In this document: positions 1 through 64,000 of the stretch, one piece after another
How positions within the stretch are numbered: position 1 is the stretch's first letter
Layout of the letters: each line of letters starts with the position of its first letter
Virus record (IMG/VR): IMGVR_UViG_3300046703_000247
Location: 1-64,000 of that record
Length of the DNA stretch: 64,000 nt
Strand: one strand, 5' to 3'
DNA from: a virus
Translations under genes and position numbers: made by a program
The notes under the pieces: model-generated
The model's database searches: none
Told to the model about the DNA's origin: nothing
The model's input: only the letters and a program-made list of their open reading frames with translations

Positions 1-21
1 ATCGGCAGCATGGCCGACTAG
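1..21 (+). CDS. C-terminal end of an upstream gene (partial)
   Basis: The window opens in an open frame that reads Ile-Gly-Ser-Met-Ala-Asp and stops at TAG (19-21). Nothing can be said of its product. A strong hairpin follows directly, so this is probably the last gene of an upstream transcription unit. Confidence 0.5.
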   Translation: MGSMAD

Positions 22-48
22 CCGTTCGGGGATTTCACGAAACCCTAC

Positions 49-78
49 GGGCGGGGGGCCGCCTCCCGCCCTTCTTTC
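49..78 (+). terminator. Rho-independent terminator-like hairpin
   Basis: GGGCGGG (49-55) pairs with CCCGCCC (65-71), extended inward by three more pairs, one of them G-U, around a 3-nt CCG loop. The stem is followed by a T-rich tail (TTCTTTC). It lies between the stop of the partial upstream gene and the start at 88, so it probably ends transcription of the upstream unit. Confidence 0.7.
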
Positions 79-87
79 GAGAGGAAT

Positions 88-411
88 ATGAGACTGATTC
101 TCGCTGTGCTACTGACATTCTCGACTATCGGGCTGGCGCAAGATCCACCGGCGGCCACCCCGGCAACTACCGTAATTACCAAGGCTGCGCTCGAAGAACG
201 CCTGGCTGGTCTTCAGAAGAGTCGCGAGCAGACATTAGCTAACCTCAACGCCTACAACGGAGCCATTGAGGAGTGTCAGTACTGGCTCGATCAACTGAGG
301 GCCGAGGAGAAGGCCAAAGAGGAAGCGAAGAAGAAGGCCCCGCCTAAGCCCGCGAACGCGCCCGAGAAACCGGAGGCCAAGAAGCCTCCCGCCGGACCAG
401 CGGCACCGTAG
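88..411 (+). CDS. Secreted coiled-coil protein of unknown function
   Basis: The 107-residue product starts with a clear Sec signal peptide (hydrophobic core LILAVLLTF, cleavage near G-L-A-Q). A charged helical segment (about residues 33-80, with many Glu, Lys and Arg) predicts a coiled coil, and the tail is rich in Pro, Ala and Lys. A GAGAGGAAT ribosome site precedes ATG 88. The layout (signal peptide, coiled coil, Pro-rich tail) resembles some outer-membrane spanin subunits, but no lipobox cysteine is present and it is far from the lysis genes, so I leave the function open. Confidence 0.7.
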   Translation: MRLILAVLLTFSTIGLAQDPPAATPATTVITKAALEERLAGLQKSREQTLANLNAYNGAIEECQYWLDQLRAEEKAKEEAKKKAPPKPANAPEKPEAKKPPAGPAAP

Positions 412-496
412 CGTGGCCAACCAATTCTGGGCGGGCCACGTTCCGCGTTCTTCTGGTCCGCCCTCTCCCACCACCGAAACCGAGGAGTTAAGAACC

Positions 497-715
497 ATGG
501 AAGCCTTTGCAGAGTTCCCGAAGTGGAAGTACCACCCCGCCAAGGGTGGCAAGATCGTCCAGAATCCCGAAGAGGAAGCCGCGCTCGGCGCGAACTGGTA
601 CGAGTCTCCCGCCGACTTCCCCAAGCCCGACGAGATCCAGCCGGAAGCAGCCAGCGAACCCGCCCCGGCCAAATCAGCCAAGCCCAAGCGGCAGAAGAAA
701 CAAGACGGCGAATAG
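497..715 (+). CDS. Small hypothetical phage protein, lysine-rich tail
   Basis: The frame is open from 413, but the start at ATG 497 is preferred because GAGGAG lies 10 nt upstream; this gives 72 residues. The first half (FPKWKYHPAKGG, then NPEEEAALGANW) looks like a compact domain, while the last 25 residues are Ala/Pro/Lys-rich and end in a basic cluster. I do not recognise the family. It sits between small virion-module genes, so a minor structural role is possible. Confidence 0.65.
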   Translation: MEAFAEFPKWKYHPAKGGKIVQNPEEEAALGANWYESPADFPKPDEIQPEAASEPAPAKSAKPKRQKKQDGE

Positions 716-731
716 CGCCGCAACTTCAATC

Positions 732-787
732 AGGGAAGAAAAGGTTTGGGAGAGAAACCGCAGGGTTTCGCTCCCGAGGCTGCGGCC
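732..787 (+). repeat. Palindromic repeat copy 1 (forward)
   Basis: The inner stem GAAACC (754-759) pairs with GGTTTC (764-769). The outer stem GGGAG (748-752) pairs with CTCCC (771-775). A purine-rich 5' arm (GGGAAGAAAAGG) and a GAGGCTGCGGCC 3' arm flank the hairpin. It ends 27 nt upstream of the start codon at 815. Confidence 0.85.
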
Positions 788-814
788 TAAACCAACGCAG
801 CAGAGGAGTGTGTC

Positions 815-1171
815 ATGAGAGTCAACAAGACATTCACTGTTGGGGCCAACGAGATCAACGTCGCCACCGGCCTTACAACCGCCGCCGCGCGCGAGAATAG
901 CATGCCGGCGAAGCGGGTCTTCATCCAGATGCTGATGGGTGGATCCGGCCTGGGTTATGTGATGGACGGAATCCCCTGGGGGACCGTGGCGGACTCGACC
1001 GTCGACGGCCATGTGACGGCCCAACTCGCCGTCGCCACCGCCACCGCGCCGGGCGGCAGCTACACCGATAGGTCCCAAACGCCGGGCGCCGACATCGACC
1101 TGTCGAAGCTGTGGGTCCACGGCGCCAATTCGGGGGACAAGATCAAGGTCTCCTACGATTTGCCGGTCTAG
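815..1171 (+). CDS. Small probable virion protein
   Basis: The 118-residue product is preceded by an AGAGGAG ribosome site. It is rich in small residues and alternating hydrophobic positions, which suggests a beta-rich fold such as a small decoration or head protein. There is no signal peptide. The family is not recognised; the role is inferred from its place at the head of the virion module and the repeat copy just upstream. Confidence 0.7.
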   Translation: MRVNKTFTVGANEINVATGLTTAAARENSMPAKRVFIQMLMGGSGLGYVMDGIPWGTVADSTVDGHVTAQLAVATATAPGGSYTDRSQTPGADIDLSKLWVHGANSGDKIKVSYDLPV

Positions 1172-1185
1172 GAGGGAGGACTGCC

Positions 1186-2478
1186 ATGCTGAGACTCAAA
1201 CGCACCATCCTTTTCACGGCGCTCTCGGCCACTCTGGCCTTGGGCCAGCAAGTCACACAGCCATCCGCCGCGGGCGGTGGCGGTGGAGCCACTAGCGTTA
1301 CCGCGCCCGCCGTCATCGGCAAGGGGCAACTCGTCCAGGGCCAGGACGGTGCGCGGGGAATAGCACCGAACACCTCCGACCTCGGCGTGGTGAAGCTGAC
1401 CAAGGGCGTGCCGAGCGCGGCCGCCTCAACCGATCTGAGCGATTCTTCGGGGCTGGCCCGTGGCGCCGCCTCGCTCACCAATGCCGGCAAGGTGCCGGTT
1501 GTGGGAAGCACCCCCGGCACATTGGCCGAGGGGCCGATGTCCTGTGACGCTGTGACAGGGACTTGTACGATACCGACTACAGTGTTTGGCCCGAAGACGA
1601 TTGGCGCGGGCGCATCGCAGTTGCCAGCGGCGGCATCCTGCTCCGGCTGCATCACCATCGTCACGGACGCCTTGACTGCCGGGAGCGCGACGGGCGGCGG
1701 ATCGGCCATCTCGCTACTGAGGAGCAACGGGTCGGCGTGGGTGGCGCTGGGTGGCGGCGGCGGAGCGGCAGCATCTACTGACCTCACGGACTCAGCCGGT
1801 TTGGTACGCGGTGCCGCCGCCCTCACCACCAACAACAAGCTGGTAGAGGTCTCGACCACCGACGGCACAATACAGGAAGTAAGTAACCAGACCGCCAACT
1901 ACATCTACAGTGGTCCGGTATCTGGTGGGGCAGCGGCGCCGGCCTTCCGTGCTTTAGTCTCGGCCGACATCCCCGCCAATGCCGCCAATACGAGCGGAAA
2001 GGCTACGACGGCAGGGGCGGCGGCCACGGTCGCATTGACCGGCACAAATACTATCGCGGGTGGCACAGCCCTGGTTGTGACTGCGGCAGGCAGCGGCTAC
2101 ACGAGCGCCCCTACATCCTCTACGGCTGGCAACGGCACGGCCACATGCAGTGGTACGGCGGTGATTGCCACTGCGATTTCGGTAGCTGATCCGGGAGGAG
2201 CATCGGCCTATCTATTCAACCCCGCAGCCGCTTTAACGTTCCCCGCTCCTGTAGGGGTTGCGGGAGTACAGCGTTGCTATCGGAATGCAACCGGAGGGAC
2301 TGGCGTTATTACGATCAAAATGGCTGCTTCCAACACAGTGGACGTGGATGGAGCAAACGGCAGTTCTGCTGGCACGCTTGTCTCGGGAGGTGCCGTTGGG
2401 GACGCCGCCTGTATCGTTAGTGACGCGGCAAACCACTGGTATGCGTATGTCCAAAAGGGGACTTGGACAAACAACTAG
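1186..2478 (+). CDS. Secreted fibre-like protein with two internal repeats
   Basis: ATG 1186 is preferred over an in-frame upstream ATG at 1111, because GGAGGGAGGA lies just before it and it begins a typical signal peptide (hydrophobic core ILFTALSATLAL, cleavage before GQQ). The 430-residue product is very rich in Gly, Ala, Ser and Thr. It contains two related segments, AASTDLSDSSGLARGAASLT and AASTDLTDSAGLVRGAAALT, about 120 residues apart. Such composition and repeats are typical of tail-fibre shafts. A cleavable Sec signal is unexpected for a virion fibre assembled in the cytoplasm. Confidence 0.7.
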   Translation: MLRLKRTILFTALSATLALGQQVTQPSAAGGGGGATSVTAPAVIGKGQLVQGQDGARGIAPNTSDLGVVKLTKGVPSAAASTDLSDSSGLARGAASLTNAGKVPVVGSTPGTLAEGPMSCDAVTGTCTIPTTVFGPKTIGAGASQLPAAASCSGCITIVTDALTAGSATGGGSAISLLRSNGSAWVALGGGGGAAASTDLTDSAGLVRGAAALTTNNKLVEVSTTDGTIQEVSNQTANYIYSGPVSGGAAAPAFRALVSADIPANAANTSGKATTAGAAATVALTGTNTIAGGTALVVTAAGSGYTSAPTSSTAGNGTATCSGTAVIATAISVADPGGASAYLFNPAAALTFPAPVGVAGVQRCYRNATGGTGVITIKMAASNTVDVDGANGSSAGTLVSGGAVGDAACIVSDAANHWYAYVQKGTWTNN

Positions 2479-2486
2479 GGGCTAAC

Positions 2487-3212
2487 ATGCGATACCTTCT
2501 CGTCCTGATTCTTGCCGCGTCCGCCTACGGTCAGATGCTTCTGCCTATTGTGGGTGGAACTGTTGCGCCAGCTTCGGCCCCTCCTCCGCCTCCTGCAATC
2601 GTTCACTCAAGCCAAAATAGCACAACATCGGGCGTCACCAGCCTCGCTGCTCCATCAATAAACGCAACAACCGGAAACTTAATTGCTGTATATACTCGCA
2701 TCGGCGCTCCGCTAACGGACCCAAACTATGCTTCTGTGGGCGATTCCACTGGGGCTAACACCTACACTCCGCTCACGTCGCGCAACCTCAGTGGTGACGG
2801 CACGGGCCAATGGTTCTACGCGAAGAACATCACCGGAGCGGCCGATCTGGTTGTGACCCTGTACACCACGCAAGGTCGGGCCTACATAGCTCTTCAGGTC
2901 TTCGAGATTTCAGGAGTCTCGGCTACCACCCCGGCTGATGTTGACGCAGGCGGGACATTCAACGGCTCGACCGCGACTACGCCGACATTCAGCACGGCTG
3001 CCGCTGCCGAGATCATCTTGGCCGGGGCCAGCTTCAACAACATCTCAATCACGGCCACGGCGGGCGGGGCGTACACGATGGCCACACAGGATGCCCTTAA
3101 GGTGTCGGCAGTAGAGTACCTCGTGGTGTCGGAAACTCAAACCAACGTGACAGCGGACATGAGTATCACGAGCGCTGGCGGGTCGATCAATGCGGTGAGT
3201 TTCAAACAGTGA
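2487..3212 (+). CDS. Secreted beta-rich protein of unknown function
   Basis: ATG 2487 begins a signal peptide (core YLLVLILAASAYG, Gln next), giving 241 residues. The mature part has a short proline run (PPPPPA) followed by a Ser/Thr/Gly-rich, beta-strand-like region of about 190 residues without cysteines, ending in VSFKQ. It may be a lectin- or adhesin-like fold. It directly follows the other fibre-like gene on the same strand. Confidence 0.65.
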   Translation: MRYLLVLILAASAYGQMLLPIVGGTVAPASAPPPPPAIVHSSQNSTTSGVTSLAAPSINATTGNLIAVYTRIGAPLTDPNYASVGDSTGANTYTPLTSRNLSGDGTGQWFYAKNITGAADLVVTLYTTQGRAYIALQVFEISGVSATTPADVDAGGTFNGSTATTPTFSTAAAAEIILAGASFNNISITATAGGAYTMATQDALKVSAVEYLVVSETQTNVTADMSITSAGGSINAVSFKQ

Positions 3213-3252
3213 GGCAGGCACCCTAAATACCGTCCAACGTTCCTAGAACCCC

Positions 3253-3831
3253 ATGAACCCCACAACACTCTGCACACGCCTCCGCGGCCTCGAAGGCGCA
3301 ATCCCCTGGATGTACCTCGATGTGAAAGGCCTGGTCACCGTGGGAACCGGGCATCTACTCGAAACCCCCGAGGAAGCGGCCACGCTGCCCTTTATCGCGC
3401 GCGCGAGCGGGCTCCCTGCGGCGCCCTCCGTGATCGAGTTCAACTGGCAGTTGGTAAAGCGCGCCAAACCGGCCATGCTCGCGAGCTATTACCGGCGGTT
3501 CACCTCGATTGAGTTGCGCCCGGCGGCCATCGACCAGTTGCTTATAACCGACATCGAAGTCCACTGGCAGGGAGTGCTCACAGTCCGCCCCGAGTGCGCC
3601 GGCTTCCCCGAGCCCGCACAGCAGATCGTCGCCGAGATGGCGTTTGCATTGGGAGTTGGTGGGCTGCTCGCCTACAAGAAGATGCTCGGTGCCATGGCGC
3701 GCGGCGACTGGGACACGGCCGCATTCGAATCCCACCGCTCCGACATGCTCGCCTGGCGCAATGACGAGATGGCCAAGCTGATCCGCAGTATTCCGGCCGG
3801 CCTCGCGCCCGACACTTCACAGCTCGCCTGA
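3253..3831 (+). CDS. Endolysin, T4-type lysozyme (GH24)
   Basis: The 192-residue product hydrolyses the MurNAc-GlcNAc bond of peptidoglycan for host lysis. The catalytic triad is visible at family spacing: Glu14 (RGLEGAIPW), Asp23 (YLDVKG) and Thr29 (LVTVGTGHL), the same +9 and +6 spacing as Glu11, Asp20 and Thr26 of T4 lysozyme. No signal peptide or SAR segment is seen, so it probably needs a holin. A second, degenerate lysozyme-like gene lies at 46452. Its position among structural genes also allows a virion-associated role. Confidence 0.88.
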   Translation: MNPTTLCTRLRGLEGAIPWMYLDVKGLVTVGTGHLLETPEEAATLPFIARASGLPAAPSVIEFNWQLVKRAKPAMLASYYRRFTSIELRPAAIDQLLITDIEVHWQGVLTVRPECAGFPEPAQQIVAEMAFALGVGGLLAYKKMLGAMARGDWDTAAFESHRSDMLAWRNDEMAKLIRSIPAGLAPDTSQLA

Positions 3832-3869
3832 GGCGAGCGCAACCAAATCGAAAACAGGAAGGATTCATT

Positions 3870-4370
3870 ATGAACTCGCTCAAGAGAATTCTGGGAGGCG
3901 CCGCTCTCGCGCTTCTCGTCGCAGGCCTCGCGTTCGCCCAAGACAACTCGCCCCGCCAGTTTGCCGGCGCCGGCGCCAGTTGGAACCAGTTCTCCTCGCC
4001 GCAGATCAACGGGCTGCTCGTGTACGCGCACCGGCTCACCGGCAACGAATACCCGACCTACTCTTTCAGCGCCATCAACCTGCTGAGCGTCTCCCGAAAT
4101 CCGTTCAAGCTCCTAACGACCACGGAAACCGGCGTCGCTCAGTACCTGACGAAGTTCGGGCCGTTCTCGGTTTATGGCCTGGGCACGGCGGGCATGGCCG
4201 CGGTGGGAACCGCTGAGGGGACCAGCACGGGCTACGTCTTGGGAACGGGCGCGCTGGCGCTCGCGGGCTTCAAGGGAGGCTGGAAGGTCGGGCCGTACCT
4301 GCGCGTCATCAAGAGTTCGCTCGCCGAGCGCCAATGGGCCGTAGGAGTGATGGTCGGCTGGGGGGAATAG
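3870..4370 (+). CDS. Outer-membrane beta-barrel-like secreted protein
   Basis: An AGGAAGGA site precedes ATG 3870. A signal peptide (core GGAALALLVAGLAFA, Gln next) is followed by about 140 residues of alternating aromatic and small residues, ending VGVMVGWGE. These are features of a small porin- or OmpX-like barrel, although the terminal residue is Glu rather than an aromatic. It is encoded between the lysozyme and the gp4-type gene. If it inserts in the host outer membrane it could modify phage adsorption; this is inference. Confidence 0.6.
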   Translation: MNSLKRILGGAALALLVAGLAFAQDNSPRQFAGAGASWNQFSSPQINGLLVYAHRLTGNEYPTYSFSAINLLSVSRNPFKLLTTTETGVAQYLTKFGPFSVYGLGTAGMAAVGTAEGTSTGYVLGTGALALAGFKGGWKVGPYLRVIKSSLAERQWAVGVMVGWGE

Positions 4371-4371
4371 C

Positions 4372-5055
4372 ATGGCAACCGTCCTCGACGTCATTAAGAG
4401 TTCCATGCGCAAGATCGGCGCGCTGGGGCAGGGGGAAACGCCCTCGGTCTCGGAAGCCGCCGATGCCTTGGCAGCGCTCAACCTGCTGCTCGCGAGCTGG
4501 AGCATTGAGCGCATCAACATCTACACCAAGTTGCGCTCGACCCACGCGCTGCAGGCAAACGTCCAGACCTACACGATTGGTGTAGGCGGGGTTTTCAACG
4601 TGGCGCGGCCGGTGATGCTCGACGCGGCCAAGATTCTGCAGTCGAACGGCCTCGAAAGCGAGTTGGCCATTCTGAAGCGCGCCGAGGACTGGAACGCCAT
4701 CCCCGAGAAGAGTGTCGCAGCGGTTCAGCCGCTCTCGCTCTATGACGATTACGCCTACCCGCTCTCGACGCTGCACTTGTGGCCCAAACCCTCTGGGACG
4801 CCCACGCTGGTTCTCGTGAGCTGGCAGCAGTTGACCGGGTTCACTCTCGTAACCGACACCTTCGATCTGCCGCCGGGCTACCAGCTTCCGATTGAGTGCA
4901 GCCTGGCGGTGCTCATCGCGCCCGACTATGGGCGGGAGATTCCGGCAGCAGTAGCTTCAATCGCGGGGAGCTCGAGAAGTACGGTCGCGCAGATGAACGT
5001 GGCGCAGGGGCTGCCGGAGATCCCGAGTGGTCCGCCGCAGCAGCAGGCCGGTTAG
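4372..5055 (+). CDS. P22 gp4-like tail accessory/head completion protein (paralogue A)
   Basis: The 227-residue product starts with the helical pattern of P22 gp4-type proteins: VLDVIKSSMRKIGALGQGE, then ADALAALNLLLASW. In P22, gp4 binds the portal ring, closes the packaged head and receives the tail. The start lies 1 nt after the preceding stop. It is a paralogue of the gene at 5548 (shared LN...SW.IER..IY..LRS block); having two such genes in tandem is unusual. Confidence 0.75.
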   Translation: MATVLDVIKSSMRKIGALGQGETPSVSEAADALAALNLLLASWSIERINIYTKLRSTHALQANVQTYTIGVGGVFNVARPVMLDAAKILQSNGLESELAILKRAEDWNAIPEKSVAAVQPLSLYDDYAYPLSTLHLWPKPSGTPTLVLVSWQQLTGFTLVTDTFDLPPGYQLPIECSLAVLIAPDYGREIPAAVASIAGSSRSTVAQMNVAQGLPEIPSGPPQQQAG

Positions 5056-5170
5056 GTTTCGCCTTTTCTATTCCCCATCCTAAGTTGGGGTAATTCCACT
5101 ACTTACGGGCGAAATCAGGTTTTCATGATTGTGCCGCAAATTGGCCGGGGTTGTCAAGCACAATTCTCAG

Positions 5171-5227
5171 CCGCAGCCACCAGAGGCGAAACCTGCGGTT
5201 TCTCCCCCGGTACCCCTTCTTCCCTTC
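5171..5227 (-). repeat. Palindromic repeat copy 2 (reverse)
   Basis: GAAACC (5188-5193) and GGTTTC (5197-5202) form the inner stem. CCGCAGCC lies on the left and TTCTTCCCTTC on the right, which is the reverse complement of the forward arms. It lies between the gp4 paralogue A stop and the stop of the minus-strand gene that ends at 5226. Confidence 0.85.
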
Positions 5228-5441
5228 AGCACCCGAGCGGACGGCTCAGAATGAACCGTTGCGGCGATTGGCTGATGGCGGCAATCTCTCTTGGCGGTAG
5301 ATCGGGCATGTCAACCCATTTGACCGGGCGCCCGAATAATTCGCGCGGCTCCGCTTCCGAATGGAGCGTAAGCCGAACCACATCTTGCATCGGCCGTTCT
5401 TTACTGACCGGCCTTTTGAGCGATTCCACAATTTGGCTCAT
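5226..5441 (-). CDS. Small hypothetical protein in cassette A
   Basis: The 71-residue product (MSQIVESLKRPVSKERP...) has ATG 5441 preceded on the minus strand by a GGAG site. It runs against the virion genes around it and its last residues lie in repeat copy 2. A Pro-rich middle (WVDMPDLPP) is visible and no domain is recognised. A longer plus-strand frame over the same bases lacks a ribosome site and is made partly of repeat sequence, so I prefer this one. Confidence 0.55.
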   Translation of the reverse strand: MSQIVESLKRPVSKERPMQDVVRLTLHSEAEPRELFGRPVKWVDMPDLPPREIAAISQSPQRFILSRPLGC

Positions 5442-5458
5442 GTCTCCGTTGTACCACC

Positions 5459-5516
5459 GAAGGGAAGAAAAAGGTTCGGAAAAAGAAACCTCGGTTTCGT
5501 TTTCCGAGGCTTCGGC
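5459..5516 (+). repeat. Palindromic repeat copy 3 (forward)
   Basis: The inner stem is GAAACC/GGTTTC (5485-5490, 5494-5499) and the outer stem is CGGAAA/TTTCCG-like. The 3' arm GAGGCTTCGGC ends 31 nt before the start codon at 5548. Confidence 0.85.
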
Positions 5517-5547
5517 ATAAACAGCCGCCTAGAAACGAGAACAGCCC

Positions 5548-6348
5548 ATGAGCACCCCCCCAGCTTCAGCCTTCCCGCAAACCGCCGCCTGGAACGCCTC
5601 GATCTTCGGCGGCCCCGGCGTAACCGTGGGGTCGGACATCCTCTATCCGGCCCTGCGCCTACTGCGTCTGATCCGCCCCGGTCAAGGCCCCCAACCCGAA
5701 ATCCTCACCGAAGCGCTAGCGGCACTGAACTCGATGATCGACTCGTGGAACATCGAGCGGTTGATGATCTACGCCGTATTGCGCAGCGTGTTCACCCTGG
5801 TTGCAAGCGACGGAGACTACAGCATCGGCCCTTCGGGAGACTGGCTCGTGGATAGCCGACCGTCGCGCGTGGAGAAGGCCGGCCTGATCGACATCAGCAA
5901 TCCGGCGCAGCCGCTCGAGCTGCCCATCGAGGTCCTCACCCTCGACAAGTGGAAGGCGATCACGCTCAAGAGTCTCGCCTCCACCCTCCCGCTGAGCCTC
6001 TACTACGACCAGAACCTGGACGTGGGCTCGGGCATGGTCTACGTCTGGCCGGTCCCGACCGTGGCCAACCAGGTGGCGCTCTACCTGTGGCGCTCCCTGC
6101 TCATGTTCCAAAGCGTGGAAGAGGCTTTCGATGTGCCGCAGGGCTACCTGCGTGCCTTGAAGTACAACCTGGCGGTGGAACTCGCGCCGTCCTATGAGAA
6201 CGCCGTGCTCAGCCCGCGGGTGGTGCAGACAGCGGCGGAAAGCAAAGCCCGGATCAAGAGCCTGAACGCGCCCTCGCTCGTGATGCGCTGCGACTCGGGG
6301 CTGCTCAACAACTCCGGCGGTGGGTCGGACTGGAGGACGGGGCAGTAG
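5548..6348 (+). CDS. P22 gp4-like tail accessory/head completion protein (paralogue B)
   Basis: The 266-residue product has the same core as the gene at 4372 (ILTEALAALNSMIDSWNIER, then IYAVLRSVFTL) but an N-terminal extension of about 45 residues. The C-terminal half keeps the same order of beta-rich and helical segments, including the DVPQGYLRALKYNLAVELAP helix that matches DLPPGYQLPIECSLAVLIAP in paralogue A. The two proteins could form a mixed ring, or one could serve a different joint of the neck. Confidence 0.75.
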   Translation: MSTPPASAFPQTAAWNASIFGGPGVTVGSDILYPALRLLRLIRPGQGPQPEILTEALAALNSMIDSWNIERLMIYAVLRSVFTLVASDGDYSIGPSGDWLVDSRPSRVEKAGLIDISNPAQPLELPIEVLTLDKWKAITLKSLASTLPLSLYYDQNLDVGSGMVYVWPVPTVANQVALYLWRSLLMFQSVEEAFDVPQGYLRALKYNLAVELAPSYENAVLSPRVVQTAAESKARIKSLNAPSLVMRCDSGLLNNSGGGSDWRTGQ

Positions 6349-6349
6349 G

Positions 6350-7471
6350 ATGTCGTTCGCCAACGGCTACACATACCGGCGCTCGATCACGGTCGATAAG
6401 GATCTCGTCCCGAACACCGATCAGACGGATTTCCCGGTTCTGGTTTCGGGGACCTATTCCTACCTCGCGCACACGACGCACGGAGGGCTCTGCACCGATC
6501 TGAATGGCTACGACATCGCATTCTATGCCGACGAAGCCGGAACAACGCCGCTCTACTGGGAGATCGAGTCGTACAACCACGAAACCGGCGCGGTGGTGTT
6601 CTGGGTGAAGGTGTCGCTCGCCACGGCGTCTGACACGGTATTCTACGTCTTCTACAGCAACGCCTCCGTCAGCACATTCCAGAGCACCGCGGCGAGCGTT
6701 TGGAGCGCGTCCTTTGTAAGCGTCTTTCACCACAAGGACACCAACGGTACGGACAGTCTCGGTGCCAACAATCTGGCAGGTATCACAGGCACTCCCGATG
6801 CAGCGGCAGGTCAAATCAACGGGGGGATGTACTGTAACAACGAGAGCAAATATAAAGCCGCGCCAGTGTCCGGGATTCCCAGCGGAACAGCCGCCAGAAC
6901 CTACTCTAAGTGGTTTAAGTTGGCCGCCACCGGGCAGGTTGACAAGTATATGGGTGGGTGGGGAGACACAGGGGTGGGAGCCAATGGAACCGCTTGGGTA
7001 TTTACTGTCTGGAACTCTGGAGCCAACTGGTACGTCAGCCTTCACACGACCGGAAGCGGCGGAACTGCTTATTTCACCCAAGACACGGAATGGCACCATC
7101 TTGTCGCCACACTACCGACGGGCGGTGGGAATGCCGACATTAAAATCTACCTAGATGGAGTAGACGGCACTCTTGCGGGAGCGACTGGCACCATCAATAC
7201 CTCTGTTGCTGGCGGAATATCTGCCGGGGATCGCCCTTACGTTGGCGCTGGTGCCAACTTCACAATGGACGAGGAACGCATCTCATCCATTGTCCGCTCC
7301 GCCGACTGGATCGCCACCGAGTACAACAACCAGTCCGACCCGAGCACGTTCTACGCGGTGGGGGACCAGGCGGAAGCGGGTGGCGAACCACCGGCCGGGG
7401 GAATGAACCCAGGCATCCTGCGCGGTCTCAACCGCGGCCTCAACCGCGGTATGGCCGCAAGACTTCAATGA
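6350..7471 (+). CDS. DUF2341/LamG-like adhesin or fibre-tip protein
   Basis: ATG 6350 is chosen over an in-frame ATG 30 nt upstream because GGAGGACGGGG precedes it; this gives 373 residues. The N-terminal ~110 residues match the DUF2341 pattern (TDFPVLVSG, YDIAFYADEAGTTPLYWEIE, YVFYSN). Residues ~125-325 look like a concanavalin A/LamG jelly roll (DTEWHHLVATLP, DIKIYLDGVDG). Both domains commonly bind surface glycans. The C-terminus repeats GLNRGLNRGM. A host-binding role in the tail is inferred. Confidence 0.75.
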   Translation: MSFANGYTYRRSITVDKDLVPNTDQTDFPVLVSGTYSYLAHTTHGGLCTDLNGYDIAFYADEAGTTPLYWEIESYNHETGAVVFWVKVSLATASDTVFYVFYSNASVSTFQSTAASVWSASFVSVFHHKDTNGTDSLGANNLAGITGTPDAAAGQINGGMYCNNESKYKAAPVSGIPSGTAARTYSKWFKLAATGQVDKYMGGWGDTGVGANGTAWVFTVWNSGANWYVSLHTTGSGGTAYFTQDTEWHHLVATLPTGGGNADIKIYLDGVDGTLAGATGTINTSVAGGISAGDRPYVGAGANFTMDEERISSIVRSADWIATEYNNQSDPSTFYAVGDQAEAGGEPPAGGMNPGILRGLNRGLNRGMAARLQ

Positions 7472-8394
7472 AAATCCTCCACCTGATGTCCAAGGAAGAC
7501 AGCGGCCTGAGCCGCAGCACGCTCGAACTCGCCAAGTACGAGGAGTTGGCGGGGCACACCGCCACCATCCGACAGCCCTCGGGCGGCGGGCTGATCTTCG
7601 GGCACGGCAAAGAGTACGACATCACCTGCGCCCACCACCAACTCGACCCCAACCAGTACCACGACGGCAAGCCCAAGTTCCTGTGGTGCCACGGTGAGCC
7701 GCTGTCCTCGGTTGGCAACGGGATCTCGATGAAAGCGGTGGTCGAGATGGCCCCCATGTGCTCGGCGTTCATCGCCATGCGCAAGGACGAGGTTACGATC
7801 TGGAAGGCGATTAAGAATGAAACCTACCTCGTGGACAAAGGCATCGACCTGGACGCCTACAAGCCGCTTCCGGGAATCACGGAGCGGCTCTCGGGCGAAC
7901 CGGCGGTTCTCTACTACGAGAACTGGCGCGGGCAGCGCAACCCGCTGTACTGGTGCATCGCCATGCAGAAGGTCCATCAGAAGTATCCCAACGCCCGGCT
8001 GCACCTCTACAACTGCACCGACAAGCGCATGTACGAAACCTTCCAGGCGCTCAACACCCACTGCCATTGGTGGCCGTTCCTGCGGACGATCTCGGGCTCC
8101 GTAGAGGACGTGAACCTGCTCCTGAACCGGGTGGACATCGTGGTGAGCGGGCTGTACCCGCTGTACGCCCGCTCGATCGAGGCGTTCGGGGCGGGGAAGG
8201 CGTTCATCTCTCCGGGCTACAAGGAGCACGACTACCCCTGGACGTGCGACTACGACCCCGATTCGATGGCCGACGTCCTACTGAAGTGCTTCGAAAACTA
8301 TGACCAGGTGAACTACCGCAAGTACGCCGAGGAGCACCACGACGTTCGGAAGACCGTTGTGCAGTCGATCAAGATCTACGAGAGGTTCCTGTGA
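7468..8394 (+). CDS. Glycosyltransferase (GT4/GT-B-like)
   Basis: The 308-residue product overlaps the preceding gene by 4 nt (ATGA). It begins MKILHLMSKEDSGLSRST, a Rossmann-type first strand, and ends in a GT-B second lobe with ARSIEAFGAGKAFISPG, the place of the donor-sugar E-x7-E-like motif. It probably transfers an activated sugar to a virion protein or cell-surface glycan. It forms a tightly overlapping trio with the next two genes. Acceptor and sugar cannot be told. Confidence 0.72.
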   Translation: MKILHLMSKEDSGLSRSTLELAKYEELAGHTATIRQPSGGGLIFGHGKEYDITCAHHQLDPNQYHDGKPKFLWCHGEPLSSVGNGISMKAVVEMAPMCSAFIAMRKDEVTIWKAIKNETYLVDKGIDLDAYKPLPGITERLSGEPAVLYYENWRGQRNPLYWCIAMQKVHQKYPNARLHLYNCTDKRMYETFQALNTHCHWWPFLRTISGSVEDVNLLLNRVDIVVSGLYPLYARSIEAFGAGKAFISPGYKEHDYPWTCDYDPDSMADVLLKCFENYDQVNYRKYAEEHHDVRKTVVQSIKIYERFL

Positions 8395-8957
8395 ACATCT
8401 GTGTGGCTGGGTTTTACTTTCACAAGCCACTAGTGGACCTGCTGATCGGGACCAACGCCTTCTTCGTCTGTCACAAGCCGGTCCCGCTGAATGCCTTCTT
8501 CGGGATGCAGTGTGAGTTCATCCGCAACGTCGGTCTGGAGTTCGGCTGCTACGACTGGTACCTGAAGAACAAGTGGGTGGGCGGCCCGGTTCTCTTCCTG
8601 CACGACGACAACGAGATCACCCAGGAAGCCCTGGACGCTATCGCCACCATTCAGCAGGACCAGGTCTTCCTGTTCGCAAGCGAAGCCGAAGCCGAGGCCA
8701 ACGGCAAAGCCCACGGCCGCGCGATGTTCTGCTCTGAACGGTTTCTCAACCGGCTGAAAACGGACAGCGGTTTCTGGTACGACGAGGGGCCGATCACAAG
8801 CGTGGCGATCCCGGCAACCTCGGCCGAGGAGCCCAACTACCACAACGCCGGCATCCAGACCTTCGTCGCCTACCTGAAGTCTCTACCGAAAGAGTTCTCG
8901 GTGAATCGCGTGGGCATCCTCAAAGGATTGAAAACAGGCTACCGGGGGCGGCTGTGA
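8391..8957 (+). CDS. Hypothetical protein of the glycosylation trio (GT-A-like)
   Basis: GTG 8391 overlaps the glycosyltransferase stop (GTGA). The 188-residue product has VLFLHDDNEITQEAL, which resembles the Asp-rich metal/nucleotide-sugar site of GT-A enzymes, and an N-terminal strand MNICVAGFYFHKPL. The overlap with genes on both sides argues that it acts in the same pathway. The exact family is not recognised. Confidence 0.6.
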   Translation: MNICVAGFYFHKPLVDLLIGTNAFFVCHKPVPLNAFFGMQCEFIRNVGLEFGCYDWYLKNKWVGGPVLFLHDDNEITQEALDAIATIQQDQVFLFASEAEAEANGKAHGRAMFCSERFLNRLKTDSGFWYDEGPITSVAIPATSAEEPNYHNAGIQTFVAYLKSLPKEFSVNRVGILKGLKTGYRGRL

Positions 8958-9463
8958 CCAAGATCAACCTCTGCTGCGGGCAGAGCATCCTCCCCGGCTA
9001 CGTGAATGTGGACGCCTGGCCCGGCGCCGGTGTGGACGTGGTACTGGACGCCCGCGACCTCCAATACGACGAGGGGATTGTGGACGAAGTCCTGATGTTC
9101 CACTGCATTGAGCACTTCTCGCTGGATGATGCCTGCGCCCTGCTCCGCAAGGTCTTCCGCTGGCTCAAACCGGGAGGGCATGTGATTGTCGAGGGGCCGG
9201 ATGTGCGGAAGGCCGTCGAGAACTGCAAGACCGGAGACTTCGACGCCATCAAGGGCATCTTCGGTGACATCGCGGAGCTGCGCAAGGGCAAGGAAGGCTA
9301 CCAGCACAAGTGGGGCTGGACCGGGGCGCTGATGCAGCAGGAGTTGGCCTCCGCCGGCTTCAACGTCGGCGAGGTGGAGGCGGGTCTCTCGCACTCTCCG
9401 CACGAATGGCGCGACTACCGAGTGGTCGGATTCAAACCCCAGGCGGTGAAACATGGCCTTTAA
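8954..9463 (+). CDS. SAM-dependent methyltransferase (class I)
   Basis: The 169-residue product starts at GTG 8954, overlapping the previous stop. The SAM-binding region is INLCCGQSILPGYVNVDAWP (motif I with acidic loop), followed by VDEVLMFHCIEHF and VFRWLKPGGHVIVEGPD (post-motif strand with LKPGG). It is of the size seen in small-molecule or sugar methyltransferases found next to glycosyltransferases. It may cap or modify the glycan made by its neighbours. Confidence 0.82.
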   Translation: MTKINLCCGQSILPGYVNVDAWPGAGVDVVLDARDLQYDEGIVDEVLMFHCIEHFSLDDACALLRKVFRWLKPGGHVIVEGPDVRKAVENCKTGDFDAIKGIFGDIAELRKGKEGYQHKWGWTGALMQQELASAGFNVGEVEAGLSHSPHEWRDYRVVGFKPQAVKHGL

Positions 9464-11270
9464 GAAGAACACCGGCAACCAGATCCTCTTCATCCTGACG
9501 AAGTCGGGTGATGGCAGCCACGCCAAAGGCGCGACGGTTTCTCAGGTCACCGCAGGTGGTGCATCCTACGTGCTGGTGAGCAACGGATCGGCCGCTGTTG
9601 CCAGCAAGGGGACGATTTCGCGGGCCGCCAGCCTGGTCAAGTCCGGTGTGTTCCGGCAGTCTCTGAAGGCGGCGGAATGCAACGGCGACATGGCCCTGTA
9701 TATGTTCACGGCCACGAGTTGCGCGCTTCAGCTCATCCCGGTCACCTTCGAGGCGAACACCCCTGGAGAAACCTACTCCCGGGTGCTTCTGAACGGTTCG
9801 CTGGCCTCGGATGCGCACAGCCAGTGTGTGTTGGCCACCTCGGCGGCGCGCCAGGCCGCCAGCCGCGCGCTGGTCATTCAATCCTTAGCCTCCGATGCCC
9901 AGTCGATGGCACAGCAAACCTACAGCCGTGTGATGCTTACGGCCTCTCTGGCGAGCGATGCTCACTCCCAGGCAGTTCTAGCCACCTCCGCTGCGCGGCA
10001 AGTGAACTCGCGGGCGCTGATTGTTCAGTCCTTGGCTTCCGACACCCACAGCCAGTGCGTTCTCGCGGTCTCTGCCGCCCGGCAGGGCAATTCCCGGGCC
10101 TTGCTCATTCAATCCCTAGCCTCCGACGCCGTATCGGCAGCCAGAGCCGTAGTGGTTACCATCGGGGCCTCCGACATCTCAGCGATCGCCTCAACGGTGG
10201 CCTCGGCCGTTCTCGCCGCTGGAGTGGGCGGGGATAATGCCTCTCGGATCTGGGCCTATTCCGACGCCGCCGCCACGAAATCGGCAGCCGAGCAGGCCAA
10301 CGCCCGCGCCCTGGTAATCCAATCTCTCGCCTCAGACGCCGAATCCCAGGCACAACGGAGCTACTCAGCCGTCCAACTCGCCACAAGCGCGGCCCGGCAA
10401 GGCGTTTCCCGGGCTCTCATAGTCCAGAGTCTGGCCTCCGATGCCCACAGCCAGGCGCTCCGCGTCTATTCCGCAGTAGCAGCGGGGGCGGGCGGGGCAA
10501 CGCCATCCGAAGTCTGGGCTTACCCCAATGCGGCAGCCGTGTTGAGCGCTGCGCAGGAAGCCAACTCCCGGGTGCTGGTGGTGCAGTCGGCGGCTTCGGA
10601 CGCCGTCGCGCTGGGCGTCCTTTCGACCAGTGCGGCTCGCCAGGCGGCTGCGCGGGCTCTCGTGATCCAGAGCCTCGCTTCCGATACCCACTCCCAAGCG
10701 GCGCGGACCTACTCGGCGGTGGCGGCCGGGGCCGGAGGCGCAACTCCTTCGGAGGTATGGGCCTATTCAGACGCCGCAGCGGTGCTGAGCGCCGCGCGCA
10801 AAGGCAGTTCCAGGGTGTTGACTGTCCAGTCGCTTGCCAGCGATGCCCAAAGTGTTGCCGCGGCCGCCTACTCCCGGTGCGTGCTGGCGACCAGCGCAGC
10901 CCGGCAAGGAAGTTCCCGCGCCCTAGTGGTTCAATCGCTGGTCTCGGATACCCACTCCGCAGCGATTCAGGGACTATCGCGGGCGCTGAGCATTCAGTCC
11001 CTCGTGAGCGACGTTCACTCCTTGGTGCAGGACGTTCCTACAGCGGATGAGAACGCCGACAAACTGCTCGGCCGCAACATCGCCGGCGCCTCGGATGGCG
11101 GCAGGACCGTCACCGGCGCCCTGCGCACTGTTCGCAACAAGATCGACACCGTAACGGTTCCAGGCTACGCCATCATCTACAGGGAAGACGACCTCACCGA
11201 AGACCACCGGCGCGCTCTGGCCACGGACGCCTCGGCGTTGCCGATCGTAACCTCCGACCCCACCACATAG
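9453..11270 (+). CDS. Heptad-repeat tail fibre with conserved C-terminal domain
   Basis: The 605-residue product has an N-terminal ~105-residue globular part. It is followed by ~420 residues of tandem 28-residue units in which Ser recurs every seventh residue (for example SRALVIQ, SLASDAH, SQAVLAT, SAARQ). This predicts a long oligomeric fibre shaft. The last ~75 residues (ADKLLGRNIAGASDGGRTV, then RNKIDTV and YREDDLTEDHR) form a C-terminal domain also present in the gene at 14837 and familiar from other phage structural proteins. ATG 9453 overlaps the methyltransferase gene end, so fibre and modification genes are co-transcribed. Confidence 0.75.
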   Translation: MAFKKNTGNQILFILTKSGDGSHAKGATVSQVTAGGASYVLVSNGSAAVASKGTISRAASLVKSGVFRQSLKAAECNGDMALYMFTATSCALQLIPVTFEANTPGETYSRVLLNGSLASDAHSQCVLATSAARQAASRALVIQSLASDAQSMAQQTYSRVMLTASLASDAHSQAVLATSAARQVNSRALIVQSLASDTHSQCVLAVSAARQGNSRALLIQSLASDAVSAARAVVVTIGASDISAIASTVASAVLAAGVGGDNASRIWAYSDAAATKSAAEQANARALVIQSLASDAESQAQRSYSAVQLATSAARQGVSRALIVQSLASDAHSQALRVYSAVAAGAGGATPSEVWAYPNAAAVLSAAQEANSRVLVVQSAASDAVALGVLSTSAARQAAARALVIQSLASDTHSQAARTYSAVAAGAGGATPSEVWAYSDAAAVLSAARKGSSRVLTVQSLASDAQSVAAAAYSRCVLATSAARQGSSRALVVQSLVSDTHSAAIQGLSRALSIQSLVSDVHSLVQDVPTADENADKLLGRNIAGASDGGRTVTGALRTVRNKIDTVTVPGYAIIYREDDLTEDHRRALATDASALPIVTSDPTT

Positions 11271-11303
11271 GACACCTGTTCGCGTTGTGTCGAGGATCAA
11301 GCA

Positions 11304-12104
11304 ATGAGATTTACTGCGGCTTTTCTGGGACTGTGGCTTGTAATCCCGCTCTCCAGCCAGGTGTTCACTGTTGGCCAGCCAAAGAACATCGACTACTCGG
11401 CCAAAACCAGCACGCGCACAATGAAGATTGGCACCGCCGCGCCATCCTCGGGCGACTGCGATGCTGCCGGCGAAGAGGGTCGTCTGTACCTCCAGACCGG
11501 CGACCCCGCCTCGGTGCCGGGCCAGACATGGGTCTGCCGGAAGGCCGGCGCGAGCACCTACGGTTGGCAACCCATCGGGCATCTTCAGGGGACCGCCGCC
11601 CCTGCGACGTGCGTGGTAGGCCAGGTCTTCTTCGACACCGACGCGACCGCGGGTGCCAACTGGTTTGGCTGCACGTCGACCGACATCTGGACGCCGCTCT
11701 CCCATCTCCAGAACACCGATACCGGCACGACCTCTACCTGCTTCCAGGTAGCGAGCGGCGCTACGGGCCCGAAGTTGTGTACGGACGGATCGGGCGGATT
11801 TTCGCTCAAGGATGCGAGTGACAACGTCATTCTGAGTTGCACGACGGCGGGCGCCTGTACCTACTACGGCACCGGTTCTGGCGAAACCGAATTGAAGAAC
11901 CAGACTGGCACGCTCGCCGCCGGCTCCGCCTCGGGATATACGAACACCGGCATCAACTCGAGCGGTGATCCAGTTTGGCGCACCTATGGGGGAAGCGAAA
12001 AAACGGCGGCGGCCGCGTCCGCAGTGACCGCCAGCGGCGGATCGGGCTGCACCATCACGGCAATCGTGGCCGGAATCATCACCGCGGCGACGTGTGCACC
12101 ATGA
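11304..12104 (+). CDS. Secreted fibre-like protein with cysteines
   Basis: The 266-residue product carries a signal peptide (core FLGLWLVIPLSS, Gln next) after a GAGGA ribosome site. The mature chain is Gly/Thr/Ser-rich, with short motifs such as GRLYLQTGDPASVPGQTWVC and GQVFFDTDATAGANWFGC that repeat as 'value plus unit' beta segments. Several cysteines suggest an oxidising extracellular location. It overlaps the next gene by ATGA. Confidence 0.65.
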   Translation: MRFTAAFLGLWLVIPLSSQVFTVGQPKNIDYSAKTSTRTMKIGTAAPSSGDCDAAGEEGRLYLQTGDPASVPGQTWVCRKAGASTYGWQPIGHLQGTAAPATCVVGQVFFDTDATAGANWFGCTSTDIWTPLSHLQNTDTGTTSTCFQVASGATGPKLCTDGSGGFSLKDASDNVILSCTTAGACTYYGTGSGETELKNQTGTLAAGSASGYTNTGINSSGDPVWRTYGGSEKTAAAASAVTASGGSGCTITAIVAGIITAATCAP

Positions 12105-14317
12105 GAAAACTACTGTTGGCTCTGATCCTCCTCGCCCTGCCCCTGTGGGCAGCGGCACCCGTGTGCAATGCCGGGGCGCAGACCACGTACCGGGCGGTCA
12201 CTTCGGCCACCCTGGATGGTACTGGATCTACAGGAGATTCGGCGCTTGCCTACGCCTGGAGCCAGACCAGCGGACCGTCTACGGTGGCTTGGAGTGGACA
12301 GACGACAGCTACCCCGAGCGTCACCAACACTGTGTTCGGGTCCTACGTGTTCAGCCTGACGGTTACGGACGCCATCGCGCAGACCGCCACCTGTAGCGTG
12401 AAGCACGGGTTTGTGCTGACCGACGCCAACGGGATAGTGAATACCGGGAGCACCACGCTCGACACCCTGCTGGGGAAGTTGATCCGGTCTGGACTCAATC
12501 CCTGGCCGTGGGCTGACGATCGCCACACCGCGGCGGCGGACTTCAATATCGTCTATCTGGCGGACGGCTCCTACTACCAGGAATTTTGGGAGGACAGCCA
12601 AGGTCCGGGAACTGTCACTGTGACCGAGGGAAGTGCTGCCGTGACGGGAGTTGGTACGGACTTTACGACGCGCTACTGCGAAGGACCAGGGAGCCCGACG
12701 GTGGTCAAGACGGCTGCTGGTGGTCAGCACGTCCTGCTTTTGCTCTGGTACCCGGATAGCTCACCCGAAGGGTACGGTCTACGCTTTCAGTCGATTGCCA
12801 GTTGCACCGATGACACGCATCTGACCCTTGACGCTGTGTGGTTCGGGAACGGCCACGACTGCGCGGCGGGCGGGTGCTCCTACTCATACGACGACCCCTC
12901 GAACAGCTATGGCGGCGTGTGGAACTGGCCGGAGCGGGCCGGCTCGAACTACTACGATGCAGTGGCGGCCTTTTACGCGCTGTACTACCGCAGCGGCATC
13001 GACGACTACCTGACGGCGGCGCGAGACCTCGCGGACCGCGACTGGAAGTACCGCATGGACAGCGGGTTCATGTGCTACTACGGGCCGGGGGATCGCTGTG
13101 GTGGGAGCCTGCAACCGAGGTCGTATTCCGCGCTGGGGTTTGTCCTGCGGGCCAACGATGGGCGGTCTGATATGTGGCCGGGGCTGGAGAATCTCTGGTC
13201 GTATTCGATGAGTCTTGCCACGGACAGTATTTCCTGGGGCATCTGGGACACGCGCGAAGAGGCGTACATGACGGCGATGATCGCCTACTGTGCGCTCTAC
13301 GACACCGACGCCACGTATCGGGCGAACTGCAAGACCAGCCTCAGCGGATTGATGGAAGACCTTTGGGGCGTGAACCAATCTGCGACTGGAACCTTCGATG
13401 CTTTCTACGGCGCCCATAGTTCCTGGCTGGACTCGTGCCACGTGGATCTGACAAATAGTTCCACCACGGTGACCGCCGACGGCTGCACTTTCGATTCGGC
13501 CCACTTCCCGACACACATCGTTTTCCAGGCCGGCTTGACGGCCCCTGCAAACAACGCTGCAACAGAGAATGTCTATTACACGGCGACCTATTCAAACGAC
13601 ACGACGCTCACCCTTGATGCCCCCTACGCGGGCACCACGGGTGAGCACGGCTGGATGATCGGGTACGGGACTTGCCCCGGCGAGTGTTTCGTCGGCTGGG
13701 GATCGCAGCCGTTCATGGTGGGCATTCTGGGATTCGCTTTCGACATGACTGCAAAGGCTTTGACGGTTTCGGACCCAACCAACGCGGCGTTGGCTCTGCA
13801 CTACAATGCCGATCTCGCCACCTGGCAGAAGGATTACGGCTACCGCCCGGCAGTCAAGGGAATGCAGTACATGGTCGGGACGGTGGACTGTCCGACGCCC
13901 ATCAATGAGTCGTGGACGTGGTGCACGGCAAGCATGACCCCGACACAGGCCCGCACACTCAACGCGGAGTCTCTGCGGTCCGTGATGCTGGCCTATCAGC
14001 AGTCCTCCAACGCGACCCTGAAGACCTTTGCGGACACCCTCTACAACTCGATGTGGGCGGCGCCGGGGACGTGTCCTGTCGGATCAACGGCTTGCGTGGC
14101 AGACGGTGACTACATCTCCGACTGGGACGATGGCGCGTGGTTTCTACAACCTCCACCGGGAGGGAGCCCGTGGAACAACCGATGGCACAAGTATTTCGGC
14201 ATGTCATTCGGAATCGGGGGCAGCGCGTCGTGGCCTGCTGTCCGGCTGGGACCGTATACCGCCCCGACCCGGTTCATTCGCGGCCGACTGACCACCAATG
14301 TAGGAGGCACACCATGA
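12101..14317 (+). CDS. Large secreted PKD-domain protein, possible alpha/alpha-barrel carbohydrate-active enzyme
   Basis: ATG 12101 overlaps the previous stop (ATGA) and starts a signal peptide (core LLLALILLALPLWAAA); the product is 738 residues. Residues ~20-105 read as a PKD/REJ-type Ig domain (SATLDGTGSTGD, then YVFSLTVTDA). Residues ~270-660 contain repeated aromatic helices (NYYDAVAAFYALYYRSGIDD, ARDLADRDWKYRM), as in (alpha/alpha)6 toroid glycosidases or lyases. Beta segments such as VTEGSAAVTGVGTDF occur twice. A glycan-degrading tailspike-like role is inferred; no catalytic pair is assigned. Confidence 0.6.
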   Translation: MRKLLLALILLALPLWAAAPVCNAGAQTTYRAVTSATLDGTGSTGDSALAYAWSQTSGPSTVAWSGQTTATPSVTNTVFGSYVFSLTVTDAIAQTATCSVKHGFVLTDANGIVNTGSTTLDTLLGKLIRSGLNPWPWADDRHTAAADFNIVYLADGSYYQEFWEDSQGPGTVTVTEGSAAVTGVGTDFTTRYCEGPGSPTVVKTAAGGQHVLLLLWYPDSSPEGYGLRFQSIASCTDDTHLTLDAVWFGNGHDCAAGGCSYSYDDPSNSYGGVWNWPERAGSNYYDAVAAFYALYYRSGIDDYLTAARDLADRDWKYRMDSGFMCYYGPGDRCGGSLQPRSYSALGFVLRANDGRSDMWPGLENLWSYSMSLATDSISWGIWDTREEAYMTAMIAYCALYDTDATYRANCKTSLSGLMEDLWGVNQSATGTFDAFYGAHSSWLDSCHVDLTNSSTTVTADGCTFDSAHFPTHIVFQAGLTAPANNAATENVYYTATYSNDTTLTLDAPYAGTTGEHGWMIGYGTCPGECFVGWGSQPFMVGILGFAFDMTAKALTVSDPTNAALALHYNADLATWQKDYGYRPAVKGMQYMVGTVDCPTPINESWTWCTASMTPTQARTLNAESLRSVMLAYQQSSNATLKTFADTLYNSMWAAPGTCPVGSTACVADGDYISDWDDGAWFLQPPPGGSPWNNRWHKYFGMSFGIGGSASWPAVRLGPYTAPTRFIRGRLTTNVGGTP

Positions 14318-14832
14318 TCCTCGAACTGGCGCTTCTGTTCCAGGTTGCGCTGGGAGGTGCAACGGTCACCCTCTCCACGGGGCAGAGTAGTGTGACGGAC
14401 GCGCAGGGATACTACTCGTTTCAGGTTCCAAATTGCTGGACCGGGAGGGTTACACCGAAACTGAGCGGATTTCTCTTCACTCCGGCCTCCAGCTCGCGGA
14501 CCTGCCTGGGGGCGGATTTCGTGGCCGACTTCGTAGGCAATGCCACGGATGTGACGCCGCCGGTGGTGAAGGTGATCAATCCCAAGAACAACGCCTCGCT
14601 TCTGCGCCAACTTGTGCTGATCCAGGCCACAGCGACCGACAATCGGGCTGTGGTGGGAGTGCGCTTTCTGGCGGACGGAGTGGCACTGGGAGGTGAACTT
14701 CAGGTCGGGCCATATAAGACCCTCTGGGACGCCAGAAAGACGACCGCGAAGAGCTGGCACACGATCACGGCCATTGCGCGCGACGGGGCCGGGAACTCCG
14801 CTACGACGAGCGTGCGCGTGCGGATGAGGTAA
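14314..14832 (+). CDS. Ig-like (Big_7-type) secreted or fibre protein
   Basis: ATG 14314 overlaps the previous stop and has AGGAGG upstream; 172 residues result. The N-terminal half resembles a carboxypeptidase-regulatory-like sandwich (GATVTLSTGQSSVTDAQGYY). Residues ~80-172 form an Ig domain with the common pattern VRFLADGVALG, then PYKTLWDA, then HTITAIARDGAGN. Such domains decorate fibres and bind polysaccharide. The hydrophobic start (MILELALLFQVALG) could be a short signal peptide or just a strand. Confidence 0.65.
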   Translation: MILELALLFQVALGGATVTLSTGQSSVTDAQGYYSFQVPNCWTGRVTPKLSGFLFTPASSSRTCLGADFVADFVGNATDVTPPVVKVINPKNNASLLRQLVLIQATATDNRAVVGVRFLADGVALGGELQVGPYKTLWDARKTTAKSWHTITAIARDGAGNSATTSVRVRMR

Positions 14833-14836
14833 CCCC

Positions 14837-15328
14837 ATGAGCCGACTAGACCAGTCCACCGCTTACGAGCGCATGTTCTACATGAACGATGCCGGCCTGA
14901 CCGTCTCGGTTGCGATCAGTAAGGCCGGAGCGGCGTTCGGAGCGGCGGCCGGGGCCGTGACTGAGGTAGCATACGGCTGGTACAAAGTCTCCCTGACTGC
15001 TGGGGATACCAACACCCTCGGGGATTTGGCATATCAGTGCACAGCGCCGGGCGCCGACCCGTGTGCGTTTGCGGATCAGGTGGGCCCCGCGCCCGTCGAC
15101 GAGGCCGCGATCGCCGACAAACTCCTCGGCCGCAACATCGCCGGTGGATCGGATGGGGGGCGGACTGTGACGAGCGCTCTGCGGAGTATGCGCAACAAGG
15201 TGGACACGGTTTCCGTACCAGGCAAGGCCATCTTCTACCAGGAGGACGACATAGTTGAAGATCACCGGCGTGATCTGACCAGCGACGCCCTGGCATTGCC
15301 TATTGTAACCGCCGACCCAACCACATGA
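14837..15328 (+). CDS. Fibre-associated protein sharing the C-terminal domain of the 9453 fibre
   Basis: The 163-residue product has a ~75-residue N-terminal beta domain (NDAGLTVSVAISKAG, then YGWYKVSLTAGDTN). Its C-terminal ~77 residues closely match those of the fibre at 9453 (ADKLLGRNIAGGSDGGRTV, then EDDIVEDHRRDL). It may be a short version of that fibre without the heptad shaft, acting as an adaptor at the same site. A GTAACCCC leader gives only a weak ribosome site. Confidence 0.7.
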   Translation: MSRLDQSTAYERMFYMNDAGLTVSVAISKAGAAFGAAAGAVTEVAYGWYKVSLTAGDTNTLGDLAYQCTAPGADPCAFADQVGPAPVDEAAIADKLLGRNIAGGSDGGRTVTSALRSMRNKVDTVSVPGKAIFYQEDDIVEDHRRDLTSDALALPIVTADPTT

Positions 15329-15651
15329 TGCACCCGTTCTGGCATCCGGTTTTCGGTAGACTCCGTCGAACCTCACTGACACCGGCAGTTCCTCCGCCGC
15401 CCCCGGAGTTGCATCTCGGGTTGATGTTTTGGCACCCGATCCTTGGCAGGCTGCGGGCCTGGTTCGGCATCGGAACGCCCAGCGGCCGCCCGGCGGTGTT
15501 TCTTGGCACTATCAACGGGCAGGCAATCTTCCTCGGTGGGATGGATGGGGCCTGTTCACTTGGTTCTATCAATGCGGTGGGGCTCGACCTGGGAACGATG
15601 GAGGCGGGGGCGGTCCGGTTGGGGAAGATTCCGATCAGACGCGGCTCTTAA
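15325..15651 (+). CDS. Short repetitive beta protein
   Basis: The 108-residue product overlaps the previous stop (ATGATG). It has a duplicated N-terminal motif (FWHPVFGRLRR and FWHPILGRLRA) and a C-terminal ladder of Leu-Gly strands (FLGTINGQAIFLGGMDG, CSLGSINAVGLDLGTMEAG) that suggests a small beta-helix or prism. It ends just before repeat copy 4. The function is unknown; its position suggests fibre association. Confidence 0.55.
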   Translation: MMHPFWHPVFGRLRRTSLTPAVPPPPPELHLGLMFWHPILGRLRAWFGIGTPSGRPAVFLGTINGQAIFLGGMDGACSLGSINAVGLDLGTMEAGAVRLGKIPIRRGS

Positions 15652-15997
15652 CTTCTATGCCGTACCTTTGGGAGACGGAACCCTGCGGTTCCTTCCCCCA
15701 AACCCGCTTCTTCCCTGATCCGAAAGGGAAAGGCTGGAGAAGTTCGAGTGTGGAACTCATGGCCCGATTGTGGAACTCCTGCAAACGAACCACGGAGTTG
15801 GGTAAGGCGGGCCGGGGCCAGAGTTCAATGAGACCGTTTGGCTGCATCCAGTACATCTGTGGTGCCAACGCTCCGTACGGGAAATATGGCGGAATGGCGC
15901 CCATCCTTCCCTTAGCTGGTGCGGCCACCTTCGACACCGGCACAGCCGGCGCGGCGGCCATCCCCAGCAGCATGCGGAGCAGCCCGCGGCGGTTCAT
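15635..15997 (-). CDS. Twin-arginine-leader protein of unknown function
   Basis: The 120-residue product begins MNRRGLLRMLLGMAAAPA, a Tat-type leader (Arg-Arg followed by a hydrophobic stretch and Ala-rich cleavage region). The mature part has PPYFPYGALAPQMYW and a short helix, without a recognised domain. About the last 25 residues (GKKRVWGKEPQGSVSQ onward) are encoded by repeat copy 4, so the original C-terminus was probably replaced. It overlaps the upstream Tat gene by 4 nt. Confidence 0.6.
   Translation of the reverse strand: MNRRGLLRMLLGMAAAPAVPVSKVAAPAKGRMGAIPPYFPYGALAPQMYWMQPNGLIELWPRPALPNSVVRLQEFHNRAMSSTLELLQPFPFGSGKKRVWGKEPQGSVSQRYGIEVKSRV
15661..15718 (-). repeat. Palindromic repeat copy 4 (reverse)
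   Basis: The inner stem is GGAACC/GGTTCC (15678-15683, 15687-15692), a paired A-to-G change relative to the GAAACC/GGTTTC copies. GGGAG and TTCCCCC form the outer stem. It begins 10 nt after the preceding stop and codes the C-terminal residues of the minus-strand gene at 15635. Confidence 0.85.
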
Positions 15998-16281
15998 GAT
16001 GTTCCTTCGGCACGCTGGCTGAACCGCGCGGGTTTGCGAACCTCCAAGGTATCCCCGATTTTCGGCCCTTTGAAGGCAAACTGGTTCTCATAATCGCGGT
16101 TTACCATTTTGGCGAATGCGAGATGCTTTTTAAGAATGGCCAGCATCTCCCTCGTGATTTCCGACTGAGTCAATAGTCGGTTTCCGGGCCACGGCAGCCG
16201 GGCAGCCAGAGTGTTGCGCAGTGGAAACGTGGCGGAGGCCGCAGCCCCCAAGAGAGCGCCGATGAACCCGCGCCGATTCAT
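15994..16281 (-). CDS. Tat leader fused to an N-terminal fragment of a P22-type major capsid protein
   Basis: The 95-residue product begins MNRRGFIGALLGAAASATFP (Tat leader). Residues ~36-90 (LTQSEITREMLAILKKHL, FAKMVNRDYENQFAFKGPK, KIGDTLEVRKPARF) match the N-terminal arm pattern of P22-coat-family capsid proteins, which typically read 'ITREAL..L...L.F...V.R.YD..FA..GAKIGD.L.IR.P.R'. A full capsid protein is several times longer, so this is a fragment, encoded opposite to the virion genes. It could be an exported decoy or a remnant. The match is from memory of the family. Confidence 0.65.
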   Translation of the reverse strand: MNRRGFIGALLGAAASATFPLRNTLAARLPWPGNRLLTQSEITREMLAILKKHLAFAKMVNRDYENQFAFKGPKIGDTLEVRKPARFSQRAEGTS

Positions 16282-16292
16282 GTCCCCATTCT

Positions 16293-16351
16293 AAGGGAAG
16301 AAAAGGTCCTAGGAAAAGAAACCGTAGGTTTCGTTTCCTGGAGCCCCGGCC
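16293..16351 (+). repeat. Palindromic repeat copy 5 (forward)
   Basis: The outer stem AGGAAA/TTTCCT and inner stem GAAACC/GGTTTC surround a GTA loop. It lies between the minus-strand Tat gene start (16281) and the plus-strand start 16371. Confidence 0.85.
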
Positions 16352-16370
16352 AATAAAGGGAATTTGAGCC

Positions 16371-16664
16371 ATGCCCATGAACCCCAACGTATTGGAACTG
16401 GATCCCAACGACGAGCGCGACTGCTATTGGGATGCTGAGAACGACACCATCGCCACCGGCGGCGCCGCCTGGAGTTCCGTCGCCATCTCGCCCGTGGGAA
16501 CCCCCGCCCTGACCATCGGAGTGCCGGTGAACACCACGACGCGCACCATGGCCAACGTCAAGGGCATCGCCCTGGGGTCTCTGCACGAGCTGATCTGTAA
16601 GGTAACGCTCACCTCGGGGCAGAAGATCGAGCGCTCGCGCTACGTGAAAGGCGTGAACCAGTGA
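16371..16664 (+). CDS. Small Ig-like protein, candidate fibre-tail adaptor
   Basis: The 97-residue product follows a pattern seen in short phage adaptor proteins next to tail genes: an acidic start (LELDPNDERDCYWD), a 'DTIATGGAAWSS' strand pair, and a closing strand with conserved Arg and Glu (VTLTSGQKIERSRYV). An AAAGGG site lies 10 nt upstream of ATG 16371; ATG 16377 is an alternative. It overlaps the next gene by GTGA. The adaptor call is moderate. Confidence 0.6.
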   Translation: MPMNPNVLELDPNDERDCYWDAENDTIATGGAAWSSVAISPVGTPALTIGVPVNTTTRTMANVKGIALGSLHELICKVTLTSGQKIERSRYVKGVNQ

Positions 16665-17278
16665 GCTACGAGATCCCCTACTCGGATCTGGACCTAATTC
16701 TGAAGACGCTCAAGGAGAGCACCGACCCGGACGTCATCCGCGCGCGCAACCAGATTGAGGCTCAGAGCCTTATCGAGGATCTGAAGAAGTACGACCCGCC
16801 CGCGGAATTCCGCCTGCACATCGCAAAGATCACCCACTATCTGAAGCACTGGTTCAGCCTGGATGACTGGGCCGGCTACATCCAGTTCGAAGCTCTCCAG
16901 GAGACCGGCGACCCGCACACGGAAACCAGGGTGACCATCCGCACGGACCGGGTCTACCTGAACTACACCCTGAGAATTGGAATCCCGATTCTCGAAAACT
17001 GGCGGCGCGGCGAGTGGTTCACCATCGGGCATAGTCTGTGCCACGAGTTCTGCCACATCCTCACCGATCCGATCATTGCTCTGGCTCTCTCGGACGCTGC
17101 TCCCTCGCAGGTTCCCATGATGCAGGAGATCAACGAGCGCCAGGTCCAGCGCTTCGCGGTGATCATCACCGAGGCTCTTCCCGACAACTGGTACACCCCC
17201 GAGAAGTTGACCGACTGGTTCCAACGCCATCCGGAAATCGAACTGCCCAAAGCAGAAGCCACACCCGCCGCAGCCTGA
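16661..17278 (+). CDS. HExxH zinc metallopeptidase-like protein
   Basis: The 205-residue product starts at GTG 16661 (GTGA overlap). The zinc motif HEFCH (His128, Glu129, His132) lies in a helix after WRRGEWFTIGHSLC. A downstream helix with QEINERQVQRFAVIITEAL may provide the third ligand. The N-terminal ~70 residues are charged and helical. It may process virion proteins or act on the cell envelope. The specific peptidase family is not identified. Confidence 0.65.
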   Translation: MSYEIPYSDLDLILKTLKESTDPDVIRARNQIEAQSLIEDLKKYDPPAEFRLHIAKITHYLKHWFSLDDWAGYIQFEALQETGDPHTETRVTIRTDRVYLNYTLRIGIPILENWRRGEWFTIGHSLCHEFCHILTDPIIALALSDAAPSQVPMMQEINERQVQRFAVIITEALPDNWYTPEKLTDWFQRHPEIELPKAEATPAAA

Positions 17279-17284
17279 ACCCCC

Positions 17285-18979
17285 ATGCTCGTCCCCCTCT
17301 TCCAAGGCGGCAGCTACACCTCCGACTCCCCCAACTGGGCGGCGGACCGCACCGTCAACCTCTTCACCGAAGTAGGCGAGTCGGGCGCCACCAAATCCGC
17401 GATGCGGCTGCGGGGCTCGCCCGGGCTGCGCCTCTTCTGTGAGCTGCCGACCGCTCCGGTCCGGGGTATTTGGGTCAACGAATCGCGCCTGTTTGCAGCC
17501 GGCGGCTCACGTAGCTATGAGGTCTTTCCCAACGCTGTCCCCCACGACCAGGGCGAGATCGGCGACGACGCCACGCATACGCCGGTCCAGATGTTTCCGA
17601 ACGGCGGGCAGTTGTTCATCGTTTCGGCTGGACAAGGCTACATCGACACCGGCACCGAGATCATCGCCTGCGAGCTCGCGACCCTGACCGGAACACTATC
17701 GAGCCCCGGAACGATCATCGTTACCCGCCGCGGCCGGGAGGGCGGTCGAACCAACTACCCGCCCACGACAAATGTCGATCCTCTGAACCCCTGGTTCACT
17801 GTCGATTGGACTTCGGGCGATACTTTCGACCCGGCCATGGTGGGCCGGGACATCACCCTGAATGGGGCGACCTTCGAGGTTCTCAGCGTTCGAGGAGACG
17901 GAAAGCAGATGAGGATCCGGGGCAGCGCCGGTGTCCTGGCAAACCTCACCTGGACCTGTGTTCTGCCCGTGTTGGCCAAGACCGGGGCCTTTCTCGACGG
18001 CTATTTCATCGCGGCTCCACCGGATGATAAGCGCTTCAGAATCAGTTCCCTCTATGACGGGCTGACCTGGGATCCGCTGGATTACGGGGTGAAACAGGGC
18101 TATCCCGACAACATCTCCTCGATCCTGGCCGATCACGGCGACCTCTGGCTGCTTGGCACCGAAACCGCCGAGATCTGGCGGAACACGGGGAATGCCGACT
18201 TCCCCTATGAGAAGGATCTGGGGGCCTTCATCCACCAGGGCTGTGCGGCCACCTGGAGCGTGGTACGGCTGAACAACGGCGTGGCCTGGCTGGGAGGGGA
18301 CGCTCGAGGAAGAGTCACCGCCTGGCGCGCCCAGGGCTACATTCCGGTACGGATTTCGACCCACGGCGTGGAGCAAGCTTGGCGCAACTATGCTGAGGTC
18401 TCGGACGCCATCGGCTTCGTCTACCGCCTGGACGGCCACGAATTCTGGCAACTCCAGTTCCCCACCGCGAAAGCCACCTGGGTCTACGATGCGCTCACTG
18501 GCCTGTGGCACGAGCGGGATAGTTGGGACCCGGTCGAAGCCGAATACGGGATGCACCGGGCCCGCTGCTACGGCTATGTGTGGGGCAAACACTTCGTGGG
18601 GGACTACGCCTCGGGCAAGATCTACGAGATGTCGGCGAGCTTCTATGACGACGACGGGACGGCGATTCGAAGATTGCGGCAGGCGCCACATCTCTCCGAC
18701 GAGCAACTCTGGCACTTCTTCTACCGGCTGCAGCTCGACATGGAGACCGGCTCGGTCGTGGCAGATCCGCCCATGACGCTCGAATGGTCCGACGACGGCG
18801 GCCACACCTGGAAGACGCCGCTGACAATTACCGCCGGGGCGCTGAACGACTTCACCAAGCGGGTGATCTGGCGCCGGCTCGGAAAATCCAGAGACCGGGT
18901 CTGGCGGATCACCTCAACAGCAGCCATTCCGCACACCTGGATCAATGCCATTATCGATGTCACTAAAGGAACGGCCTGA
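17285..18979 (+). CDS. P22 gp10-like packaged-DNA stabilisation / tail hub protein
   Basis: The 564-residue product is recognised by its N-terminal VPLFQGGSYTSDSPNWAADRTVNLFTE, GSPGLRLF, and the central block GAFLDGYFIAAPPDDKRFRISSLYDG, then LWLLGTETAEIW. These repeated blades are typical of the gp10 family. In P22, gp10 closes the neck below gp4 and anchors the tail needle and tailspikes. P22 gp10 is about 472 residues; the extra length here is spread over the N-terminal half. Confidence 0.85.
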   Translation: MLVPLFQGGSYTSDSPNWAADRTVNLFTEVGESGATKSAMRLRGSPGLRLFCELPTAPVRGIWVNESRLFAAGGSRSYEVFPNAVPHDQGEIGDDATHTPVQMFPNGGQLFIVSAGQGYIDTGTEIIACELATLTGTLSSPGTIIVTRRGREGGRTNYPPTTNVDPLNPWFTVDWTSGDTFDPAMVGRDITLNGATFEVLSVRGDGKQMRIRGSAGVLANLTWTCVLPVLAKTGAFLDGYFIAAPPDDKRFRISSLYDGLTWDPLDYGVKQGYPDNISSILADHGDLWLLGTETAEIWRNTGNADFPYEKDLGAFIHQGCAATWSVVRLNNGVAWLGGDARGRVTAWRAQGYIPVRISTHGVEQAWRNYAEVSDAIGFVYRLDGHEFWQLQFPTAKATWVYDALTGLWHERDSWDPVEAEYGMHRARCYGYVWGKHFVGDYASGKIYEMSASFYDDDGTAIRRLRQAPHLSDEQLWHFFYRLQLDMETGSVVADPPMTLEWSDDGGHTWKTPLTITAGALNDFTKRVIWRRLGKSRDRVWRITSTAAIPHTWINAIIDVTKGTA

Positions 18980-19003
18980 GTTTGCGCGAACGTTCTATTT
19001 TCT

Positions 19004-19063
19004 GAAGCCTGAAGGGAGCGAAACCCTGCGGTTTCTCTCCCTTCCAACCCACTCTTCCCTGAT
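19004..19063 (-). repeat. Palindromic repeat copy 6 (reverse)
   Basis: The inner stem is GAAACC/GGTTTC and the outer AAGGGAG/CTCCCTT. It starts 24 nt after the gp10-like stop. Confidence 0.85.
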
Positions 19064-19129
19064 GTTAAAGACAATCGAGCATACAGAGGCGCGCTTGCCG
19101 CAGCCGCCGCTCCCCTCCAAGGAGACGAA

Positions 19130-19462
19130 GTGAAAATCAGGTACCGTATCGCGACCGCGGCAGTGGGCGTGGCGCTCCTGGTTGTGTTGTCCGCCCTGCC
19201 GATAGGGGGCGCACGGACCTACAAGGTGCTCGTGAAGTGGCAGGATAACGCGAATCCGTCCGGAACGACGTACCTGTTGTATCGAGCCGTGGGTGCTTGC
19301 AGCGCGACTTCGCAATTCTCGCAAATTGCGGCGACAACTAAAAAGAGCTATACGGATTTGCTCAAGCCCGGAGACTACTGCTTCCGCTGCACGGCGATAG
19401 CGAAGGGGCTTCCCGAATCCGCGCCCTCGAATCTGGTCACCGTCAGAAAGGCGGACTTCTAG
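19130..19462 (+). CDS. Secreted single Fn3-like domain protein
   Basis: GTG 19130 is preceded by AAGGAG. The 110-residue product has a signal peptide (core AAVGVALLVVLSALPIGGA) and one fibronectin type III-like domain (KVLVKWQDNANPSGTTYLLY, then KPGDYCFRCTAIAKGLPES). It abuts the two-domain Fn3 gene at 19462. Exported Fn3 modules often bind surface carbohydrate; no specific role is visible. Confidence 0.7.
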   Translation: MKIRYRIATAAVGVALLVVLSALPIGGARTYKVLVKWQDNANPSGTTYLLYRAVGACSATSQFSQIAATTKKSYTDLLKPGDYCFRCTAIAKGLPESAPSNLVTVRKADF

Positions 19463-20055
19463 TGAAATCCTTACTGCTATTCTTTGTTGCGATCCCCGCG
19501 TTCGCACAGGTTCACAGCGCCACACTCTCCTGGAATCACGCAGACCCAGCGGCGACGTTCTCGATTTATAAGGCATCTGGACCGTGTTCGAGCAGTCCGG
19601 CGTTCGCAAAAATTGCCAGTGGCATCACCGTCAAAACGTATCAGGATTTGGCCGTGGCGACCGGAGCCTACGCCTACGTCGCCACCGCAACGGTCGCGGG
19701 CGCGGAGAGCGTCTATTCCAATTGCGCGGATGCCCTTGTCCCGGCGTTTGCGCCGACTGGGCTCTCTGCCGGACCTGTTGCCAATGGGGCCGTGCCGCTG
19801 ACGTGGGCGGATCCGCAGGTTGGCGCGACGTGGAGCGTCTATCGTTCCCCCAGCGCCTGCAACCAGACGCCGACGTGGGCCAAGCTCGTTGGCGGCCTGA
19901 CGACGCGAGCATACAGCGATTCTACCGTTCCGATGGGCAGTTCCTGCTATGGGGTCACCGCCACATTGAACGGAGTAGAGTCTCCCATATCCAGCAGCGT
20001 GACCGTAACCCGGTCCGCTGCGGCCCCTACCGGGTTGACGGTGCAGGTACAGTGA
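19462..20055 (+). CDS. Secreted double Fn3-like domain protein
   Basis: GTG 19462 overlaps the previous TAG by one base. The 197-residue product has a short signal peptide (LLLFFVAIPAFA, Gln next) and two tandem Fn3-like domains (ATLSWNHADPAATFSIYKAS, and VPLTWADPQVGATWSVYRSP), each with one cysteine pair. It is clearly related to the single-domain gene before it, which suggests tandem duplication within cassette C. Confidence 0.7.
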   Translation: MKSLLLFFVAIPAFAQVHSATLSWNHADPAATFSIYKASGPCSSSPAFAKIASGITVKTYQDLAVATGAYAYVATATVAGAESVYSNCADALVPAFAPTGLSAGPVANGAVPLTWADPQVGATWSVYRSPSACNQTPTWAKLVGGLTTRAYSDSTVPMGSSCYGVTATLNGVESPISSSVTVTRSAAAPTGLTVQVQ

Positions 20056-20067
20056 TTTCCCACCACC

Positions 20068-20448
20068 ATGTCTAGAGCCATGGAATACGCGGGCTTGGGG
20101 ACGATGCAATTGCGGCCCTTTAAGCCCGGCCAGTTGCTTCACCGTCGCGTTCAGCAGCCGCCGCGCGAACTCCCACTGCTGACCACGCGGCAGGCGCAGG
20201 TTGTCGCGCTGGTGCGGGAGGGTATCCACTCCACAAAGGAGATTGCGTTTCGCATGGGGTGGACGCCTCAAAGCGCGAAAGTGATGCTGGTGCTGCTCTA
20301 TCGGAGACTGCAAGCGAATGGCTACGGCGTGGACAACTTGACCTCGCTAGCCATCTGGGCCTTCGCTCCAGAGGTTCTCCGCAGGGAAGAAAAGGGTTCT
20401 AGGAAAAAGGAACCGTCCGGTTCCGTTTCCCTGGAGCTTCAACCGTAA
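20068..20448 (+). CDS. LuxR/GerE-type helix-turn-helix protein with repeat-encoded C-terminus
   Basis: The 126-residue product holds a GerE-like DNA-binding region at residues ~38-95 (LTTRQAQVVALVREGIHSTK, EIAFRMGWTPQSAKVMLVLL). The classic 'LT.RE.EVL.L...G.S.KEIA..L..S...V' pattern is recognisable although not perfect. There is no receiver or autoinducer domain. About the last 25 residues (REEKGSRKKEPSGSVS) come from repeat copy 7, which also provides the stop codon region. It may regulate late or cassette genes. Confidence 0.65.
   Translation: MSRAMEYAGLGTMQLRPFKPGQLLHRRVQQPPRELPLLTTRQAQVVALVREGIHSTKEIAFRMGWTPQSAKVMLVLLYRRLQANGYGVDNLTSLAIWAFAPEVLRREEKGSRKKEPSGSVSLELQP
20383..20444 (+). repeat. 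Palindromic repeat copy 7 (forward)
   Basis: The inner stem is GGAACCG/CGGTTCC and the outer GGAAA/TTTCC. It is read in frame as the tail of the helix-turn-helix protein and ends 28 nt before ATG 20473. Confidence 0.85.
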
Positions 20449-20472
20449 AGCAATTCTCGACAGTTTAGGCCC

Positions 20473-21924
20473 ATGCCCGCACCTGGCGCAGTCACTTTCA
20501 CTCCCTTCGTGGACATCTACGGGATGCTCTCGCTCAAGGACATCCGGGTCTCCTCGTGGGAGGACGACAGCGGTTCGAACGGAGACGTAGCCCCTTACGT
20601 TCCGCTGAGAACCCCGCTCTTCAAGAGCCGCATCGACCCAACTTCGGGCGCTCCCGCCCAAGATCAACGCAATGTGTTTGGAGCATCGCAGGATGCCCGC
20701 ATAGAGGCCGGCGCAAACCTGACGCGCACCTGGGTACTGTTCTTCGAGAAAATCGCCGAGTTGCTCAAGCGAGTGGTCAGCCGTTCCCGGCGCCTGCATG
20801 CGCTGGTTTGCTACATCGATGAGACCGAGACGGATCAGGTGTGGGCCGAGATTCAAGCGGTGGACGCTTCGACCGACCCCATTGTTGTGGGCAATCTGAT
20901 ACCGCCGCCGCTGCTCCGCTCCTTGCCCCAGACGGACGCCTCTCCCTACCCACGTGACTGGGTGGTAGGCGATTACGTGGTCTGGAACGATCCCGAGAGA
21001 TCCGCGGTGGACCTGACCCGCCGGCGTTATGAGTGCGGTCAGATCACGGCCATCTCCGACACGGGAGACTGGACAATTCGGCGCCACTGGCCCGAATCGA
21101 CTCCCGGGAACCGCGCCACCTTCGGCAGCTACATGGAAGCGCATCCGGCGGTACGCCTCTACCGGATTGAGGTTGCCCACTTCACCTATGAGATTGTCGA
21201 AAACGCCTTCATGGTGGACAGCGATGGGAACCGCTCGGGAGTTCCAAAGCGCTGGGACATTGTACTGCCGCATGCCGCAGTCGTGGCCGTGTACATGGCG
21301 GCCGAAAACAGCACCGGGATGGGCCCGGCCACCGAAGTGAATTGCAGCTACCCGTACACGAGCATCAACCCCGCCTTGCTCCCTCCCGCTCCCGGGCTCC
21401 GGACTCACGTGGGGGCCGCGTACTGGTTTGAAGAGCCGGGAACCATTGCGCTGCGCACCCGGCCGGAAGGCTTGACGTTCAATTTCTACCCGACACTGCC
21501 CATCCGGATTCAAGACTGGGCCACCATCCGGACCATGTACGGGTTTCTGGGGACTCCCTCCGGCGACCTCACCGTCCGAGTGAAGATACTCCGTGCCTCC
21601 GAGCGGCTTCCAGACGTTCAGCTTTACGATCCCAGCCAGCCCTGGCGGGACCTCGAGGACCTGGTCTGGGCCAGCGGGGAGATTTCGAGCGCAGACAAGG
21701 GGCCCGGCTGGACAGCCCCTGGAACCAGCAACCCGCCCCGGGAGCGCCGGATGCCGTACTGCGAAAACGACCTGTTCTATTGGGACCCCGAGGACGTGGG
21801 CGATCCAGACTACGTCAAGAAAGCTTGGCCGGTACCGGTGATGGAAGCCGACGCCTGGCTGACCTTTGACATTGTCTCGATGGCCGGGGCTCCGGCGGAC
21901 ATCAGTGTGGTGGTGCAGACATGA
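20473..21924 (+). CDS. Probable structural protein, large, unknown family
   Basis: The 483-residue soluble product has no signal peptide. It has many Trp-, Tyr- and Pro-rich beta segments (YPRDWVVGDYVVWNDPERSA, YEIVENAFMVDSDGN). The ribosome site is weak. It lies among neck and tail genes and overlaps the next gene by 4 nt. A baseplate, tailspike or neck component is plausible; I cannot assign a family. Confidence 0.65.
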   Translation: MPAPGAVTFTPFVDIYGMLSLKDIRVSSWEDDSGSNGDVAPYVPLRTPLFKSRIDPTSGAPAQDQRNVFGASQDARIEAGANLTRTWVLFFEKIAELLKRVVSRSRRLHALVCYIDETETDQVWAEIQAVDASTDPIVVGNLIPPPLLRSLPQTDASPYPRDWVVGDYVVWNDPERSAVDLTRRRYECGQITAISDTGDWTIRRHWPESTPGNRATFGSYMEAHPAVRLYRIEVAHFTYEIVENAFMVDSDGNRSGVPKRWDIVLPHAAVVAVYMAAENSTGMGPATEVNCSYPYTSINPALLPPAPGLRTHVGAAYWFEEPGTIALRTRPEGLTFNFYPTLPIRIQDWATIRTMYGFLGTPSGDLTVRVKILRASERLPDVQLYDPSQPWRDLEDLVWASGEISSADKGPGWTAPGTSNPPRERRMPYCENDLFYWDPEDVGDPDYVKKAWPVPVMEADAWLTFDIVSMAGAPADISVVVQT

Positions 21925-22343
21925 GCAAGACCGTCTTTAATGTGTCCGCCCTAACCAGACCCGATCCCACGGCCAGCGATGCGGAGAAAGCTACACACTT
22001 TCTCGCGCAACTGCGCGTCCGAACTTTGGAAAGCCTGCAAACCCTCCACGTCGTTGCAATACCCGATGCCGCCTACTGCCTGGATCTATCCCTACAGCGG
22101 CTGGACCTCGATGCGTTAAACCGCGCGTGCATCGACAAGCTGCTGTCCATGCCGCGCGACGAGGTGCTTCCCGCCGCCGCCGATTCCTTCTGGTCGCAGA
22201 CCTACCCGCACGCCCACATCCGATGTCTCAAGCGCTACGTGATTCGGGTGCAGGGCAGGGGGGGGACTTGGGTAGGGGTGATGGTCATGGACGGCGCAGC
22301 GATGGGCTTTGACGGGAAAGGATTTCCCCATGGCCTGGATTAA
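21921..22343 (+). CDS. Hypothetical phage protein
   Basis: The 140-residue product starts at ATG 21921 (ATGA overlap). The first 90 residues are helical with regular leucines (ATHFLAQLRVRTLESLQTLH) and the end is Gly-rich (VQGRGGTWVGVMVMDG). It overlaps the next gene by 14 nt. No domain is recognised; co-translation suggests that it works with the genes at 20473 and 22330. Confidence 0.6.
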   Translation: MSKTVFNVSALTRPDPTASDAEKATHFLAQLRVRTLESLQTLHVVAIPDAAYCLDLSLQRLDLDALNRACIDKLLSMPRDEVLPAAADSFWSQTYPHAHIRCLKRYVIRVQGRGGTWVGVMVMDGAAMGFDGKGFPHGLD

Positions 22344-23580
22344 CGGACCAGCCCTGCTTTTGCAGGCACCCACTTGGCCGATGCTGCTGGGGTCAACCGA
22401 TTCCGGCCCCTGGCAGAACGTCTCCACGGGAAAATTCTACTGCGCGCTGACCTATTACGATCCCGTTGCGGGTGACCGGTACTTTCGAATCTACCGTGCG
22501 GATGACAGCGCAACCAGCCCGTGGGTGTCGGTTCTCGATCTGCCGAACTACCGCAATGGCGGCACCCCTACGTTCGGATTCGACCCCTCCACCGGAATCA
22601 TCACCGCGTACTACCCGATCACCCCGAGCGGGTATCGGTTGGGAGAATTCGACACCAACACGGAATCTTGGACAACCTTAGCAAGTTCTGGTGGCCCGAC
22701 CGCGTTTTCGTACCTGCAGGTTCAGAGATGCGCAGACGGTTCCACCCTGTTGGCCTATAACGGTGGCTCGCCAGCGCACACGTTGGGCCAACGCTACGCA
22801 TCTGGATGGGGCGCCGTCTTCGACATTGCATCAGTGAGCGCCCCCCCTTTGGGCACGGCCGCGGACGGGAGCATCGTATATGTGCTCTACCGGGAAGCGG
22901 CCAGCACGACGGCCAAAATCGCCAGGGTGCTGGCGGACAACACGATTGATTGGACGGTGACCGTCGCAAACTGGCCCTCCCTCCCTTCTTACCTCAATAA
23001 CCTGTTCTTACAGCTTCACGACGGCCCGCCACAGGAGTTTGTGGTGGGTAGTGCCGACAAGACGTGGACGGGTCCAGTTGCGGCCGACGCGACGTTTACC
23101 GAGGCTCCCGTACTAGGTGTTCCGGCTGGCGGGACCTCTTTAGATTATTCAAGGAGCATCGTCCGCCGCCCCGATGGGGTTGTATGGCAAATCTGGAATG
23201 TTCAAGTTGTCACGTGGGTAGGAGAGGTTGCCACCCTAACCTTCGACGGCATGTACGCCCGGCAGTACCTGGGCGGGAACGCGTGGGGAGCCGATCAAGT
23301 CGGAATTGATTTCGTCGAGCATCCGCCGGACATGCCCCCCGCGTTCACTCCACCTGGCTTTCCGGACGGCCCATATCTGTATCAGTACAGCCACGCCCAA
23401 TGGACGACGCGAGGATCGAACGCCGGCTTCGGGATCATTTGTGACTTTCTCGTCAACGACACCAACCTGACCTGTACTATTTTCTTCAGCGAATTCGACG
23501 CTATCCCCGAAGTTCCGCCGGTTGTGACGGCCCTGCGCTCCCGCACCTGCTACTACAAGCCCTTTTTTCCACCGCGATGA
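22330..23580 (+). CDS. Probable beta-propeller-like virion protein
   Basis: ATG 22330 is chosen over an upstream in-frame TTG because AAAGGA lies 7 nt before it; this gives 416 residues. Repeated blade-like segments (RYFRIYRADDSATSPWVSVL, GYRLGEFDTNTESWTTL, DGSIVYVLYREAAS) suggest a propeller or a fibre head. The last third contains PPGFPDGPYLYQYSHAQWTT. It is probably part of the tail structure; no enzymatic motif is seen. Confidence 0.6.
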   Translation: MAWINGPALLLQAPTWPMLLGSTDSGPWQNVSTGKFYCALTYYDPVAGDRYFRIYRADDSATSPWVSVLDLPNYRNGGTPTFGFDPSTGIITAYYPITPSGYRLGEFDTNTESWTTLASSGGPTAFSYLQVQRCADGSTLLAYNGGSPAHTLGQRYASGWGAVFDIASVSAPPLGTAADGSIVYVLYREAASTTAKIARVLADNTIDWTVTVANWPSLPSYLNNLFLQLHDGPPQEFVVGSADKTWTGPVAADATFTEAPVLGVPAGGTSLDYSRSIVRRPDGVVWQIWNVQVVTWVGEVATLTFDGMYARQYLGGNAWGADQVGIDFVEHPPDMPPAFTPPGFPDGPYLYQYSHAQWTTRGSNAGFGIICDFLVNDTNLTCTIFFSEFDAIPEVPPVVTALRSRTCYYKPFFPPR

Positions 23581-23596
23581 TCCGAACGGCGCTGCC

Positions 23597-24064
23597 GTGA
23601 CCCAATTCGAGCGCACCAACGACATGGAACTCGTTAGGAAGATTCTCGCGCATCCCAGGCTGTGGGATCACATGACGGACGACTTCTGTCCGACCCGCGA
23701 AGAGTTCACGCCCGTCAATGACCCGCTGGTCTGGTACGTTCTCGCGACGGATGGCCCTGACGTGCTGGGCTTGTTTCTGTTCAGCCCCCAGAACGGAATT
23801 TGCTGGGACGCACACGTCTGCATACTGCCGCACGCATGGGGAGCCCGAGCGCAACAGGCGGTCCGGGGCGTGATTCAGTGGGTCTTCGACACGACGCCCT
23901 GCCGCCGGATCGTAGCCTCGATCCCCGAGTACAACCGCCTGGTGCTGCGCTTCGCGGAGCGCGCCGGGTTTGAGGTGTTCGGGGTGAATCGGAGAAGTTT
24001 CCAGAAAAACGGCAGGTTGCAGGACCAGATCATGTTAGGAATTTCCAAATCGGAGGTGGTGTGA
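23597..24064 (+). CDS. GNAT-type N-acetyltransferase-like protein
   Basis: The 155-residue product starts at GTG 23597. It shows the GNAT order: N-terminal helices, a central strand pair (VLGLFLFSPQNGICWDAHVC), the acetyl-CoA loop region (HAWGARAQQAVRGVIQWVF) and the last strand/helix (IPEYNRLVLRFAERAGFEVF, then GVNRRSF). Similar small acetyltransferase-like proteins occur in podovirus virion modules. The substrate is unknown; modification of a virion or host protein is possible. Confidence 0.72.
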   Translation: MTQFERTNDMELVRKILAHPRLWDHMTDDFCPTREEFTPVNDPLVWYVLATDGPDVLGLFLFSPQNGICWDAHVCILPHAWGARAQQAVRGVIQWVFDTTPCRRIVASIPEYNRLVLRFAERAGFEVFGVNRRSFQKNGRLQDQIMLGISKSEVV

Positions 24065-24065
24065 C

Positions 24066-24926
24066 ATGCCGCCAATCGTAATTGCAGGAGCGATTTCAGC
24101 CGGAGCTTCTATCGGTGGGGCTCTCATTAACAAGAGTTCCGCCAATAAGGCGGCCGAGATTCAGGCCGAAGCCGCACGCAAGGCAGACGAGGTCGCCAAC
24201 AAGCAGGCGGGCTACGTGGCCGACACGGGTTACGGCCTGGCCACCAACCTGCGCGACGCGGGCACCGCCAACGAGCAGACGCTGCAGCAGGTATCGGGAA
24301 CCGGCGAGAAAGCGCTGTCCCCGTACCTCGAGGCGGGCACGTATGGGGTGACGGCGCTCAAGGACCTCGGTCAGAACTTGAACAAGCCGGTCACAATGGC
24401 CGATTTACAACTCGACCCCGGCTTCCAGTTTCGGATGGAGGAAGGGCAGAAGGCGCTGGAGCGCTCGGCCTCAGCTCGAGGAGGTCTGCTCGGCGGCGGA
24501 ACCCTGAAATCCCTGGCGCGCTATTCGCAAGGCGTAGCTTCGGACGAATACCAGAAGGCCTTCGACCGGTACCAGACCGACAATGCCGCGCGCTTCTCAA
24601 GGCTGTCCACGCTCACAGGTGTCGGGCAGAACGCCACCGGCAGCCTGCTGGATCTGAGCAAGTGGTACGGGACCAGTTCCACCGGCAACCGCACGGATAC
24701 CGAATCGAGAGCTGCCAGCCTGGCCATGGGCGGAGTGACCGGGGCGGCCGATCTGCGCATGAAGGGGGCTGAGGCCGGCCTACAAGGAGCGAACGCATCG
24801 GCAGCCGGCACCGTGGCATCGGGCAACGCCTGGGCGCAAGGATTGAGCGGGGCGGGCTCGAGCATCTCGAACGCCATCCTGCTCTCTCAGATGCTGAAGC
24901 CGCAGACGCAGCCAATCAATATCTAA
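24066..24926 (+). CDS. DNA ejection protein (P22 gp7 type)
   Basis: The 286-residue product has a Gly/Ala-rich hydrophobic N-terminus (IVIAGAISAGASIGGALI), a coiled-coil rich in Ala, Glu and Gln, and the family hallmark RSASARGGLLGGGTLKSLAR with YSQGVASDEYQKAFDRYQTD. In P22-like phages these proteins are packed inside the head and injected with DNA to form a periplasmic channel. It precedes further internal virion protein genes (27497, 29055). Confidence 0.85.
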   Translation: MPPIVIAGAISAGASIGGALINKSSANKAAEIQAEAARKADEVANKQAGYVADTGYGLATNLRDAGTANEQTLQQVSGTGEKALSPYLEAGTYGVTALKDLGQNLNKPVTMADLQLDPGFQFRMEEGQKALERSASARGGLLGGGTLKSLARYSQGVASDEYQKAFDRYQTDNAARFSRLSTLTGVGQNATGSLLDLSKWYGTSSTGNRTDTESRAASLAMGGVTGAADLRMKGAEAGLQGANASAAGTVASGNAWAQGLSGAGSSISNAILLSQMLKPQTQPINI

Positions 24927-24928
24927 TT

Positions 24929-24986
24929 GAAGCCACCAGGGGCGAGACCCGGCGGTCTCTCCCCCGGTACCCCCTCGTCCCTGATC
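24929..24986 (-). repeat. Palindromic repeat copy 8 (reverse)
   Basis: The inner stem is GAGACC/GGTCTC, another compensated pair, with outer GGGG/CCCC. It begins 2 nt after the ejection gene stop. Confidence 0.85.
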
Positions 24987-24996
24987 TGCTCCGTCC

Positions 24997-25053
24997 GAAG
25001 GGAGAAAAAGGGTTTGGGAAAAGGAACCATAGGTTCCGTTTCCCGAGGCCCCA
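24997..25053 (+). repeat. Palindromic repeat copy 9 (forward)
   Basis: The inner stem is GGAACC/GGTTCC and the outer GGGAAA/TTTCCC. It ends 19 nt before ATG 25073. Confidence 0.85.
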
Positions 25054-25072
25054 CTTGAAAGAGGCAATCTTT

Positions 25073-26377
25073 ATGGAACACAAACGCAGTTTCCCACGGG
25101 CCATTCTTGGCCTGATCGCGGTTATGGTCCTGTCGGTAGTCGCACTGAACTGGCAGACCCTGGCCCAGAGCACCGGGCAGTCGGCCATGTACGCGCAGAT
25201 CTTCAAGACCCAGACGTCGACGGGCCGCAGCCTGATCTTTGTAGATGCCCGGGGAGTCGGCGCGACCAACCACGTCTTCACCTGGACTACGGCTGGAGTT
25301 CCCAGCGGCTGCACCCTGCTCATCGAATCGAGTCTGGATGCCGTCACCTGGACCACGGCGAGCACCCAGACCTGCACCTCGAGCGGGAGTGTGACCCTCG
25401 CAGATGCCAGTTATTCCTTCCTGACCGCGAATCTGAGCGTGCTGACGGGCGGCTCTACGCCGTCGATCGACGTGGCCTATCGCGGGTACCTGCCGGGGCA
25501 GGGCGTCCCCGTGCGCCCGGCGGAAGGCGGGACCGGCAGCACAACCGCCTTCACGGCGGGCTCGGTGCTCTTCAGCGGAGCCTTGGGTGTCTACACCCAG
25601 GACAATGCCAACTTCTTCTGGGACAACTCAAATAAGCGCCTGTGCCTGCTGGCGGCCGCCTGTTCGAACACTCTCGACGTTGGCAACGGCAAGTTCTCGG
25701 TGACTTCGAACGGGCTGCTCACGAGCTACGACGCCACCCTGCGTGCGCGCGTGGCCGGGAGCGTGGCCAGCACGGTAACAGGGGCAGCCTCCCAGACCGC
25801 CGCTCTCAGCGAGTGGAAGAACAGCGCGGGAAGCGTGCTGGCGAGTGTCACGGCAGCCGGGGTGATCACCCCGACCTCGGGTATCGCGGGGACCGGGAAG
25901 TCCCGGTTCTCGACCGTGCCGATTGGCTTCACCGCCTACGGCTCCTTTGGAACCAACACAACTCTGGTTGCCGGAACGATCTATTGGGCCGAGGTCTTCA
26001 TCCCGCGCAACGTCACCCTCACGGGGATCGGCGTCTTGAACGGCGCGACCGTGGGCACCGACAAGTGGATTGTGGGGCTGTACGGATCTGCGGGTGGCGC
26101 CGTGTTGGCCAACAGCGCCCTGGCCGGAGCGACTGCGAGCGGCGCGGACGCCTTCCAGGAGCTGGCTTTCACGGCGACCTATGCGGCGGTCGGACCGGCG
26201 CGGTACTGGATCGCATTTCAATCCAACGGAACCACCGCCAAGATCCGCACGATTGCGGTGAACACGTTTGTGGATGTGCTGACCGATAGCGATACAGGAT
26301 CGTTTGGGATACTGACGGCTTTGACGGCGCCGACCACGTTCACAGCGGATTTGGGACCCATAGCCTACGTGTACTGA
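25073..26377 (+). CDS. Fibre protein with N-terminal signal/anchor
   Basis: ATG 25073 has GAGG upstream; an in-frame TTG at 25055 is less likely. The 434-residue product starts with a long signal or anchor (AILGLIAVMVLSVVALNW, then LAQ). It contains the fibre motif RPAEGGTGSTTAFTAGSVLF, followed by a Gly/Ala/Thr-rich shaft and a C-terminal beta domain (YWAEVFIPRNVTLTGIGVLN, YWIAFQSNGTTAKIR) resembling the receptor-binding end of tail fibres. Confidence 0.7.
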   Translation: MEHKRSFPRAILGLIAVMVLSVVALNWQTLAQSTGQSAMYAQIFKTQTSTGRSLIFVDARGVGATNHVFTWTTAGVPSGCTLLIESSLDAVTWTTASTQTCTSSGSVTLADASYSFLTANLSVLTGGSTPSIDVAYRGYLPGQGVPVRPAEGGTGSTTAFTAGSVLFSGALGVYTQDNANFFWDNSNKRLCLLAAACSNTLDVGNGKFSVTSNGLLTSYDATLRARVAGSVASTVTGAASQTAALSEWKNSAGSVLASVTAAGVITPTSGIAGTGKSRFSTVPIGFTAYGSFGTNTTLVAGTIYWAEVFIPRNVTLTGIGVLNGATVGTDKWIVGLYGSAGGAVLANSALAGATASGADAFQELAFTATYAAVGPARYWIAFQSNGTTAKIRTIAVNTFVDVLTDSDTGSFGILTALTAPTTFTADLGPIAYVY

Positions 26378-26387
26378 GCGATTAGAG

Positions 26388-26446
26388 GCCGAAGCCTCGG
26401 GGACGAAACCCGGCGGTTTCTTCCCCAAACCCCTTCATCCCTGATC
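26388..26446 (-). repeat. Palindromic repeat copy 10 (reverse)
   Basis: The inner stem is GAAACC/GGTTTC and the outer GGGGA/TCCCC-like. It begins 10 nt after the fibre stop and ends 4 nt before ATG 26450. Confidence 0.85.
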
Positions 26447-26449
26447 GCA

Positions 26450-26758
26450 ATGCCCAAGCTCAAAGGCGTCAGCAACTCCGAGGGCCAGCGTCTGGGCTAC
26501 ATGATGGAGTGCCCCGGCTGCGGCCAGTGGCACGTCATCTACACCGAACAAGCCAACGACCTCAAGGCCCGCTGGACCTTCGACGGAAACATGGAGAAGC
26601 CCACCTTCCACCCTTCCATTCTGTGCCGCTGGACCGAAGGCAAGGAGCAGGTGAAGAAGGTCTGTCACTTCTTTGTGCGCGCGGGCAAGATCGAGTTCTG
26701 CGGCGACTCGACACACGCGCTGGCGGGTAAGACCGTAGATCTACCGGACTGGAGTTAA
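26450..26758 (+). CDS. DUF6527-type zinc-ribbon-like protein
   Basis: The 102-residue product follows the DUF6527 pattern: CPGCGQWH (zinc knuckle), WTFDGNMEKPTFHPSIL, CHFFVRAGKIEFCGDSTHAL and VDLPDWS. Relatives are common in phages, often mis-annotated as ammonia monooxygenase; their role is unknown. ATG 26450 lies just after repeat copy 10, so no separate ribosome site is visible. Confidence 0.75.
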   Translation: MPKLKGVSNSEGQRLGYMMECPGCGQWHVIYTEQANDLKARWTFDGNMEKPTFHPSILCRWTEGKEQVKKVCHFFVRAGKIEFCGDSTHALAGKTVDLPDWS

Positions 26759-26764
26759 CTGCTA

Positions 26765-27088
26765 ATGCCAATCCCAGAAATGCTTTGGTGGCTGATCGTC
26801 GCGCACGCCCTCTGCGACTTCCCGTTGCAGGGCGACTTCCTGGCGCGCGGGAAGAACCACCGCGCTCCGATTGCCGGGGTGCCCTGGATTATCTGTCTCT
26901 TCTCCCACGCGCTGATTCACGGCGGAGCGGTGGCGCTCGTGACCGGCAGCGTCTTACTCGGAGCGGCCGAGACTGCCGCACACGCCTGGATTGACTGGGC
27001 CAAGTGCGACGGCCGCTACGGGTTCGCGGTGGACCAAGGGCTGCATCTGCTGGTCAAGGTCGGGTGGGTGATTTGGCTGACGCGCTAG
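26765..27088 (+). CDS. DUF3307-type integral membrane protein
   Basis: The 107-residue product has three to four hydrophobic segments and the family marks: AHALCDFPLQGDFLARGKN near the N-terminus, FSHALIHGGAVALV, AHAWIDWAKC, and a C-terminal DQGLHLLVKVGWVIW. DUF3307 proteins occur in bacteria and phages and have no known activity. It follows the DUF6527 gene by 6 nt. Confidence 0.75.
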   Translation: MPIPEMLWWLIVAHALCDFPLQGDFLARGKNHRAPIAGVPWIICLFSHALIHGGAVALVTGSVLLGAAETAAHAWIDWAKCDGRYGFAVDQGLHLLVKVGWVIWLTR

Positions 27089-27091
27089 AAC

Positions 27092-27406
27092 TCAGCCGTG
27101 CCGGTGCCGGCGAGCGCGGCGAGGAATCCATGGCGGTTCAGGGCTTCTTTTCATGGACACTTTCTTTCCCAATACAGGCTGGAAGCAGAAGGACGATTCA
27201 ACCACTTCCGTGATTCGGAACTGTGTCGGGTCCTCAAAGAACGTAACAATGTCCCCAACATTGAGAAATGCCAGACCATTGACCTGGCAAGCAGTTCCCG
27301 GCGGAATACATCCGAGAGACGGGATGCCGGCTGCCGGTGCGGGCTGCGGCAGCAGTGGCGCGGCAATCGCGCCCGCCAGCGCTCCGATGAACCCGCGTCG
27401 ATTCAT
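27092..27406 (-). CDS. Twin-arginine-leader protein, cassette E
   Basis: The 104-residue product starts at ATG 27406 with MNRRGFIGALAGAIAAPLLP, nearly the same leader as the gene at 15994. The mature part has two cysteines in a short loop (GCIPPGTAC) and a beta-like segment (NVGDIVTFFEDPTQFRITEV), ending in a run of Arg and His. It is convergent with the DUF3307 gene and lies next to repeat copy 11. The function is unknown; the leader predicts export of a folded protein. Confidence 0.6.
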   Translation of the reverse strand: MNRRGFIGALAGAIAAPLLPQPAPAAGIPSLGCIPPGTACQVNGLAFLNVGDIVTFFEDPTQFRITEVVESSFCFQPVLGKKVSMKRSPEPPWIPRRARRHRHG

Positions 27407-27423
27407 AAACCCATTCTGCCACC

Positions 27424-27479
27424 GAAGGGAAAAGAAAGGTTCGGAAAGAGAAACCTCGGTTTCGTTTTCCGAGGCCCCC
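27424..27479 (+). repeat. Palindromic repeat copy 11 (forward)
   Basis: The inner stem is GAAACC/GGTTTC and the outer CGGAAA/TTTTCCG, almost identical to copy 3. It ends 17 nt before ATG 27497. Confidence 0.85.
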
Positions 27480-27496
27480 AGTAAAGGAACCGTGCC

Positions 27497-29053
27497 ATGC
27501 CGATAGATCCATCCATCCCTTTGCAAGTGAAATCCTACCAGCCCCCGGACTTCATGGAGCAGTACGGCCAGGTGCTGAGCCTGCGCAACCTCCAGGAGCG
27601 CGGCAAGATGAGCGCCATCCAACTGCGCCAGGCGCAAGCCGAGGAGCAGCAACGCCAGCGTGACTTGAGGGATCAGCAGGGGATCGAGGCCTCCTACGTC
27701 AAAGCCGAGGGCGACCCCGACAAGTTCGAGGCTTTCGCTAGAGAGAGTGGAGTGTCCCCCAACGGCCTGTTGAAGGTTCGTGGCCTGGTGCTCGACCAGA
27801 AGACCAAAATGGAGACGCTCGATGAGAAACAGCGCGCCAACGCCCGGCAGCAGGCTGAACTTCGCGCCGGCTATATGGCACCGCTCTCTGCAGCCCCCCC
27901 CGAGCAGCGGCCAGCGCTGTGGGGAGTCACCCGGTCACAGGTGATTGCGGCGGGGCATGCCAAGGAAGATCAGATCCCCGTCGATTACCCCGGCGATCAG
28001 GTTTTCGAAATCGAATATGCCGGAGCCCTGGGAACGAAGAACTACCTAGAGCAACTGGACAAGAGGGCGCAGGAACAGCGCAACCAGGCCGAGGAGACCC
28101 GCAAGGCAGCCGAAGAGGGGCGCAAAGCGGAAGAGTACGGGGTGAAACTCCCCGGCACGCGCGCGGACGCAACCGGGAAGGTTCGCCAGGACGCCGCCGC
28201 ACGGTTGGCCGCGGCGGGCTCAGCCGAGGCTTACCGCACGATCTGGGAACAGTTGCCGGCGGGAGTAGCGCGGGACTTCGACCCGCCCGAGACGTGGGAC
28301 GCGAAAAAGACCCCGGAGCGGTCTCGCCAGTTTGGTATGACGCCCACCGAGCAGGCTACCTCGCTGCGTGGGAACCGGCCCGAAGTGCTGCGCACCCCCG
28401 AGGGGACGTATCTGACCGATGTCGGTACGGGAGAATCCATCGAAGCCAAGACTCCCGCCGGAGGCCCAATCAAAGCAATCACTGGGGTTCCGCGCACCGC
28501 CGAAGGGTTTACACCAGGCGAAGCGGCCCGCCGGCTCGATCAAGGCATGGCTGAAGCCGACAGGGCGCAGGTGGAGGAGCAGGAGCAACACCAACTCCGC
28601 ATCCGCGCCGGGAACGTCATCAAACTGATTCGAGACGCGCAGAAGGCCGGCAAGCCCACCTACACTGCCGCCGATGGTAGGGAGTATCCCGCGACCAATG
28701 AGCAAGCCAAGTTGCTCCAAACCGAGTTCGATGCGGCAACCCAGAGAGTCACCGCCCTACAGCGCAAGCAACGGGATCTTCGCCAGAAGTTCAAGGTGGG
28801 AGAATTCTCCGAGCAACCCTCGGCCAGGGTCCCGCTCTCCCAAACCGGCACACCTCCGCCGGTTGCGGCACCTCCCCCGGCGGCGCCCGGACGTGGCGGG
28901 GTCCCTGCGCAGACCCCGCCCGCCCCGGGCCGGGGAACCCCGGCACCGGCCGCGCCCGCAAGACCCGGCAAAATCCACGTGCGCCTGAAGGACGGGCGCC
29001 CCGGCTGGATCATCCCTGCCGAGTTTGACGACAAGACCATGACCAAGCTCTAG
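27497..29053 (+). CDS. Internal virion / ejection-type coiled-coil protein
   Basis: The 518-residue soluble product is dominated by Gln/Glu/Arg/Ala-rich helices (LRQAQAEEQQRQRDLRDQQG, QRNQAEETRKAAEEGRKAEE). A Pro-rich stretch runs from ~440 to 490, and the end is basic (KIHVRLKDGRPGWIIPAEF). It sits directly between the ejection protein region and the giant virion protein and its stop is 1 nt before the latter's start, as expected for internal head proteins injected with DNA. The family is inferred from context and composition. Confidence 0.65.
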   Translation: MPIDPSIPLQVKSYQPPDFMEQYGQVLSLRNLQERGKMSAIQLRQAQAEEQQRQRDLRDQQGIEASYVKAEGDPDKFEAFARESGVSPNGLLKVRGLVLDQKTKMETLDEKQRANARQQAELRAGYMAPLSAAPPEQRPALWGVTRSQVIAAGHAKEDQIPVDYPGDQVFEIEYAGALGTKNYLEQLDKRAQEQRNQAEETRKAAEEGRKAEEYGVKLPGTRADATGKVRQDAAARLAAAGSAEAYRTIWEQLPAGVARDFDPPETWDAKKTPERSRQFGMTPTEQATSLRGNRPEVLRTPEGTYLTDVGTGESIEAKTPAGGPIKAITGVPRTAEGFTPGEAARRLDQGMAEADRAQVEEQEQHQLRIRAGNVIKLIRDAQKAGKPTYTAADGREYPATNEQAKLLQTEFDAATQRVTALQRKQRDLRQKFKVGEFSEQPSARVPLSQTGTPPPVAAPPPAAPGRGGVPAQTPPAPGRGTPAPAAPARPGKIHVRLKDGRPGWIIPAEFDDKTMTKL

Positions 29054-29054
29054 C

Positions 29055-32000
29055 ATGCCCCTTACCGATACCCCCGACAGCTTCGTGCCCGACGTTCCGA
29101 CCCCGGAAGAGGTCGAAGCCGAGTTGCGCGCGGCTGCCAAAGCCCACGGCCTCGACGAGGACCTGGCGCTACGTGTGGCCAACCGGGAAAGCCGGCTCAC
29201 GCAGTCCGCCACCTCCCCTAAAAAGGCGCGCGGAGTCATGCAACTGATGCCCGAGACAGCCAAAACCCTGGGCGTCGATCCAGAGGACTGGCAGCAGAAC
29301 ATCCAGGGTGGGGTGAAGCTCCTCAAGAGTAATCTTGACTACTACAAGGGCGACACCAGGAAAGCGCTCGCGGCTTACAACGCCGGACGCGGACCCGTCG
29401 ACAAGTACAACGGCGTTCCCCCCTACAAGGAAACCCAGGAGTATGTGGATAACATCCTCGGCAAGCCCGTAGCCCCGCCGCCGAGTTTCGAGCCGGATCC
29501 GCCCAGCTTCGAAGCGGACCAGCCGGTCACCATCCCCGGCCTACTTAAACCGGGCAATATCGACCTCACCGCCAGGCCCGTTCATAAGAACCCTGATGGC
29601 ACAACCTCAACAGTGCTTTCCATGAGGTTTGGCGAGGATGGCAAGGAAATACTGGTTCCCAAGGTCAGTGAGGATGGGACCTGGATACTGTCCGACGAAG
29701 AGGCGGTCGACACCTACCACAAAACGGGGAAGCACCTCGGGATCTTCAAGGATGTGCCCAGTGCGAACGCCTATGCGCAGCAACTCCACGAAGATTACGC
29801 CTCCGGAAGAATCAAGTTAAAGACCCCGGGGGCCGCTGACCCGCCCAGCTTCGAAGCGGACCAGCCGACTGCACTCCAGGTTCCCGCCCAGATCCCCAGC
29901 CGAGCCGAACTGGCCACGATGGGCGAGCGCTTGGGCGTCCTACGCATGACGCTCGATACTCAGGCCGAGCAGATGGCCCGCAACCGGGCCGCGCTCGAGG
30001 CCGAGGCCCAGCAGTTCACCCCCAAGACCCCTCCCGAGCAACTGGCGGCCTTCGACCAGAAGGTGAAGTTGCACAACCTGGACCTGGCCGAGTTCCAGAA
30101 CGCGGTCGCCGGGCACGCCAAAGACATCGAGGCGTACAACGCCGGGACGGCGGCGTTCAACGAGAACCTTGGGCGCTATGACCAGGCAATGAAGGTGCCG
30201 CCGGGCACCCAACGGACAGGACTCCCAGGAATGCCGCTCACCCGCATGCCGGTGCAGGTGCAGCCGAGCGGGGTGTTAGGCCTGGCTAAAGAGTCGCTGC
30301 CTTGGAAGATTGCCAACACCCAGGCATTCAAGGCGCTGGGATTGCCCACCACCGCCGACGCCTACGACTATTCGGTGGAGGCTGCGAAGAAACTTGTAGC
30401 GAAGGTGCTGGGTGAACCGAGCGAAACCACCGCCAGGAAGCACCCAGGCGTGGCAGCAACCCTCACATTCGGCGCGCGCGTTGCCCGCCTGTTCCCTGAA
30501 GTGGCCGACTTCATCCTGACGCCGGCGGGGACGGCTACGGCCATCGCGACCGCGGTCGCCCCTCCGGCGGTAGTCGCAGGTGTGGGCGCCGCCTTCAGCA
30601 CAGACATCGCCCTGAAGGCGAATGACGCCATCGAAGTAGCCCGGACCAACCCGACTCCCGAGAATATCGGGGAGGCCGTCAAGCTGTCGGCTATGGCTCT
30701 CTTGCCCTTCCTGCGGCCGGCGGCCGAGTTGGGCCGGAAGGTCGAACGCGGGATCGAACAGCACAACGTCCAGGCGGCCCAACTGGTGGAGCGGGAGCGC
30801 ACCCAGGGGTTAGGAAAAGAATGGGGGCAGGCCATCCTTGGGGAAGAGCCGGTCCGCGTCGAGATTGCGGGGAAGTCCCACACTATTCAGGCGCTGGGCG
30901 GGAATCCTGTTGCCGGTAGTGTCAGACCGCGTCCCACCTACCAAGTGGTGGATGATGCCACCGGCAAAGCCGTCTACTCGGGAGAAGCTCCGGCGGTCCA
31001 AGGTTATCTCGAACAGCAGCAGGCAGTTCGAGTCGGCGGGCTCGTAACATCTGTCGACCAGATCTCAGCGCAACTCGATACTGAGTATTCCAAAGCCGTG
31101 GCCGACCGCGCGGTGGCCCAATCGGTTCGGGACCAGATCAGACAACTTCAGAAATTCTCGCCCGAGCAACTGAAGGCCGAGCAAGCCAAGGGCAAGGTCA
31201 TCCTGGACCACGAGGCCGAACTCAACCAAAAAGGCGTAGCGGGGCTCTCGGAAACAGACCTGGTGGAGGTCCAACAGCACCTCCAGATGGTCGATGATCT
31301 ACTCGCCGGGAAGCCCATCAGCGACAACTTTGCCGAACAGGCCGTCAAGGAAGCCGACGCACATATCTCCGAAATTCAGAAGAAACGGGCACAACTCGGA
31401 GCCGAAGGCACGAAGCTCCCACAAGCGCAGCGGCCCGCCGCCCCCGGGCCCGCCGCTCCCGCCGTGATCGCCAAAGGCACCACCGTCGCCGGCGGGAAGA
31501 TCACGGTCACCGAGGTCAAAGGCGGCAAGGTCGGCTTCGAAAAGACCATGCCCGGCGGCCAGAAGATCCGCGGAACCATGCCGATCGAAGCCTTCCGGTC
31601 CCAGTTTCTTGCGACGTCGCAGCCTGTTCAGCCGCAGCCTACTGCTCAGCCGAAGCCTCGGGAGACGGAACCTACGGTTCCTTCTCCCAAACCCACTTTT
31701 TCCCTTTCGGAAGCCGAGCAGGCGCAGTACGACCAGGTCGCGGAGTTCGCCCGCACCGCCGGAAAGCCGCTCACCGACAAGTTGCTTTGGGAGAAGTTGA
31801 AGATTCCGCGCCACGAGGGCGCAAAGATCCTCGCGGTGATGAAGCAGCAGGGAGCGCTGGACCAGCAGGGGCAGCCGCAAGCTCTTTCGCCGCAGCCTGT
31901 TGTTCAACCGCAGCCTCCAGGGGCGAAACCTGCGGTTTCTCCCCTAGCAACCCCTCTTCCCTTGAACGCCGCCCCGGTCGGCCAAGCCTACCAGGGCGAG

Positions 32001-35000
32001 CTGGCGGGCGACTGGTCGCCCTACTACCGGACCATGGCCGAGGCGCAGGCCGCCGGCGCGAAGAACGTGCAACTCGGGGCGGCTCCGGAGGTATGGAACG
32101 GGCAGAAGTGGGCGGGGGCGGTATCAAATGATGCCAAGCAGCAGGCTCAGCCGCAGCCTCCAGGGGCGAAACCTGCGGTTTCTCCCCTAGCAACCCCTCT
32201 TCCCTCCGAACCCCAAACGCCCGCCCTTGAGGCGCTGAAGCGCCAAATGTCGGACTTCTACAGACGGCGCGTGCGCGTGAACGACCGCACCTTCGTGGGG
32301 GGCGTCTACAATCCCAATCGCTCCGAAGAGGAACGCCAAAGCATTGACGCCCAACTAGAAGAGATTGATTCCGAGGCGCGCAGTGTTCTGTCGAAGGTCC
32401 CACAGAACGACTTGCCCGAGCTAATGAGCGCGGACAACCGGATGCGGGTCCTTGAAGGGGACAATCCCCTAACCCGAAATGACAGAGGAGGCCCTGACTG
32501 GGCAGCGCAGGAATGGCTGAACCGGATTGTCGAGGTGACGCCGGAGCGCGCCGCATTGTCTGCGCCGACAAGCACCCCAGCCCCAGCAGGTAAGCAGATT
32601 GCCGCGCCCCAGCCCCCCGCTGTGCGCGCGCCGGCCCCCGCCGAGACTCCAGCATCCTTCGAGCCGGACACACTGCCCAGGAGCCTGGAACTGGAGCAGA
32701 AGCACGGTCTCTCACCCGCCGAGGCAGCCGTCATCAACCATGCGCTCGACCGCCTGCCCCAGGTTCGCAAGGACTACTCCAGCGCAGCGGAGGCACTTCA
32801 GAAGGAAGCCCTGCGGCTGGCGGCGCCGGCGAACGTCCCGCTCGACAAGATCGCCAACATCAAGTTGCTCAAGCGCATCCTGGCGGACTACCTCGACCCC
32901 GAGCAGTTTAGAGCCGCAGAGGCGCAGAACAAGGAACCCTGGCAGATGACGCGGGAGGAGTTCACCGCCCCGGTGCGTGAGGATCTGGCTCGTTGGAATT
33001 CGTCCTTCGATGAGTTGCGCGCCAAGAGAGGCGGGACTCGCGGACAGACCCCAGCACAGGCTCTCTTTGATGCGAAGCAGAAGCACGAAGAGGGAAGAAA
33101 GCCCTACCTCGAACGTATCGCGGAGACAGAGCAACTTCATGAGCGGAACATTCGCCGTGCGGTTGCAGACGGTAAACCCGTTCCGGCCGCAGTCCTAGCC
33201 GAGTACCCCGATCTGAAGCCCGCGCAAGCACTCGACCCCGACCAAGTCTACCGACGCGCACAGGCCGAGATGGAGCGGCGCCATCTGAAGCAGGGGCTGG
33301 AGCAGTTAATCGCCCTCGACCCCGACAACCCGCGTGAAGACGATCTTGGAGTTGGCAACGATCTTGAGGACGTAACAGGAAACCTGCAAAGCATCGGCTT
33401 CTCCAGACCGGAGATCCAGGCCGTACTGGAAGGCCGCCGCCAGCGGCTCCAGGCGCACCGTGAGCAATCCGCGCGCGCGGCTGAAGCCATCAAGCCGGCG
33501 ATGCCTGGGGGCGTGGTCTATGAAGCGGTGGGCAAGGCTGTGGGCGCTTCGCGCGATAAGAAGGACTCCCAGATGTTCGTGTGGCGCACGGACAGCGAGA
33601 AGCAGGGCTACGAGTTCCTGAACGCGCTGGGCAACAACCTCCAATATGGCCACAAGGATCTGCCGGCCGCCATTCGCGCGGTAGCCGAGCAGAACCCAGA
33701 TTGGACGGATCTATCAAAGACGGCTCTCACTGCGCTCGGAAGGGAAGAAGTGGTCTCGGAGAAGAAACCGCAGGTTGCGTCTCCGGAGTCTCAGCCGAAA
33801 GAAAAGCCCACCGAGTACGACTTCGCCTCCACCCAGGTGAACCTCCCGCCGGAGATCGCCCAGGCCATGCAGGAGTTCAACGCCCAGATCCCAGATGAAG
33901 ACCTGGCGGTAGAGGCGGGAGCCAAATACGGCGGGGAGACAGCCGCCAAGGGCCGCGAAGAACAGTCGCACGTCACCCTGCTCTACGGAATCAAATCCGA
34001 GAACCCGGACGCTGTGCGCAAGTTGCTGGAGAACCAGCCGCCCATCACCCTGAAGCTGGGCAAGACCTCGGTGTTCGCAGGAACCGACAACGGCGATGTG
34101 CTCAAAATCGACGTGGAATCAGAGGATCTGGAGCGGCTCAACAAGCTGTTGAAAGACAACCTGGAGTTCACCGAGACCCACCCAGGCTACAAGCCCCACG
34201 CCACGCTGGCCTACCTCAAGGTGGGGAAGGGCAAGGAGTGGAGCGGCAAGGACGTGCCGGGAGTCACCGGGAAGACTGTAACCCTGGACCGGATTGCATT
34301 CTCGGACAAGAGCGGGGAGCAGACATCTATCCAATTGAAAGGTGAGAAGCCGCAGACTACTCCTAAGCCGCAGCCTCGGGAGACGGAACCAACGGTTCCT
34401 TCTCCCAAGCCCGCTTCTTCCCTTTCGGAAATCCCGAAGCCGAAGGCCTACACCTTTGCCAATCACAAGTTCATGTCGGCGAAGGACAAGCAACTCACCT
34501 TCAAGGCGTGGATCACCTTCCTCCGCAACGGGCTACAACAGAAGGACTTCACCAAGCGGCTGTACGAGCAACTCCACCAGCACATGGGCTTCATCGCCCA
34601 CTACAACATCAACGGGTTCTACGAGGAGTACTTCCTGCACGGCGAGGACACCGAGCGGTTCATTCAGCACTTTGACCTGGCCGACCACCGCTACGGTCCG
34701 GACTCCACCAACGGATTCTGGATGAATAGTGACACCGCCAAGGATTTGAACCGCGCCATGGTGGATGAGGCGGCGCCGTATCTGCCCGGCCTGTTGGAGA
34801 AGGCGGCGGCGGGCCAGAAGGCCGAAGACCTGGCGGAAGCGCAACGGCTCCAGGCGAAGCACGGCGCGCCGGCGCCGGCGCCGGTTGTCACCCATAAACT
34901 TCAGGGCGGAGGGATCGTACAGGAGTTGAAGTCTCCGGAATTGCGTTTTCAGAAGAACGACCACGTTCGCTGGACCGACAAAGACGGAAATGCCAAAGAG

Positions 35001-38000
35001 GGATACGTCAGCCGCGTCGAGGGTCACCTGGTTTTCATCGGGACAGAGTCAGATCAGAAGTTCGGGATGTTCCGCCCGGTGATGGCGAGCAAGGTCGAAC
35101 TGATCGAGGATGAGGGCGACACCCCCACTCCGAAAAGGGATGAAGGGGTCGAGGGGAAGCAACCGCAGGTGGCGTCCCCTCGGGCTCCAGCCAAGACAGA
35201 AGCGCCCGCCAAGACCGGAGATATCGAGCGCCAGATCACCGAAGCTGAATCCGACTTGGCCGCCGCCCGTAAGCTCTACGAGGGCACCGAAGACGGAACA
35301 CTCGACCAGGAAGAAGCCATCCGGGAGATGCACCAGGCGCTGGCCGAGGTGAACCGCCTCCAGGCCGAAGCCGCCAAAGAGAACCCGCTCCTCACCGAAC
35401 AGGCCGAAGGCCGCCGTCAGACCATGCCCCCGATGCCCAAGGGCAAGGAGAGCCACTGGCAGCAGTTGATGGACGACTCCTCCGACCTGGGGGCCACCGC
35501 CGGCGAGGAGTACGTCGTTGACTACGGCCTATGGGTCGAGCGCGGCAAACCGGCAGGCAAGGAACCCGAGAAGCCCAACGCCGAGCGTGAGACCTCCATC
35601 GACCGCGGCGAATACCCCAAGGGTTGGCTGCGCCAGGCGGCCGCCGAGTTCCAGACCAGCTTTGATAAGGAAGTTGCCAAGGGGCTGAAGGAGATTGAGC
35701 AGGAGACCGCCAGAAACGCGGCGGGAGCGGCGGCCGACGCGGCGCGCGAGCTCGAGATCCGCAAGGCTGAGATTCAGGACCTGGCCGCCAAGTTGCGCGA
35801 GCACGCGAGCGGCGATCGCACCGACCTGGCGGAGCGCAAGCGGCTCGTCACCGCCGCCCTAGACCTGAAGACCGGCAAGAAGCTCAACGAGGACACCGAT
35901 GCGCTCTGGGAGCAAGCAATCCGCCCGGCCATCGAGGCGATCCGTCGCGCCGCGGTGGACAAGATTGAGGGCAAACAGATCACCCCTGACACCCCTGTCT
36001 GGGAGATGCGACCAGCGCAATACCTGGAGCACCGGCGCGAACAGGCGTTGCAGATTCCAAAGGGCAGCTTCCTCGAGCGCGAGCCCGGGGAGTGGCGCAC
36101 CGAGTTTCTGGTAACGCTGTCCAAGGAGGAACTTGGGGTATTGCTCCGCCTCAACGGTCTCCCCATAAACGGCACCAAAGCCATGATGGTGCAGCGCTTC
36201 CAGGATGCCCGCGCGTTGCGCAACCAGTTCGAGGGCAAGACGGCGGAGCAGATCGAAGAGGAGATGACTGGCGCGGAGATCGACCGCGCGCTGGAACAAC
36301 TCGGGGCGGGGAAGTACGGCAACAAGCTGACGCGGGCCGGGACAATCCTCGGCACCATTCAAAGCCAGCGTAAGAAGGGCGAGAGCGTCCTGGCTGAATT
36401 CAACTATCAGCGCGCCATCTATCGGGCAGTGGGGAAAGGCCAGCCGGTCCCCGAGGAGATCCAGAAGAAGTACGGCGCCTTCCAGACAATCGAGGATGTT
36501 GCCGCCGCAATTCCAGAAGAGGGGACCGCGGAACCAGACAAGAAAATCAGGATTGGCGACCGGGTCACATGGAAGGGATTCGACAAGGTTGTACGGGTCG
36601 GCACGGTCAGCCACATTCGCCACCACATAGAGAACGGCCGGGAGCGCAATACGCTGGAGATTGACGGCGACGACCATGGCCGCTACTTCCCTGACGACGT
36701 CGACGTCACGAAAGTAGCCGCCGAAACCAGGGATGAAGGGGGCGCGGGGGAAGCAACCGCAGGGTTGCGTCCCCAGCAGGCTCCGGCAGAAACACCCGCC
36801 GAACCGACGGAATACGCCTTGTCGGGCGACACCTACCGCTTCAAGAACATCATCCGGGCCCAACTGCAAGGCAAGTGGAACGGCAAAGAAAAGGTGTGGA
36901 TTATCCCCGCCAGCCAGGTGGAGGCAGCCCGGAAACTCTCAAAGAAGATCGAGGTGAAGCCCTTCGGGCAGGTGAAGACAGCCCCCGCCCAGCCGCCCAT
37001 GGACGAGCAGACCGCCTCGGCCGTCATCCAGGATCTGGTCAAGACCATCTCCGAAGCCCAGGAAGAGGTGCACTTCGCGCAGAACGACAAGGACACCGAC
37101 AAAGGCGCAAGCACTCAGGCAAACGAGGCCAAACTGGCTACGGCCGTCAAGGATCTGCGGAGCGTGGTAACGGAAGCCAAGAAGTACTTGGACTTTCCAA
37201 ACGCACCGGAGAGCGATAGGGAAGCTTTGCGGACTCAACTCTACCGCGCCGAGCAAAACCTCAGAGGATATGAGCGCCCCGGCCCCTCCATCAACCAGAC
37301 CATCGAAGCCGAGAAGTACGTTGAGAAACTGACGGGTCCCGAGCAGACCTACGCGGCGAAGTACAAGGACTACTGGCTGGGAAAGATCGCCGAAGAGCCT
37401 CCCTACGTCGGCGTCCACATCAACCCGCTGCGCGCTGAAGGCATCCGGACACATCTAAAACACGTCCTCGGAAAACGGGTAGAGGTTACCGGCGGGCCGG
37501 AAGCTACGAAGCCCGCGACCGAGACGCGCGTCCCCAAGTGGGGCAACCTCACAGAATTGGAAGCTGAGCTGCTCCGCGGCCTCAATAGACCACAGCCTAT
37601 TGGTGATCTCTTTGATTCGATCGGTCAGCATTGGCCTGATTCCGAGAAAATCAAGGTGCTTCATGCACTCGACAGCCACGGTCTGGTAAAAGCCATCCAC
37701 GGCGGCGGGTACGAGCGCACCGAGGCGGGCACCGTCGCAATCGGCAAAGGACCGGCGGAAGCGTATCTTCCGAAGGGGACCGCGCCGGCGCCTGCACCGA
37801 AGGGCAGCTTCAAATACGAGTTCCAGGTGCACGGCGAAGGCGGCAAGTGGAGCGACAACGCCCTGCGCTTTGCCACCGAGAAGGAAGCCCAAGCAGCCGG
37901 AGATGAGCACCTTACGCGCTGGACCATGGCCGATGCGGTCCGGGTGGTGCCGTCCGAGGATGCGCCTAACTACCGCTGGGACGACGACCAGTACAAATCC

Positions 38001-41000
38001 GTCCGGCTGTCCGGGAAGGAAGAGGGGGTGCAGGGGGAGAAACCGGAGGTTTCGCCTCCTGAAGCGCCGGCCCCAACAGTTGAGGAAGCCCTGGCTATCA
38101 TCGAGAGAAAAGGCTCAGCCCATTGGGAAGACACTACCATCAAGGTGGTTCCACACCCATCGGTTACCGGGATGGTCGACACCGATGGAACCAGCTTCTC
38201 AGTAGAAGTGACCCGGAATGGGGAGCGCAACATCATCGAAGCCGCCCCTCTGTCCCTGGAAGATGCCCAGAAAAAAGCTGCCCGGATGCTGGTGGAACGC
38301 GCAAAACTTCCGCCACTCGGCAAAAAACAGAGCATAATGGAGGCGGAGCAACCCAATGCCCCAGGTGGAATACAGCAGCCCGTTCGTTCAACTGGTGCTC
38401 GACCAGTGGAAGAACAACTTCCCGAAGGAAGCCGAGCGCCTGGAGAAGCAGGGAACGCTCCTCAAGTGGGCCGAGTACGCGACCAAGCGGGCGGGCGCGG
38501 TACACGAGCAGGCGCTGGCAAACGGAGCGAGCTACACCCAGGCGGAGGATCTGTCCCTACCCGAGTGGGGCCAGCCACCGACGTTGAACGATCCCTCCCT
38601 CCCCGTTCCCGAGACGTAGCCAACAACCGCCACGAGCACGACTTCCGCATTCCGGACCGGCGTGTCATTTCCGGATCCCCTGAAACCCGGGCGAAAGCCA
38701 ACCTCGCAGCCATCCGCCTGTTGCGCGAAATCCAGCAAGACAACCGCGCCGCCACGGTCGAGGAGCAGGAGACCCTGGCGCGGTACGTCGGATGGGGCGC
38801 CGTTCCGCAGTTGTTCGCCGGCAACACCTCAGAGTGGAAGGCGCTCCAGAACGACCTGCGCAAGTCGTTGAGCGAAGAGGAGTACTCTCTCGCCCAGAAT
38901 TCCACCAAGAACGCCCACTACACGGGAGATGAGGTGGTGGATGCCATGTGGGCCACGCTCGAGCGGATGGGCGCCACGCCGGGCATGAACTGGCTGGAGC
39001 CCGCGGTGGGAGTCGGGAACTTCTTCGGCCGGCAGCCGGAGGCCTTGCTCGCGGGTTCGCGACGAATCGGAATCGACAAGGATTCGCTTTCCGCACAGAT
39101 TGCCACGCTGCTCTACCCGGACTCGGGCATCCAGAACCAGCCCTTCGAGGAAGCCGAACTCCCCAAGGACTACTTCGACGCCGCCATCTCAAACGTGCCC
39201 TTCGCCGATGTTAAGGTGCACGACCCTGAATTCCGCAACAAAATATACCTGAGATCGAGCGTTCACAACTACTTCTTTGCAAAGACTTTGGGCAATGTGA
39301 AGCCGGGCGGCATCGTGGCCTTCATCACTTCTCACTACACCATGGACGCCTACGGCCAAGAGGCCAGGGCTTTCCGGAAGTGGATCGCTTCACAGGCCGA
39401 TTTCCTCGGCGCCGTGCGGCTGCCCTCGAACGCCTTCATGCAGAGTTCGGGCACCCACGTCATCACCGACATCGTCTTCCTACAGAAGCGACTGCCCAAC
39501 GCTGCGCCCGCCGGCGAGGATTGGGTGGAGACGGTGAACAAGACGCTCTCCGGGCAGTGGGGCGTGTATCCCGTAACCACCAACGCCTACTACAAGCGGC
39601 ATCCCGAACACCTTCTGGGAGAGGAGAAGCTGAAACGCGGCCAGTTCTCAGACCATGATTACTTTGTGGAAGGGGAACTGACGCCGGCCGCCCTGAAGAA
39701 AGCCCTCTCCAAGATCCCCGGCCAGTTCCAGCAATGGCAGACAGGGGCGACGGCCCCCCGGCGGATCGCCCTGCGGGAGATTCGCGCAGAATCCGACAAG
39801 GCCAAGCTCGGAGCCCTCTTCTTTGATGACAAGGGCGACCTGTTCCGCAAGACCAGCAAGGGATCCGCTGAGCCGATTCCCGTGAGTGCGGATGCCAAGC
39901 AGAAGATCAAGGGTCAGTTGGAATTGCGCAACGCCTACGCGGAGCTGCTCGAGCTCGAGCGCAAGGATGCCCCCGAGGCGGCGCTCGATAGCGCCCGCAA
40001 GCGGCTCAACCGGATGTACGACAAGTACGTCGCCGAGCACGGCCCCTTATCGAGCCGAAGCAACACGGAGCTGCTCAAGGGAGATCCGGACGCCCCGCAC
40101 GTCGTCAGCCTGGAGCGCAAGTGGGACCCCAAGACGAAGACCGCCGAGAAGTCCCCGATTTTCAAGCGCCGCATGCTCCAGCCGCCCAAGGCCCTGGAAC
40201 ACACCGCCGACGCCAAAGATGCTCTTTACGTCTCCCTGAATCAGACCGGGCGGATTGACTTCGAGCGCATGGAGAAGTTAACCGGCAAGGGAAGCACCCA
40301 ACTCCAGAGCGAGTTGAAGGGCATCATCTACCAGGACCCGACCAGCCGCGAGTGGGAGATGGCCGACGAGTATCTCTCCGGAGCGGTGCGCACGAAGTTG
40401 CGCCAAGCCCAGGCCGTGGCCAAATTGGAGCCCGAGTTTGAGGAGAACGTCAAGGCGCTCGAACAGGTGCAGCCCGACGACATTCCGCCGGCACAGATCA
40501 GGGTCGCACTGGGCGCAACCTGGGTTCCGATCGATATCTACACCGAGTTTGCAACGCACATTCTGAACAGCTCGACCGACACCCCGGTCCGCTACGTGGC
40601 GAACCACTGGCACGTGGATGAGCCCTACTACAGTTCCGCCCGGTCCAAGAGCCAGTGGGACACCGGCCGCATGAATGCCCACCAGATCCTGGAAGGCTCC
40701 CTCAACATGACGCGCCTCAAGGTCCACGACTGGGACAGCGATAAGAAGCGGGATGTTATCAACCAGCCGGAAACGGCCGCGGCGCAGGCCAAGCAGCAGG
40801 AGTTGCAGACCTACTTCGAAAGATGGCTTCTATCTACCGAGGCCGCGCGCACGGACCAGATGGTGCGCCTCTACAACGATGCGAAAAACGACCTCCGCCT
40901 CCCGACCTTTGACGGCTCCCACCTGACCCTTCCGGAAATCGTTCGGGATCCGCAGATTGTGACGGGCGGCGATCTGGCACCCCACCAGAAGAATGCCGTT

Positions 41001-44000
41001 TGGCGCGGCATCAAGCAGCGCAATGTGCTCCTGGCCCACTGGGTAGGAACCGGCAAAACCTTCGAAGGCATCACCATCGGCATGGAGCTGAAGCGGCTGG
41101 GTCTCATCCAGCGGCCGATGTACGTGGTTCCGAACGCCACCCTGGGCGGTTGGCAGTTGCAGTTCAACCAACTCTACCCGCAGAAGCGCGTCATTGTTTT
41201 CAGCGAGAAGGACCTGGAGAAGGAAAACCGGCGGGCCACTATCGCGCGCATCGCGGGCGGCGAGTGGGACGCGGTTGTCATGCCCGAGTCCAGTTTCCGG
41301 TTCATCCGCACCGGCGACGAGATCTTCAACCAGCATTTTCAGCGTCTCCAGGAAGAATTGGACACCTCCATCCAAGAGGCTGAGGGCGCCGGGATGGACA
41401 CCCGGATGATTAAGCGCATGGAAAAGATGCGCGACAAGCTGCTCACGGCCCTGCAGGATAAGCGCAACGCGGAGCGGCAGGATCAGACCATCATCTGGGA
41501 GCAGTTGGGGATCGATTGGCTGTTCGTGGACGAATCCCACCACTACCGCAAGTTGGGGTTCTCAACCAAACAGCAGAACATCGCCGGCATCGATGTGAAC
41601 GGCAACCAGATGACGTTCGACCTGCTCATGAAGATGCGGCACGTCCAGACGACCGGGCGCGGAGTGGTCTTCGCCACGGGTACACCGATTGTCAACACCA
41701 TTGGGGAAATGTACTCTCTGATGCGCTACCTGATTGAGCCGGAAATGCAGGCGCGCGGCATCGGCCGCTTCGATGAATGGTCGGCCGACTACGCCCGGAC
41801 GGTCCCCGTGTTCGAACCGAAGGTGGAGGGTGGCGGCTACCGGATGAAGGACCGCTTCGCCCGCATCGTCAACATCCCCGAGTTGGCGAACCTGTTCCGC
41901 TCCTTCGCCGATGTGGTCACCAATGACATGGTAGACCTAAAGATCCCGGGTTTGGCGGGAGGGGAACGCAAGAGCATCCTGACGGACTTGAGCGACGAGC
42001 AGACTCAATATCTGGAAGAAGATCTGCGACCCCGCGGGGCCGCTATTCGCCACAACCCCCGGGATGCCATGCCGGACAACATGCTGGCTGTCTATACCGA
42101 CGCCGGCAAGATGGCATTGGACATCCGGACGGTAATGCCGCACGCCAAAGAGGACCCCGGCAGCCGGCTGAACAAAGCCGCCGAAATCATCTTCCGCGAC
42201 TGGCAGGACAGCGCGAAGACGAAGGGCGTACAGGCCATATTCTGCGACTGGGGCAAGCCCAACAGCGCGCGCCCCCTTGCGGATCGCGGGCAGTTCTCGG
42301 TGTACGACGAGCTGATTCGAAAGCTGATTAAAAAAGGCATCCCGCGCGAGCAGATTGCCACTATCTATCAGGCGAAAGGGAAGGACCAGCGGGCCCGGCT
42401 CTTCCAGCAGGTGAACGAGGGGACCATCCGGATCATCCTCGGTTCCACGAAGAAGCTCGGTGAAGGCGTAAACATTCAGGAGCGCCTATATTCCCTTCAT
42501 CACCTGGACCTGCCGCACACGCCCTCGGAACTAGACCAGCGCGAAGGCCGCGCCCTGCGCCAAGGGAACACCAACCCCGACGTGCGGGTGTACTACTACA
42601 TGACCCGGGGCTCACTCGACGAAATGAAGTTCGCCAACGTCCTGCGTAAGGCGAAGTTCATCCTGGCCATGATGCAGGGCAAGGCCACGGTACGCGAGGC
42701 CGACGACGTGGGCGGTATGATCCCCTCTCTTGAGATGTTCCAGGCGGCCACCTCGGGGGATCCGCGCGTGCTGAGGAAGATGGAGGTTGACGCCGAAGTA
42801 GCGCGCCTCGAGGCCATTCACTACGCCTGGCGGAATCAGCAATGGGACGAGCGGCGCCAGTTGGCGGACCTGCCTGGCAGAATCAGTCGCTTTGAAACTA
42901 CCATCTCCAATTCCCGAAGTGACATCGCCCTGCGGGACGCGCACCTGCCGGGGGTGTGGTCGGTCCGCGGGCAGACCTATGAAGGCAAAACTCCGGAAGC
43001 GGCGAAGGCACTTGCCGAGTACTCCAACAGCAGGCGAAGGGAGCATGACGCGGATCTGAAAACGGAGATGGCCAAGGCTATAGCGGAAGGCGGTGAAGAC
43101 GCCAAGAAGGTCCGCGCGCTACAGAATCGAGCCTTTACAGAAGCGGGGAAGCGCTTTCCTCCCGAGATCATCGCTGAATACGCCGGTTTCAAGATCCGGT
43201 TTGATCCCATTGATGGGGCAATGACCATCGTTGGCGAAGGGTCCGCATACGGGATGGAGCGGCAGGACACCGCGACAGGCACGCTCGCGAGCGCAGCCTA
43301 CTTCATTCACCACCATTTTGAAAAGGCCATCACCAGTGCCGAAGAGGACATTGCCCGCGCCAGGCGCGACGAGGAACAGTTGCAGATCTCTGTCGGAAAG
43401 TCCTGGCCCTATCAGAAGCAGTTCGACAACCTGGTTGCCGAGCAGGAGACCCTGACTCACGATTTGGGCGGCGATCACGGAGACCCCGGCGCCGCTCTGC
43501 TCGAGGATGGGGAGGAAATAGAAGACAAGCGGGTGGAAGCCGAGGAGACGGCAGAGTCTGGAGACGAGGCCCAGCCGGAGCAGCCGCACCCAACCACACC
43601 CAATCCACCTACGCCGGGCCGGCGGCCGGGAGCAGCTACGCAATCCCGCCGCTCCAGCCAGGCCGGCGCGGCCAGCCTCGATCTGCTCACCCTGGGAGCG
43701 CCCAAGTTCATCCAAGAGGATGTCGCCCCAGCCCTCGGCAGGGTCGCCCAGAACTTTGTGGCGGTCAAAAACGAGATCTTCACGATTATCGCCCCGGCCG
43801 CTCGCGGGCCCGCCGCCAAACAAACTGCCCTCTCCGTGCGCTACCGGGCGGCCGAGTTGGCCCAGAAGACGGACCGTGCCCTGGCCGCCCTCAAGGAAAC
43901 CCGCCGCTACTTCGACTCGCTGCCCGAGTGGAACCGGTTGGAGTTCATGGACCGCATCGAAAACGGCCAGCAGCAGATCTATCCACAGGAGGACGCGATT

Positions 44001-46415
44001 GCTGAGGTCTTTCGCGAGATGCTCGACGGCCGCCGGCAGGATGTGCAGGATTTGGGAACCGGAAAACTTGAGAACTGGATCGAGAACTACTTCCCACACA
44101 TCTGGGAGGACCCCGAAAAGGCCACCAAGTTCGCCGCCGACTGGCTCGCAAAGCGCCCGTTCGAAGGAAAGAAAGCGTTTCTCAAGAAGCGCAAGATCCC
44201 TACTATTCAAGAGGGCATGAACGCCGGGCTCGTGCCGGTCTCAACCAACCCCGTCGACCTGGTCCTCATGAAGGTCCGGGAGATGGACAAGTACATCATG
44301 GCCCACAAGGCCCTCGGCGATCTGAAGGACATGGGCTTTCTGCCATTCGTTTCCTCTTTCGACAAACTCCCGGAGGGTCACAAGTGGATCGATGACCGGG
44401 TCGCCACGGTCTTCGGGCCACCCACCGTCACAGTGAAAGAGGCCTTCGATCAGCAGTTGAGCGACCGGCTGAACCAGTTGGCCGACGCCCTCGGCATCAA
44501 ACACGAGCGCAAGGTCCAAATCGGCGGTCAGCGAAGCGGGTATGCCGAAAAAGCCAGCGGCAAAGTGGTGACGCGCTTCGCCTCCCCCGAGAGCGTGCTG
44601 ATCCACGAGATCGGCCACCAGTTGGAGTGGAAGTACAACCTGCTCTCCCTGCTGAAAGACCGCGACTTCCCGGAGCGCACCAAGGAACTGCGCGCGCTGG
44701 CGGACCTCCGCTATGAGGGGGACCCCGACGTCGCCGAATCCTTCAAGAAGTACGTGCGCCGGAAGGACGAGAAGATCGCCAACGCGGTGATGGCGGTGCT
44801 GTACGCGCCGGAGAAAGTCAAAGCCGTGGCGCCCAACACCTGGGATTTTCTACGCGATGAGCTGTGGCATATCCCCGCGTTGCGGCCACTGTTTGACATC
44901 AAACCTTCCCTGGTGCTCGGAGCCCGCACAGCGGAAGTGCCGGTTGGTGGGCTGGTGATTATTGGGAGGTACGCGGCGCCTGAGCCTGCCGCGCGCGTGC
45001 TCAACAACTACCTCTCTCCGGGCCTGCGGGACAGGAGCATGCTATTCCGGTCCTACCTGGGGGCGGCCAACGTGCTGAACCAGTTCCAATTGGGTTGGAG
45101 CGCGTTCCACTTGGGGTTCACCAGCATGGATGCGGCGGTTTCGAAGTTCGGCCTGGGGATCTACCAACTGGCCCACGGTCATCCGCTCGAGGCCTTGGGT
45201 TCCATGGCGCTCACTCCCGTGGCTCCCTTCACCAACATCCTGCACGGGGACAAAATCCTGAAGGAATGGGATCATCCGGGAACCCAGAGCGCACAGATTG
45301 CTGAACTGGTCGACGCCATGGTCCAGGCCGGCGGCCGGGCCCACATGGACAAGTTCTATGAGACCCAGATCAGCAAGCGGATGACAAACACCATGCGCGG
45401 TGCCCTTCAGGCGTGGCAGGGCGGCAACTGGGTGGGCGCTGGGGCACGAATCGTGGGAGCTGGGCTGCAACTGCCCTTCGCCCTCACCGAGCAGGCTTCT
45501 CGCCCCATCATGGAATGGCTGGTTCCACGTCAGAAGATGGGCGTCTTCGCGGACATGGCGCGATTTGAACTGGATCGCCTTGGAAATAATGCAACCGAGC
45601 AGGACAAGCGGGCAGCCCTCGCCAAGGCCTGGGATTCGGTTGACAACCGCATGGGCCAACTCGTCTACGACAACCTCTTCTGGAACAAGGTCACCAAGGA
45701 CCTGGCCATGGGTTCGATCCGGTCGGTAGGTTGGAACGTCGGAACAATCCGGGAACTGGTGGGAGGCGCCGGAGATACCGTGGTTGCTCTCGGGGGCGCC
45801 CTCGGCGGGAAGAAGCCCGAGATGACCTGGCGCATGTCCTACCTGATTGCCCTGCCGATCGTCGTCGGGATTCTGGGGGCCATCCTTTATTACCTGTTCA
45901 ACGGCAAGGCACCCGAGAACCTGCGCGACGTATATGCCCCGCGGACCGGTCTCAAGGACAAGTCTGGGATGCCCGAGCGGCTGATGCTGCCGAGCTACAT
46001 GAAGGACGTGATCCACTACACCAAGGAACCCGTCCGGACGGCCACCAATAAAATCCATCCGCTGCTCACGCTGATCGCCGACACGCTCACCAACGAAGAC
46101 TTCGCGCACCGAAAGATTCGTGATCCCAAGGACCCGCTCGAGAAGCAGCTCGTTGAATTGGCGGACCACGTTGCCACGCAATTCGTCCCAATGGCCTGGC
46201 GGGGCTGGGTGGACCCCGGCAAGCGGCGCCCGCAGGCCAACTGGACCGAGGAATATCTGCCGTTCGTCGGCATCACCCCAGCACCGAAGGCCATCAAGGA
46301 AGGCGGAAACCAGCCGGCCACCGCCGCCCCGAACCTCCGCCGCATGTTGAGCGCCCCGGCCTCGGGCTACCGTGGCGGCTCACTCAAGCAACTCGGCCGC
46401 CCCGCCGGCTACTGA
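29055..46415 (+). CDS. Giant polyvalent virion protein (5,786 residues)
   Basis: Domains in order: lytic transglycosylase (residues ~35-135, catalytic Glu45 in NRESRL); phage 'GNIDL...SDEEA' domain (~165-260); hydrophobic segment (~486-522); 2H phosphoesterase (His1639 in HVTLLYG, His1715 in HATLAYL); a module also known as a stand-alone family (~1796-1900); SAP-like (~2355-2390); N6-adenine methylase (LEPAVGVGNFFG ~3314, NVPF at 3380); Snf2-type helicase (GTGKT with Lys4001, DESHH from Asp4159, QREGRALRQGN ~4495); zincin (HEIGH, His5184-His5188); membrane segment (~5594-5617). This matches the polyvalent/DarB-like proteins injected to protect incoming DNA. Eight repeat copies encode linkers at 31649-38072. 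Confidence 0.88.
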   Translation: MPLTDTPDSFVPDVPTPEEVEAELRAAAKAHGLDEDLALRVANRESRLTQSATSPKKARGVMQLMPETAKTLGVDPEDWQQNIQGGVKLLKSNLDYYKGDTRKALAAYNAGRGPVDKYNGVPPYKETQEYVDNILGKPVAPPPSFEPDPPSFEADQPVTIPGLLKPGNIDLTARPVHKNPDGTTSTVLSMRFGEDGKEILVPKVSEDGTWILSDEEAVDTYHKTGKHLGIFKDVPSANAYAQQLHEDYASGRIKLKTPGAADPPSFEADQPTALQVPAQIPSRAELATMGERLGVLRMTLDTQAEQMARNRAALEAEAQQFTPKTPPEQLAAFDQKVKLHNLDLAEFQNAVAGHAKDIEAYNAGTAAFNENLGRYDQAMKVPPGTQRTGLPGMPLTRMPVQVQPSGVLGLAKESLPWKIANTQAFKALGLPTTADAYDYSVEAAKKLVAKVLGEPSETTARKHPGVAATLTFGARVARLFPEVADFILTPAGTATAIATAVAPPAVVAGVGAAFSTDIALKANDAIEVARTNPTPENIGEAVKLSAMALLPFLRPAAELGRKVERGIEQHNVQAAQLVERERTQGLGKEWGQAILGEEPVRVEIAGKSHTIQALGGNPVAGSVRPRPTYQVVDDATGKAVYSGEAPAVQGYLEQQQAVRVGGLVTSVDQISAQLDTEYSKAVADRAVAQSVRDQIRQLQKFSPEQLKAEQAKGKVILDHEAELNQKGVAGLSETDLVEVQQHLQMVDDLLAGKPISDNFAEQAVKEADAHISEIQKKRAQLGAEGTKLPQAQRPAAPGPAAPAVIAKGTTVAGGKITVTEVKGGKVGFEKTMPGGQKIRGTMPIEAFRSQFLATSQPVQPQPTAQPKPRETEPTVPSPKPTFSLSEAEQAQYDQVAEFARTAGKPLTDKLLWEKLKIPRHEGAKILAVMKQQGALDQQGQPQALSPQPVVQPQPPGAKPAVSPLATPLPLNAAPVGQAYQGELAGDWSPYYRTMAEAQAAGAKNVQLGAAPEVWNGQKWAGAVSNDAKQQAQPQPPGAKPAVSPLATPLPSEPQTPALEALKRQMSDFYRRRVRVNDRTFVGGVYNPNRSEEERQSIDAQLEEIDSEARSVLSKVPQNDLPELMSADNRMRVLEGDNPLTRNDRGGPDWAAQEWLNRIVEVTPERAALSAPTSTPAPAGKQIAAPQPPAVRAPAPAETPASFEPDTLPRSLELEQKHGLSPAEAAVINHALDRLPQVRKDYSSAAEALQKEALRLAAPANVPLDKIANIKLLKRILADYLDPEQFRAAEAQNKEPWQMTREEFTAPVREDLARWNSSFDELRAKRGGTRGQTPAQALFDAKQKHEEGRKPYLERIAETEQLHERNIRRAVADGKPVPAAVLAEYPDLKPAQALDPDQVYRRAQAEMERRHLKQGLEQLIALDPDNPREDDLGVGNDLEDVTGNLQSIGFSRPEIQAVLEGRRQRLQAHREQSARAAEAIKPAMPGGVVYEAVGKAVGASRDKKDSQMFVWRTDSEKQGYEFLNALGNNLQYGHKDLPAAIRAVAEQNPDWTDLSKTALTALGREEVVSEKKPQVASPESQPKEKPTEYDFASTQVNLPPEIAQAMQEFNAQIPDEDLAVEAGAKYGGETAAKGREEQSHVTLLYGIKSENPDAVRKLLENQPPITLKLGKTSVFAGTDNGDVLKIDVESEDLERLNKLLKDNLEFTETHPGYKPHATLAYLKVGKGKEWSGKDVPGVTGKTVTLDRIAFSDKSGEQTSIQLKGEKPQTTPKPQPRETEPTVPSPKPASSLSEIPKPKAYTFANHKFMSAKDKQLTFKAWITFLRNGLQQKDFTKRLYEQLHQHMGFIAHYNINGFYEEYFLHGEDTERFIQHFDLADHRYGPDSTNGFWMNSDTAKDLNRAMVDEAAPYLPGLLEKAAAGQKAEDLAEAQRLQAKHGAPAPAPVVTHKLQGGGIVQELKSPELRFQKNDHVRWTDKDGNAKEGYVSRVEGHLVFIGTESDQKFGMFRPVMASKVELIEDEGDTPTPKRDEGVEGKQPQVASPRAPAKTEAPAKTGDIERQITEAESDLAAARKLYEGTEDGTLDQEEAIREMHQALAEVNRLQAEAAKENPLLTEQAEGRRQTMPPMPKGKESHWQQLMDDSSDLGATAGEEYVVDYGLWVERGKPAGKEPEKPNAERETSIDRGEYPKGWLRQAAAEFQTSFDKEVAKGLKEIEQETARNAAGAAADAARELEIRKAEIQDLAAKLREHASGDRTDLAERKRLVTAALDLKTGKKLNEDTDALWEQAIRPAIEAIRRAAVDKIEGKQITPDTPVWEMRPAQYLEHRREQALQIPKGSFLEREPGEWRTEFLVTLSKEELGVLLRLNGLPINGTKAMMVQRFQDARALRNQFEGKTAEQIEEEMTGAEIDRALEQLGAGKYGNKLTRAGTILGTIQSQRKKGESVLAEFNYQRAIYRAVGKGQPVPEEIQKKYGAFQTIEDVAAAIPEEGTAEPDKKIRIGDRVTWKGFDKVVRVGTVSHIRHHIENGRERNTLEIDGDDHGRYFPDDVDVTKVAAETRDEGGAGEATAGLRPQQAPAETPAEPTEYALSGDTYRFKNIIRAQLQGKWNGKEKVWIIPASQVEAARKLSKKIEVKPFGQVKTAPAQPPMDEQTASAVIQDLVKTISEAQEEVHFAQNDKDTDKGASTQANEAKLATAVKDLRSVVTEAKKYLDFPNAPESDREALRTQLYRAEQNLRGYERPGPSINQTIEAEKYVEKLTGPEQTYAAKYKDYWLGKIAEEPPYVGVHINPLRAEGIRTHLKHVLGKRVEVTGGPEATKPATETRVPKWGNLTELEAELLRGLNRPQPIGDLFDSIGQHWPDSEKIKVLHALDSHGLVKAIHGGGYERTEAGTVAIGKGPAEAYLPKGTAPAPAPKGSFKYEFQVHGEGGKWSDNALRFATEKEAQAAGDEHLTRWTMADAVRVVPSEDAPNYRWDDDQYKSVRLSGKEEGVQGEKPEVSPPEAPAPTVEEALAIIERKGSAHWEDTTIKVVPHPSVTGMVDTDGTSFSVEVTRNGERNIIEAAPLSLEDAQKKAARMLVERAKLPPLGKKQSIMEAEQPNAPGGIQQPVRSTGARPVEEQLPEGSRAPGEAGNAPQVGRVRDQAGGRGTRAGAGKRSELHPGGGSVPTRVGPATDVERSLPPRSRDVANNRHEHDFRIPDRRVISGSPETRAKANLAAIRLLREIQQDNRAATVEEQETLARYVGWGAVPQLFAGNTSEWKALQNDLRKSLSEEEYSLAQNSTKNAHYTGDEVVDAMWATLERMGATPGMNWLEPAVGVGNFFGRQPEALLAGSRRIGIDKDSLSAQIATLLYPDSGIQNQPFEEAELPKDYFDAAISNVPFADVKVHDPEFRNKIYLRSSVHNYFFAKTLGNVKPGGIVAFITSHYTMDAYGQEARAFRKWIASQADFLGAVRLPSNAFMQSSGTHVITDIVFLQKRLPNAAPAGEDWVETVNKTLSGQWGVYPVTTNAYYKRHPEHLLGEEKLKRGQFSDHDYFVEGELTPAALKKALSKIPGQFQQWQTGATAPRRIALREIRAESDKAKLGALFFDDKGDLFRKTSKGSAEPIPVSADAKQKIKGQLELRNAYAELLELERKDAPEAALDSARKRLNRMYDKYVAEHGPLSSRSNTELLKGDPDAPHVVSLERKWDPKTKTAEKSPIFKRRMLQPPKALEHTADAKDALYVSLNQTGRIDFERMEKLTGKGSTQLQSELKGIIYQDPTSREWEMADEYLSGAVRTKLRQAQAVAKLEPEFEENVKALEQVQPDDIPPAQIRVALGATWVPIDIYTEFATHILNSSTDTPVRYVANHWHVDEPYYSSARSKSQWDTGRMNAHQILEGSLNMTRLKVHDWDSDKKRDVINQPETAAAQAKQQELQTYFERWLLSTEAARTDQMVRLYNDAKNDLRLPTFDGSHLTLPEIVRDPQIVTGGDLAPHQKNAVWRGIKQRNVLLAHWVGTGKTFEGITIGMELKRLGLIQRPMYVVPNATLGGWQLQFNQLYPQKRVIVFSEKDLEKENRRATIARIAGGEWDAVVMPESSFRFIRTGDEIFNQHFQRLQEELDTSIQEAEGAGMDTRMIKRMEKMRDKLLTALQDKRNAERQDQTIIWEQLGIDWLFVDESHHYRKLGFSTKQQNIAGIDVNGNQMTFDLLMKMRHVQTTGRGVVFATGTPIVNTIGEMYSLMRYLIEPEMQARGIGRFDEWSADYARTVPVFEPKVEGGGYRMKDRFARIVNIPELANLFRSFADVVTNDMVDLKIPGLAGGERKSILTDLSDEQTQYLEEDLRPRGAAIRHNPRDAMPDNMLAVYTDAGKMALDIRTVMPHAKEDPGSRLNKAAEIIFRDWQDSAKTKGVQAIFCDWGKPNSARPLADRGQFSVYDELIRKLIKKGIPREQIATIYQAKGKDQRARLFQQVNEGTIRIILGSTKKLGEGVNIQERLYSLHHLDLPHTPSELDQREGRALRQGNTNPDVRVYYYMTRGSLDEMKFANVLRKAKFILAMMQGKATVREADDVGGMIPSLEMFQAATSGDPRVLRKMEVDAEVARLEAIHYAWRNQQWDERRQLADLPGRISRFETTISNSRSDIALRDAHLPGVWSVRGQTYEGKTPEAAKALAEYSNSRRREHDADLKTEMAKAIAEGGEDAKKVRALQNRAFTEAGKRFPPEIIAEYAGFKIRFDPIDGAMTIVGEGSAYGMERQDTATGTLASAAYFIHHHFEKAITSAEEDIARARRDEEQLQISVGKSWPYQKQFDNLVAEQETLTHDLGGDHGDPGAALLEDGEEIEDKRVEAEETAESGDEAQPEQPHPTTPNPPTPGRRPGAATQSRRSSQAGAASLDLLTLGAPKFIQEDVAPALGRVAQNFVAVKNEIFTIIAPAARGPAAKQTALSVRYRAAELAQKTDRALAALKETRRYFDSLPEWNRLEFMDRIENGQQQIYPQEDAIAEVFREMLDGRRQDVQDLGTGKLENWIENYFPHIWEDPEKATKFAADWLAKRPFEGKKAFLKKRKIPTIQEGMNAGLVPVSTNPVDLVLMKVREMDKYIMAHKALGDLKDMGFLPFVSSFDKLPEGHKWIDDRVATVFGPPTVTVKEAFDQQLSDRLNQLADALGIKHERKVQIGGQRSGYAEKASGKVVTRFASPESVLIHEIGHQLEWKYNLLSLLKDRDFPERTKELRALADLRYEGDPDVAESFKKYVRRKDEKIANAVMAVLYAPEKVKAVAPNTWDFLRDELWHIPALRPLFDIKPSLVLGARTAEVPVGGLVIIGRYAAPEPAARVLNNYLSPGLRDRSMLFRSYLGAANVLNQFQLGWSAFHLGFTSMDAAVSKFGLGIYQLAHGHPLEALGSMALTPVAPFTNILHGDKILKEWDHPGTQSAQIAELVDAMVQAGGRAHMDKFYETQISKRMTNTMRGALQAWQGGNWVGAGARIVGAGLQLPFALTEQASRPIMEWLVPRQKMGVFADMARFELDRLGNNATEQDKRAALAKAWDSVDNRMGQLVYDNLFWNKVTKDLAMGSIRSVGWNVGTIRELVGGAGDTVVALGGALGGKKPEMTWRMSYLIALPIVVGILGAILYYLFNGKAPENLRDVYAPRTGLKDKSGMPERLMLPSYMKDVIHYTKEPVRTATNKIHPLLTLIADTLTNEDFAHRKIRDPKDPLEKQLVELADHVATQFVPMAWRGWVDPGKRRPQANWTEEYLPFVGITPAPKAIKEGGNQPATAAPNLRRMLSAPASGYRGGSLKQLGRPAGY
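31649..31710 (-). repeat. Palindromic repeat copy 12 (reverse, in frame)
   Basis: The inner stem is GGAACC/GGTTCC. It is read in frame in the giant gene as RETEPTVPSPKP plus TFSLSE, a Pro/Thr-rich linker. Confidence 0.85.
31908..31963 (-). repeat. Palindromic repeat copy 13 (reverse, in frame)
   Basis: The inner stem is GAAACC/GGTTTC and the outer AGGGG/CCCCT. It encodes PQPPGAKPAVSPLATPLP. About 55 nt are identical to copy 14. Confidence 0.88.
32151..32207 (-). repeat. Palindromic repeat copy 14 (reverse, in frame)
   Basis: It is the same sequence as copy 13 over about 55 nt, 243 nt further on, and is read in the same frame. This indicates a recent duplication. Confidence 0.88.
33739..33796 (+). 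repeat. Palindromic repeat copy 15 (forward, in frame)
   Basis: The inner stem GAAACC/GGTTGC is imperfect and the outer is CGGAGA/TCTCCG. It encodes REEVVSEKKPQVASPESQ just before the 2H phosphoesterase domain. Confidence 0.8.
34367..34428 (-). repeat. Palindromic repeat copy 16 (reverse, in frame)
   Basis: The inner stem is GGAACC/GGTTCC with an AA centre. It encodes PRETEPTVPSPKP plus ASSLSE, nearly the same peptide as copy 12. Confidence 0.85.
35133..35192 (+). repeat. Palindromic repeat copy 17 (forward, in frame)
   Basis: The outer stem is GAGGGGA/TCCCCTC (perfect) and the inner GCAACC/GGTGGC (one mismatch). It encodes DEGVEGKQPQVASPRAPA. Confidence 0.8.
36728..36787 (+). repeat. Palindromic repeat copy 18 (forward, in frame, shifted frame)
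   Basis: The inner stem GCAACC/GGTTGC and outer GGGGA/TCCCC are both perfect. It is read in a different frame from its neighbours (GEATAGLRPQQAPA). Confidence 0.82.
38012..38072 (+). repeat. Palindromic repeat copy 19 (forward, in frame)
   Basis: The inner stem is GAAACC/GGTTTC with a GGA loop. It encodes KEEGVQGEKPEVSPPEAPA before the linker leading to the methylase region. Confidence 0.8.
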
Positions 46416-46451
46416 AACATCCTGCAACCCACTGAAACGCTCTGCAACACC

Positions 46452-46868
46452 ATGCTCCCCAGCCGAAAGCTGATCGCCTTCTTATCGCTCTACGAGACCC
46501 TGGACCCCCAGAAGTTGTTGCAGGTCACCGCCGGCCTGAATCACCTGGTCACAGCCCCCTTATCGCGCCACCAGTTCGACGCCTTAGTCTCATTGACGTG
46601 CAGCATCGGGGTCTCGGACCTGCGCACTTCGAACCTGCTTTACCAGATTAATCTGTCGAATTGGGAAGCCGCAGCAAAGGAGTGGAAGCGCTGGCACTGG
46701 TGGCAAGGGGTACCCCACCTAGCCGACGACCGGCGCGCGGCGGAACTGAAGATCTGGGAGCAAGGCTGGCCCGTCAGTAAATCGAAACGAAAGGAACGAC
46801 CATGCCAAAAGACCCGACCTACCACAAGGCCGCAAGCGAAACGCGGTTGCGGATCCGCCACGCAATAA
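46452..46868 (+). CDS. Lysozyme-like (GH24-type) protein with a degenerate active site
   Basis: The 138-residue product matches the C-terminal lobe of phage lysozymes (LSRHQFDALVSLTCSIGVSD, then DDRRAAELKIWEQG). In the N-terminal part, VTAGLNHL aligns with the usual TIGYGH-type segment, but the space from Glu15 to Thr26 is 11 rather than 15 and Gln20 stands where the catalytic Asp should be. It is therefore probably inactive or repurposed. The last ~25 residues overlap the next gene in another frame. Confidence 0.65.
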   Translation: MLPSRKLIAFLSLYETLDPQKLLQVTAGLNHLVTAPLSRHQFDALVSLTCSIGVSDLRTSNLLYQINLSNWEAAAKEWKRWHWWQGVPHLADDRRAAELKIWEQGWPVSKSKRKERPCQKTRPTTRPQAKRGCGSATQ

Positions 46869-46987
46869 AGTGCATTTTCAAGGCCGCCCCGCATTCCTGT
46901 TGGGTGGTTGTGGACATCGAGAAAAAGATCAACCAGTTCATCCTGGGGATGGACGAGCGGCAGGACAAGCGGAAGGGTGGATTGTGA
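46802..46987 (+). CDS. Small hypothetical protein
   Basis: ATG 46802 has a good AAAGGA ribosome site. The 61-residue product is basic at the N-terminus (TRLRIRHAIKCIFKAA) and amphipathic after it (VVVDIEKKINQFILGMDE). It overlaps the end of the lysozyme-like gene by 67 nt and touches the following start. It is probably part of the lysis or accessory cluster; the family is unknown. Confidence 0.55.
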   Translation: MPKDPTYHKAASETRLRIRHAIKCIFKAAPHSCWVVVDIEKKINQFILGMDERQDKRKGGL

Positions 46988-47202
46988 TGGCACTGATCGA
47001 CGTTTTGGAAGCGAAGGACATCGACCAACTCGGCCAAGTGCTCCTGGGCGCGCTCGACCGCGGCAAGGAAATCGTTCAGGAACTCCGCGACGAATCCGAA
47101 ATCGTAATCGAGATCCCCGGCCCCATCCGAATTCACTTCAAACGTAAGGAGAAATTTCAATGTCCCTTAAAGCCTGGCTCTTTGGACTCCTCTCCGGTGT
47201 GA
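46987..47202 (+). CDS. Small hypothetical protein
   Basis: The 71-residue product (MALIDVLEAKDIDQLGQVLL...) has an acidic helical first half and a beta-like middle (SEIVIEIPGPIRIHFKRK). It starts as the previous gene ends. The tail overlaps the holin-like gene by 43 nt, which lowers confidence in the last residues. Confidence 0.5.
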   Translation: MALIDVLEAKDIDQLGQVLLGALDRGKEIVQELRDESEIVIEIPGPIRIHFKRKEKFQCPLKPGSLDSSPV

Positions 47203-47447
47203 TTGCCTCGGCCGCAAACGCTGGATCGGGGCTGCTCGGAGCGATGGTCCTGGGTCCCGAGTTGCTGCATGATCGAAACTTCTGGAAGGTGATGTGTGCG
47301 ACTGCGCTATTCGCCGGCCTGAAGACCGCCCTGGCGTGGCTGAAACAGAGCCCTCTGCCGGCCGTTTTACTCACTACGGAGACGGTCACCACCGTCAAGA
47401 CCACCAGCACGGACCCGGCGCCAGCCGTGCCAGATCCCAAGCAGTAA
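47160..47447 (+). CDS. Holin-like small membrane protein
   Basis: TAAGGAGA precedes ATG 47160. The 95-residue product has two predicted membrane segments (LFGLLSGVIASAANAGSGLL, VMCATALFAGLKTALAWL) joined by a short polar loop, and a hydrophilic Thr/Pro-rich C-terminus. This topology and its place among lysis-type genes suit a class II-like holin. No sequence family is recognised. Confidence 0.55.
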   Translation: MSLKAWLFGLLSGVIASAANAGSGLLGAMVLGPELLHDRNFWKVMCATALFAGLKTALAWLKQSPLPAVLLTTETVTTVKTTSTDPAPAVPDPKQ

Positions 47448-47506
47448 ACGCCCGACGCCCGCGGACTCCGCGCGGCCCAGACCGAATCTTTTGAAAGGCA
47501 CTTCCT

Positions 47507-47758
47507 ATGTCCATCGCCAATTGCAACTTCACCCCTCAGAGCTGTAAAGAACTCATCAACGTGCGGATCGCACAGGAAGGCTCATTCGAGCGGCTCGATA
47601 GCCTCGAACGCTGGCAGGAAAATCAGAACGGCCACATCAGCCGGATTGACAACAAGCTCGATAAATTCTTCTGGTTCTGGTTGAGTTTACTGGCAACCTC
47701 GGCCGGCACCCTGCTGGTCCTGATCCTCACCCAGACTGGTGTGCTTGGCCATCGTTAG
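47507..47758 (+). CDS. Coiled-coil single-TM protein, XhlA-like
   Basis: The 83-residue product has an N-terminal region with two cysteines and a coiled coil (GSFERLDSLERWQENQNGHI, SRIDNKLDK). A C-terminal membrane segment follows (FFWFWLSLLATSAGTLLVLI). The same build is seen in XhlA-type lysis accessory proteins that work with holins. A ribosome site GAAAGG precedes ATG 47507. Confidence 0.6.
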   Translation: MSIANCNFTPQSCKELINVRIAQEGSFERLDSLERWQENQNGHISRIDNKLDKFFWFWLSLLATSAGTLLVLILTQTGVLGHR

Positions 47759-47766
47759 CCCTCCCA

Positions 47767-48135
47767 ATGGCTCTCCGCCTGGTCCGTCAACCGCCCGGGA
47801 CTTCGCTGTGTGGCCAGTGCTGTGTGGCCATGGCAGCCGAAGTGTGCCTCGACAGGGCCATTGCGGTTGTCAATCATCGCGGGCCCGCTGGAACCACCAC
47901 GCGGGAAGTGATTGCGGCCCTTCGGAAGTTGGGGTTGAAGTGCGCCGATCGCTGCCGGCCGCTCTCCCGAATCAGACCGAGCTACCCGAGGCGGGCCATC
48001 CTCGCACTGCGACAGAACGGGCGAGCGCGCTACCACTGGGTGTATTACGAGGATGGAGTCTTCTACGATCCGGAAGATGAATGGCCGCGCTATGACGGGT
48101 GGCGAATTACAAGTTACCTAGAAGTCTTCGGTTGA
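47767..48135 (+). CDS. C39-like papain-fold cysteine peptidase
   Basis: The 122-residue product shows the C39-like order. An oxyanion Gln (Gln8) and CGQ (Cys15) lie in RQPPGTSLCGQCCVAMAAEV, and a C-terminal His appears in GRARYHWVYYEDGVFYDPED with a following Asp. Cys18 and Cys19 are extra. Such domains cleave leader peptides or peptidoglycan cross-links; here a role in lysis or host envelope entry is inferred from the neighbours. Confidence 0.62.
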   Translation: MALRLVRQPPGTSLCGQCCVAMAAEVCLDRAIAVVNHRGPAGTTTREVIAALRKLGLKCADRCRPLSRIRPSYPRRAILALRQNGRARYHWVYYEDGVFYDPEDEWPRYDGWRITSYLEVFG

Positions 48136-48164
48136 ATCTGCATCATCCTGCCTTTTTGCTGCTA

Positions 48165-48221
48165 CTCCAGGGGAACGAAACCTCACGGTTTCTTTCCCCT
48201 CGCCCCCTTTCATCCCTTCGG
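48165..48221 (-). repeat. Palindromic repeat copy 20 (reverse)
   Basis: The inner stem is GAAACC/GGTTTC and the outer AGGGGA/TCCCCT-like. It starts 29 nt after the peptidase stop and ends 13 nt before ATG 48235. Confidence 0.85.
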
Positions 48222-48234
48222 CTAGAATCGAAGC

Positions 48235-48660
48235 ATGAACCGCCGAGGGTTCCTCTTCACAGCCTTGGGAGCACCCGCTGTTGTTGTTGGCGCGACCGCG
48301 CCCACCACGCGCTTACAACCTCCCGGCCTGCCTGTAGATCCTCAGTTTGATTTTGTCGACGGGGCACATTACTGTGCTGGGCTGTACTACGGCCGCCGGG
48401 TTGCCTTCGCTTCGCCAAATTATCCCAACCGCCTCTGGTTTTCCCGTGCCGATCCCCCGCGCCGCTTTCACGACCCCTACGGTATTGGCGACTGGGTCGA
48501 CGTCGGCGATTCATGGGACCGGATCGTTTCAGTCTATGTTTGGCACGCGGACCTGATTATTCGCAAGCTCAACAGTGAATGGCAGTTCTGCGGCGACCTA
48601 GACTGGGGCATTTTCTATTTTCTGGGTGATCCCCAACGGAGAGGAGTTCTGAGAGTATGA
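48235..48660 (+). CDS. Tat-leader protein with a gp10-blade-like body
   Basis: The 141-residue product begins MNRRGFLFTALGAPAVVVGA. The body (YYGRRVAFASPNYPNRLWFS, WVDVGDSWDRIVSVYVWHAD) has the layout of one blade of the gp10-like stabilisation protein at 17285 (GYFIAAPPDDKRFRISSLYDG, then NISSILADHGDLWLLG). I infer that it may be a virion-protein fragment carrying an export leader, parallel to the capsid fragment at 15994. It overlaps the next gene by ATGA. Confidence 0.6.
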   Translation: MNRRGFLFTALGAPAVVVGATAPTTRLQPPGLPVDPQFDFVDGAHYCAGLYYGRRVAFASPNYPNRLWFSRADPPRRFHDPYGIGDWVDVGDSWDRIVSVYVWHADLIIRKLNSEWQFCGDLDWGIFYFLGDPQRRGVLRV

Positions 48661-49007
48661 ACCGCCGCGGCTTCCTGGCTATGCTGGCTGGCGCGGTGCT
48701 CGACCCCGAGCGCTTGCTCTGGGTGCCGGGGAAGAAGCTCATCTCTATTCCGGCAGAATCCGCGCCCTGGCCTTGGCGGCACGGACCGTTTCTCGTAACC
48801 GCGCACATGGAAGGTTCCAGCGACGTGGCCGCCATTATGGAACGCCTACTCAATCACCGTTGGACGATGGACCCCGTGTGGCGACAGCACGCGCAAGACA
48901 TGATTGACCGCGACATGCAACGGATTCTTCTGGGCGAGGTGCAGCAGACCATCGGGTTCTTCCGCACTTCCGAGAAACCTACTCCTTCGCTGCAGATGTC
49001 GGCCTGA
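48657..49007 (+). CDS. Tat-leader protein of a phage-associated family
   Basis: The 116-residue product begins MNRRGFLAMLAGAVLDPERL and continues LWVPGKKLISIP. I associate this 'DPERLLWVPGKKLISIP' string with short phage proteins, but not with a function. The body is helical (LNHRWTMDPVWRQHAQDMID). It is translationally coupled to the gene before it and ends tail to tail, with a 29-nt overlap, with the minus-strand gene at 48979. Confidence 0.6.
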   Translation: MNRRGFLAMLAGAVLDPERLLWVPGKKLISIPAESAPWPWRHGPFLVTAHMEGSSDVAAIMERLLNHRWTMDPVWRQHAQDMIDRDMQRILLGEVQQTIGFFRTSEKPTPSLQMSA

Positions 49008-49338
49008 CAATAATAGGCGGTGTCACCTGCTGCATGACTCGTTCCATCGCCAACTCGTCGTAGGCGCTGAGCCGCTCCTGCAAGTGTTCAAAGGCGTTTT
49101 CACAGCAGCGCAGCACGTCCTCACACCAGCGGATCTTTTCTCTCTCCATCTCAGCCTTGCTCCAGAAATCCAGTTGACGAGGGACCAGAAACATCCGCTC
49201 CTGCGTCAACGCTAGGATTTGCCGCGCCAGTTGGTGCGCCACTGTTGGAGGGGGCGGCAGACGCATGCGCGGCTGAAGGGATGAAGGGGCTTCCGGGGAA
49301 GCAACCGCAGGTGGCGTCCCCGGAGGCTGCGATTTCAC
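48979..49338 (-). CDS. Small helical protein with repeat-encoded N-terminus
   Basis: GTG 49338 overlaps the previous stop (GTGA). Of the 119 residues, about the first 20 (PPGTPPAVASPEAPSSLQP) are read from repeat copy 21. The rest is a long charged helix with a cysteine pair (ILALTQERMFLVPRQLDFWS, CEDVLRCCENAFEHLQERLS). A downstream Met could be the original start before repeat insertion. The function is unknown. Confidence 0.5.
   Translation of the reverse strand: MKSQPPGTPPAVASPEAPSSLQPRMRLPPPPTVAHQLARQILALTQERMFLVPRQLDFWSKAEMEREKIRWCEDVLRCCENAFEHLQERLSAYDELAMERVMQQVTPPIIVRPTSAAKE
49273..49331 (+). repeat. Palindromic repeat copy 21 (forward)
   Basis: The outer stem is CCGGGGA/TCCCCGG and the inner GCAACC/GGTGGC (one mismatch), closely like copy 17. 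It is read on the opposite strand as the N-terminus of the gene at 48979. Confidence 0.82.
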
Positions 49339-49517
49339 TTGGAATCCTTTACCAGACGATCCACCAGCTTGCTGAAGTTCAGATCCCCGTCTACCTGCAC
49401 GGTACGCTCCTCCCCGCGTTCAAAGTGATCCAGGTCCAGCTCCTGGACATAGACGAAGTCCGCAATCTGACCATGCAGCCATTCACAGACGATCTTCCGG
49501 GCAAGCGCCTCTTTCAT
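49335..49517 (-). CDS. Small hypothetical protein
   Basis: The 60-residue product has ATG 49517 with an AGGAGT site on the minus strand. It is acidic and helical with an aromatic middle (WLHGQIADFVYVQELDLDHF). It is coupled to the genes on both sides of a leftward mini-operon (49530-49742, then this, then 48979-49338). No family is recognised. Confidence 0.6.
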   Translation of the reverse strand: MKEALARKIVCEWLHGQIADFVYVQELDLDHFERGEERTVQVDGDLNFSKLVDRLVKDSK

Positions 49518-49529
49518 CAGAACAACTCC

Positions 49530-49742
49530 TCACTTCTCCCACCTGGCCAGAGCGGCCACCCTGGCAATCTCAGATCGTCGCTTTGCCGACAACTTCTTTG
49601 CCCTGGCTCTGCCGCCGGCCGCGCCGCCTTGCCGCCCAATCTCACTGAGTTGCTCAGGAGATAAGGATGCTGCGCGGGCCTTGCCTCCCTTGGAAGCTCC
49701 GAGCTTTCCCAGAGCAACCGCGTGCGGGTTTTTGTAGACCAT
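49530..49742 (-). CDS. Small basic 'RSEIA' repeat protein A
   Basis: The start at ATG 49742 gives 70 residues; the frame extends upstream to ATG 49808. The sequence is made of short basic modules (GKLGASKGGKARAASLSPEQ, KKLSAKRRSEIARVAALARW). Similar short proteins are common in soil bacteria and phages and may bind DNA, but the function is unproven. It is related to the gene at 52286. Confidence 0.6.
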   Translation of the reverse strand: MVYKNPHAVALGKLGASKGGKARAASLSPEQLSEIGRQGGAAGGRARAKKLSAKRRSEIARVAALARWEK

Positions 49743-49845
49743 CACGTCAAGCATACCGGACCCGCCCAAGACAAGCAAGAGGCTTGGCCCTGTTTTTATG
49801 CGTGACATACGCGGCTAGATCAGGCATACTCAAGCCGTGATACGA

Positions 49846-49905
49846 GGAAGGGAAGAAAAGGTTCAAGGAAAAGAAACCGCAGGTTTCGTGTCCTTGGGCT
49901 CCAGC
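49846..49905 (+). repeat. Palindromic repeat copy 22 (forward)
   Basis: The inner stem is GAAACC/GGTTTC and the outer CAAGGA/TCCTTG (perfect). It lies between divergent genes and ends 15 nt before ATG 49921. Confidence 0.85.
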
Positions 49906-49920
49906 GAAAAGGAGTTCGCC

Positions 49921-50220
49921 ATGTGGATCAACGATAAGAAACTCGAAACCGCCCAGGAACTACTGATGCTGGTCGGCCAGGCACTGGACTTGACCCCGGA
50001 AGCGATCGAACGGCTCTCGGAGGTAGACCCCCACTATCTGACGGAAGCCCGCACGGAGTTGCACAACGCCCTCGAGCGGTGGAACGACGACCACACCGTG
50101 CCGGCCTGCCTCGCCTGCGGCAGCCAGCGGGTGGACTTCGCGGGCGACGTCGGGATGTTCCGCTGCCAGGATTGCGGCGCCGAAGAGGACCGCACGGGAA
50201 AGGTGCGGAAGGCCGCCTGA
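49921..50220 (+). CDS. Small zinc-ribbon protein
   Basis: ATG 49921 is chosen for its AAAAGGAG ribosome site; the frame could also start at GTG 49837 through the repeat. The 99-residue product has an N-terminal helical part and a C-terminal zinc ribbon with two CxxC knuckles (CLACGSQRVDF and CQDCGAEED). It may act in nucleic-acid binding or transcription. It is followed at once by the HNH gene. Confidence 0.68.
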   Translation: MWINDKKLETAQELLMLVGQALDLTPEAIERLSEVDPHYLTEARTELHNALERWNDDHTVPACLACGSQRVDFAGDVGMFRCQDCGAEEDRTGKVRKAA

Positions 50221-50222
50221 CT

Positions 50223-50570
50223 GTGCTCCGCCGCTACACCCGCCTGCGTTGCTACACCCGGCTGCGGCCGGTCCGCCTGAAGCCCCGGCGCGGACGGATC
50301 GAAGACCCGGCCTACCTGCGCTGGATCCGGTCGCAGCCCTGCATGATTCAAAACCGCGAGTGCCGCGGCGCGACCGATCCGCACCACGTCGGCCACTGCG
50401 GCCAGGCCCGGTCGAACGACCGGAACGCCGTCCCGCTCTGTAGGCTGCACCACGACGAAGCGCAAGACATTCATAACCGGCCGTTTGAAGAGCGCTACGG
50501 CGTCTCGTTTGCGGCCGCTATCCAGGAGTTGAACGACGAGTACGATGCAACCAGGAGGAAGATCGCATGA
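50223..50570 (+). CDS. HNH endonuclease-like protein
   Basis: The start at GTG 50223 gives 115 residues. The region C-R-G-A-T-D-P-H-H-V-G, then NAVPLCRLHHDEAQDIHNRP, has the paired His and zinc Cys layout of DUF968/HNH nucleases found in phages. The first 25 residues are strongly basic. Possible roles are packaging-linked nicking or homing; neither is shown here. It overlaps the next gene by ATGA. Confidence 0.68.
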   Translation: MLRRYTRLRCYTRLRPVRLKPRRGRIEDPAYLRWIRSQPCMIQNRECRGATDPHHVGHCGQARSNDRNAVPLCRLHHDEAQDIHNRPFEERYGVSFAAAIQELNDEYDATRRKIA

Positions 50571-50791
50571 GGGACCTCGACATCCGCGTGGAGCGCAACT
50601 TCCCGCCGATCCGGGATCGGAGTTGCGACTGGTCCGCCTGGGTCAACGGCCAGGAGGAGACGACCACCTGCACGGCGGCCACTGCACCTGAAGCCCTGTT
50701 TGCCCTCGCCGAACGCATCGAAGAAACCGTTATCATTCCTCCCATATCCTTACTACCCTTCGAGTGTTCCCGTACTGACCAGCACTTATAG
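50567..50791 (+). CDS. Small hypothetical protein
   Basis: The 74-residue product (MRDLDIRVERNFPPIRDRSC...) is translationally coupled to the HNH gene. It has a beta-like first half (CDWSAWVNGQEETTTC) and a helix (APEALFALAERIEE). No family is recognised. Confidence 0.6.
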   Translation: MRDLDIRVERNFPPIRDRSCDWSAWVNGQEETTTCTAATAPEALFALAERIEETVIIPPISLLPFECSRTDQHL

Positions 50792-50795
50792 GCCG

Positions 50796-50824
50796 TTGTT
50801 TTTTCCGGTCCGACCGTTTAGATT
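50796..50824 (+). promoter_or_regulatory. Possible sigma70-type promoter
   Basis: TTGTTT (50796-50801) and TAGATT (50819-50824) are separated by 17 bp in an AT-rich island between the genes at 50567 and 50845. The match to consensus is moderate. Confidence 0.35.
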
Positions 50825-50844
50825 TGCCACAGTGAATCTGACTG

Positions 50845-51375
50845 ATGAACGCAATAGTGGCGGCGGAAGTCGCTGGTGCGGAGCGGCTCATCCGGTTGCC
50901 CCATACCTCTGGACGGCGTAACCAAATCACCTACCTTCAGTTGCTGGAGCGCGTGACCCCGGACACGGTCTGGGGCGGCTGGCGCTTCGAAGGGCGATTA
51001 CTGCGGCATGGCGCCACGGTGCCCGCGGATACCCTCCCAAAGAAAGCACTCCTACTCGAGTGTGTCGGCAACCAGCCCGGCGGATCCGGGCACCGGCGGG
51101 CGCCCACGGTCTACATCTTATGGAGATTGCAGGGCGATGCCTGGCGGGAGGTCGCTCGGGCGGCGAGCGTTGGCCGGGACTGGACGCTCGACCTGGGGCC
51201 GATCGCCCGGCGGGAGCTCGAGCCGGCCCGTCCGGTGCTGGTCGATCCGGAGGGCGCGGCGGGGCGGGTGATGATTGCGCTCGACCGGGAACTCGAGCCG
51301 CTCAACGCCGAGGCGCGGTGTCTGGTGGCGCGGGCGGTGTACGATCGGTTCGCGTCGCGGGTGGTGGCGGGGTAG
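50845..51375 (+). CDS. Hypothetical protein
   Basis: The 176-residue product is Arg- and Ala-rich and has no recognised domain. Visible segments include RRNQITYLQLLERVTPDTVW and APTVYILWRLQGDAWREVAR. The ribosome site is poor, but the frame is long and downstream of a possible promoter. It is convergent with the secreted-protein gene at 51383. Confidence 0.5.
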   Translation: MNAIVAAEVAGAERLIRLPHTSGRRNQITYLQLLERVTPDTVWGGWRFEGRLLRHGATVPADTLPKKALLLECVGNQPGGSGHRRAPTVYILWRLQGDAWREVARAASVGRDWTLDLGPIARRELEPARPVLVDPEGAAGRVMIALDRELEPLNAEARCLVARAVYDRFASRVVAG

Positions 51376-51382
51376 TCCCGGT

Positions 51383-51802
51383 TCAGCGCGGGCCGACGGG
51401 TGGTGGCTGGGTGACGGGTGCATCTGTCCTAACGGTCATCCCAACCAGGCCGAACTTGTGTTTCTTCTTCTTCGAGTCCAGAACAATGAACCAGTCTTTG
51501 TCGCGGTAAAACTGGATGACACCGTTTACCGGCAGAATCACACTCGGTGAAGTAGCCTCGCTCCATTCGAGACGATGCGTTTCGGTTTCGACGACGACGC
51601 GGTTGGATGTTCGATAGATGGGAACCCCAACCACCGCGGTCCCGATGGGAGCGGCATAGACGCCCGCCTGTGAGGAATTCAGACTCTGGGAGAGCACTTT
51701 CGCTTTCTCCCAATTTTGCTTCTTCTCGGCCAGTGTGGCGGGAACGTATAAAAGAAGAGCGAGCGCGATGCAGGAGGTTGTTCGGAGGGTAGGGCACTTC
51801 AT
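51383..51802 (-). CDS. Secreted small beta protein of acidobacterial type
   Basis: ATG 51802 has GAGGTGG upstream. The 139-residue product has a signal peptide (core CIALALLLYVPATLA) and a body with WEKAKVLSQSLNSS, VVVETETHRLEW, VNGVIQFYRDKDWFIVLDSK and KKHKFGLVGM. I associate this pattern (W..gkV.D...., Y.V......Y) with secreted proteins common in Acidobacteriota genomes. It is likely a host-derived gene. Its role in the phage is unknown. Confidence 0.6.
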   Translation of the reverse strand: MKCPTLRTTSCIALALLLYVPATLAEKKQNWEKAKVLSQSLNSSQAGVYAAPIGTAVVGVPIYRTSNRVVVETETHRLEWSEATSPSVILPVNGVIQFYRDKDWFIVLDSKKKKHKFGLVGMTVRTDAPVTQPPPVGPR

Positions 51803-51814
51803 ATTGGTCCACCT

Positions 51815-51991
51815 CTACGCGGATATTTTCGCCTTGAGTTCGGCGATGATCTCGCGCATTCGTTTTGGCGCGGCCTCATCGTTGTTGGCGGATGGATTCT
51901 CTTCGCCCGTCTCGATGCAACCGAAGTACTCAACGTTTTCCAGTAGGGCTTCAGCTTCCTGGAGGAGCAGCAACTGCTTTTCTTGGTGCAT
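51815..51991 (-). CDS. Small helical protein
   Basis: ATG 51991 gives 58 residues; an in-frame TTG lies at 52003. The product is a Leu/Glu-rich helix (LLLLQEAEALLENVEYFGCI) followed by a loop and a second helix. It lies downstream of and overlaps the membrane-protein gene at 51951. The function is unknown. Confidence 0.5.
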   Translation of the reverse strand: MHQEKQLLLLQEAEALLENVEYFGCIETGEENPSANNDEAAPKRMREIIAELKAKISA

Positions 51992-52334
51992 TATGTTGGC
52001 CAACCTCTCTGGACGAACGGTTCTTCTTTCCCCACCTCTTCAACGCCTCCATGGAATTTGCGGCCACTACAATCACCAGGACTGCAGCCGCCAATATCCA
52101 CAGCCACCAGAACGCGAGGGCGACCAGCCAATTGAGAGCTACAAAAGCGAGAATTAAACACGTGGCGCCAAACACCCCGAAGACAACCTCTTGCTGGTAG
52201 GCTTTACCGCGCTGCCGGATCATCCCTTCTACAACTAGGCCCGCCCCAATCAGAAACATACCAGCGATGATGCTGAGTACGAGGATCACGGTTGGCTCGT
52301 TTCTCCCGTCTTCCGTTTCCTGGTCGTTCCCCAC
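51951..52334 (-). CDS. Integral membrane protein, three TM segments
   Basis: GTG 52334 lies within the end of the upstream gene. The 127-residue product has three hydrophobic segments (VILVLSIIAGMFLIGAGLVV, VVFGVFGATCLILAFVALNW, WLWILAAAVLVIVVAA) and a polar, basic C-terminus. It may be a small inner-membrane protein altering the host envelope; no family is recognised. Confidence 0.6.
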   Translation of the reverse strand: MGNDQETEDGRNEPTVILVLSIIAGMFLIGAGLVVEGMIRQRGKAYQQEVVFGVFGATCLILAFVALNWLVALAFWWLWILAAAVLVIVVAANSMEALKRWGKKNRSSREVGQHNAPRKAVAAPPGS

Positions 52335-52507
52335 CTCTTCAACGCCCCAGCCTTTCCGGCCTTGCTCGCGATCGCGCTGCGCCGCTCCGGTGTGAGCTTC
52401 TCGTTCCGTGCTTGGTTGGCACCTTGAGCAATTTCACTTCGGCGAGCGGGAGACAGCTTTCGCGCTCGTTCCCGCGCCATCTCCGCTGCCGCCGTCGAAA
52501 CAGACAT
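52286..52507 (-). CDS. Small basic 'RSEIA' repeat protein B
   Basis: The 73-residue product repeats basic modules (RARKLSPARRSEIAQGANQA, KLTPERRSAIASKAGKAGAL) and is a relative of the gene at 49530. ATG 52507 sits about 8 nt from the -10 box of the minus-strand promoter, so the transcript may be leaderless; the in-frame ATG at 52480 is the alternative. Confidence 0.6.
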   Translation of the reverse strand: MSVSTAAAEMARERARKLSPARRSEIAQGANQARNEKLTPERRSAIASKAGKAGALKRWGTTRKRKTGETSQP

Positions 52508-52514
52508 CAAGAAG

Positions 52515-52543
52515 AGTATAGTCTCACATCCGCAAGAAAGTAA
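52515..52543 (-). promoter_or_regulatory. Minus-strand promoter (divergent)
   Basis: On the minus strand a TATACT -10 box (plus-strand 52515-52520) is preceded at 17 bp by TTACTT. It would drive the leftward genes at 52286, 51951 and 51815. Confidence 0.45.
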
Positions 52544-52557
52544 AGTGAATTCTCCTA

Positions 52558-52586
52558 TTGACTCGCCTACGCAAGAGAGCTATACT
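52558..52586 (+). promoter_or_regulatory. Near-consensus sigma70 promoter
   Basis: TTGACT (52558-52563), 17 bp, TATACT (52581-52586). It lies 38 nt upstream of GTG 52625, which has its own AAAGGAG site. It is the strongest promoter seen in the window and fits an early rightward operon. Confidence 0.75.
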
Positions 52587-52624
52587 AGGGCTGCAATCGA
52601 TCTTCCGAAAGGAGAAAACACACT

Positions 52625-53332
52625 GTGGCAACAACGGAAGGAGCAAGCACCCAAGCGGGGGGATACCTTCGCTTCCAAACCAACATCCCCGAAGAGGTGG
52701 CCCTGCGCTACGCCGAGGGGAAACAGGTCAAATCGCAGAACAAGGCCCCCGACGGGACACCCTGGCCCGACCAGTTGATGTTCTCGTTGGTAGACGGCCG
52801 CGTGATGTACGTTCCCCTGCACGTGGGGGAGATCATCCGCGAATTGGGCATCGGCCCCGGAGAGCGGATCAGCATCGGGAAGTTCGAAGTCAAACAGGGG
52901 AACCGGCGCGGAACCCAAATCCAAATAAAGCGGGTGGACCCGCCCGCTGAGAAGCCGGCGGCGCCGGCTGCCCCCCAGGCGGCGAAGCTAGAAGGGGCAG
53001 CGGCACGGCCAGGAACTCCAGTGCGAACCGGAACTCCAACCCAGTCTACCGCGAACGGTAATGGGAACGGAACGGCTCCGGTGAACGGCAAACCGCCGGT
53101 GAACGGCAACGGAAACGCAGCCGCAATCCCCACTAAGGTGCAGTTCGGCGACGCCATGCAGGAGTTCCTGGTGCTGGCCGGCCGCGCCACCAAGGGAGCG
53201 GAAGTCACGCTCGGCGCCGAGGGCGGCAGCGTCCGGTTCGACAGCCGGGACATCGCCGCAACCGCAACCACCATGTTCATCGAGGCGGCCCGCAACGGCT
53301 GGCTGACCTGGAGACCGGGGGGTGTGCGATGA
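52625..53332 (+). CDS. Early protein, possible OB-like nucleic-acid-binding
   Basis: GTG 52625 has AAAGGAG and a strong promoter upstream. The 235-residue product has an N-terminal beta domain of ~95 residues (YLRFQTNIPEEVALRYAEGK, RVMYVPLHVGEIIRELGIGP), a low-complexity linker of Pro, Ala, Asn and Gly, and a C-terminal helix pair. Its coupling to a RecB/Cas4-type nuclease suggests a DNA-binding partner; this is inferred from context. Confidence 0.6.
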   Translation: MATTEGASTQAGGYLRFQTNIPEEVALRYAEGKQVKSQNKAPDGTPWPDQLMFSLVDGRVMYVPLHVGEIIRELGIGPGERISIGKFEVKQGNRRGTQIQIKRVDPPAEKPAAPAAPQAAKLEGAAARPGTPVRTGTPTQSTANGNGNGTAPVNGKPPVNGNGNAAAIPTKVQFGDAMQEFLVLAGRATKGAEVTLGAEGGSVRFDSRDIAATATTMFIEAARNGWLTWRPGGVR

Positions 53333-54315
53333 CGCCCACCAACGGCCACTCGACACAATTCAGCTTTATCGACCGGATCGCCCTGCTGTTCGGCGGCTCG
53401 TTCGAGGAGCGCATGGCCCGGCTCGAAAAGACCGTGGCCGAAGGGACGGATAGGGTCCAGGGGAAGGAAACCGTAGGTGTCCTTCCCTTGGAGTCTCAGC
53501 CCCAAATACTGCCAGTCCTAGCAGTATCCCCGCAGCCCGACCTCGGTCTGAACATGGAAGTAGCCGAGATCCTGAGTCCCTCGCAGGTGAACAACTACCT
53601 GAACTGCTCAGCCTCGTGGTACTTCAAGTATTTCCGCAACCTACCCGACAAGACCGACGCCAAGCGCGCGCTAGGTAAAGCAGTCCACTCAGCCCTGGAG
53701 GGCAACTTCCGCCAGAAGATCGAGACGAAGAAGGATCTGGGCAGGGAAGAGTTGCTCGAGGCTTTCGCCTTGGCTTGGAAGAAGGAAGCCGAACTGGCGC
53801 AGTTCTCGGAAGGCGACGACCAGGCCGAACTGGAGCGGACCGGCACGGTGCTGGTTCAGAAGTACCTCATCGAAGCGGCGCCGGAGATCACGCCGATCGC
53901 CGTCGAGCACCCGGTCTCGGGAGTAATCGCCGGCGTGAAGGTCCGAGGGTACGTCGACCTGATGGACTCGAACGGCAGAATCGTAGACCTGAAGACCTCC
54001 TCGAAGAAGCCGAGCGAGATCACCCCTGGCTACAAGCGCCAGTGCACCACCTACACGCGCATCATGCCCGGCGCCTCGGGCAAGGTGACGGTCCAGACCC
54101 TGGTCCGCACCAAGACCCCGCAACTGGCCGAGCAGCACCTGACGGTCGGCCCGGAAGACGTCCGCCACATCGAAGTGATGTTCCCTCTCGTGCAAGAGGC
54201 CATGAGATCCGGCTTGTACACACCCAACCGCGAGAATATGTTCTGCTCCAAGAAGTCGTGTGCCTTCTGGAAATCCTGTCAGGACGAGTACGGTGGAGAG
54301 GTGCCGGAGTCATGA
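53329..54315 (+). CDS. PD-(D/E)XK nuclease, RecB/Cas4-type with Fe-S cysteines
   Basis: The 328-residue product overlaps the previous stop (ATGA). The conserved residues are in place: His120 (GKAVHSALE), Asp210 (GYVDLMD), Asp220-x-Lys222 (IVDLKTSS) and Gln238/Tyr242 (RQCTTY). Cysteines 93, 306, 311 and 317 form the pattern of an Fe-S-bound nuclease. It probably processes DNA ends in phage recombination or replication. Repeat copy 23 encodes ~20 residues (38-58) between an N-terminal helix and the nuclease core. Confidence 0.85.
   Translation: MTPTNGHSTQFSFIDRIALLFGGSFEERMARLEKTVAEGTDRVQGKETVGVLPLESQPQILPVLAVSPQPDLGLNMEVAEILSPSQVNNYLNCSASWYFKYFRNLPDKTDAKRALGKAVHSALEGNFRQKIETKKDLGREELLEAFALAWKKEAELAQFSEGDDQAELERTGTVLVQKYLIEAAPEITPIAVEHPVSGVIAGVKVRGYVDLMDSNGRIVDLKTSSKKPSEITPGYKRQCTTYTRIMPGASGKVTVQTLVRTKTPQLAEQHLTVGPEDVRHIEVMFPLVQEAMRSGLYTPNRENMFCSKKSCAFWKSCQDEYGGEVPES
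53440..53501 (+). repeat. Palindromic repeat copy 23 (forward, in frame)
   Basis: The long stem CCAGGGGAAGGA/TCCTTCCCTTGG has one G-U pair, and its bases differ from other copies while pairing is kept. It is read in frame in the nuclease gene as DRVQGKETVGVLPLESQ. Confidence 0.85.
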
Positions 54316-54614
54316 GCGACGAATTCAGACCGCCCGCGCGCGGGCTCACAGATCAGGAGTTCATCCGGCGCGATGAGGAAGCCGACCGCCGCGCTCATCC
54401 TCCACTGGCACCCGGACTCGACACCCACCCGGCGCCCGGCTGCATCCAGGAGATGGTGGTGAAGCTGGCCGCCATCAAGACCGCCGCATTGAACGGCGAC
54501 TCGAAGGAGACCATCATCCGCCTGACGGCCGAGGCCGAGGTCTCCATACTGAGGATCTGGCGGGAGATCAACCTACTGTCCGCACTGGCGGCGCGGCCGA
54601 GGAGGTCGGCATGA
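54312..54614 (+). CDS. Small hypothetical early protein
   Basis: ATG 54312 overlaps the nuclease stop. The 100-residue product has a charged N-terminal part (FIRRDEEADRRAHPPLAPGL) and two helices in the C-terminal half (CIQEMVVKLAAIKTAALNG, IIRLTAEAEVSILRIWREIN). No family is recognised; it is part of the early operon by 4-nt overlaps on both sides. Confidence 0.6.
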   Translation: MSDEFRPPARGLTDQEFIRRDEEADRRAHPPLAPGLDTHPAPGCIQEMVVKLAAIKTAALNGDSKETIIRLTAEAEVSILRIWREINLLSALAARPRRSA

Positions 54615-54748
54615 AGACCGGACGCGAGCAATTCTGGCTCTACATGGTGCTGATTCTGGCCCTGGCTGCCAGCGCCTACATCCTGGGCAGCGAGATCACG
54701 GCCGCCTGGCACTCGACCGCGCAGCACATCGAGGAGGCGATCAAGTGA
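54611..54748 (+). CDS. Short single-TM protein
   Basis: A GGAGG site precedes ATG 54611. The 45-residue product has one membrane segment (FWLYMVLILALAASAYIL) and a short helical tail. It overlaps the genes before and after by 4 nt, so it is part of the early operon. The function is unknown. Confidence 0.6.
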   Translation: MKTGREQFWLYMVLILALAASAYILGSEITAAWHSTAQHIEEAIK

Positions 54749-54972
54749 CCCGCCTCGATAAGCCCGTGACGCGCGAAGCCAAGCAGTTTCACCGCGGCCG
54801 GCCCTTGGTGGTGAAATTGGATCCGGCCGGATACGTCGAGATCCACCCGAAAGGGAAGCGGACAGAGGTCTACCGTCTGACCTTCGACCAGATTATGCAG
54901 AGGGCCGCCTGGTTTGACGGCGCGCCACAGCGGGCGGATCGTGCCCGGGAAAGGAGGCAGGCCACCAGGTAA
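54745..54972 (+). CDS. Small hypothetical protein, end of early operon
   Basis: GTG 54745 overlaps the previous stop (GTGA). The 75-residue basic product has a beta-like middle (RPLVVKLDPAGYVEIHPKGK) and a helical, Arg-rich end. It is followed by a strong terminator. Confidence 0.6.
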   Translation: MTRLDKPVTREAKQFHRGRPLVVKLDPAGYVEIHPKGKRTEVYRLTFDQIMQRAAWFDGAPQRADRARERRQATR

Positions 54973-54996
54973 GACTCCAGAGTCCGAAAACAACAG

Positions 54997-55029
54997 ACGC
55001 CGCGGTTTCCACAGGGCCGCGGCGTTTTT
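54997..55029 (+). terminator. Strong rho-independent terminator
   Basis: ACGCCGCGG (54997-55005) pairs perfectly with CCGCGGCGT (55017-55025), followed by TTTTT. It ends the early operon that starts at the promoter at 52558. Confidence 0.9.
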
Positions 55030-55090
55030 CTATTGAGGGAAGCGGCAGGATGCACTGAATTTCGCGCACGGCCTGCGTAGGAAAGGTTCT

Positions 55091-55101
55091 CGCGACCAGG
55101 G
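55091..55101 (+). repeat. 11-bp direct repeat near the recombinase, copy 1
   Basis: CGCGACCAGGG occurs here and again at 55142, 51 bp apart, between the early terminator and the recombinase gene. It could be a recombinase binding or att half-site. Confidence 0.5.
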
Positions 55102-55141
55102 TAATGGTTCTATACCCCCGAAATCGTTGTAGGGGCTCTGG

Positions 55142-55152
55142 CGCGACCAGGG
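55142..55152 (+). repeat. 11-bp direct repeat near the recombinase, copy 2
   Basis: Second CGCGACCAGGG, running straight into palindromic repeat copy 24. Confidence 0.5.
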
Positions 55153-55205
55153 AAGAGGGGTTCCAGGGGAGAAACCGTAGGGTTTCGCCCCTTGGGGCTC
55201 CGACC
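55149..55205 (+). repeat. Palindromic repeat copy 24 (forward)
   Basis: The stem is CCAGGGG/CCCCTTGG plus GAAACC/GGTTTC. It ends 39 nt before ATG 55245 of the recombinase. Confidence 0.85.
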
Positions 55206-55244
55206 TCCCTGGCAGATTCTCCCGCGAACTGGCGACTATAAGGT

Positions 55245-55907
55245 ATGCGAGCTGCGATCTACGCCCGAGTGAGCACCCTCGATCAGAACTGCCAGATGCA
55301 ACTGAAGGAACTCCGTGAGTACTGCGAGCGCCGAGCGTGGACCATCTCAGGCGAGTACGTCGACACCGGCTGGTCTGGCGCCAAGGCCTCGAGGCCGGAA
55401 CTGGACCGGATCATGCACGACGCCGGCCAGCATCGGTTCGACGCCATCCTGGTCTGGAAGCTGGACCGCTTCGGCCGCTCGGTGTTGAACCTCTCCGAGC
55501 AGCTCGCCCGGCTGAGCTCCTGGGGGATCCGCTTCCTGGCAACCACGCAGGCCCTAGACACAGATGCCTCGAACCCGACGAGCCGCCTGATGCTGCACAT
55601 CCTGGCCTCGGTGGCGGAGTTCGAGCGTGAGATGATCCGGGAGCGCGTAAGCGCCGGCCTGAAGAACTACCGCGAGGCGTTCAAGCAGAAGCGGATTGGC
55701 CGCGATCGCCACAGCCACAGCGGCATGAACTTGGCAGTCGGCAGGCCGAAGAAGATATTCGATCGTGAGCGAGTGCTGGAGATGCGAGACGGAGGATTCT
55801 CGGTCCGCGCGATCGCGCACAAGTTCAAGATTGGCGTTGCAACCGTACAACGGCTGGTTTCGGCGCATAAAAAGGCTAAAAAGGGGCGTTCCAAAACCCC
55901 ACGTTGA
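55245..55907 (+). CDS. Serine recombinase (resolvase/invertase type)
   Basis: The 220-residue product has the nucleophile Ser10 in AIYARVSTLDQ and the catalytic-site arginines in WKLDRFGRS (Arg75, Arg78). SRLMLHILASVAEFEREMIR lies at the dimer helix, and a C-terminal helix-turn-helix is present (VLEMRDGGFSVRAIAHKFKI, GVATVQRLV). The length fits the small resolvase/invertase group rather than large serine integrases. It could invert or resolve phage DNA, or integrate. Short direct repeats lie on both sides. Confidence 0.9.
   Translation: MRAAIYARVSTLDQNCQMQLKELREYCERRAWTISGEYVDTGWSGAKASRPELDRIMHDAGQHRFDAILVWKLDRFGRSVLNLSEQLARLSSWGIRFLATTQALDTDASNPTSRLMLHILASVAEFEREMIRERVSAGLKNYREAFKQKRIGRDRHSHSGMNLAVGRPKKIFDRERVLEMRDGGFSVRAIAHKFKIGVATVQRLVSAHKKAKKGRSKTPR
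55885..55898 (+). repeat. 14-bp direct repeat, copy 1
   Basis: GGCGTTCCAAAACC lies inside the last codons of the recombinase gene and recurs at 55957, 72 bp on. Confidence 0.5.
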
Positions 55908-55956
55908 CCCCCCACCGCCTGCAAGCGATTCTAAAGGACCTCCGCGCGCAGGTATC

Positions 55957-55970
55957 GGCGTTCCAAAACC
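55957..55970 (+). repeat. 14-bp direct repeat, copy 2
   Basis: Second GGCGTTCCAAAACC, downstream of the recombinase stop. The 269 bp between 55908 and 56176 hold no convincing gene, only this repeat and a small AATCGAGG tandem at ~56033. Confidence 0.5.
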
Positions 55971-56176
55971 TTCAGTTTTCCGAACACCCAGGTTGCGCGG
56001 AAGGGCCGTGGATATTGGAGTTGGATGATGTAATCGAGGAATCGAGGATTCGAACTTCGCGCAAAAGTTGCGAAAGAGTGCGCGGAAAAGGCTCAAATTT
56101 GGCGCCCTCCGTCCGACAAAGTTGTACACCGGATCGGGGGTCCAGAGTTTCGTTGACGCTTCAGTGGGTATTGCTT

Positions 56177-56341
56177 TTACGATTCTTCTGCCGCTCGAAT
56201 CGCGGCCTCAACCTCGGCGTTGAACTTCGCTACTTGTTCGAGGTCGTAACGCCAATCAGTCTTGTTGCCATCCTCGTCAAAGTCCAGCGGTGCAAGCCTT
56301 GCTGCTATTTCACCCTTTTCTTCGGGAGACAATTTCTTCAT
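56177..56341 (-). CDS. Small acidic protein
   Basis: The 54-residue product (MKKLSPEEKGEIAARLAPLD...) starts at ATG 56341 and has a codon pattern and composition like a real protein (DFDEDGNKTDWRYDLEQVAK). No ribosome site is seen. It lies just downstream of the tRNA-like sequence on the same strand. No family is recognised. Confidence 0.5.
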   Translation of the reverse strand: MKKLSPEEKGEIAARLAPLDFDEDGNKTDWRYDLEQVAKFNAEVEAAIRAAEES

Positions 56342-56353
56342 ATAGCAACGGGA

Positions 56354-56429
56354 CGCCAGCGGCCCGGAGTCGAACCGGGTGTCTCGTTGCGATAACGCCC
56401 GTGCGGGTCACCGAGTCCGCTCCCTGCTG
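56354..56429 (-). tRNA. tRNA-like sequence, probably degenerate
   Basis: Read on the minus strand it has a perfect T-arm (CCCGG-TTCGACT-CCGGG), a D-arm (GCGG/CCGC with GG in the loop) and an acceptor stem with 6 of 7 pairs (CCAGCAG/CCGCTGG). Overall length is normal. The expected anticodon stem (CGGGC against CAACG) has only two pairs, and CCA is not encoded. It is a pseudo-tRNA or att-type remnant; no anticodon is assigned. Confidence 0.4.
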
Positions 56430-56485
56430 GCACAATCAGTGTACCGCGGGCAGCGCCTCGAGAATCAGCAGCCCGCGGTCCTTCG

Positions 56486-56776
56486 TCACCCCGCCGCGGC
56501 GACCACTTTCAGCCGCGGTTTGGCCGCGCGCTTGGGCTTCTCGCCTGCCTTCTGTTCCGCGTGCACCTTCGCCCACCGGGCCTTCTGCGCGGCGACGATC
56601 CGCGCCCGACCGGCGGCGGACATCGTGCGCTTGGGGGCCGCGGTTCGGCTGCCGCCCTGGATGTGGGTGTGGGTTCTGCCGGTTAGGAGTCGGTGCACTT
56701 GCTCGATCTGAGCATCGATGCGAATGCGCTGCGCCTCAAGGCCTTCGAGCGCGGCTTCCAGAATGTAGTGTTCCAT
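56486..56776 (-). CDS. Small basic helical protein
   Basis: ATG 56776 has an AAAGG site. The 96-residue product has an N-terminal coiled coil (AALEGLEAQRIRIDAQIEQV) and a basic C-terminal half with the recurring 'KRTMSAAGRARIVAAQKARW' pattern, then Lys/Ala-rich tails. I associate this pattern with short DNA-binding-like proteins of soil bacteria including Acidobacteriota. The function is unproven. Confidence 0.6.
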   Translation of the reverse strand: MEHYILEAALEGLEAQRIRIDAQIEQVHRLLTGRTHTHIQGGSRTAAPKRTMSAAGRARIVAAQKARWAKVHAEQKAGEKPKRAAKPRLKVVAAAG

Positions 56777-56813
56777 GTTGTACTGCCTTTCTGGCGGCCA
56801 GTGTGCCGCCCTT

Positions 56814-56984
56814 TCACGCCAAATCCCCCATGGTTTCATCGACACAGCGCCGGTAGCCTGCCAACCAGGCGGCCTCCAGGAGCTTCCGAACGTCTTCCCG
56901 ATCACAGACGTTGCACAGAAGCAGGTTGTCAACCTCGTCCGCGTGCTCCTCCGCATATTCTCGGGCCAACTTCTCAGCGTCCAT
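56814..56984 (-). CDS. Small hypothetical protein with CxxC
   Basis: The 56-residue product (MDAEKLAREYAEEHADEVDN...) has an acidic helix, then CNVCDREDVRKLLEAAWLAG. It starts 4 nt after the end of the next upstream gene on the minus strand and ends 38 nt before the next start, as in a packed operon. Confidence 0.6.
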   Translation of the reverse strand: MDAEKLAREYAEEHADEVDNLLLCNVCDREDVRKLLEAAWLAGYRRCVDETMGDLA

Positions 56985-56987
56985 GGT

Positions 56988-57200
56988 TCACGGCTTCCTC
57001 AGTCTCGCCGCCACTCGTTCAGCACAGGTGGCACACAACTGTTTGCCCTTGTATAGCCGCCAGCCCGCCCGGTAGAGTTCGAAGTTGCACTCCTCCCGCG
57101 TCTTGCGGGCGACGTGAATCGACACCGGGCAGCGGGAGCGTGGCGACTTCCCATCGCAGGAAATCTCCATGTGGTGCATCGGCTCGTCAATCGTAATCAT
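56988..57200 (-). CDS. Small zinc-binding-type protein
   Basis: The 70-residue product starts at ATG 57200, overlapping the upstream stop (ATGA). Cysteines are spread as C15, C23, C37 and a final CATC (LYKGKQLCATCAERVAARL). A small zinc-bound fold is plausible. It is part of the leftward operon. Confidence 0.6.
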   Translation of the reverse strand: MITIDEPMHHMEISCDGKSPRSRCPVSIHVARKTREECNFELYRAGWRLYKGKQLCATCAERVAARLRKP

Positions 57201-57589
57201 GGCTTGGTTCCCCCGGTCCGCGGCGGATCCTGCCAGAACGCATTCGAGCAACGTGCACAGCGCTCAAGGTTCTGCGTTGGGAGCAGGGATGGGTCGCAAC
57301 CACTCTTTGTGGTTTGAGGTCCCACAGAAAGCGACCCGTCCTCGTTCAGCACGAGTGATCCGCCTGAAACTACCTGCACATCCCCGCAGCCCACCTGAGC
57401 TTGCGGAACAAACGGCGGCGCTTGTACCCCACACACCGGGCACTGGCCGTTGCGGGGTTTCCGTTGGCTCCAGGCGGTCCCCCAGTCTGGCGCGCCGGTA
57501 GCCATCTCAGACGACTGGGGCACTTGCGCTTTCAGCCCCACCGCCCCCAACAGAGCGGCCCATAAGGTACGTCGGGTCACGTTCACCAC
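57197..57589 (-). CDS. Exported protein with rubredoxin-like knuckles and RR leader
   Basis: The 130-residue product starts MVNVTRRTLWAALLGAVGLK, then Ala-Gln, which could be a Tat or Sec signal. The body has CPVCG and CARC pairs (GQCPVCGVQAPPF, ERCARCSNAFW) and Gly-rich strands (VVSGGSLVLNEDGSLSVG). It overlaps genes on both sides. A small exported zinc protein is inferred; the family is unknown. Confidence 0.6.
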   Translation of the reverse strand: MVNVTRRTLWAALLGAVGLKAQVPQSSEMATGAPDWGTAWSQRKPRNGQCPVCGVQAPPFVPQAQVGCGDVQVVSGGSLVLNEDGSLSVGPQTTKSGCDPSLLPTQNLERCARCSNAFWQDPPRTGGTKP

Positions 57590-57762
57590 GTTCTCCCTGC
57601 CAGTAAGGAGTTAAATAAAACCACCAAAGAGAAGCCCAGCGCCGCCCACGGTGGGCCGCCGCAGATCATCACCGAACCGGACGTAATAAGTGCCAGGGCA
57701 AGCGAGGCCAAGAACCTCCTGGTGGGCTCATCAAGTTGGGGCTCTACGGGTTTGTCAGCCAC
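57583..57762 (-). CDS. Small membrane protein
   Basis: GTG 57762 has a strong AGAGGAGAG site. The 59-residue product has two hydrophobic segments (FLASLALALITSGSVMICGG, WAALGFSLVVLFNSLLAG) after a polar start. It overlaps the next gene by 7 nt. Holin-like topology is possible but unproven. Confidence 0.62.
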   Translation of the reverse strand: MADKPVEPQLDEPTRRFLASLALALITSGSVMICGGPPWAALGFSLVVLFNSLLAGRTW

Positions 57763-57774
57763 AGCGTCTCTCCT

Positions 57775-58995
57775 CTACCCCACCGGGTTATCGCCCTTCG
57801 GCCGCGGAGGATCCGGCGGGCCGGGCGGCCGCGCGGGCTTTGTCATCTCCTCAAACTCCCGCTCCAGAGCACCCGCGACGCTCGACCCGTAGGGAATGTG
57901 CTCATGGGCCACCGCTACGCAGTGCCGCAGCATATCCAGGGCGGCCGCTTTGCGCTCGCGGGCGATGACAACCTCGGGGGCCTCGGGCTTCGGCGCCGGC
58001 TTCTCGTCGGCGAACGCATCCGGGTAGGCGGTGCGCAGATCGGCTGCATCGCAGTGCACCGCCTCGCCGGCGACCTCGTGATATATAAACGGAGCGCAGT
58101 CAAGGTGGCGGGACGGCAGTATCGGCTTATGCTCAGCGCACATCGAGCAGAGCCTGGCCGCGCAGTCCCGGTAGGCTTGGTTGACGGCGGCTTCCATCAG
58201 ATCCGCGGAGTGATGTACAAACTCCCAGTAGATTTCATGGAGGCGTAGCACCTTGCCACGCGCCTCCTCGAGCTCGCGCTTCTGCCGCTCGATCTCCCGG
58301 TCCCGGAAGCGGAGGCCGGCGAGTGCAAGGTCAGTTAGCTTCTGAAGTATCGTCACCTCACTGAATGTCGAAGGCTGCCGCCAATTGATCCTCTTTAGTT
58401 CCTCAATCTGGGCCGGGCTGATCGGGTCGACGTCGGGGGCGGCGGCTGCCGTTTCGTTGGCTGGGGCGTCAGCGCCGATCGGCGCGGGGTCGGACGCCAG
58501 GCGTAACGCCGTCCCCTCCCACTCCGAGCGCAACTTGTCCACCTGACGGTTGGCATCCTGGAGACTGCAGACCTCGGCGGCGTGCTCATCAGCCTCCTTC
58601 CACCGGATCCGCACCTCGGCCGCCAATGTTCCCAGGAGTTCGGCGGCCCTCAGTGCAGAACTGGTCGTGGTCCAGTGCCTATCGGACGCCAGTTTCTCAG
58701 CTTCCTCCAGCTCGGCCAGGCTGGGGCTCATGGGTTTGGTCGCTGGCGGATTCTTGGGTTGCGGGGGTGCGCGGCGAACGCCTGCTCCGTCGAGCCAATC
58801 AGGTCCAATCCCGCCCGTGGCCACAGTAATCTCCTGCTCGAGCGGCTGGAGCTGCCGGCGGATCAACTGGGCCAGAGCGCGGCACTCGGGGCAGGGCCGG
58901 TCAGGAAGGCAGGGTATATCGCCGAGCCTCTCCTCGGCGTGAGCGTTGAACGCGCGCGCGGCCTCTATGGCGGCCTTCCATTTCTCATTGGGCAT
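57775..58995 (-). CDS. Long coiled-coil protein with cysteine motifs
   Basis: ATG 58995 (MPNEKWKAAIEAARAF...) gives 406 residues. There is a CxxC-type knuckle near the start (IPCLPDRPCPECRALAQLIR), a central region of Glu/Arg coiled coil (FRDREIERQKRELEEARGKV), a second Cys group (CAARLCSMCAEHKP) and a Pro-rich C-terminus. It overlaps the small upstream gene by 11 nt. No family is recognised. Confidence 0.6.
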   Translation of the reverse strand: MPNEKWKAAIEAARAFNAHAEERLGDIPCLPDRPCPECRALAQLIRRQLQPLEQEITVATGGIGPDWLDGAGVRRAPPQPKNPPATKPMSPSLAELEEAEKLASDRHWTTTSSALRAAELLGTLAAEVRIRWKEADEHAAEVCSLQDANRQVDKLRSEWEGTALRLASDPAPIGADAPANETAAAAPDVDPISPAQIEELKRINWRQPSTFSEVTILQKLTDLALAGLRFRDREIERQKRELEEARGKVLRLHEIYWEFVHHSADLMEAAVNQAYRDCAARLCSMCAEHKPILPSRHLDCAPFIYHEVAGEAVHCDAADLRTAYPDAFADEKPAPKPEAPEVVIARERKAAALDMLRHCVAVAHEHIPYGSSVAGALEREFEEMTKPARPPGPPDPPRPKGDNPVG

Positions 58996-59146
58996 CAACA
59001 CGGGGCTCCTCCTTCGGCTGCTCGTGCAGCGGCTTGGTCGCGGGGTTGCGCACCTCGTGGCAGCGCTTGCACTCTTCCCGGACTCCAATCGTGCGCCACT
59101 GGTGGCGGCGCCAGATGCCTTGGCACTTCGGGCCTTTACTGCTCAT
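58985..59146 (-). CDS. Small zinc-knuckle protein
   Basis: AGGAGGA precedes ATG 59146. The 53-residue product has a Cys8 and a CKRCH knuckle (GVREECKRCHEVRNP), fitting a mini zinc-binding protein. It overlaps the coiled-coil gene upstream (ATGA) and the long gene downstream. Confidence 0.62.
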   Translation of the reverse strand: MSSKGPKCQGIWRRHQWRTIGVREECKRCHEVRNPATKPLHEQPKEEPRVDAQ

Positions 59147-59376
59147 GCGGATCTTCCTCCTGCTAGGTGATTGATGGATTCAAGGCGCTTCTGCAACTGG
59201 GCGATGTCCTCCCGCGCGCGGGCACGCACGTCCGAGAGTTCGCGCTGGAGTTGGGAAACTTTGTGCGAAACGATGGGCTGTTGGGTTTTCAGGCGCTCAT
59301 GCTCCAGGCGGAGCTTCTCGAGCTCCGAGGCGCGGACCAGGCCCAGGAAACCCAAGAGGTTATCGAGTGTGGTCAT
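59143..59376 (-). CDS. Small coiled-coil protein
   Basis: The 77-residue product is one long amphipathic helix (ELEKLRLEHERLKTQQPIVS, QLQRELSDVRARAREDIAQL) after a hydrophobic start (LDNLLGFLGLVRA). It is coupled to the next gene by ATGA. The function is unknown. Confidence 0.6.
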   Translation of the reverse strand: MTTLDNLLGFLGLVRASELEKLRLEHERLKTQQPIVSHKVSQLQRELSDVRARAREDIAQLQKRLESINHLAGGRSA

Positions 59377-59411
59377 TGCAAGGGGGGGCAGCCGGGCCGC
59401 CCCCCTTCCCC

Positions 59412-60008
59412 CTACGGCTGATCGACGGGCACTCCCGCCACAACCGAGAGTCCCACTGCTTCGCTCGGCACCACTTCGATGTCGAGGGTTCCGCTGATGG
59501 GTTTGATGCCCTCGCCCAGGTCAGCGTCGGCTTCTACCAGGATCTGAGCGACCCCCAGCGGCCCAACCGCTACCGCTTTGGCGCTCAATCCGTCCTCGGC
59601 AACCGTGAGTGAGACCACATCCGGCATGGAGCTACTCCACGCCGGCGCCCCTTCCACCGGAGCCGCGTTGCCTTTCTTGTCCACCGGCTGGATGGACAAG
59701 TCTACTTCCTGCACATCGGTCAATCGCATATTTGTAACGTCCTCCAAAACATGGCCTTCGAGTGTTGCCGTGAACACGAGCCTGAGAGCCTCGGAAGGAA
59801 TCAAGGCCTCCAGGATCTGGCGCAGTAGGAGTCGCTGCCCCAGGATCTCGGTCTCCACTGCTTGTAAGCGCTGCTCAACAGCTTGAACAGATTGGTTGAG
59901 GTCTTCGAGTTGGTCCGAGAGATGCCCCAGCATCCGGAGAATGCTTGCGATGCCGGTAACCAGTTCCAGGATCTTTGCCATGGCCTTCTGTAACAGCGAA
60001 AGAATCAT
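59412..60008 (-). CDS. Coiled-coil plus Ig-like (Big_2-type) protein
   Basis: ATG 60008 has GGAGAG 5 nt upstream; GTG 60020 is an alternative. The 198-residue product has a helical N-terminal third (LSDQLEDLNQSVQAVEQRLQ) and a C-terminal ~110-residue Ig-like sandwich (VSLTVAEDGLSAKAVAVGPL, GVAQILVEADADLGEG). A trimeric stalk with a sandwich head is a common build of phage appendage proteins, but here it lies in the leftward operon. The role is unknown. Confidence 0.62.
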   Translation of the reverse strand: MILSLLQKAMAKILELVTGIASILRMLGHLSDQLEDLNQSVQAVEQRLQAVETEILGQRLLLRQILEALIPSEALRLVFTATLEGHVLEDVTNMRLTDVQEVDLSIQPVDKKGNAAPVEGAPAWSSSMPDVVSLTVAEDGLSAKAVAVGPLGVAQILVEADADLGEGIKPISGTLDIEVVPSEAVGLSVVAGVPVDQP

Positions 60009-60032
60009 AGGTCTCTCCACGGATTGCGGGTT

Positions 60033-61847
60033 CTACACGAGAGCAGCAGCTTCTTCCACATCGCTGTCCTCATTCTGCTGAGACTCCAAGGGAGCGCAAC
60101 CTGCGGTTTCTCTCCCTTGGAAACCCACTTTTCCCTTCAGTTTCGCGGCCTGCCAGTTCGCCATCAGCACGTACTTGGGATTCACTTCAATCCCCACGAA
60201 GTTGCGCCCCAGCTTCACCGCGGCCAGGCCGGTGCGGCCGGATCCGGCGAAGGGATCGAGCACTGTACAGGGTTCCACTTCCGCCGGCATCAGTGGATGG
60301 GGACACGTCGGCCGCCAGCCGAGGGTTTCCGGCGCGGGGAAGGGGTTGTCGTGCTGGCCAGTTGATATGCGCGCACCCTCGGTATTCAGCGTCATCCTTA
60401 ACTGTGAGAACTGCGACCCTTCCGGAGCCGCCTTCGACTCCAGCCGCGATTCGCGCTCGAGGTGCGCCATCCGATGAACACCCTGCGCCTTCAGATCCTG
60501 CCGAGGATGCAGGTCCCCATTGCCGGGCTTCACTGTGATCCGCTCCCACGGCGCGCCGCACACCGAGCAGCAGCCGTGCGCGCTCGTGGCGGCTAGGATG
60601 CAGGGCGAGACCAGGCGCTCTGGGAACGTGGCAAAGTGACTCAGCCAGGTCGAGGCGCCGCACAGGCAGACCCTGACGTGCTGAATCTTCTTCGATTCGC
60701 AGGCGGGACATTGGCGGGACAGTTTCGACCCGCGTTCACTCCAAGAGTGCTGGCATTCCGTGCAGGTCATTGCCGCTTCGAGTTTCCGGTAGGTGGATTG
60801 CTCGTAGCAGGTGTCACACGCCGGGCACATCTCGACCGCGAAGGGCTGCGGGTTGACCAACATCGCGAGGGGCTCTCCGTCATCGTCCACCAGCAGGCCC
60901 TGAAAGTCGGGTGAGTAGGTTGCAAGCGAGGCGAAGAACCAGTCGGAGTTGCGGCGGACGCGGGAGGGGACCAGTGCGTGCACGGCGGCCGAGAAGCTCC
61001 GGTTCTGTTTGGCGCGAATGCGCCGGTCGGTCTGGTGGGCCGGGTCTTGGTCCAAAAGCATCCGGCTGTTCGGCCCCATGGCTTTCGGGTTGACGCCGTT
61101 GCCGCGCGCGGGGGAATTGGCGCTCGATGCGATCCGCACCGCCTCCTGGTCGTAGAAGGTGGTCTCGCTATTGGCGAGCATGAAGATGTACTCGACCATC
61201 GAGGTCGGACGATCCCTCACCGACTCGGGCATGCCGTTTTGCTTCACCCAGGGGTTTGCTGAGCGCAGATACCAGCCGTCCGCCTGCAGCGCCAGGGCGA
61301 CGCGGGCGGGGAGCATGGCGAGGTCCTTGGGTTTCAGACCAGGTATCGGCATGCGATTTGGCTGAGACGTCGGTCCTTTCCAGCGCTCGCCTTGTGAACC
61401 ACCGCCCGGGCAGTTTCCAACCTTGCCGCCGCCGGTCGCGTAGCAGTCCCCGAGGTTCAGCCAGCAACTTCCCTCTGGTCTGAGCACCCGCCGAACCTCG
61501 CGGAATACCGCGGTCATGTGCTCGACATAGAGCTGCGGTGTGGGTTCCAGGCCCAGGGCGCCGCGCCAGGCGGAGCAGCCGGAGCAGAACTGGCCGGTAG
61601 AACCGTGCTCATCCCTGCCAACCGGAGAGGTTCCGAGTGTGGGGTCCCAGGCGCGCCCGTTTCGTCGCGTCGGCTCTTGCTCACCCCATCTGTGCGCGCA
61701 CATCGGATCGCCGCCCCACACGCTGGGGGCGATGCCGTAGTCTCGGAGGCCCCAGTAGGGCGGGGAAGTCACAACGCAGTGCACCGAGTTCTCCGGCATC
61801 CCCGCGAGCACCTGCAGCACGTCGCCCTGCAAGATTTCAAAGCTCAT
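60033..61847 (-). CDS. DNA methyltransferase, beta-class, with zinc-ribbon insert
   Basis: The 604-residue product has the catalytic motif IV TSPPYWGL at residues 27-34 and the SAM motif I DPFAGSG at ~531-537, the order of beta-class N4-C/N6-A methyltransferases. Between them lies a long insert with several Cys pairs (MCPACDTCYEQ, CTECQHSW, CPACESKK, CSVCGAPW). About the last 30 residues include repeat copy 25. It probably methylates phage DNA to evade host restriction. It overlaps the upstream gene by ATGA. Confidence 0.85.
   Translation of the reverse strand: MSFEILQGDVLQVLAGMPENSVHCVVTSPPYWGLRDYGIAPSVWGGDPMCAHRWGEQEPTRRNGRAWDPTLGTSPVGRDEHGSTGQFCSGCSAWRGALGLEPTPQLYVEHMTAVFREVRRVLRPEGSCWLNLGDCYATGGGKVGNCPGGGSQGERWKGPTSQPNRMPIPGLKPKDLAMLPARVALALQADGWYLRSANPWVKQNGMPESVRDRPTSMVEYIFMLANSETTFYDQEAVRIASSANSPARGNGVNPKAMGPNSRMLLDQDPAHQTDRRIRAKQNRSFSAAVHALVPSRVRRNSDWFFASLATYSPDFQGLLVDDDGEPLAMLVNPQPFAVEMCPACDTCYEQSTYRKLEAAMTCTECQHSWSERGSKLSRQCPACESKKIQHVRVCLCGASTWLSHFATFPERLVSPCILAATSAHGCCSVCGAPWERITVKPGNGDLHPRQDLKAQGVHRMAHLERESRLESKAAPEGSQFSQLRMTLNTEGARISTGQHDNPFPAPETLGWRPTCPHPLMPAEVEPCTVLDPFAGSGRTGLAAVKLGRNFVGIEVNPKYVLMANWQAAKLKGKVGFQGRETAGCAPLESQQNEDSDVEEAAALV
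60077..60140 (-). repeat. Palindromic repeat copy 25 (reverse; forward relative to the gene)
   Basis: The outer stem is CCAAGGGAG/CTCCCTTGG (perfect) and the inner GCAACC/GGTTTC (one mismatch). It is read in frame on the minus strand as FQGRETAGCAPLESQQ near the C-terminus of the methyltransferase. Confidence 0.85.
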
Positions 61848-62047
61848 CTGATCTCAGGCTTCGCTTTCGTCTCGGGCCGCGCCGGCGGATCGTGCTTCCC
61901 CTCGCGTCCTTCGCCGGGGTGCAGCCGCCATTCCTCTTCGGTGTGGGGCCGTTTGTCGCGGCAGGCGGGGCAGGCAACCGCTTCCTTGGCTACGGCTATG
62001 TCGTGTTCGGTCAGCGACATGATTCCTTCCGGGTCGACGTCCCGCAT
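61844..62047 (-). CDS. Small zinc-knuckle protein
   Basis: The ATG at 62047 shares a base with the upstream stop (TGATG) and gives 67 residues; ATG 62020 with an AAGGA site 3 nt upstream is an alternative. A CPAC knuckle (AVACPACRDKRPHTEEEW) precedes a charged tail. It is coupled to the methyltransferase gene. Confidence 0.6.
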   Translation of the reverse strand: MRDVDPEGIMSLTEHDIAVAKEAVACPACRDKRPHTEEEWRLHPGEGREGKHDPPARPETKAKPEIR

Positions 62048-63021
62048 CACTTGAGCATCTCCGGCAACTCCAGCCACTCGCGCCCGTCGAACAGGCGGCC
62101 GGCGGAAGACTTGCCGACGCGGAGCATCAGCGTCGCGTCTCCGTCATCAAGGCGGCGCCCGTTGAACGGTCCCAAGAAACCAGCAGAGAAACCGTCTCGC
62201 CACACATAGCGCCCGCGATCCAGGAGGACGTTCAAATCCAGCCGCTCGTGTTTGGCCACTGGCCGAAACTCACCGTGCTGCTTGAAGTAGAACGGCACGC
62301 CTGCCGCCTGACACTGGTCACGCACGCTCCGAACCCAGTCGGGGTGGCACGGCCGCGCGCCGGGGCCGCTCTCGCCGCCGACGATTACCCAGTCGAGGGC
62401 GTTTAGGTCAGGTAGTCTTTCCAGAGCGGCTGCAAGGGGCGCTGGCAAACCAGACCCACGACCTGACCATCGCCTGAGCCATGGCGAGATGTCCACCGCC
62501 CCGAGTAGCGGCTCCAGACTTAGAAACCGCATCGCCGCCAGCTTCTCCAGTAGATCCACCGCGCGCGCTTCCCACTCCGCCTGGTTCGACGCGGAGATGC
62601 CCAGACCGACGTTGGGCAGAAACCCCTTCATCCCGAACTTCTGTCGGTACGCGGCCAGCCGCTTCGAGCGCTTGGTGAGTATCAGGAAGCGGTGCTGCGG
62701 GCTCGCCGCGCATGTGTGAAACACCCGATCAATCCAGATGTCGGGCACCGACTCATGGAACAGATCCCCCATGAACCCGATGCCAACCGTGGCCGGCTTG
62801 CGCCTCCGGAGCAACTCCCGGAGCGCCTCCTCGCAGAACGCCGTCTTCCCGGTCCAGTTGCCCTGCGCGTCCACAACATTCTGGTACTGCGGCAGCCCAG
62901 CCGCGCGCAGCCGCCGGGCCATCCGCCGCGCCCAGCAGTGCTCGGCACACGGCAGGCTCATGTCGCAGCCCACCACGGGGTTTGCGGTGAAGTCGAGGTA
63001 CTCGATGCCGGTGCGGTTCAC
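62047..63021 (-). CDS. DUF5131 (phage Gp37/Gp68-like) protein
   Basis: The 324-residue product shows the family marks: the N-terminal Cys cluster VGCDMSLPCAEHCWARRMA, then GIGFMGDLFHESVPDIWIDR, ILTKRSKRL, VGLGISASNQ, LSLEPLLG, VIVGGESGPGARP and FYFKQHGEF. Radical-SAM-like cysteines have been noted in this family; its activity is not established. It overlaps the upstream gene by ATGA and precedes the methyltransferase pair, so a DNA-modification role is conceivable. Confidence 0.85.
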   Translation of the reverse strand: MNRTGIEYLDFTANPVVGCDMSLPCAEHCWARRMARRLRAAGLPQYQNVVDAQGNWTGKTAFCEEALRELLRRRKPATVGIGFMGDLFHESVPDIWIDRVFHTCAASPQHRFLILTKRSKRLAAYRQKFGMKGFLPNVGLGISASNQAEWEARAVDLLEKLAAMRFLSLEPLLGAVDISPWLRRWSGRGSGLPAPLAAALERLPDLNALDWVIVGGESGPGARPCHPDWVRSVRDQCQAAGVPFYFKQHGEFRPVAKHERLDLNVLLDRGRYVWRDGFSAGFLGPFNGRRLDDGDATLMLRVGKSSAGRLFDGREWLELPEMLK

Positions 63022-63203
63022 CTGACCTCCACAAACAGGTGCGGCGCAAACTCAGCGCCCCAGCCTTCGAGCACCACCATGCCGTCCGAGGTGACCTCCA
63101 CCACTTTCGCGGGCCGTATGCCCTGTGGCTTGTGGACGAAGAGCACCAACTTGCCGAGTAGCGCCTGAGCTTGGATCTTGCGATCGACGATTTCCTGTTC
63201 CAT
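63018..63203 (-). CDS. Small hypothetical protein
   Basis: The 61-residue product (MEQEIVDRKIQAQALLGKLV...) has an N-terminal helix and a beta-like second half (PAKVVEVTSDGMVVLEGWG). It overlaps the DUF5131 gene by 4 nt. No family is recognised. Confidence 0.6.
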   Translation of the reverse strand: MEQEIVDRKIQAQALLGKLVLFVHKPQGIRPAKVVEVTSDGMVVLEGWGAEFAPHLFVEVR

Positions 63204-63206
63204 GGG

Positions 63207-63365
63207 TTATGAGTGCTGGCCTGTCACTTTCGCCAGGTGCAGCTCCGCCTCGTGGTTCTCCGCCTGCTGCTGCCGCTCCGCAACCTTCTCCGCAATCCAC
63301 CGGGCTACCTGGAGCACCAGCACGCTCCCGATAAGAGCCAAGAGCACAACGTCGTGCAGTTCCAT
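63207..63365 (-). CDS. Small single-TM coiled-coil protein
   Basis: ATG 63365 has a strong GGAGGT site. The 52-residue product has one membrane segment (VVLLALIGSVLVLQVARWI) and a charged coiled coil (AEKVAERQQQAENHEAELHL). It could be an i-spanin-like or XhlA-like membrane protein, but it lies far from the other lysis genes. Confidence 0.62.
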   Translation of the reverse strand: MELHDVVLLALIGSVLVLQVARWIAEKVAERQQQAENHEAELHLAKVTGQHS

Positions 63366-63444
63366 ACAGCACCTCCGGTCTGACGCGCGGGCCGGCGCAC
63401 CTCCCCGAGATGCTACCGGCCCGCGCGTTGCCAACTACACCCGG

Positions 63445-63582
63445 CTAGGTACAGCCAGCCGGTCGCTTCGCGGTGGTGCGCTTGGTGGTCCGCATGTTCC
63501 GCGTTGCTGGAGCCGCGTTCTTACGCGGCGCGGTCTTGCCGCCTTTCTTGGTGCCTGACGGTTTGGTGATTGGTCTCGCCAT
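63445..63582 (-). CDS. Very small basic protein
   Basis: A GGAGGGA site precedes ATG 63582. The 45-residue product is almost one third Lys/Arg (ITKPSGTKKGGKTAPRKNA, MRTTKRTTAKRPAG), like a histone tail. It may bind DNA or RNA; this is inferred from composition only. Confidence 0.6.
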   Translation of the reverse strand: MARPITKPSGTKKGGKTAPRKNAAPATRNMRTTKRTTAKRPAGCT

Positions 63583-63701
63583 ATCCCTCCTTCCTTTCGG
63601 TATGATTCTCCCCTCGTTCCCTACGTCCGGCTGTAAGACCGCGGCTCCCGGCTCAGTGGGTGCCGCGGCCCCAGCAGGCTCGCGGGTAGAGCTTGGTCGG
63701 C

Positions 63702-63959
63702 CTACTGATGAATGGCCTGAAGACGTTTGGGAAGCTCCCTGTCCTCTTCCGGCAAGTTAAAAAAGGCCGTGCTGCCGGGGACTCTGGCACTGACGGCCTT
63801 CACCATGTCTACTTCAGCCTTGGCGGTGTTGATGATGGTCTGTGCCACCAGACTGATAGTGCGAGCGCGATCGAGATCCATGGGTTTGTCCGGATCTTTA
63901 AGCGCTTCCAGCGTCTCGAACAGGTGATCCCGGAGATCGGTTATCTTGTTCTTCGCCAC
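63702..63959 (-). CDS. Small helical phage protein
   Basis: GTG 63959 gives 85 residues. The N-terminus KITDLRDHLFETLEALKDPD and the following DLDRARTISLVAQTIINTAK are a pattern I have seen in short phage proteins near small early genes, without a known role. It is the first complete gene of the leftward operon in the window; the 40 bases upstream are open but cannot be assigned. Confidence 0.65.
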   Translation of the reverse strand: MAKNKITDLRDHLFETLEALKDPDKPMDLDRARTISLVAQTIINTAKAEVDMVKAVSARVPGSTAFFNLPEEDRELPKRLQAIHQ

Positions 63960-64000
63960 CTAGTTTCCTCAACTTTCTCTTCAAGGCGCCCTGCGCCTGG

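Follow-up and report, generated by a model that had tools for sequence, protein, structure and literature searches.

Signal peptides on virion-type proteins

Judged from their sequences, tailspike- and fibre-type proteins in a group of P22-like phages infecting soil Acidobacteria carry genuine secretion signals; related phages make such proteins in the cytoplasm. This suggests that part of the virus particle may be made outside the inner membrane and attached later. The textbook view is that Caudoviricetes particles assemble wholly in the cytoplasm. Export of the proteins bearing a signal peptide (SP) is very likely, because SPs recur, the junctions with the following domains are exact, an SP can differ completely between otherwise similar proteins (gene 25073 and its homologue L263), and the host itself favors Gln at +1 and encodes a glutaminyl cyclase.

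The phage studied here belongs to this group, and relatives of it were found as prophages in Solibacteraceae/Sulfopaludibacter genomes. The window, that is, the whole stretch of DNA that was analyzed, comprises 64,000 nt (positions 1 to 64,000 of the circularly permuted IMG/VR record IMGVR_UViG_3300046703_000247). By its structural module the phage is classed as a P22-like podovirus. Portal, scaffold, coat, gp4, gp10, and ejection genes of P22 type are present in the record with their order kept, the coat protein matches P22-type coats at 34 to 43%, and the gp10-type head closure protein points to a P22-like virion. Genes are named below by their first position (Table 1). The SP genes from 11304 to 14317 sit between the gp4-type adaptor and gp10, and the lysozyme-like gene 3253, flanked by SP genes, encodes a probable endolysin.

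Table 1. Features discussed in the text (all on the + strand; a slash marks the predicted cleavage site)
Position	Product	Signal peptide	Remarks
Record 82247..83233	Post-coat protein, start	...GLAFG/QATMAETTLSAAV	GTG start preceded by SD GGAG
1..21	Post-coat protein, end		Last seven codons (IGSMAD, stop); in-frame continuation across record end
88..411	Short coiled coil	MRLILAVLLTFSTIGLA/Q (site GLA/Q)	Score 10.1-10.4
1186..2478	Gly-rich fibre-like protein	...LALG/QQ
2487..3212	226 aa, no family match	MRYLLVLILAASAYG/Q (site AYG/Q)	No Cys
3253..3831	Lysozyme-like protein	None	phrog_13211, E 5e-8; phrog_7 endolysin, E 5e-4
3870..4370	About 143 aa	...AGLAFA/QD	Score 11.9; no Cys
5548..6348	gp4-type tail adaptor		phrog_12985 / phrog_637 / SU10_adaptor
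11304..12104	Cys-rich protein	...VIPLSS/Q	Borderline score; 10 Cys in about 248 aa
12101..14317	PKD + large Cys-rich body	MRKLLLALILLALPLWA/A (site LWA/A)	18 Cys
14314..14832	CarboxypepD_reg-like + Big_7 Ig protein	Not supported	Score 6.2
17285..18979	gp10-type head closure protein (Hc3)		phrog_578, E 4e-104
19130..19462	Small Fn3-like domain	SP or N-terminal anchor	Score 11.3; 3 Cys in all
19462..20055	Apparently two Fn3-like domains	VKSLLLFFVAIPAFA/Q (site AFA/Q)	4 Cys
24066..24926	gp7-type DNA ejection protein	None	phrog_598, E 1e-23; adjoins SP fibre 25073
25073..26377	Tail-fibre module + C-terminal domain	...NWQTLA/Q (site TLA/Q)

SPs were predicted with a home-made, approximate scorer of n-, h-, and c-regions. 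It separated a few well-known secreted from cytosolic N termini of Escherichia coli, with the membrane protein LacY also scoring high; false positives amounted to about 1% on internal N termini, and null rates overall were 1 to 2%. All ten open reading frames to which the initial annotation had assigned Sec SPs are present with the starts it gave. Nine (88, 1186, 2487, 3870, 11304, 12101, 19130, 19462, and 25073) passed the scorer, having n-, h-, and c-regions plus an AxA-type site at the N terminus, and the observation that many end in Ala/Gly-Gln was borne out, seven of the nine ending in Ala/Gly/Ser-Gln. The tenth, 14314, was rejected as an SP gene because of its weak score (about 6) and an Ig/carboxypeptidase-like domain (Pfam CarboxypepD_reg) that begins at residue 12; its N terminus has no K/R. 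One SP gene, the post-coat gene, had been overlooked.

SP genes made up 16 of the 97 called genes (16.5%). Six P22-like phages of Proteobacteria together gave 13 of 321 (4.0%; Fisher P for the difference, 1e-4). Shuffling of N-terminal residues gave 2.7 SPs expected, with a maximum of 7 in 200 shuffles, against 8 observed. Within the phage's own genome, the share of SP genes in the late region (9/34) did not significantly exceed that elsewhere (7/63; P = 0.08), in part since Tat-like and membrane open reading frames outside it score as well, and a claim of late-region concentration was dropped.

The protein bodies had been described as mostly fibre, Ig/Fn3, PKD, or barrel domains. This held for the PKD domain of 12101, the Ig domain (Big_7) of 14314, and the tail-fibre module of 25073; the rest had no Pfam, PHROG, or NCBIfam family. 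A tblastn search with 1186, 12101, and 25073 against an annotated phage collection returned no match. Among the relatives, gene 44959 of G003 resembles 1186 and encodes an SP followed by Gln and a Gly-rich, collagen-like fibre. A fibre module is common to 11304 and an SP-bearing tail fibre of G004, and homologues of 88 without an SP occur in other phages (L079 and L083). The start of 12101 overlaps the end of 11304 by ATGA. Its product has no close relatives among viral contigs; its relatives are chromosomal, the closest (49% identical) being a secreted acidobacterial protein from a genome in the Sulfopaludibacter host's family. The mature part of 3870 is possibly a small outer-membrane barrel.

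The mature parts of 25073 and L263, from another phage, are 67% identical with all four Cys kept, whereas their SPs cannot be aligned. The C-terminal domain of 25073 is common to many SP-bearing post-coat proteins. AlphaFold with two sequences gave a pLDDT of 33, so no fold is claimed for 25073.

Post-coat proteins with and without signal peptides

The post-coat gene directly follows the P22-type coat gene. Its family comprises 69 loci, 40 with and 29 without an SP, and the coat gene lies directly upstream in 39 of the 40 and in all 29, respectively. One member belongs to a coat-gp4-gp10 array that resembles a prophage and is located in a genome of the same class. The 40 SP-bearing proteins have 38 different SP strings, 39 of them place Gln after Ala, Gly, Ser, Cys, or Thr, and they usually contain four Cys. 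In the 29 SP-less homologues the initiator Met lies exactly at the domain with which the mature part of the SP version begins. A nonzero even number of Cys was found in 36 of 38 complete SP-bearing proteins versus 9 of 25 SP-less ones (Mann-Whitney P on the counts, 3e-10). On the family tree, the SP label changes only three times.

An internal, SP-less start for the SP-bearing genes was considered and rejected, as none is preceded by an SD: none of 41 SP-bearing members showed an SD-preceded start at the SP/domain junction, and in 38 of the 41 an SD-like motif precedes the start of the SP.

Signal peptide-bearing tailspikes of related phages

Among tailspikes with a head-binding domain of the P22/Pam1 type, 7 carry an SP that abuts the domain exactly and 83 have none; in 82 of the 83, a Met lies no more than about 6 aa from the domain. 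In profile comparisons the domain of the SP-bearing tailspikes matches Pam1 (7eeq) and Pan3 (9vyg), and its fold matches that of the P22 head-binding domain; it keeps 180 of 210 conserved cells. Eight of the 30 changed cells are Leu/Gly replaced by a Cys/Cys pair. CxxC occurs inside the domain in 4 of the 7 versus 0 of the 83, counts that are not independent owing to phylogenetic clustering (three in one clade plus L160). In a chromosomal "Candidatus Sulfopaludibacter" prophage, the sole protein with a head-binding domain bears an SP, and its gene shows an ATGA overlap with the gene upstream. Among the relatives, the domain is present in G010 and the G002 prophage.

A P22-type head-binding tailspike was sought in the window phage by an HMM search of all its own open reading frames, which gave no match. 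For its own genes, the putative link to the virion therefore depends on gene position, 25073, and the post-coat gene.

Gln at +1, cysteines, and the host

On a "Ca. Sulfopaludibacter" host contig, Gln occupied +1 in 25 of 69 SPs (36%) versus a background of 4%, a preference that is apparently previously unreported. A glutaminyl cyclase (PF05096) and a DsbA-like protein (Thioredoxin_4) were found in the host; searches of five host-family genomes turned up neither DsbB nor VKOR. Across all SP proteins per genome the Cys surplus was uneven (higher in the window phage, G010, G008, and G004, lower in G001), and the cysteine argument is therefore limited to homologous families.

Assembly model and alternative explanations

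The presence of SPs, their exact junctions, the Gln rule, the cysteine pattern, and the kept head-binding fold are features of the sequences themselves. From these we infer cleavage, disulfides, and docking after lysis. The host Sec pathway would export tailspike-, fibre-, and post-capsid proteins, signal peptidase I would cut at Ala/Gly-Gln, and host glutaminyl cyclase would probably cap the new N terminus. The exported proteins would then form disulfides and fold in the periplasm, while heads with gp4/gp10 tails would be built in the cytoplasm. At or after lysis, spikes and fibres would dock on released particles via N-terminal virion-attachment domains. The kept virion-binding domains and paired cysteines favor periplasmic oxidative folding and the addition of spikes to virions at lysis or later; the failure to find DsbB and VKOR and the absence of Cys from several of the phage's own SP proteins (2487, 3870) count against this model. 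Sec export, cleavage, periplasmic folding, and docking on released particles may be the best explanation overall, a view in which our belief and doubt are about evenly balanced. The complete two-compartment virion, with a cytoplasmic capsid and tail hub and with periplasmic spikes and head/tail fibres that undergo Sec export, cleavage, pyroglutamate formation, and disulfide bonding before assembly at or after lysis, is put forward tentatively, at a little below even chances.

The initial annotation had offered two readings, coating or remodeling of the host surface and fibre assembly outside the inner membrane. The latter is favored, since in related phages the SP directly precedes a proven virion-attachment domain, the domain is conserved, and it belongs to the prophage's only head-binding tailspike. 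The surface reading suits 12101 better, given that a secreted acidobacterial protein encoded on a chromosome is its nearest relative, and for a minority of SP genes (12101, perhaps 3870) a role as host-type envelope or secreted proteins is the better interpretation. Extended to all SP proteins, this is the main rival: exported but never part of the virion, they would act late in infection by covering or altering the host envelope with fibre modules reused as adhesins. Their purpose could be to mask receptors, exclude superinfecting phages, digest polysaccharide, or assist lysis. Some of the phage's own SP genes lack a virion-attachment domain, 3870 may resemble the outer-membrane protein Lom of lambda (PMC12309495), and Porphyromonas gingivalis phages have SP genes without assigned function that obey the host Q-rule (PMC10367356). 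However, a surface-only protein needs no head-binding domain, which in the relatives directly follows the SP with its conserved residues kept, and in the Sulfopaludibacter prophage no second protein contains this domain. We regard this rival as possible but doubtful.

That the genes are mainly prophage-expressed morons supplying the host with secreted proteins (lysogenic conversion) is improbable. The relatives are prophages and 12101 looks host derived, but the SP genes lie codirectionally among coat, gp4, gp10, ejection, and lysis genes rather than in separate units, and the post-coat gene stays beside the coat gene in nearly all 69 loci. Uncleaved N-terminal segments, acting as membrane anchors or inside the virion, e.g., in a DNA-ejection conduit, would agree with the long hydrophobic cores of 19130 and 12101 and with the likewise hydrophobic N terminus of the ejection protein 24066 (score about 8). 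Yet the SP sequences are freely swapped while the AxA/Q junction is kept, Gln at +1 is host-like, and 83 head-binding homologues lack any such segment, which makes this reading very unlikely. Least credible of all is an artifact of wrong start codons or chance hydrophobic N termini in a GC-rich genome: the scorer is approximate, and 14314 and some short open reading frames are doubtful, but the low null rates, the control phages, the family-wide division into SP and SP-less members, and the lack of alternative starts all speak against it.

Relation to known systems

The tailspikes of P22 (gp9), Pam1, and Pan3 (PDB 1LKT, 8U1O, 7EEQ, and 9VYG) share with the relatives' SP tailspikes the head-binding domain and a gene position after the ejection genes. 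Unlike the P22 type, the relatives' tailspikes have a Sec SP in place of the initiator Met, Gln at +1, and often CxxC; the window phage itself differs from P22, Pam1, and Pan3 in having no head-binding domain. No report of Sec-exported tailspikes or post-coat proteins of tailed phages was found in the open-access literature. PblA and PblB of Streptococcus mitis phage SM1 are likewise tail-type proteins active at the host surface, but they are not known to carry SPs and are released by lysis. Lambda Lom and other moron envelope proteins are phage-encoded, exported, small outer-membrane proteins, and 3870 might be one; Lom, however, is neither a fibre nor a protein with a virion domain, and no sequence match was found. 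In tailed temperate phages of P. gingivalis, five SP genes without assigned function have predicted cleavage sites that expose Gln (Matrishin et al. 2023, PMC10367356). Those are other phages, of Bacteroidota, whereas the P22-like phages of Acidobacteria described here carry their SPs on tailspike, fibre, and post-coat proteins.

The Q-rule, by which signal peptidase I leaves Gln at +1 and the host has a glutaminyl cyclase, has been reported as Bacteroidetes specific (Bochtler 2018, PMC5837995; PMC10653852). Both elements are shared by the acidobacterial host, an indication that the rule for secreted proteins extends beyond Bacteroidetes. Should spikes indeed be produced outside the inner membrane, phages in a mixed infection could exchange them, disulfides would become available to receptor-binding domains, and lysis would set free unbound spikes that block or digest receptors. 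An SP ending before Gln and followed directly by a virion domain provides a sequence signature with which more cases could be found.

Signal peptides in the phage and in its probable host

The window covers the opening 64 kb of an 83,233-base IMG/VR record of a P22-like podovirus. The record is circularly permuted, as the open reading frame (ORF) behind the coat gene continues in frame across its end (83233/1) into its start without a terminal repeat. Portal relatives include prophages in a Solibacteraceae MAG (51%) and inside a 446-kb "Ca. Sulfopaludibacter" contig (43%), which points to an acidobacterium as the very probable host.

The initial annotation had assigned clear or likely Sec signal peptides (SPs) to ten ORFs starting at 88, 1186, 2487, 3870, 11304, 12101, 14314, 19130, 19462, and 25073. 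All ten are present. Nine passed a home-made scorer whose false-positive rate, measured on internal N-termini, is about 1%; of these, 11304 passed only just, and 14314 failed. That many of these SPs end before Gln was borne out by seven of the nine. SP-like starts occur on 16 of 97 genes over the whole phage; six P22-like phages that infect Proteobacteria have them on 13 of 321 (P = 1e-4). In the "Ca. Sulfopaludibacter" host contig, 33% of called genes carry SPs; among the 69 confident ones, 25 place Gln at +1 (Gln background, 4%). The host also encodes a glutaminyl cyclase of the plant type (PF05096, E = 7e-95). The phage SPs thus resemble the export signals of the host itself. Such a Q-rule has been reported for Bacteroidetes (PMC5837995, PMC10653852). 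A Q-rule-like bias was thus noticed in Acidobacteriota, with Gln at +1 in about one-third of predicted SPs (the above 25/69, and 8/26; G002:C6 1-360000, from the "Ca. Sulfopaludibacter" prophage genome, and 14 genomes from its family). Neither DsbB nor VKOR was found in five host-family genomes.

Features of the phage (positions in the window unless marked as record)
Feature	Position	Remarks
Portal	record 77387	
Scaffold	record 79706	
P22-type coat	record 80926	
Post-coat ORF	record 82247, off record end to 1-21	GTG start, Shine-Dalgarno GGAG; not in initial annotation
gp4-type adaptors (two)	4372; 5548	
gp10	17285	phrog_578, E = 4e-104
gp7-type ejection protein	24066	
Giant protein	29055-46415	5786 residues, single ORF
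Further Tat-like leader ORFs	15638-15997 (-); 27095-27406 (-); 48235-48657 (+); 48657-49007 (+)	
Hairpin repeat, further examples	5170-5225; 5461-5522; 15656-15719; 16294-16333; 19014-19063; 49849-49888; 60090-60116	

The gene following the coat gene

The ORF directly after the coat gene, whose in-frame remainder up to the stop forms the first 21 bases of the window, begins VIKNLIRICALLCALTGLAFG/QATMAETTLSAAV (slash, cleavage site). In an alignment of four homologues, mature Gln 1 lies just ahead of the initiator Met of SP-less proteins (MAINQTTLSG, MAITNTTLSA). Among 69 distinct members (from a viral contig scan, this phage, and previously fetched loci), 40 bear an SP, in 38 different sequences, and 29 start at the domain itself; a 41st candidate, L443, scored 8.58 and was entered as SP-less. 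The junction is [AGSCT]/Q in 39 of these 40. Immediately upstream, 39 SP-bearing and all 29 SP-less members have a P22-type coat gene. Most complete members with an SP contain exactly four Cys (a nonzero even count in 36/38), whereas SP-less ones have 0 to 4 without regular pattern (P = 3e-10). On a rough tree built from few columns, the SP label changes 3 times versus 22 in shuffles. None of 41 SP-bearing genes has a Shine-Dalgarno-preceded start at the SP/domain junction, and 38 have a Shine-Dalgarno-like motif ahead of the SP start. One member lies within a coat-gp4-gp10 array on a contig of a same-class genome.

Signal peptides on tailspikes and fibers

The related genome G010 has five consecutive spike- or fiber-type SP genes just upstream of a lysis-type gene. 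The first encodes an SP, Gln, and a domain that begins the tailspike at Met in Xanthomonas phage PBR31, phage DSL-LC05, Rhodoferax phage P26218, and others. By profile, this domain matches the head-binding domains solved for the tailspikes of two cyanophages, Pam1 (7eeq) and Pan3 (9vyg), and its AlphaFold model (pLDDT 74) matches those of Pam1, Pan3, and P22. Seven of 90 homologues carry an SP ending exactly at this domain; 83 do not. The seven retain 180 of 210 conserved cells, and 8 of the 30 differences are a paired Leu/Gly-to-Cys/Cys change creating a CxxC that is found in none of the 83. In the Sulfopaludibacter prophage, the sole protein with the domain is an SP tailspike, located after the ejection genes in ATGA overlap with its upstream gene. 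The domain is absent from the window's own phage. In a GC-0.38 phage of another lineage (G073, L160 contig), 29242-30741 encodes an SP, head-binding tailspike with CxxC; its two other spike-like genes lack SPs.

A different phage, apparently long-tailed, has a 64% identical homologue (L263) of fiber 25073 in its structural operon. Identity between the mature parts is 67%, and the SPs are unalignable; the junction Gln is conserved and all four Cys are invariant. The C-terminal domain of 25073 is also present in at least 18 post-coat proteins with SPs (best E = 1e-40). Of 78 fibers sharing only the central module of 25073 (GGTG...FFWD), 72 lack SPs. Gene 88-411 is a similar case, with SP-less homologues starting at the coiled coil. 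Phages of other Q-rule hosts, Bacteroidota for example, may also place SPs on fibers. Two lower-GC phage contigs (L306, L317) carry SP-Gln fibers within structural operons.

Virion or host envelope

We propose that these proteins would be exported by Sec, cleaved, and converted to pyroglutamate at the new N terminus, would form disulfides, and would then dock onto released particles. Late docking is mechanically possible, since in P22 the tailspikes are the last component to be attached and can join spikeless particles in vitro. The main alternative is that the proteins remain on the host envelope. This is probably the fate of the 12101 product, to judge from its closest relative (49%), a 1000-residue SP protein adjoining chromosomal genes. 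Evidence at the sequence level consists of the SP, its junction, Gln, the cysteine pattern, the retained virion-binding domain, and the lack of an alternative start. Weak points of this model are the failure to find DsbB or VKOR, the lack of the head-binding domain in the window's own phage, and the mostly unassigned hosts of IMG/VR contigs. Porphyromonas gingivalis phages carry SP genes of unknown function that obey the host Q-rule (PMC10367356). Among the open-access journal articles searched, none described SPs on the tailspikes or post-coat proteins of tailed phages.

Other features of the phage

A mini-protein at 15997-16281 (-) joins a Tat-like leader (MNRRGF...) to what resembles a piece of the N-terminal arm of the P22-type coat (HLAFAKMVNRDYENQFAFKGPKIGDTLEVRKPARF). 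Similar fusions were recognized by eye in two related phages (G001 C35 14548-14853 and G003 22842-23285), which also share the motif LDPERLLWVPGKKLISIP with one of the further Tat-like leader ORFs. To judge from its sequence, the giant protein seems to include transglycosylase, methylase, and helicase parts; its G001 counterpart has 5144 residues. A repeat of about 50 bases, containing a GAAACC-N3-GGTTTC hairpin, is dispersed over the record, at 729-790 and 12 further sites, and is terminator-like at 16318-16332.

Follow-up and report, generated by a model that had tools for sequence, protein, structure and literature searches.

A hairpin element at gene and domain joints of a soil phage looks like a natural seam for part-swapping between viruses

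The closest described counterparts of the element reported here are the PeSL (promoter early stem-loop) elements of T4-like phages (Arbiol et al. 2010; Comeau et al. 2014; PMC4503421, PMC3950731). Both are short repeated stem-loops in phage intergenic spaces, tied to accessory-gene shuffling among related phages. Unlike PeSL, our element has no sigma-70-like promoter in the tested region, and any terminator in it would be non-canonical. It also lies in frame within coding sequences and in tail-in pairs (a reverse copy followed by a forward copy), and it recurs in an IS-like element and in remnants of prophages. REP, BIME and REPIN sequences (GTAG and CGTC families; PMC3733652) are likewise small hairpins that end in an unpaired tag, situated mainly at 3' gene ends, frequently as inverted doublets with variable spacers and sometimes within genes. 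Here, however, the tag is a purine tail rather than GTAG or CGTC, no link to a Y1 transposase was detected, and copies are phage-dense, with spacers of up to about 1.4 kb that hold genes.

Rickettsia palindromic elements, according to Ogata et al. in 2000, reportedly sit in frame in protein-coding genes and are read as extra peptide. Our element is also a palindrome read in frame inside coding genes, but it is phage-borne, shorter and mostly between genes, with its in-frame copies gathered chiefly in one giant protein of polyvalent type. Integron attC sites are imperfect hairpins after the stop codon of small cassette genes. Imperfect hairpins behind the stop codons of small genes are found here too; however, orientation and loop length vary, many copies lie outside arrays, and no IntI-type integrase was seen in a non-exhaustive look, the recombinase found being a serine resolvase.

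Susskind and Botstein in 1978, and Clark et al. in 2001, are said to have treated phage evolution as modular, with boundary or linker sequences as proposed crossover points. The present element is similarly a short shared sequence at module joints, but it is one structured family, at many joints, across dissimilar phages. Since the modular theory it has long been argued whether phage mosaicism arises via dedicated joint sequences or via random breaks sorted by selection. Because one family recurs at many joints, at both the gene and the domain level, in dissimilar phages and with differing cargo alongside, the question of dedicated joints becomes directly testable in one system.

The element is approximately 60-67 nt long and comprises a purine tail (AAGGGAAGAA) and a hairpin in which an A·G mismatch is nearly constant and the loop measures 2 to 4 nt. 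The soil phage record (83,233 bp; G000 in the comparisons below) has 31 distinct copies, 25 of them inside the window, which is the whole 64,000-nt stretch analysed. The genome was scanned with a covariance model built from 38 copies; a 32nd listed match (79585) is the 79566 copy read on the opposite strand and is left out of this count. A strict element pattern has four matches in the window and none in 100 shuffles. The hairpin is maintained by compensatory change, with 103 both-side changes in the stem against 35 in shuffles (covariation 0.478 versus 0.210). Neither an Rfam search with the element nor a sequence search of isolated phages and plasmids returned a match. Copies outside the giant ORF are as follows (window coordinates, strand, R1 score; f, forward; r, reverse).

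728..792, plus: f, between two short plus-strand genes; 60.1 bits
5164..5230, minus: r, pair 1 left, between two adaptor paralogues; 68.3 bits
5457..5522, plus: f, pair 1 right; 68 bits
15653..15720, minus: r, pair 2 left, overlapping the 3' end of a minus-strand Tat-like ORF; 66.1 bits
16290..16356, plus: f, pair 2 right; 76.9 bits
18996..19064, minus: r, pair 3 left, just past the gp10 stop; 58.2 bits
20379..20449, plus: f, pair 3 right, coding for the C-terminal tail of the HTH ORF; 55.1 bits
24920..24987, minus: r, left of empty pair 4, at the stop of 24066-24926; 56.2 bits
24995..25061, plus: f, right of empty pair 4; 69.9 bits
26382..26447, minus: r, pair 5 left; 58.2 bits
27422..27487, plus: f, pair 5 right, 86% identical to the 5457 copy; 57.1 bits
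48153..48220, minus: r, pair 6 left; 63 bits
49273..49339, plus: f, pair 6 right; 67.8 bits
49845..49911, plus: f, ahead of 49921 and of the widely shared DUF968 gene 50223-50570; 77.7 bits
53439..53505, plus: in frame, near the N-terminus of a PD-(D/E)XK exonuclease (53329-54315); 51.7 bits
55144..55210, plus: f, ~35 nt upstream of the serine recombinase gene; 57.4 bits
60072..60140, minus: in frame, near the C-terminus of the N6_N4 DNA methylase 60033-61847; 58.8 bits

Copies favour gene ends and form tail-in pairs. Gene ends are overlapped by 44 of 63 copies (giant-gene copies excluded), against 12.5 expected. Orientation relative to genes varies among copies, and r copies lie directly after the stop codons of core genes. 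A preliminary description of this DNA had listed twelve repeats, and all of its coordinates fall on genuine copies, within a few nucleotides. The strict r, f alternation it described ahead of the giant gene holds for the ten copies it named; with a forward copy that it overlooked (760, the first in the list), eleven copies alternate, f first (chance about 2/2^11). Since the series starts with f, this genome alone leaves it ambiguous whether r..f or f..r is the unit. When neighbours closer than 700 bp are paired, leaving out the giant gene, 11 pairs are tail-in, one is tail-out and four have the same orientation (tail-in excess, p = 0.0003 against 1/4). Tail-in pairing recurs in other phages, and its excess there indicates that r..f, not f..r, is the pair.

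The pairs bracket small accessory genes.

5226..5441, minus: pair 1 interior, a weak 71-aa ORF of no family, not called as a gene
15635..16281, minus: pair 2 cargo, overlapping ORFs 15635-15997 and 15994-16281, weak Tat-leader matches
19130..20448, plus: pair 3 cargo, 19130-19462, 19462-20055 (Fn3 unconfirmed) and 20080-20448 (Sigma70_r4_2-like HTH)
26450-26758, plus: pair 5 cargo (within 26450..27404), DUF6527
26765-27088, plus: pair 5 cargo (same interval), DUF3307 / moron membrane protein
Start near 27404, minus: pair 5 cargo (same interval), Tat-like ORF
48235-48660 and 48657-49007, plus: pair 6 cargo (within 48235..49194), two ORFs, both beginning MNRRGF
48979-49194, minus: pair 6 cargo (same interval), ORF

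Two pairs are empty, 24929/24997 and, beyond the window, 79495/79568. Among the cargo identities proposed earlier, DUF6527 and DUF3307 exceed the Pfam cut-off, the HTH gene matches Sigma70_r4_2 below the cut-off, the Tat leaders are weak matches (E 0.015-0.05) and Fn3 has no Pfam match. The core genes placed outside the pairs, gp10 and two adaptor (gp4-like) paralogues, are confirmed.

The element also occurs inside coding sequences. Eight in-frame copies lie in the giant ORF, whose domains include an SLT lysozyme, a 2H/LigT domain, SAP, an Eco57I-type methylase and an SNF2 helicase.

29055..46415, plus: giant ORF, 5786 aa, polyvalent-type protein with 8 in-frame copies
31643..31709, minus: r, aa 863-885; R1 76.4 bits
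31901..31967, minus: r, aa 949-971; R1 66.1 bits
32144..32210, minus: r, aa 1030-1052, 90% identical to the 31901 copy; R1 63.2 bits
33737..33802, plus: f, aa 1561-1583, left of the 2H domain; R1 63 bits
33804..34358, plus: segment of one domain lying precisely between two copies (2'-5' RNA ligase / LigT, weak Acb1 match)
34361..34427, minus: r, aa 1769-1791, right of the 2H domain; R1 71.9 bits
35131..35197, plus: f, aa 2026-2048; R1 71.8 bits
36725..36792, plus: f, aa 2557-2579; R1 63.7 bits
38011..38077, plus: f, aa 2986-3008; R1 58.7 bits

These copies fall at linkers between domains, and their hairpins are as intact as elsewhere. Other in-frame copies are found in portal, exonuclease and methylase ORFs. 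Neither gp10 nor the helicase portion of the giant gene led to a relative when used in scans.

Cargo changes beside elements that stay. We compared three loci, all on metagenomic contigs, with both flanks kept at the nucleotide level only in G009/G012; the decisive comparisons lie outside the window. The sister phages G011 and G012 have a common gene (70% over aligned bases) followed by an element that is 94% identical; past it, cargo similarity falls to the level of shuffled sequence, and then comes another element. G012 has a conserved gene, one element and a resolvase, where G009 has the conserved gene, four genes with three elements, and the resolvase. The G009 array runs gene-element-gene-element, with copies in the same orientation that start at or near a stop codon. 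In G009 a further gene separates the conserved gene from the first element, so that one of the junctions does not coincide exactly with an element. Reverse copies follow both gp10 and the 24066 homologue in G027 as in G000 (proteins 30-40% identical), and at both gene ends the following genes of G027 differ, with no detectable G000 cargo. Divergence in G000/G027 and in G001/G003/G017/G028 is too great to place breakpoints to the base, and G030, the same genome as G027, is not counted.

Thus, relatives were found with different cargo at the same element (G011/G012), and a relative with a single element where its sister has three elements and four genes (G012/G009), in partial support of the preliminary description. 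The opposite pattern, fixed cargo with repeats that come and go, which that description had named as refuting it, was not seen. One element is absent from G010 at an otherwise homologous site, and the copies at G012 854 and G009 7997 are kept in the same place with both flanks unchanged. Copies in G027 and G032 are 94% identical over 63 bases, in flanks that match no better than shuffled sequence. Podovirus relatives reached via the adaptor (11 of L002-L025 tested) or the terminase (L107-L119) contain no copy, and the pairs could therefore not be tested in them.

We tentatively favor the reading that the element is a mobile, REP-like hairpin belonging to Acidobacteriota phages and acting as a joint for recombination, in the manner of PeSL and without a detectable promoter. 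It would settle at module edges, i.e. gene ends and domain linkers, and its copies would act as shared joints. Where their elements match, two phages would cross over, probably by homology, and trade all that follows; a tail-in pair would offer a standard slot for accessory genes, where one gene or group takes the place of another. Candidate enzymes are a phage annealing or exonuclease system, the neighboring serine recombinase, and a hairpin-recognizing enzyme. No gene was identified as an annealing recombinase, and 52625-53332, next to the exonuclease, has no family match. The joint model is supported by the hairpin kept through compensatory change, the gene-end preference, the tail-in excess, the three comparisons of changing cargo beside a kept element, the near-identical copies in unrelated contexts, and the in-ORF copies between domains. 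Against it stand the failure of pure homology exchange to explain why the hairpin is conserved, the G009 junction off the element, and the copies that are static with both flanks unchanged.

A REP- or RPE-like selfish hairpin transposon, preferring gene ends and permissive linkers, is a somewhat unlikely alternative; variable genes would then share the same tolerant places. It would account for the occurrence of copies in phages, in remnants of prophages and in an IS-like element, for near-identical copies in unrelated contexts, for the conserved hairpin and stem mismatch, and for in-frame copies in proteins. The tail-in pairs would derive from a mobile unit that is itself a REPIN-like doublet, later split by gene insertion, and the empty doublets 24920/24995 and 79495/79568 fit this. 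Both REPs within genes and REP dimers whose spacers vary have been described (PMC3733652). However, no copy flanks any of 16 Y1_Tnp (RAYT) loci in eight carrier genomes, and copy density is far higher in phages than in bacterial genomes, being low even in carriers. Furthermore, G000 and G027 have copies at the same two positions, behind gp10 and behind the 24066 homologue, which suggests that these were retained for long rather than inserted at random. Rather unlikely, too, is an extended form of the joint model, in which a mobile, recombinogenic and stop-poor hairpin of Acidobacteriota phages, which can be translated into a proline-rich linker in either orientation, would be a universal gene and domain joint with tail-in pairs as cassette slots.

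It is doubtful that the element is primarily a boundary at the RNA level, with the r-sense hairpin and pyrimidine tail ending or processing transcripts after core genes, cargo or transposase genes on the tail side being shielded against incoming transcription, and exchange arising as a by-product. The r copies right behind core-gene stop codons and the compensatory changes are consistent with this, and both at tail-in pairs and at the IS-like element transcription from outside does run into the r sense. However, the element has no T-run, and terminator-like sites around copies (16 versus 11.6 expected; few copies score) show no excess over shuffles. Five r-sense copies lie within coding sequence (giant and portal ORFs), where giant-ORF hairpins are equally intact, and copies in G009 and G010 are in f sense between co-directional genes. 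A search covering sigma-70-like sites found none at 14.5-28.5 kb, a stretch with eight copies.

The preliminary description had read the pairs as terminal inverted repeats of cargo cassettes. What stands of this is that tail-in pairs around small genes are non-random, in several phages, and that cargo differs between a shared left element and the right element. That a cassette transposes as a unit between such termini is very improbable: single copies, direct arrays (as in G009) and in-ORF copies (eight in one ORF) are common, and two pairs are empty. We saw no pair with its cargo at two different places, no tail-in cargo protein bracketed again in another contig, and no recognizable transposase among the cargo. 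Pair partners are absent from the 40 most similar copy pairs, and no target-site duplication was obvious by eye outside the pairs, where element ends are uncertain.

A small serine recombinase gene follows the 55144 copy, and homologues lie beside or near an element also in G009, G012 and G027.

55245..55907, plus: small serine recombinase (Resolvase + HTH_7)

Small serine resolvases and invertases act on double-stranded sites with a fixed center. Least probable of all is that the copies are attC-like sites of a structure-recognizing site-specific recombinase, with gene plus hairpin after the stop codon as the cassette, since the G009 array, the imperfect hairpin with its constant mismatch and the recombinase near elements in four phages are set against an enzyme of the resolvase/invertase type, loops that vary, inconstant orientation towards genes, and no IntI-like integrase seen. 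A hix-like serine recombinase site, suggested by an ACC..GGT core, was set aside on the same 2 to 4 nt variation of the center. We also considered whether the element belongs to an insertion sequence. A 543-aa ORF family has the element upstream in several genomes, while other N-terminal loci are without it; the element is thus not an obligatory part of that family.

The repeats of G000, an 83,233-bp linear virus record (IMG/VR) of which bases 1-64000 form the window and the remaining 19 kb was also read, are copies of a hairpin element that stays paired while its sequence varies. The element comprises a 5' purine tail (AAGGGAAGAA), a variable linker, the hairpin, and then a G/C-rich tail, and its hairpin consensus is GGNNNAA-A-GAAACC-(2 to 4 nt)-GGTTTC-G-TTNNNCC. 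The covariance model R1 recovers 31 distinct copies in G000. Across 38 copies from G000 and other genomes, 94% of stem cells are paired (79% in shuffles), both-side stem changes number 103 (35 in shuffles), and stem covariation is 0.478 (0.210 in shuffles); 0 of 500 shuffles reached these values. One stem position carries an A·G mismatch in nearly all copies. Most stem positions are variable, even inside G000. That the bases vary yet still pair suggests that what is recognised, or what persists, is the folded strand and not a particular duplex sequence.

Closely spaced copies of the element predominantly face one another tail-in. The preliminary description had proposed that reverse/forward pairs are terminal inverted repeats of cargo cassettes between core genes. 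Its repeat coordinates are correct and the alternation holds, but an extra forward copy (728-792) precedes the first pair, so that forward/reverse units round core genes are equally readable from G000 alone. We counted consecutive copies less than 700 bp apart, excluding the giant gene. The first count gave 10 tail-in (reverse then forward), 0 tail-out, and 4 same-orientation pairs; with another phage contig (G032) added, these became 11, 1, and 4 (p = 0.0003 against 1/4). The excess persists after removal of one homologous pair (p = 0.0008) and without G000 (6 tail-in, 1 tail-out, 3 same-orientation; p = 0.02). This excess across phages resolves the ambiguity of the unit in G000. Tail-in pairs contain one to few short genes, or none (24920/24995, 79495/79568). 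Short ORFs in three different pairs (window 15968-16281, 27369-27417, and 48235-48686) share the near-identical start MNRRGF..., two of them at the forward element's edge.

Between related phages, cargo changes while elements persist (G012/G011, G012/G009, G027/G000), the opposite of repeats coming and going around fixed cargo; all phage sequences compared are metagenome assemblies, and independent comparisons are few. At 17.6-18.3 kb of G012, the left gene is 70% identical (aligned bases) to that of G011 and the reverse element 94%; past this element, identity is 49% over columns vs 47% shuffled, and a forward element comes next in each phage. G012 appears circular; its element runs across the record ends, which overlap by 23 nt. 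The stretch from a conserved gene to a resolvase gene contains this single element and nothing else in G012; in G009 it contains three elements, all facing the same way, together with four genes. The flanks match at 73% and 82%, and identity of the G009 elements to the lone G012 copy is 72-91%. G010 has no copy directly before the resolvase. In a control (G012 854 / G009 7997), the element is retained and both flanks are homologous. G027 and G000 have terminase, portal, capsid, both adaptors, and gp10 in common (about 35-57% identity). In both, a reverse copy follows gp10 and the 24066-24926 homologue, and the intervening genes differ; after gp10, no homologue of the G000 19130-20448 cargo was detectable in G027, nor was there a forward partner. 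In none of these locus comparisons did a pair and its cargo move as a unit.

In G009 and G010, a short gene upstream of the resolvase opens with an N-terminus almost identical to that of the resolvase (MTCALYIRVSR... in G010) before diverging, which suggests a chimeric duplicate. Window 4372-5055 and 5548-6348 hold two adaptor (gp4-like) paralogues, separated by an element pair; both also occur in G027 (39985-40704, 38658-39458), and other relatives have a single locus matched by both.

We favor a mobile hairpin that, once spread, gives shared joints: copies of the dispersed element would then act as sites for exchange. G000 encodes a PD-(D/E)XK exonuclease, a kind that often partners Rad52-like recombinases. 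The exonuclease's neighbor (52625-53332) is conserved among several of these phages, and no family scores above cut-off against it. In E. coli phages, Rad52-like recombinases are known to carry out homologous exchange between phage sequences that have diverged (PMC3945230). Inverted ends would also shield a cassette against simple deletion. Conservation of the hairpin needs an added cause, either an enzyme that recognises hairpins or a role in RNA. The element may act in RNA as an insulator, since transcription from outside always meets the same element sense in tail-in pairs and in an IS-like element, as an insulator would predict; however, a T-run is absent, there is no terminator-like excess at copies, and five reverse-sense copies lie within coding sequence.

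Copies are concentrated at gene ends. With working, uncurated calls from our own codon-usage script, in which gene bounds and element ends are approximate, 44 of 63 copies overlap a called gene end (within 15 nt) vs 12.5 expected at random (nine phage contigs, giant gene excluded). Many start at the stop codon or 1-3 nt away, or encode the gene's last ~20 residues; examples are the G000 portal, 66950-67198, the 20080-20448 HTH gene, and two genes in G010. Other copies are internal to one gene:

29055-46415, plus strand: giant ORF, 5786 aa, eight internal copies

This ORF, which we take to resemble the large polyvalent proteins of phages, carries an N-terminal SLT domain, followed further along by an Eco57I-type methylase and an SNF2 helicase. 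Its single-domain 2H/LigT segment lies exactly between two copies. The 2H/LigT phosphoesterase domain (window 33804-34358; aa 1584-1768) has a weak Acb1 (anti-CBASS) match and, in an SLT-methylase-helicase polyvalent-type protein, is a possible candidate for an injected counter-defence domain. Hairpins within the ORF are as intact as those elsewhere (11.9 vs 12.0 Watson-Crick pairs of 14). Among all copies lying inside ORFs, reverse ones use one codon phase (5/5), and forward ones two of three. Each element frame is stop-free in 22-29 of 31 copies, and thus the frames used may be explained by tolerance, by shared descent, or by both.

Among known kinds, PeSLs of T4-like phages are closest in working, yet no promoter was detected at the hairpin element; REP/REPIN are closest in build, yet none of its copies was seen with a Y1 transposase. 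The element therefore fits neither kind completely; set against the open-licence papers covered, it is a variant placed in neither.

The copies at G032 4236 and G027 20559 agree at 94% of 63 bases, while their 500-bp flanks show no similarity beyond that of shuffled sequence, as would fit a mobile element. Two G027 copies (47598-47715 and 21285-21402) share a second palindrome of ~50 nt, located in the loop of the hairpin, which resembles a small element inserted into another; REP loops are known targets of IS insertion. A second dispersed repeat family of 54-90 nt (CAGAGCGCGAACG...GAGAAGAGCGTYNNCAACAAA) is common to acidobacterial phages that are otherwise unlike each other; its copies are frequently placed at gene ends, and some directly adjoin the hairpin element on its tail side. 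None was found in G000 at the sensitivity used, and further copies exist beyond these:

G027: 2884-2946, 5970-6036, 6659-6717, 14827-14893, 44869-44929, 47743-47811, 56875-56942, 77435-77483
G032: 2239-2291, 6126-6196, 15547-15600

Exact-pattern scans found the hairpin element in 16 other viral records, of which G030 duplicates G027 and G016 was unconfirmed by the model. Among 84,980 bacterial and archaeal genomes, it occurs in Bryobacterales and other Acidobacteriota; the remainder of the 40 matches appear by eye to be chance. Thus, the host of G000 is probably an acidobacterium. The element is rare in carrier genomes, at 1-11 copies per 6-12 Mb (eight genomes; 150 candidates scored per genome). 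In G001, G002, and G003, a copy is close to a terminase, or to sequence also present in the regions bearing those terminases; such regions resemble remnants of prophages. About ten near-identical copies occur in G004; there, and in G005, G006, and probably G007, the element is located close to the end of an IS-like repeat. The repeat's 543-aa ORF (MELFxKLF...) has no Pfam or NCBIfam match above cut-off and is unclassified; it is found in L104 (7293-8924, minus strand) and in the G004 repeats. The IS-like repeat ends in CTAGCCAAAGATATTTGAAATTT and is multi-copy in Acidobacteriota genomes.

Follow-up and report, generated by a model that had tools for sequence, protein, structure and literature searches.

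The satellite capsid-remodelling proteins P4 Sid and PICI Cpm interfere with the capsid assembly of their helpers, and they are not known to be coat fragments with export leaders. In P22, the N-arm, the I-domain, the E-loop/spine and C-terminal stretches of the coat include assembly contacts. The nearest analogue of the action that we propose is Tab, a prophage-encoded blocker of tail assembly in other phages; compared by description only, it differs in acting on tails, and its abstract mentions neither a Tat leader nor a capsid origin (PMC10884400). The major capsid protein (MCP) is also the direct trigger of CapRel-SJ46, which makes it a ligand worth mimicking, but CapRel is a host sensor and the passages on it describe no phage MCP-fragment inhibitor (PMC9712102). 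A search of the open-access PMC literature returned no description of Tat-led capsid fragments. The gene studied here, ORF1, very probably belongs to a group of short phage genes, hereafter the class, that join a Tat-like leader to one or more pieces of the MCP.

ORF1 occupies positions 15994-16281 on the minus strand of the window (the whole stretch of 64,000 nucleotides that was analysed, part of an 83,233-base IMG/VR record). The coordinates, the 95 codons and the strand given in the original prediction are exact: the gene starts with ATG and encodes 95 aa, and none of the five other frames of this interval is open throughout. The flanking genes, 15325-15651 and 16371-16664, both lie on the plus strand, so its description as antisense is right locally. 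The protein consists of a leader of residues 1-27 (MNRRGFIGALLGAAASATFPLRNTLAA; 16201-16281, minus strand), six further residues, and then a body beginning with GNRLLTQSEITREMLAILKKHLAFAKMVNRDYENQFAFKGPKIGDTLEVRKPARF, of which residues 34-90 (16012-16182, minus strand) correspond to the N-arm of P22-type coat proteins, at coat positions ~2-59. Near the N terminus a twin-arginine motif is followed by a hydrophobic stretch (MNRRGFIGALLGAAASATF). Because the Pfam TAT_signal model scores only 14.4 bits on ORF1, under its cut-off of 22.7, the label 'Tat' rests on the RRxF motif and the hydrophobic stretch. The leaders of the class share with Tat-exported proteins the MNRRGF(L) twin-arginine motif and a hydrophobic stretch, but they too score under the curated cut-off, their cargo is a structural virion fragment rather than an enzyme, and their export is putative.

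The homology of the body to coat proteins is well supported. Among 38,880 families, ORF1 residues 33-90 match positions 2-56 of 385 of phrog_283 ('major head protein') with E=5.4e-6, and a dedicated profile built from 82 P22-type coats gives E ~1e-22. With tblastn, 98 of 50,697 phage records match at E<=10; the 40 listed among these fall on genes annotated as coat, major capsid or major head proteins, or as 'hypothetical protein' at that place, and the highest identity among the matches listed is 54%. A Tat-like leader followed by a P22-type coat N-arm, as had been proposed, is thus what we find, and residues 36-90 match coat proteins in phrog_283, the coat profile and tblastn alike. The expected match to PF11651 itself did not materialise at E<=1, and a PDB sequence search with ORF1 gave 0 matches. 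The phage's own coat is intact (404 aa, record 80926-82140, plus strand), is a full member of PF11651 (E=2.3e-41) and is 45-50% identical to ORF1 over their common part, which provides the comparison with the real capsid gene that had been suggested. ORF1 therefore differs from P22-type coats (PF11651/phrog_283), to whose N-arm its residues 34-90 are homologous, in covering ~15% of the coat, in starting with a Tat-like leader and in coexisting with an intact coat gene elsewhere in the record. At 95 aa it is not a full-length (~400 aa) capsid-forming protein, and a Tat-like leader, a partial MCP body and the presence of an intact MCP gene are the features by which we define the class, all three of which ORF1 shows.

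ORF1 is not the only leader gene of this phage: the original prediction had missed ORF2, which has an MNRRG leader, and three further leader ORFs in the record. ORF2 (15635-15997, minus strand, 120 aa, own leader MNRRGLLRMLLG) is joined to ORF1 by an ATGA overlap. The third (27092-27406, minus strand, 104 aa) matches a coat I-domain profile that was built from other Tat ORFs of the class (E=8e-4). The fourth (48235-48660, plus strand, 141 aa) and the fifth (48657-49007, plus strand, 116 aa, leader LDPERLLWVPGKKLISIP) also share an ATGA overlap, and their bodies have no recognised source. For the ORF2 body the best lead is a head-tail adaptor-like profile at a non-significant E of ~0.1; the reading as an adaptor piece involves only 12-16 residues with pairwise E-values of 0.018 and 0.078, and we keep it as a lead only. 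We found no relatives of ORF2. In IMG/VR no close relatives of ORF1 were found, only two direct relatives with little in common beyond the leader, and a strict MNRR...ITRE pattern at the DNA level retrieved one stretch, inside a 390-aa ORF without such a leader.

We found nothing promoter-like in the vicinity of ORF1; directly upstream of it, a terminator-like hairpin is present on the same strand. Two copies of a ~57-bp palindromic element border the cassette, one at the 3' end of the ORF2/ORF1 pair, overlapping the last codons of ORF2 (15660-15716, minus strand), the other inverted and directly upstream of ORF1 (16294-16350, plus strand). The element occurs at 31 sites on both strands of the 83-kb record (window 732-60137 and record 65215-79621; other copies are, for example, 31649-31705 and 49849-49905) and was absent from 398 other loci (4.0 Mb). 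In the 24 of the 31 copies that were aligned for covariation, 97.9% of stem pairs are standard and 49 cells show two-sided changes, compared with a mean of 14.1 after shuffling. A single 5786-aa ORF (29055-46415) contains eight in-frame copies, situated in its proline/lysine/glutamate-rich stretches, which is reminiscent of the Rickettsia palindromic elements. Two more (5170-5226 and 5461-5516) sit between tandem head-tail adaptor-like paralogues (4372-5055 and 5548-6348, both phrog_12985). Elsewhere in the window, the 163-aa ORF at 14837-15328 includes a stretch of 71 residues with 77% identity to the C-terminal end of an upstream ORF of 605 aa (9453-11270), which we read as a recent partial duplication.

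Many leaders of the class carry, after the hydrophobic part, a conserved DPERLLWVPGxKTIFIP. Defined as matching a leader profile at E<=1e-3 and reaching profile position 30 or beyond, this DPERLLWVPG family comprises 72 distinct ORFs among the 20,529 ORFs of 45-300 aa in all the loci gathered; ORF1 lies outside it, and the ORF at 48657-49007 inside. Class members are found on many contigs; two of these belong to named bacterial MAGs, and in both leader-bearing MAGs a contig of the assembly has a long coat match. In the MAG of Solibacteraceae, contig C35 carries the leader ORF as well as the coat. When the leader profile was run on 101 genomes of the taxonomic class to which this MAG belongs, four matched, namely this MAG with 1.6e-13 and three others no better than 2e-4, so that the leader looks like a trait of phages and not of their hosts.

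How often such leaders are followed by capsid pieces was estimated in several samples. In the first, an IMG/VR scan for DNA coding MNRRGFxG that gave at least 118 stretches, the 82-coat profile detected coat pieces at E<0.01 in 7 of 86 distinct Tat-leader bodies, ORF1 included, covering coat positions 3-59, 85-123, 364-392, 344-387, 3-24 together with 240-260, and twice 42-58. Among the 71 of 72 leader-family ORFs with a body of at least 20 aa, 21 matched at E<0.01, of which 19 also passed E<1e-3, and after shuffling none of 710 bodies matched. One of the searches for relatives used a query that included a piece of coat N-arm, which could bias it towards members of that kind. In a body-blind sample, obtained with the leader alone (60 loci, 51 distinct bodies), capsid pieces were present in 23 of 51 bodies, namely 14 with P22-type coat at E<0.01 and nine of a second group, counted with a profile trained on such bodies; homologous Tat-capsid fusions, which it had been suggested to look for in other phages, do therefore exist. 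The other 28 bodies of this sample have no recognised source, and no PHROG match better than 0.021 was obtained for the remaining leader-family bodies (given for 43 of 47). The parts of the coat carried by the class are the N-arm, the I-domain, the E-loop/spine and C-terminal stretches, sometimes in changed order.

Conversely, run over all 20,529 ORFs, the coat profile gave 47 matches at E<0.01, of which 20 belong to the leader family, nine have another Tat-like leader, six have one by eye (the leader being seen from an internal start, or the hydrophobicity filter having failed) and 12 have none. The leader is thus not obligatory. Small ORFs without it that match the C-terminal coat include L384:2981-3277 (coat 360-385), L375:14927-15439 on the minus strand (338-394) and L295:308-577 (367-392), and all three loci also hold a leader ORF.

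Four capsid lineages contribute pieces to the class. The second group has the signature LFERDDxFY...EVISSRxMRIPL and was matched in 14 of the 16 records searched; all eight matching records of at least 30 kb contain, on the opposite strand, an ORF of 418-434 aa with the same N-terminus, and the three of these that were checked are all phrog_14242 major head proteins (E 1e-7 to 1e-9). It is on these long ORFs and on phrog_14242 that the MCP identity of the group rests. In the two other lineages, both from the first sample, the body resembles a long ORF of the same phage: L039 shares 60% identity over 38 aa with a 333-aa phrog_9953 major head protein, and L010 shares 67% over 27 aa with a 455-aa ORF that matches head protease/major head families.

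The pieces appear to be specific to the MCP. Eleven family profiles were built alike, one for the coat and ten for other families conserved around P22-type coats (among them portal-like, terminase-like, scaffold-like and adaptor-like ones, named by length and look). In 157 bodies, that is two overlapping lists of 71 and 86 with duplicates kept, the coat profile matched 30 at E<0.01 and the other ten matched none. In 50 coat-bearing records not picked for a leader, drawn from 80 coat loci, there was exactly one coat match at E<=0.1 in every case, and a clear leader ORF near the coat was seen once in the 80 loci. By comparison, 26 of 50 leader-selected records had a long coat match, and six of those 26 had secondary partial matches (G124 twice, G135, G132, G125, G111 and G119; the one in G125 is a non-Tat ORF), the split coats of G102 and G119 being left out of the count. 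In a first control, 10 of 3452 'non-Tat' ORFs matched the coat profile, and five of these ten proved to be Tat-leader ORFs missed by the filter. A BLAST self-test matched 5 of 89 Tat ORFs against 8 of 3246 controls. Two of the five, L160 and L348, belong to a single phage (G019), and overlapping ends or duplicated stretches account for several of the control matches; because of these duplicates and overlaps we rely on the profiles. Overall, the class spans several MCP lineages and, in the family tested, is MCP-specific as far as sources can be recognised; its members occur in tandem arrays, and close relatives show protein-level conservation of the bodies.

The idea that bodies may come from any virion gene was prompted by MNRRGF ORFs without the WVPG leader (L021, L040, L061, L065) and by L027, but neither the WVPG family nor the ten-family control supported it. 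These ORFs (L027:3296; L040, G007:2736-3008, minus strand; L061, G008:4345-4686; L021, G006:12674-12913, minus strand; L065, G009:39115-39483, minus strand) have bodies that match LamG, tail-fibre, tailspike or scaffold-like proteins, in part weakly; they could be further exported proteins, or examples of this design with a body from outside the capsid. A 204-aa phage ORF with an MNRRGFLG leader (L035:997, L045:4335, L074:8320, L110:853) is presumably a Tat-led endolysin, as one member of its set matches endolysin/chitinase families.

As to function, the best overall explanation, which we hold tentatively, is that the Tat-led MCP fragments act as membrane-targeted capsid mimics. The leader would direct the products to the inner membrane or the periplasm, where they would act; should Tat refuse them, they would instead act from the cytoplasmic side of the membrane. 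The most likely mechanism, advanced with somewhat more reserve, is a withdrawal of building blocks: coat or scaffold subunits that other phages produce in the same cell would be bound by the pieces and lost to assembly, and the phage's own coat would escape thanks to sequence divergence. We favour interference with other phages over self-help because the pieces are often closer to foreign coats than to their own: the own coat ranks 76 of 103 by closeness to ORF1 and 52 of 99 for the L290 ORF at 5631, ranks to be read as +/-1 since the list of coats included the Tat ORF L336, and the 100% match of L290 being to itself. The interference factor against related phages that the original prediction had put forward is compatible with these data, and mildly favoured by the rank found for ORF1. 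In other cases the own coat comes first or second, as for the L292 ORF at 2520 (1 of 95), L254 (2 of 24) and also L032, which fits self-directed roles as well. A gene-conversion cassette was considered and rejected, as the fragments are only ~30-65% identical to their own coat at the protein level. Two points weigh on the proposed mechanism: Tat may accept short, unfolded pieces of coat only poorly, and a product in the periplasm would not meet an assembly process that takes place in the cytoplasm, which counts against assembly interference. For an I-domain member (L372), AlphaFold2 gave a mean pLDDT of 44.8, so that a folded body is not supported.

The main rival of assembly interference is that the pieces serve as decoys for host immunity, binding capsid sensors of the CapRel type without triggering them or dragging them to the membrane. 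Such a role would take advantage of the MCP being a known direct trigger of CapRel-SJ46 (PMC9712102), and the restriction of the class to MCPs, across several lineages, is in line with it. A decoy should however resemble the coat of its own phage, which is often not the closest one, and a leader that exports the piece would take it away from sensors located in the cytoplasm; we regard this reading as unlikely.

Somewhat less likely still would be a helper of the phage's own morphogenesis, in which membrane-bound pieces tether or nucleate its own procapsids, or regulate coat levels. The genomic context offers some encouragement, in that the leader ORF lies on the strand of the coat in 16 of the 26 P22-type records with a coat, and that a same-strand ORF ends at most 25 nt upstream of the leader ORF in 51 of 72 cases, with an overlap of a few bases in 20 of 72. 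Yet the pieces do not track their own coat closely, and the leader ORF is opposite to the coat in the other 10 of 26 records and in 8 of 8 of the second lineage. It follows from these same counts that antisense placement is common in the class and not special to the window.

It is also conceivable, if improbable, that a mobile leader captures DNA of the MCP gene by illegitimate recombination, this DNA being highly transcribed or recombinogenic, and that only the leader or some generic export matters. Pieces may indeed come from anywhere in the coat, they occur in swapped order within a single ORF in L290, L297 and L273, many bodies have no recognised source, and repeats flank the cassette in the record studied here (G000). 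In the members that carry the N-arm, the leader is joined near the first coat residues. Arrays or pairs of leader ORFs exist in L290, L292, L295, L297, L277 and the window, and the array on a contig of the Acidobacteria bacterium P6-9 MAG (L337) counts against capture: its three overlapping leader ORFs (1493-1828, 1825-2199 and 2192-2530) carry coat positions 3-56, 240-301 and 330-396, in this order. The strict MCP specificity and the recurrence in unrelated lineages also speak against it, and purifying selection on the bodies already weakens it. Between L372 and L373, the body has accumulated 22 synonymous and 7 non-synonymous changes (dN/dS 0.08), and the ratio is 0.18 for L349/L354; ratios of 0.19-0.34 come from pairs further apart, in which synonymous sites are close to saturation, and L364/L367 is fully saturated. 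These ratios indicate that the leader ORFs in the compared pairs are genes and not debris. For the same reasons (recurrent architecture in unrelated phages, MCP-specific bodies, successive coat segments in tandem and purifying selection), the earlier suggestion of a recombination remnant kept for its leader is disfavoured. Finally, short ORFs, metagenome contigs and a low-scoring Tat motif could evoke chance, composition or faulty assembly, an extremely improbable origin that is already refuted for the class by the silence of the shuffled bodies, by copies that are diverged and not identical, and by the many independent contigs, including those in the two named MAGs.

Returning to membrane-targeted capsid mimicry, the picture that emerges, and that we consider possible while stopping short of calling it probable, is that phages of several capsid lineages maintain a dedicated and diversifying system of Tat-targeted capsid fragments, in which the coat is sometimes split into successive segments with a leader on each. 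Its targets in trans would be capsid subunits or capsid sensors, and it would amount to a conflict system made from MCP pieces. The reading makes a prediction that applies to any phage: a short leader-bearing ORF matching part of a major capsid protein. If it is true, the class would provide natural inhibitors of capsid assembly with defined interfaces, and would account for a set of small Tat-like proteins of phages to which no function is at present assigned. If the class does act in trans on capsids, it would represent a novel type of conflict module, between phages or between phage and host, that sequence alone suffices to recognise, and would add an extra layer to superinfection exclusion and to capsid-sensing immunity.
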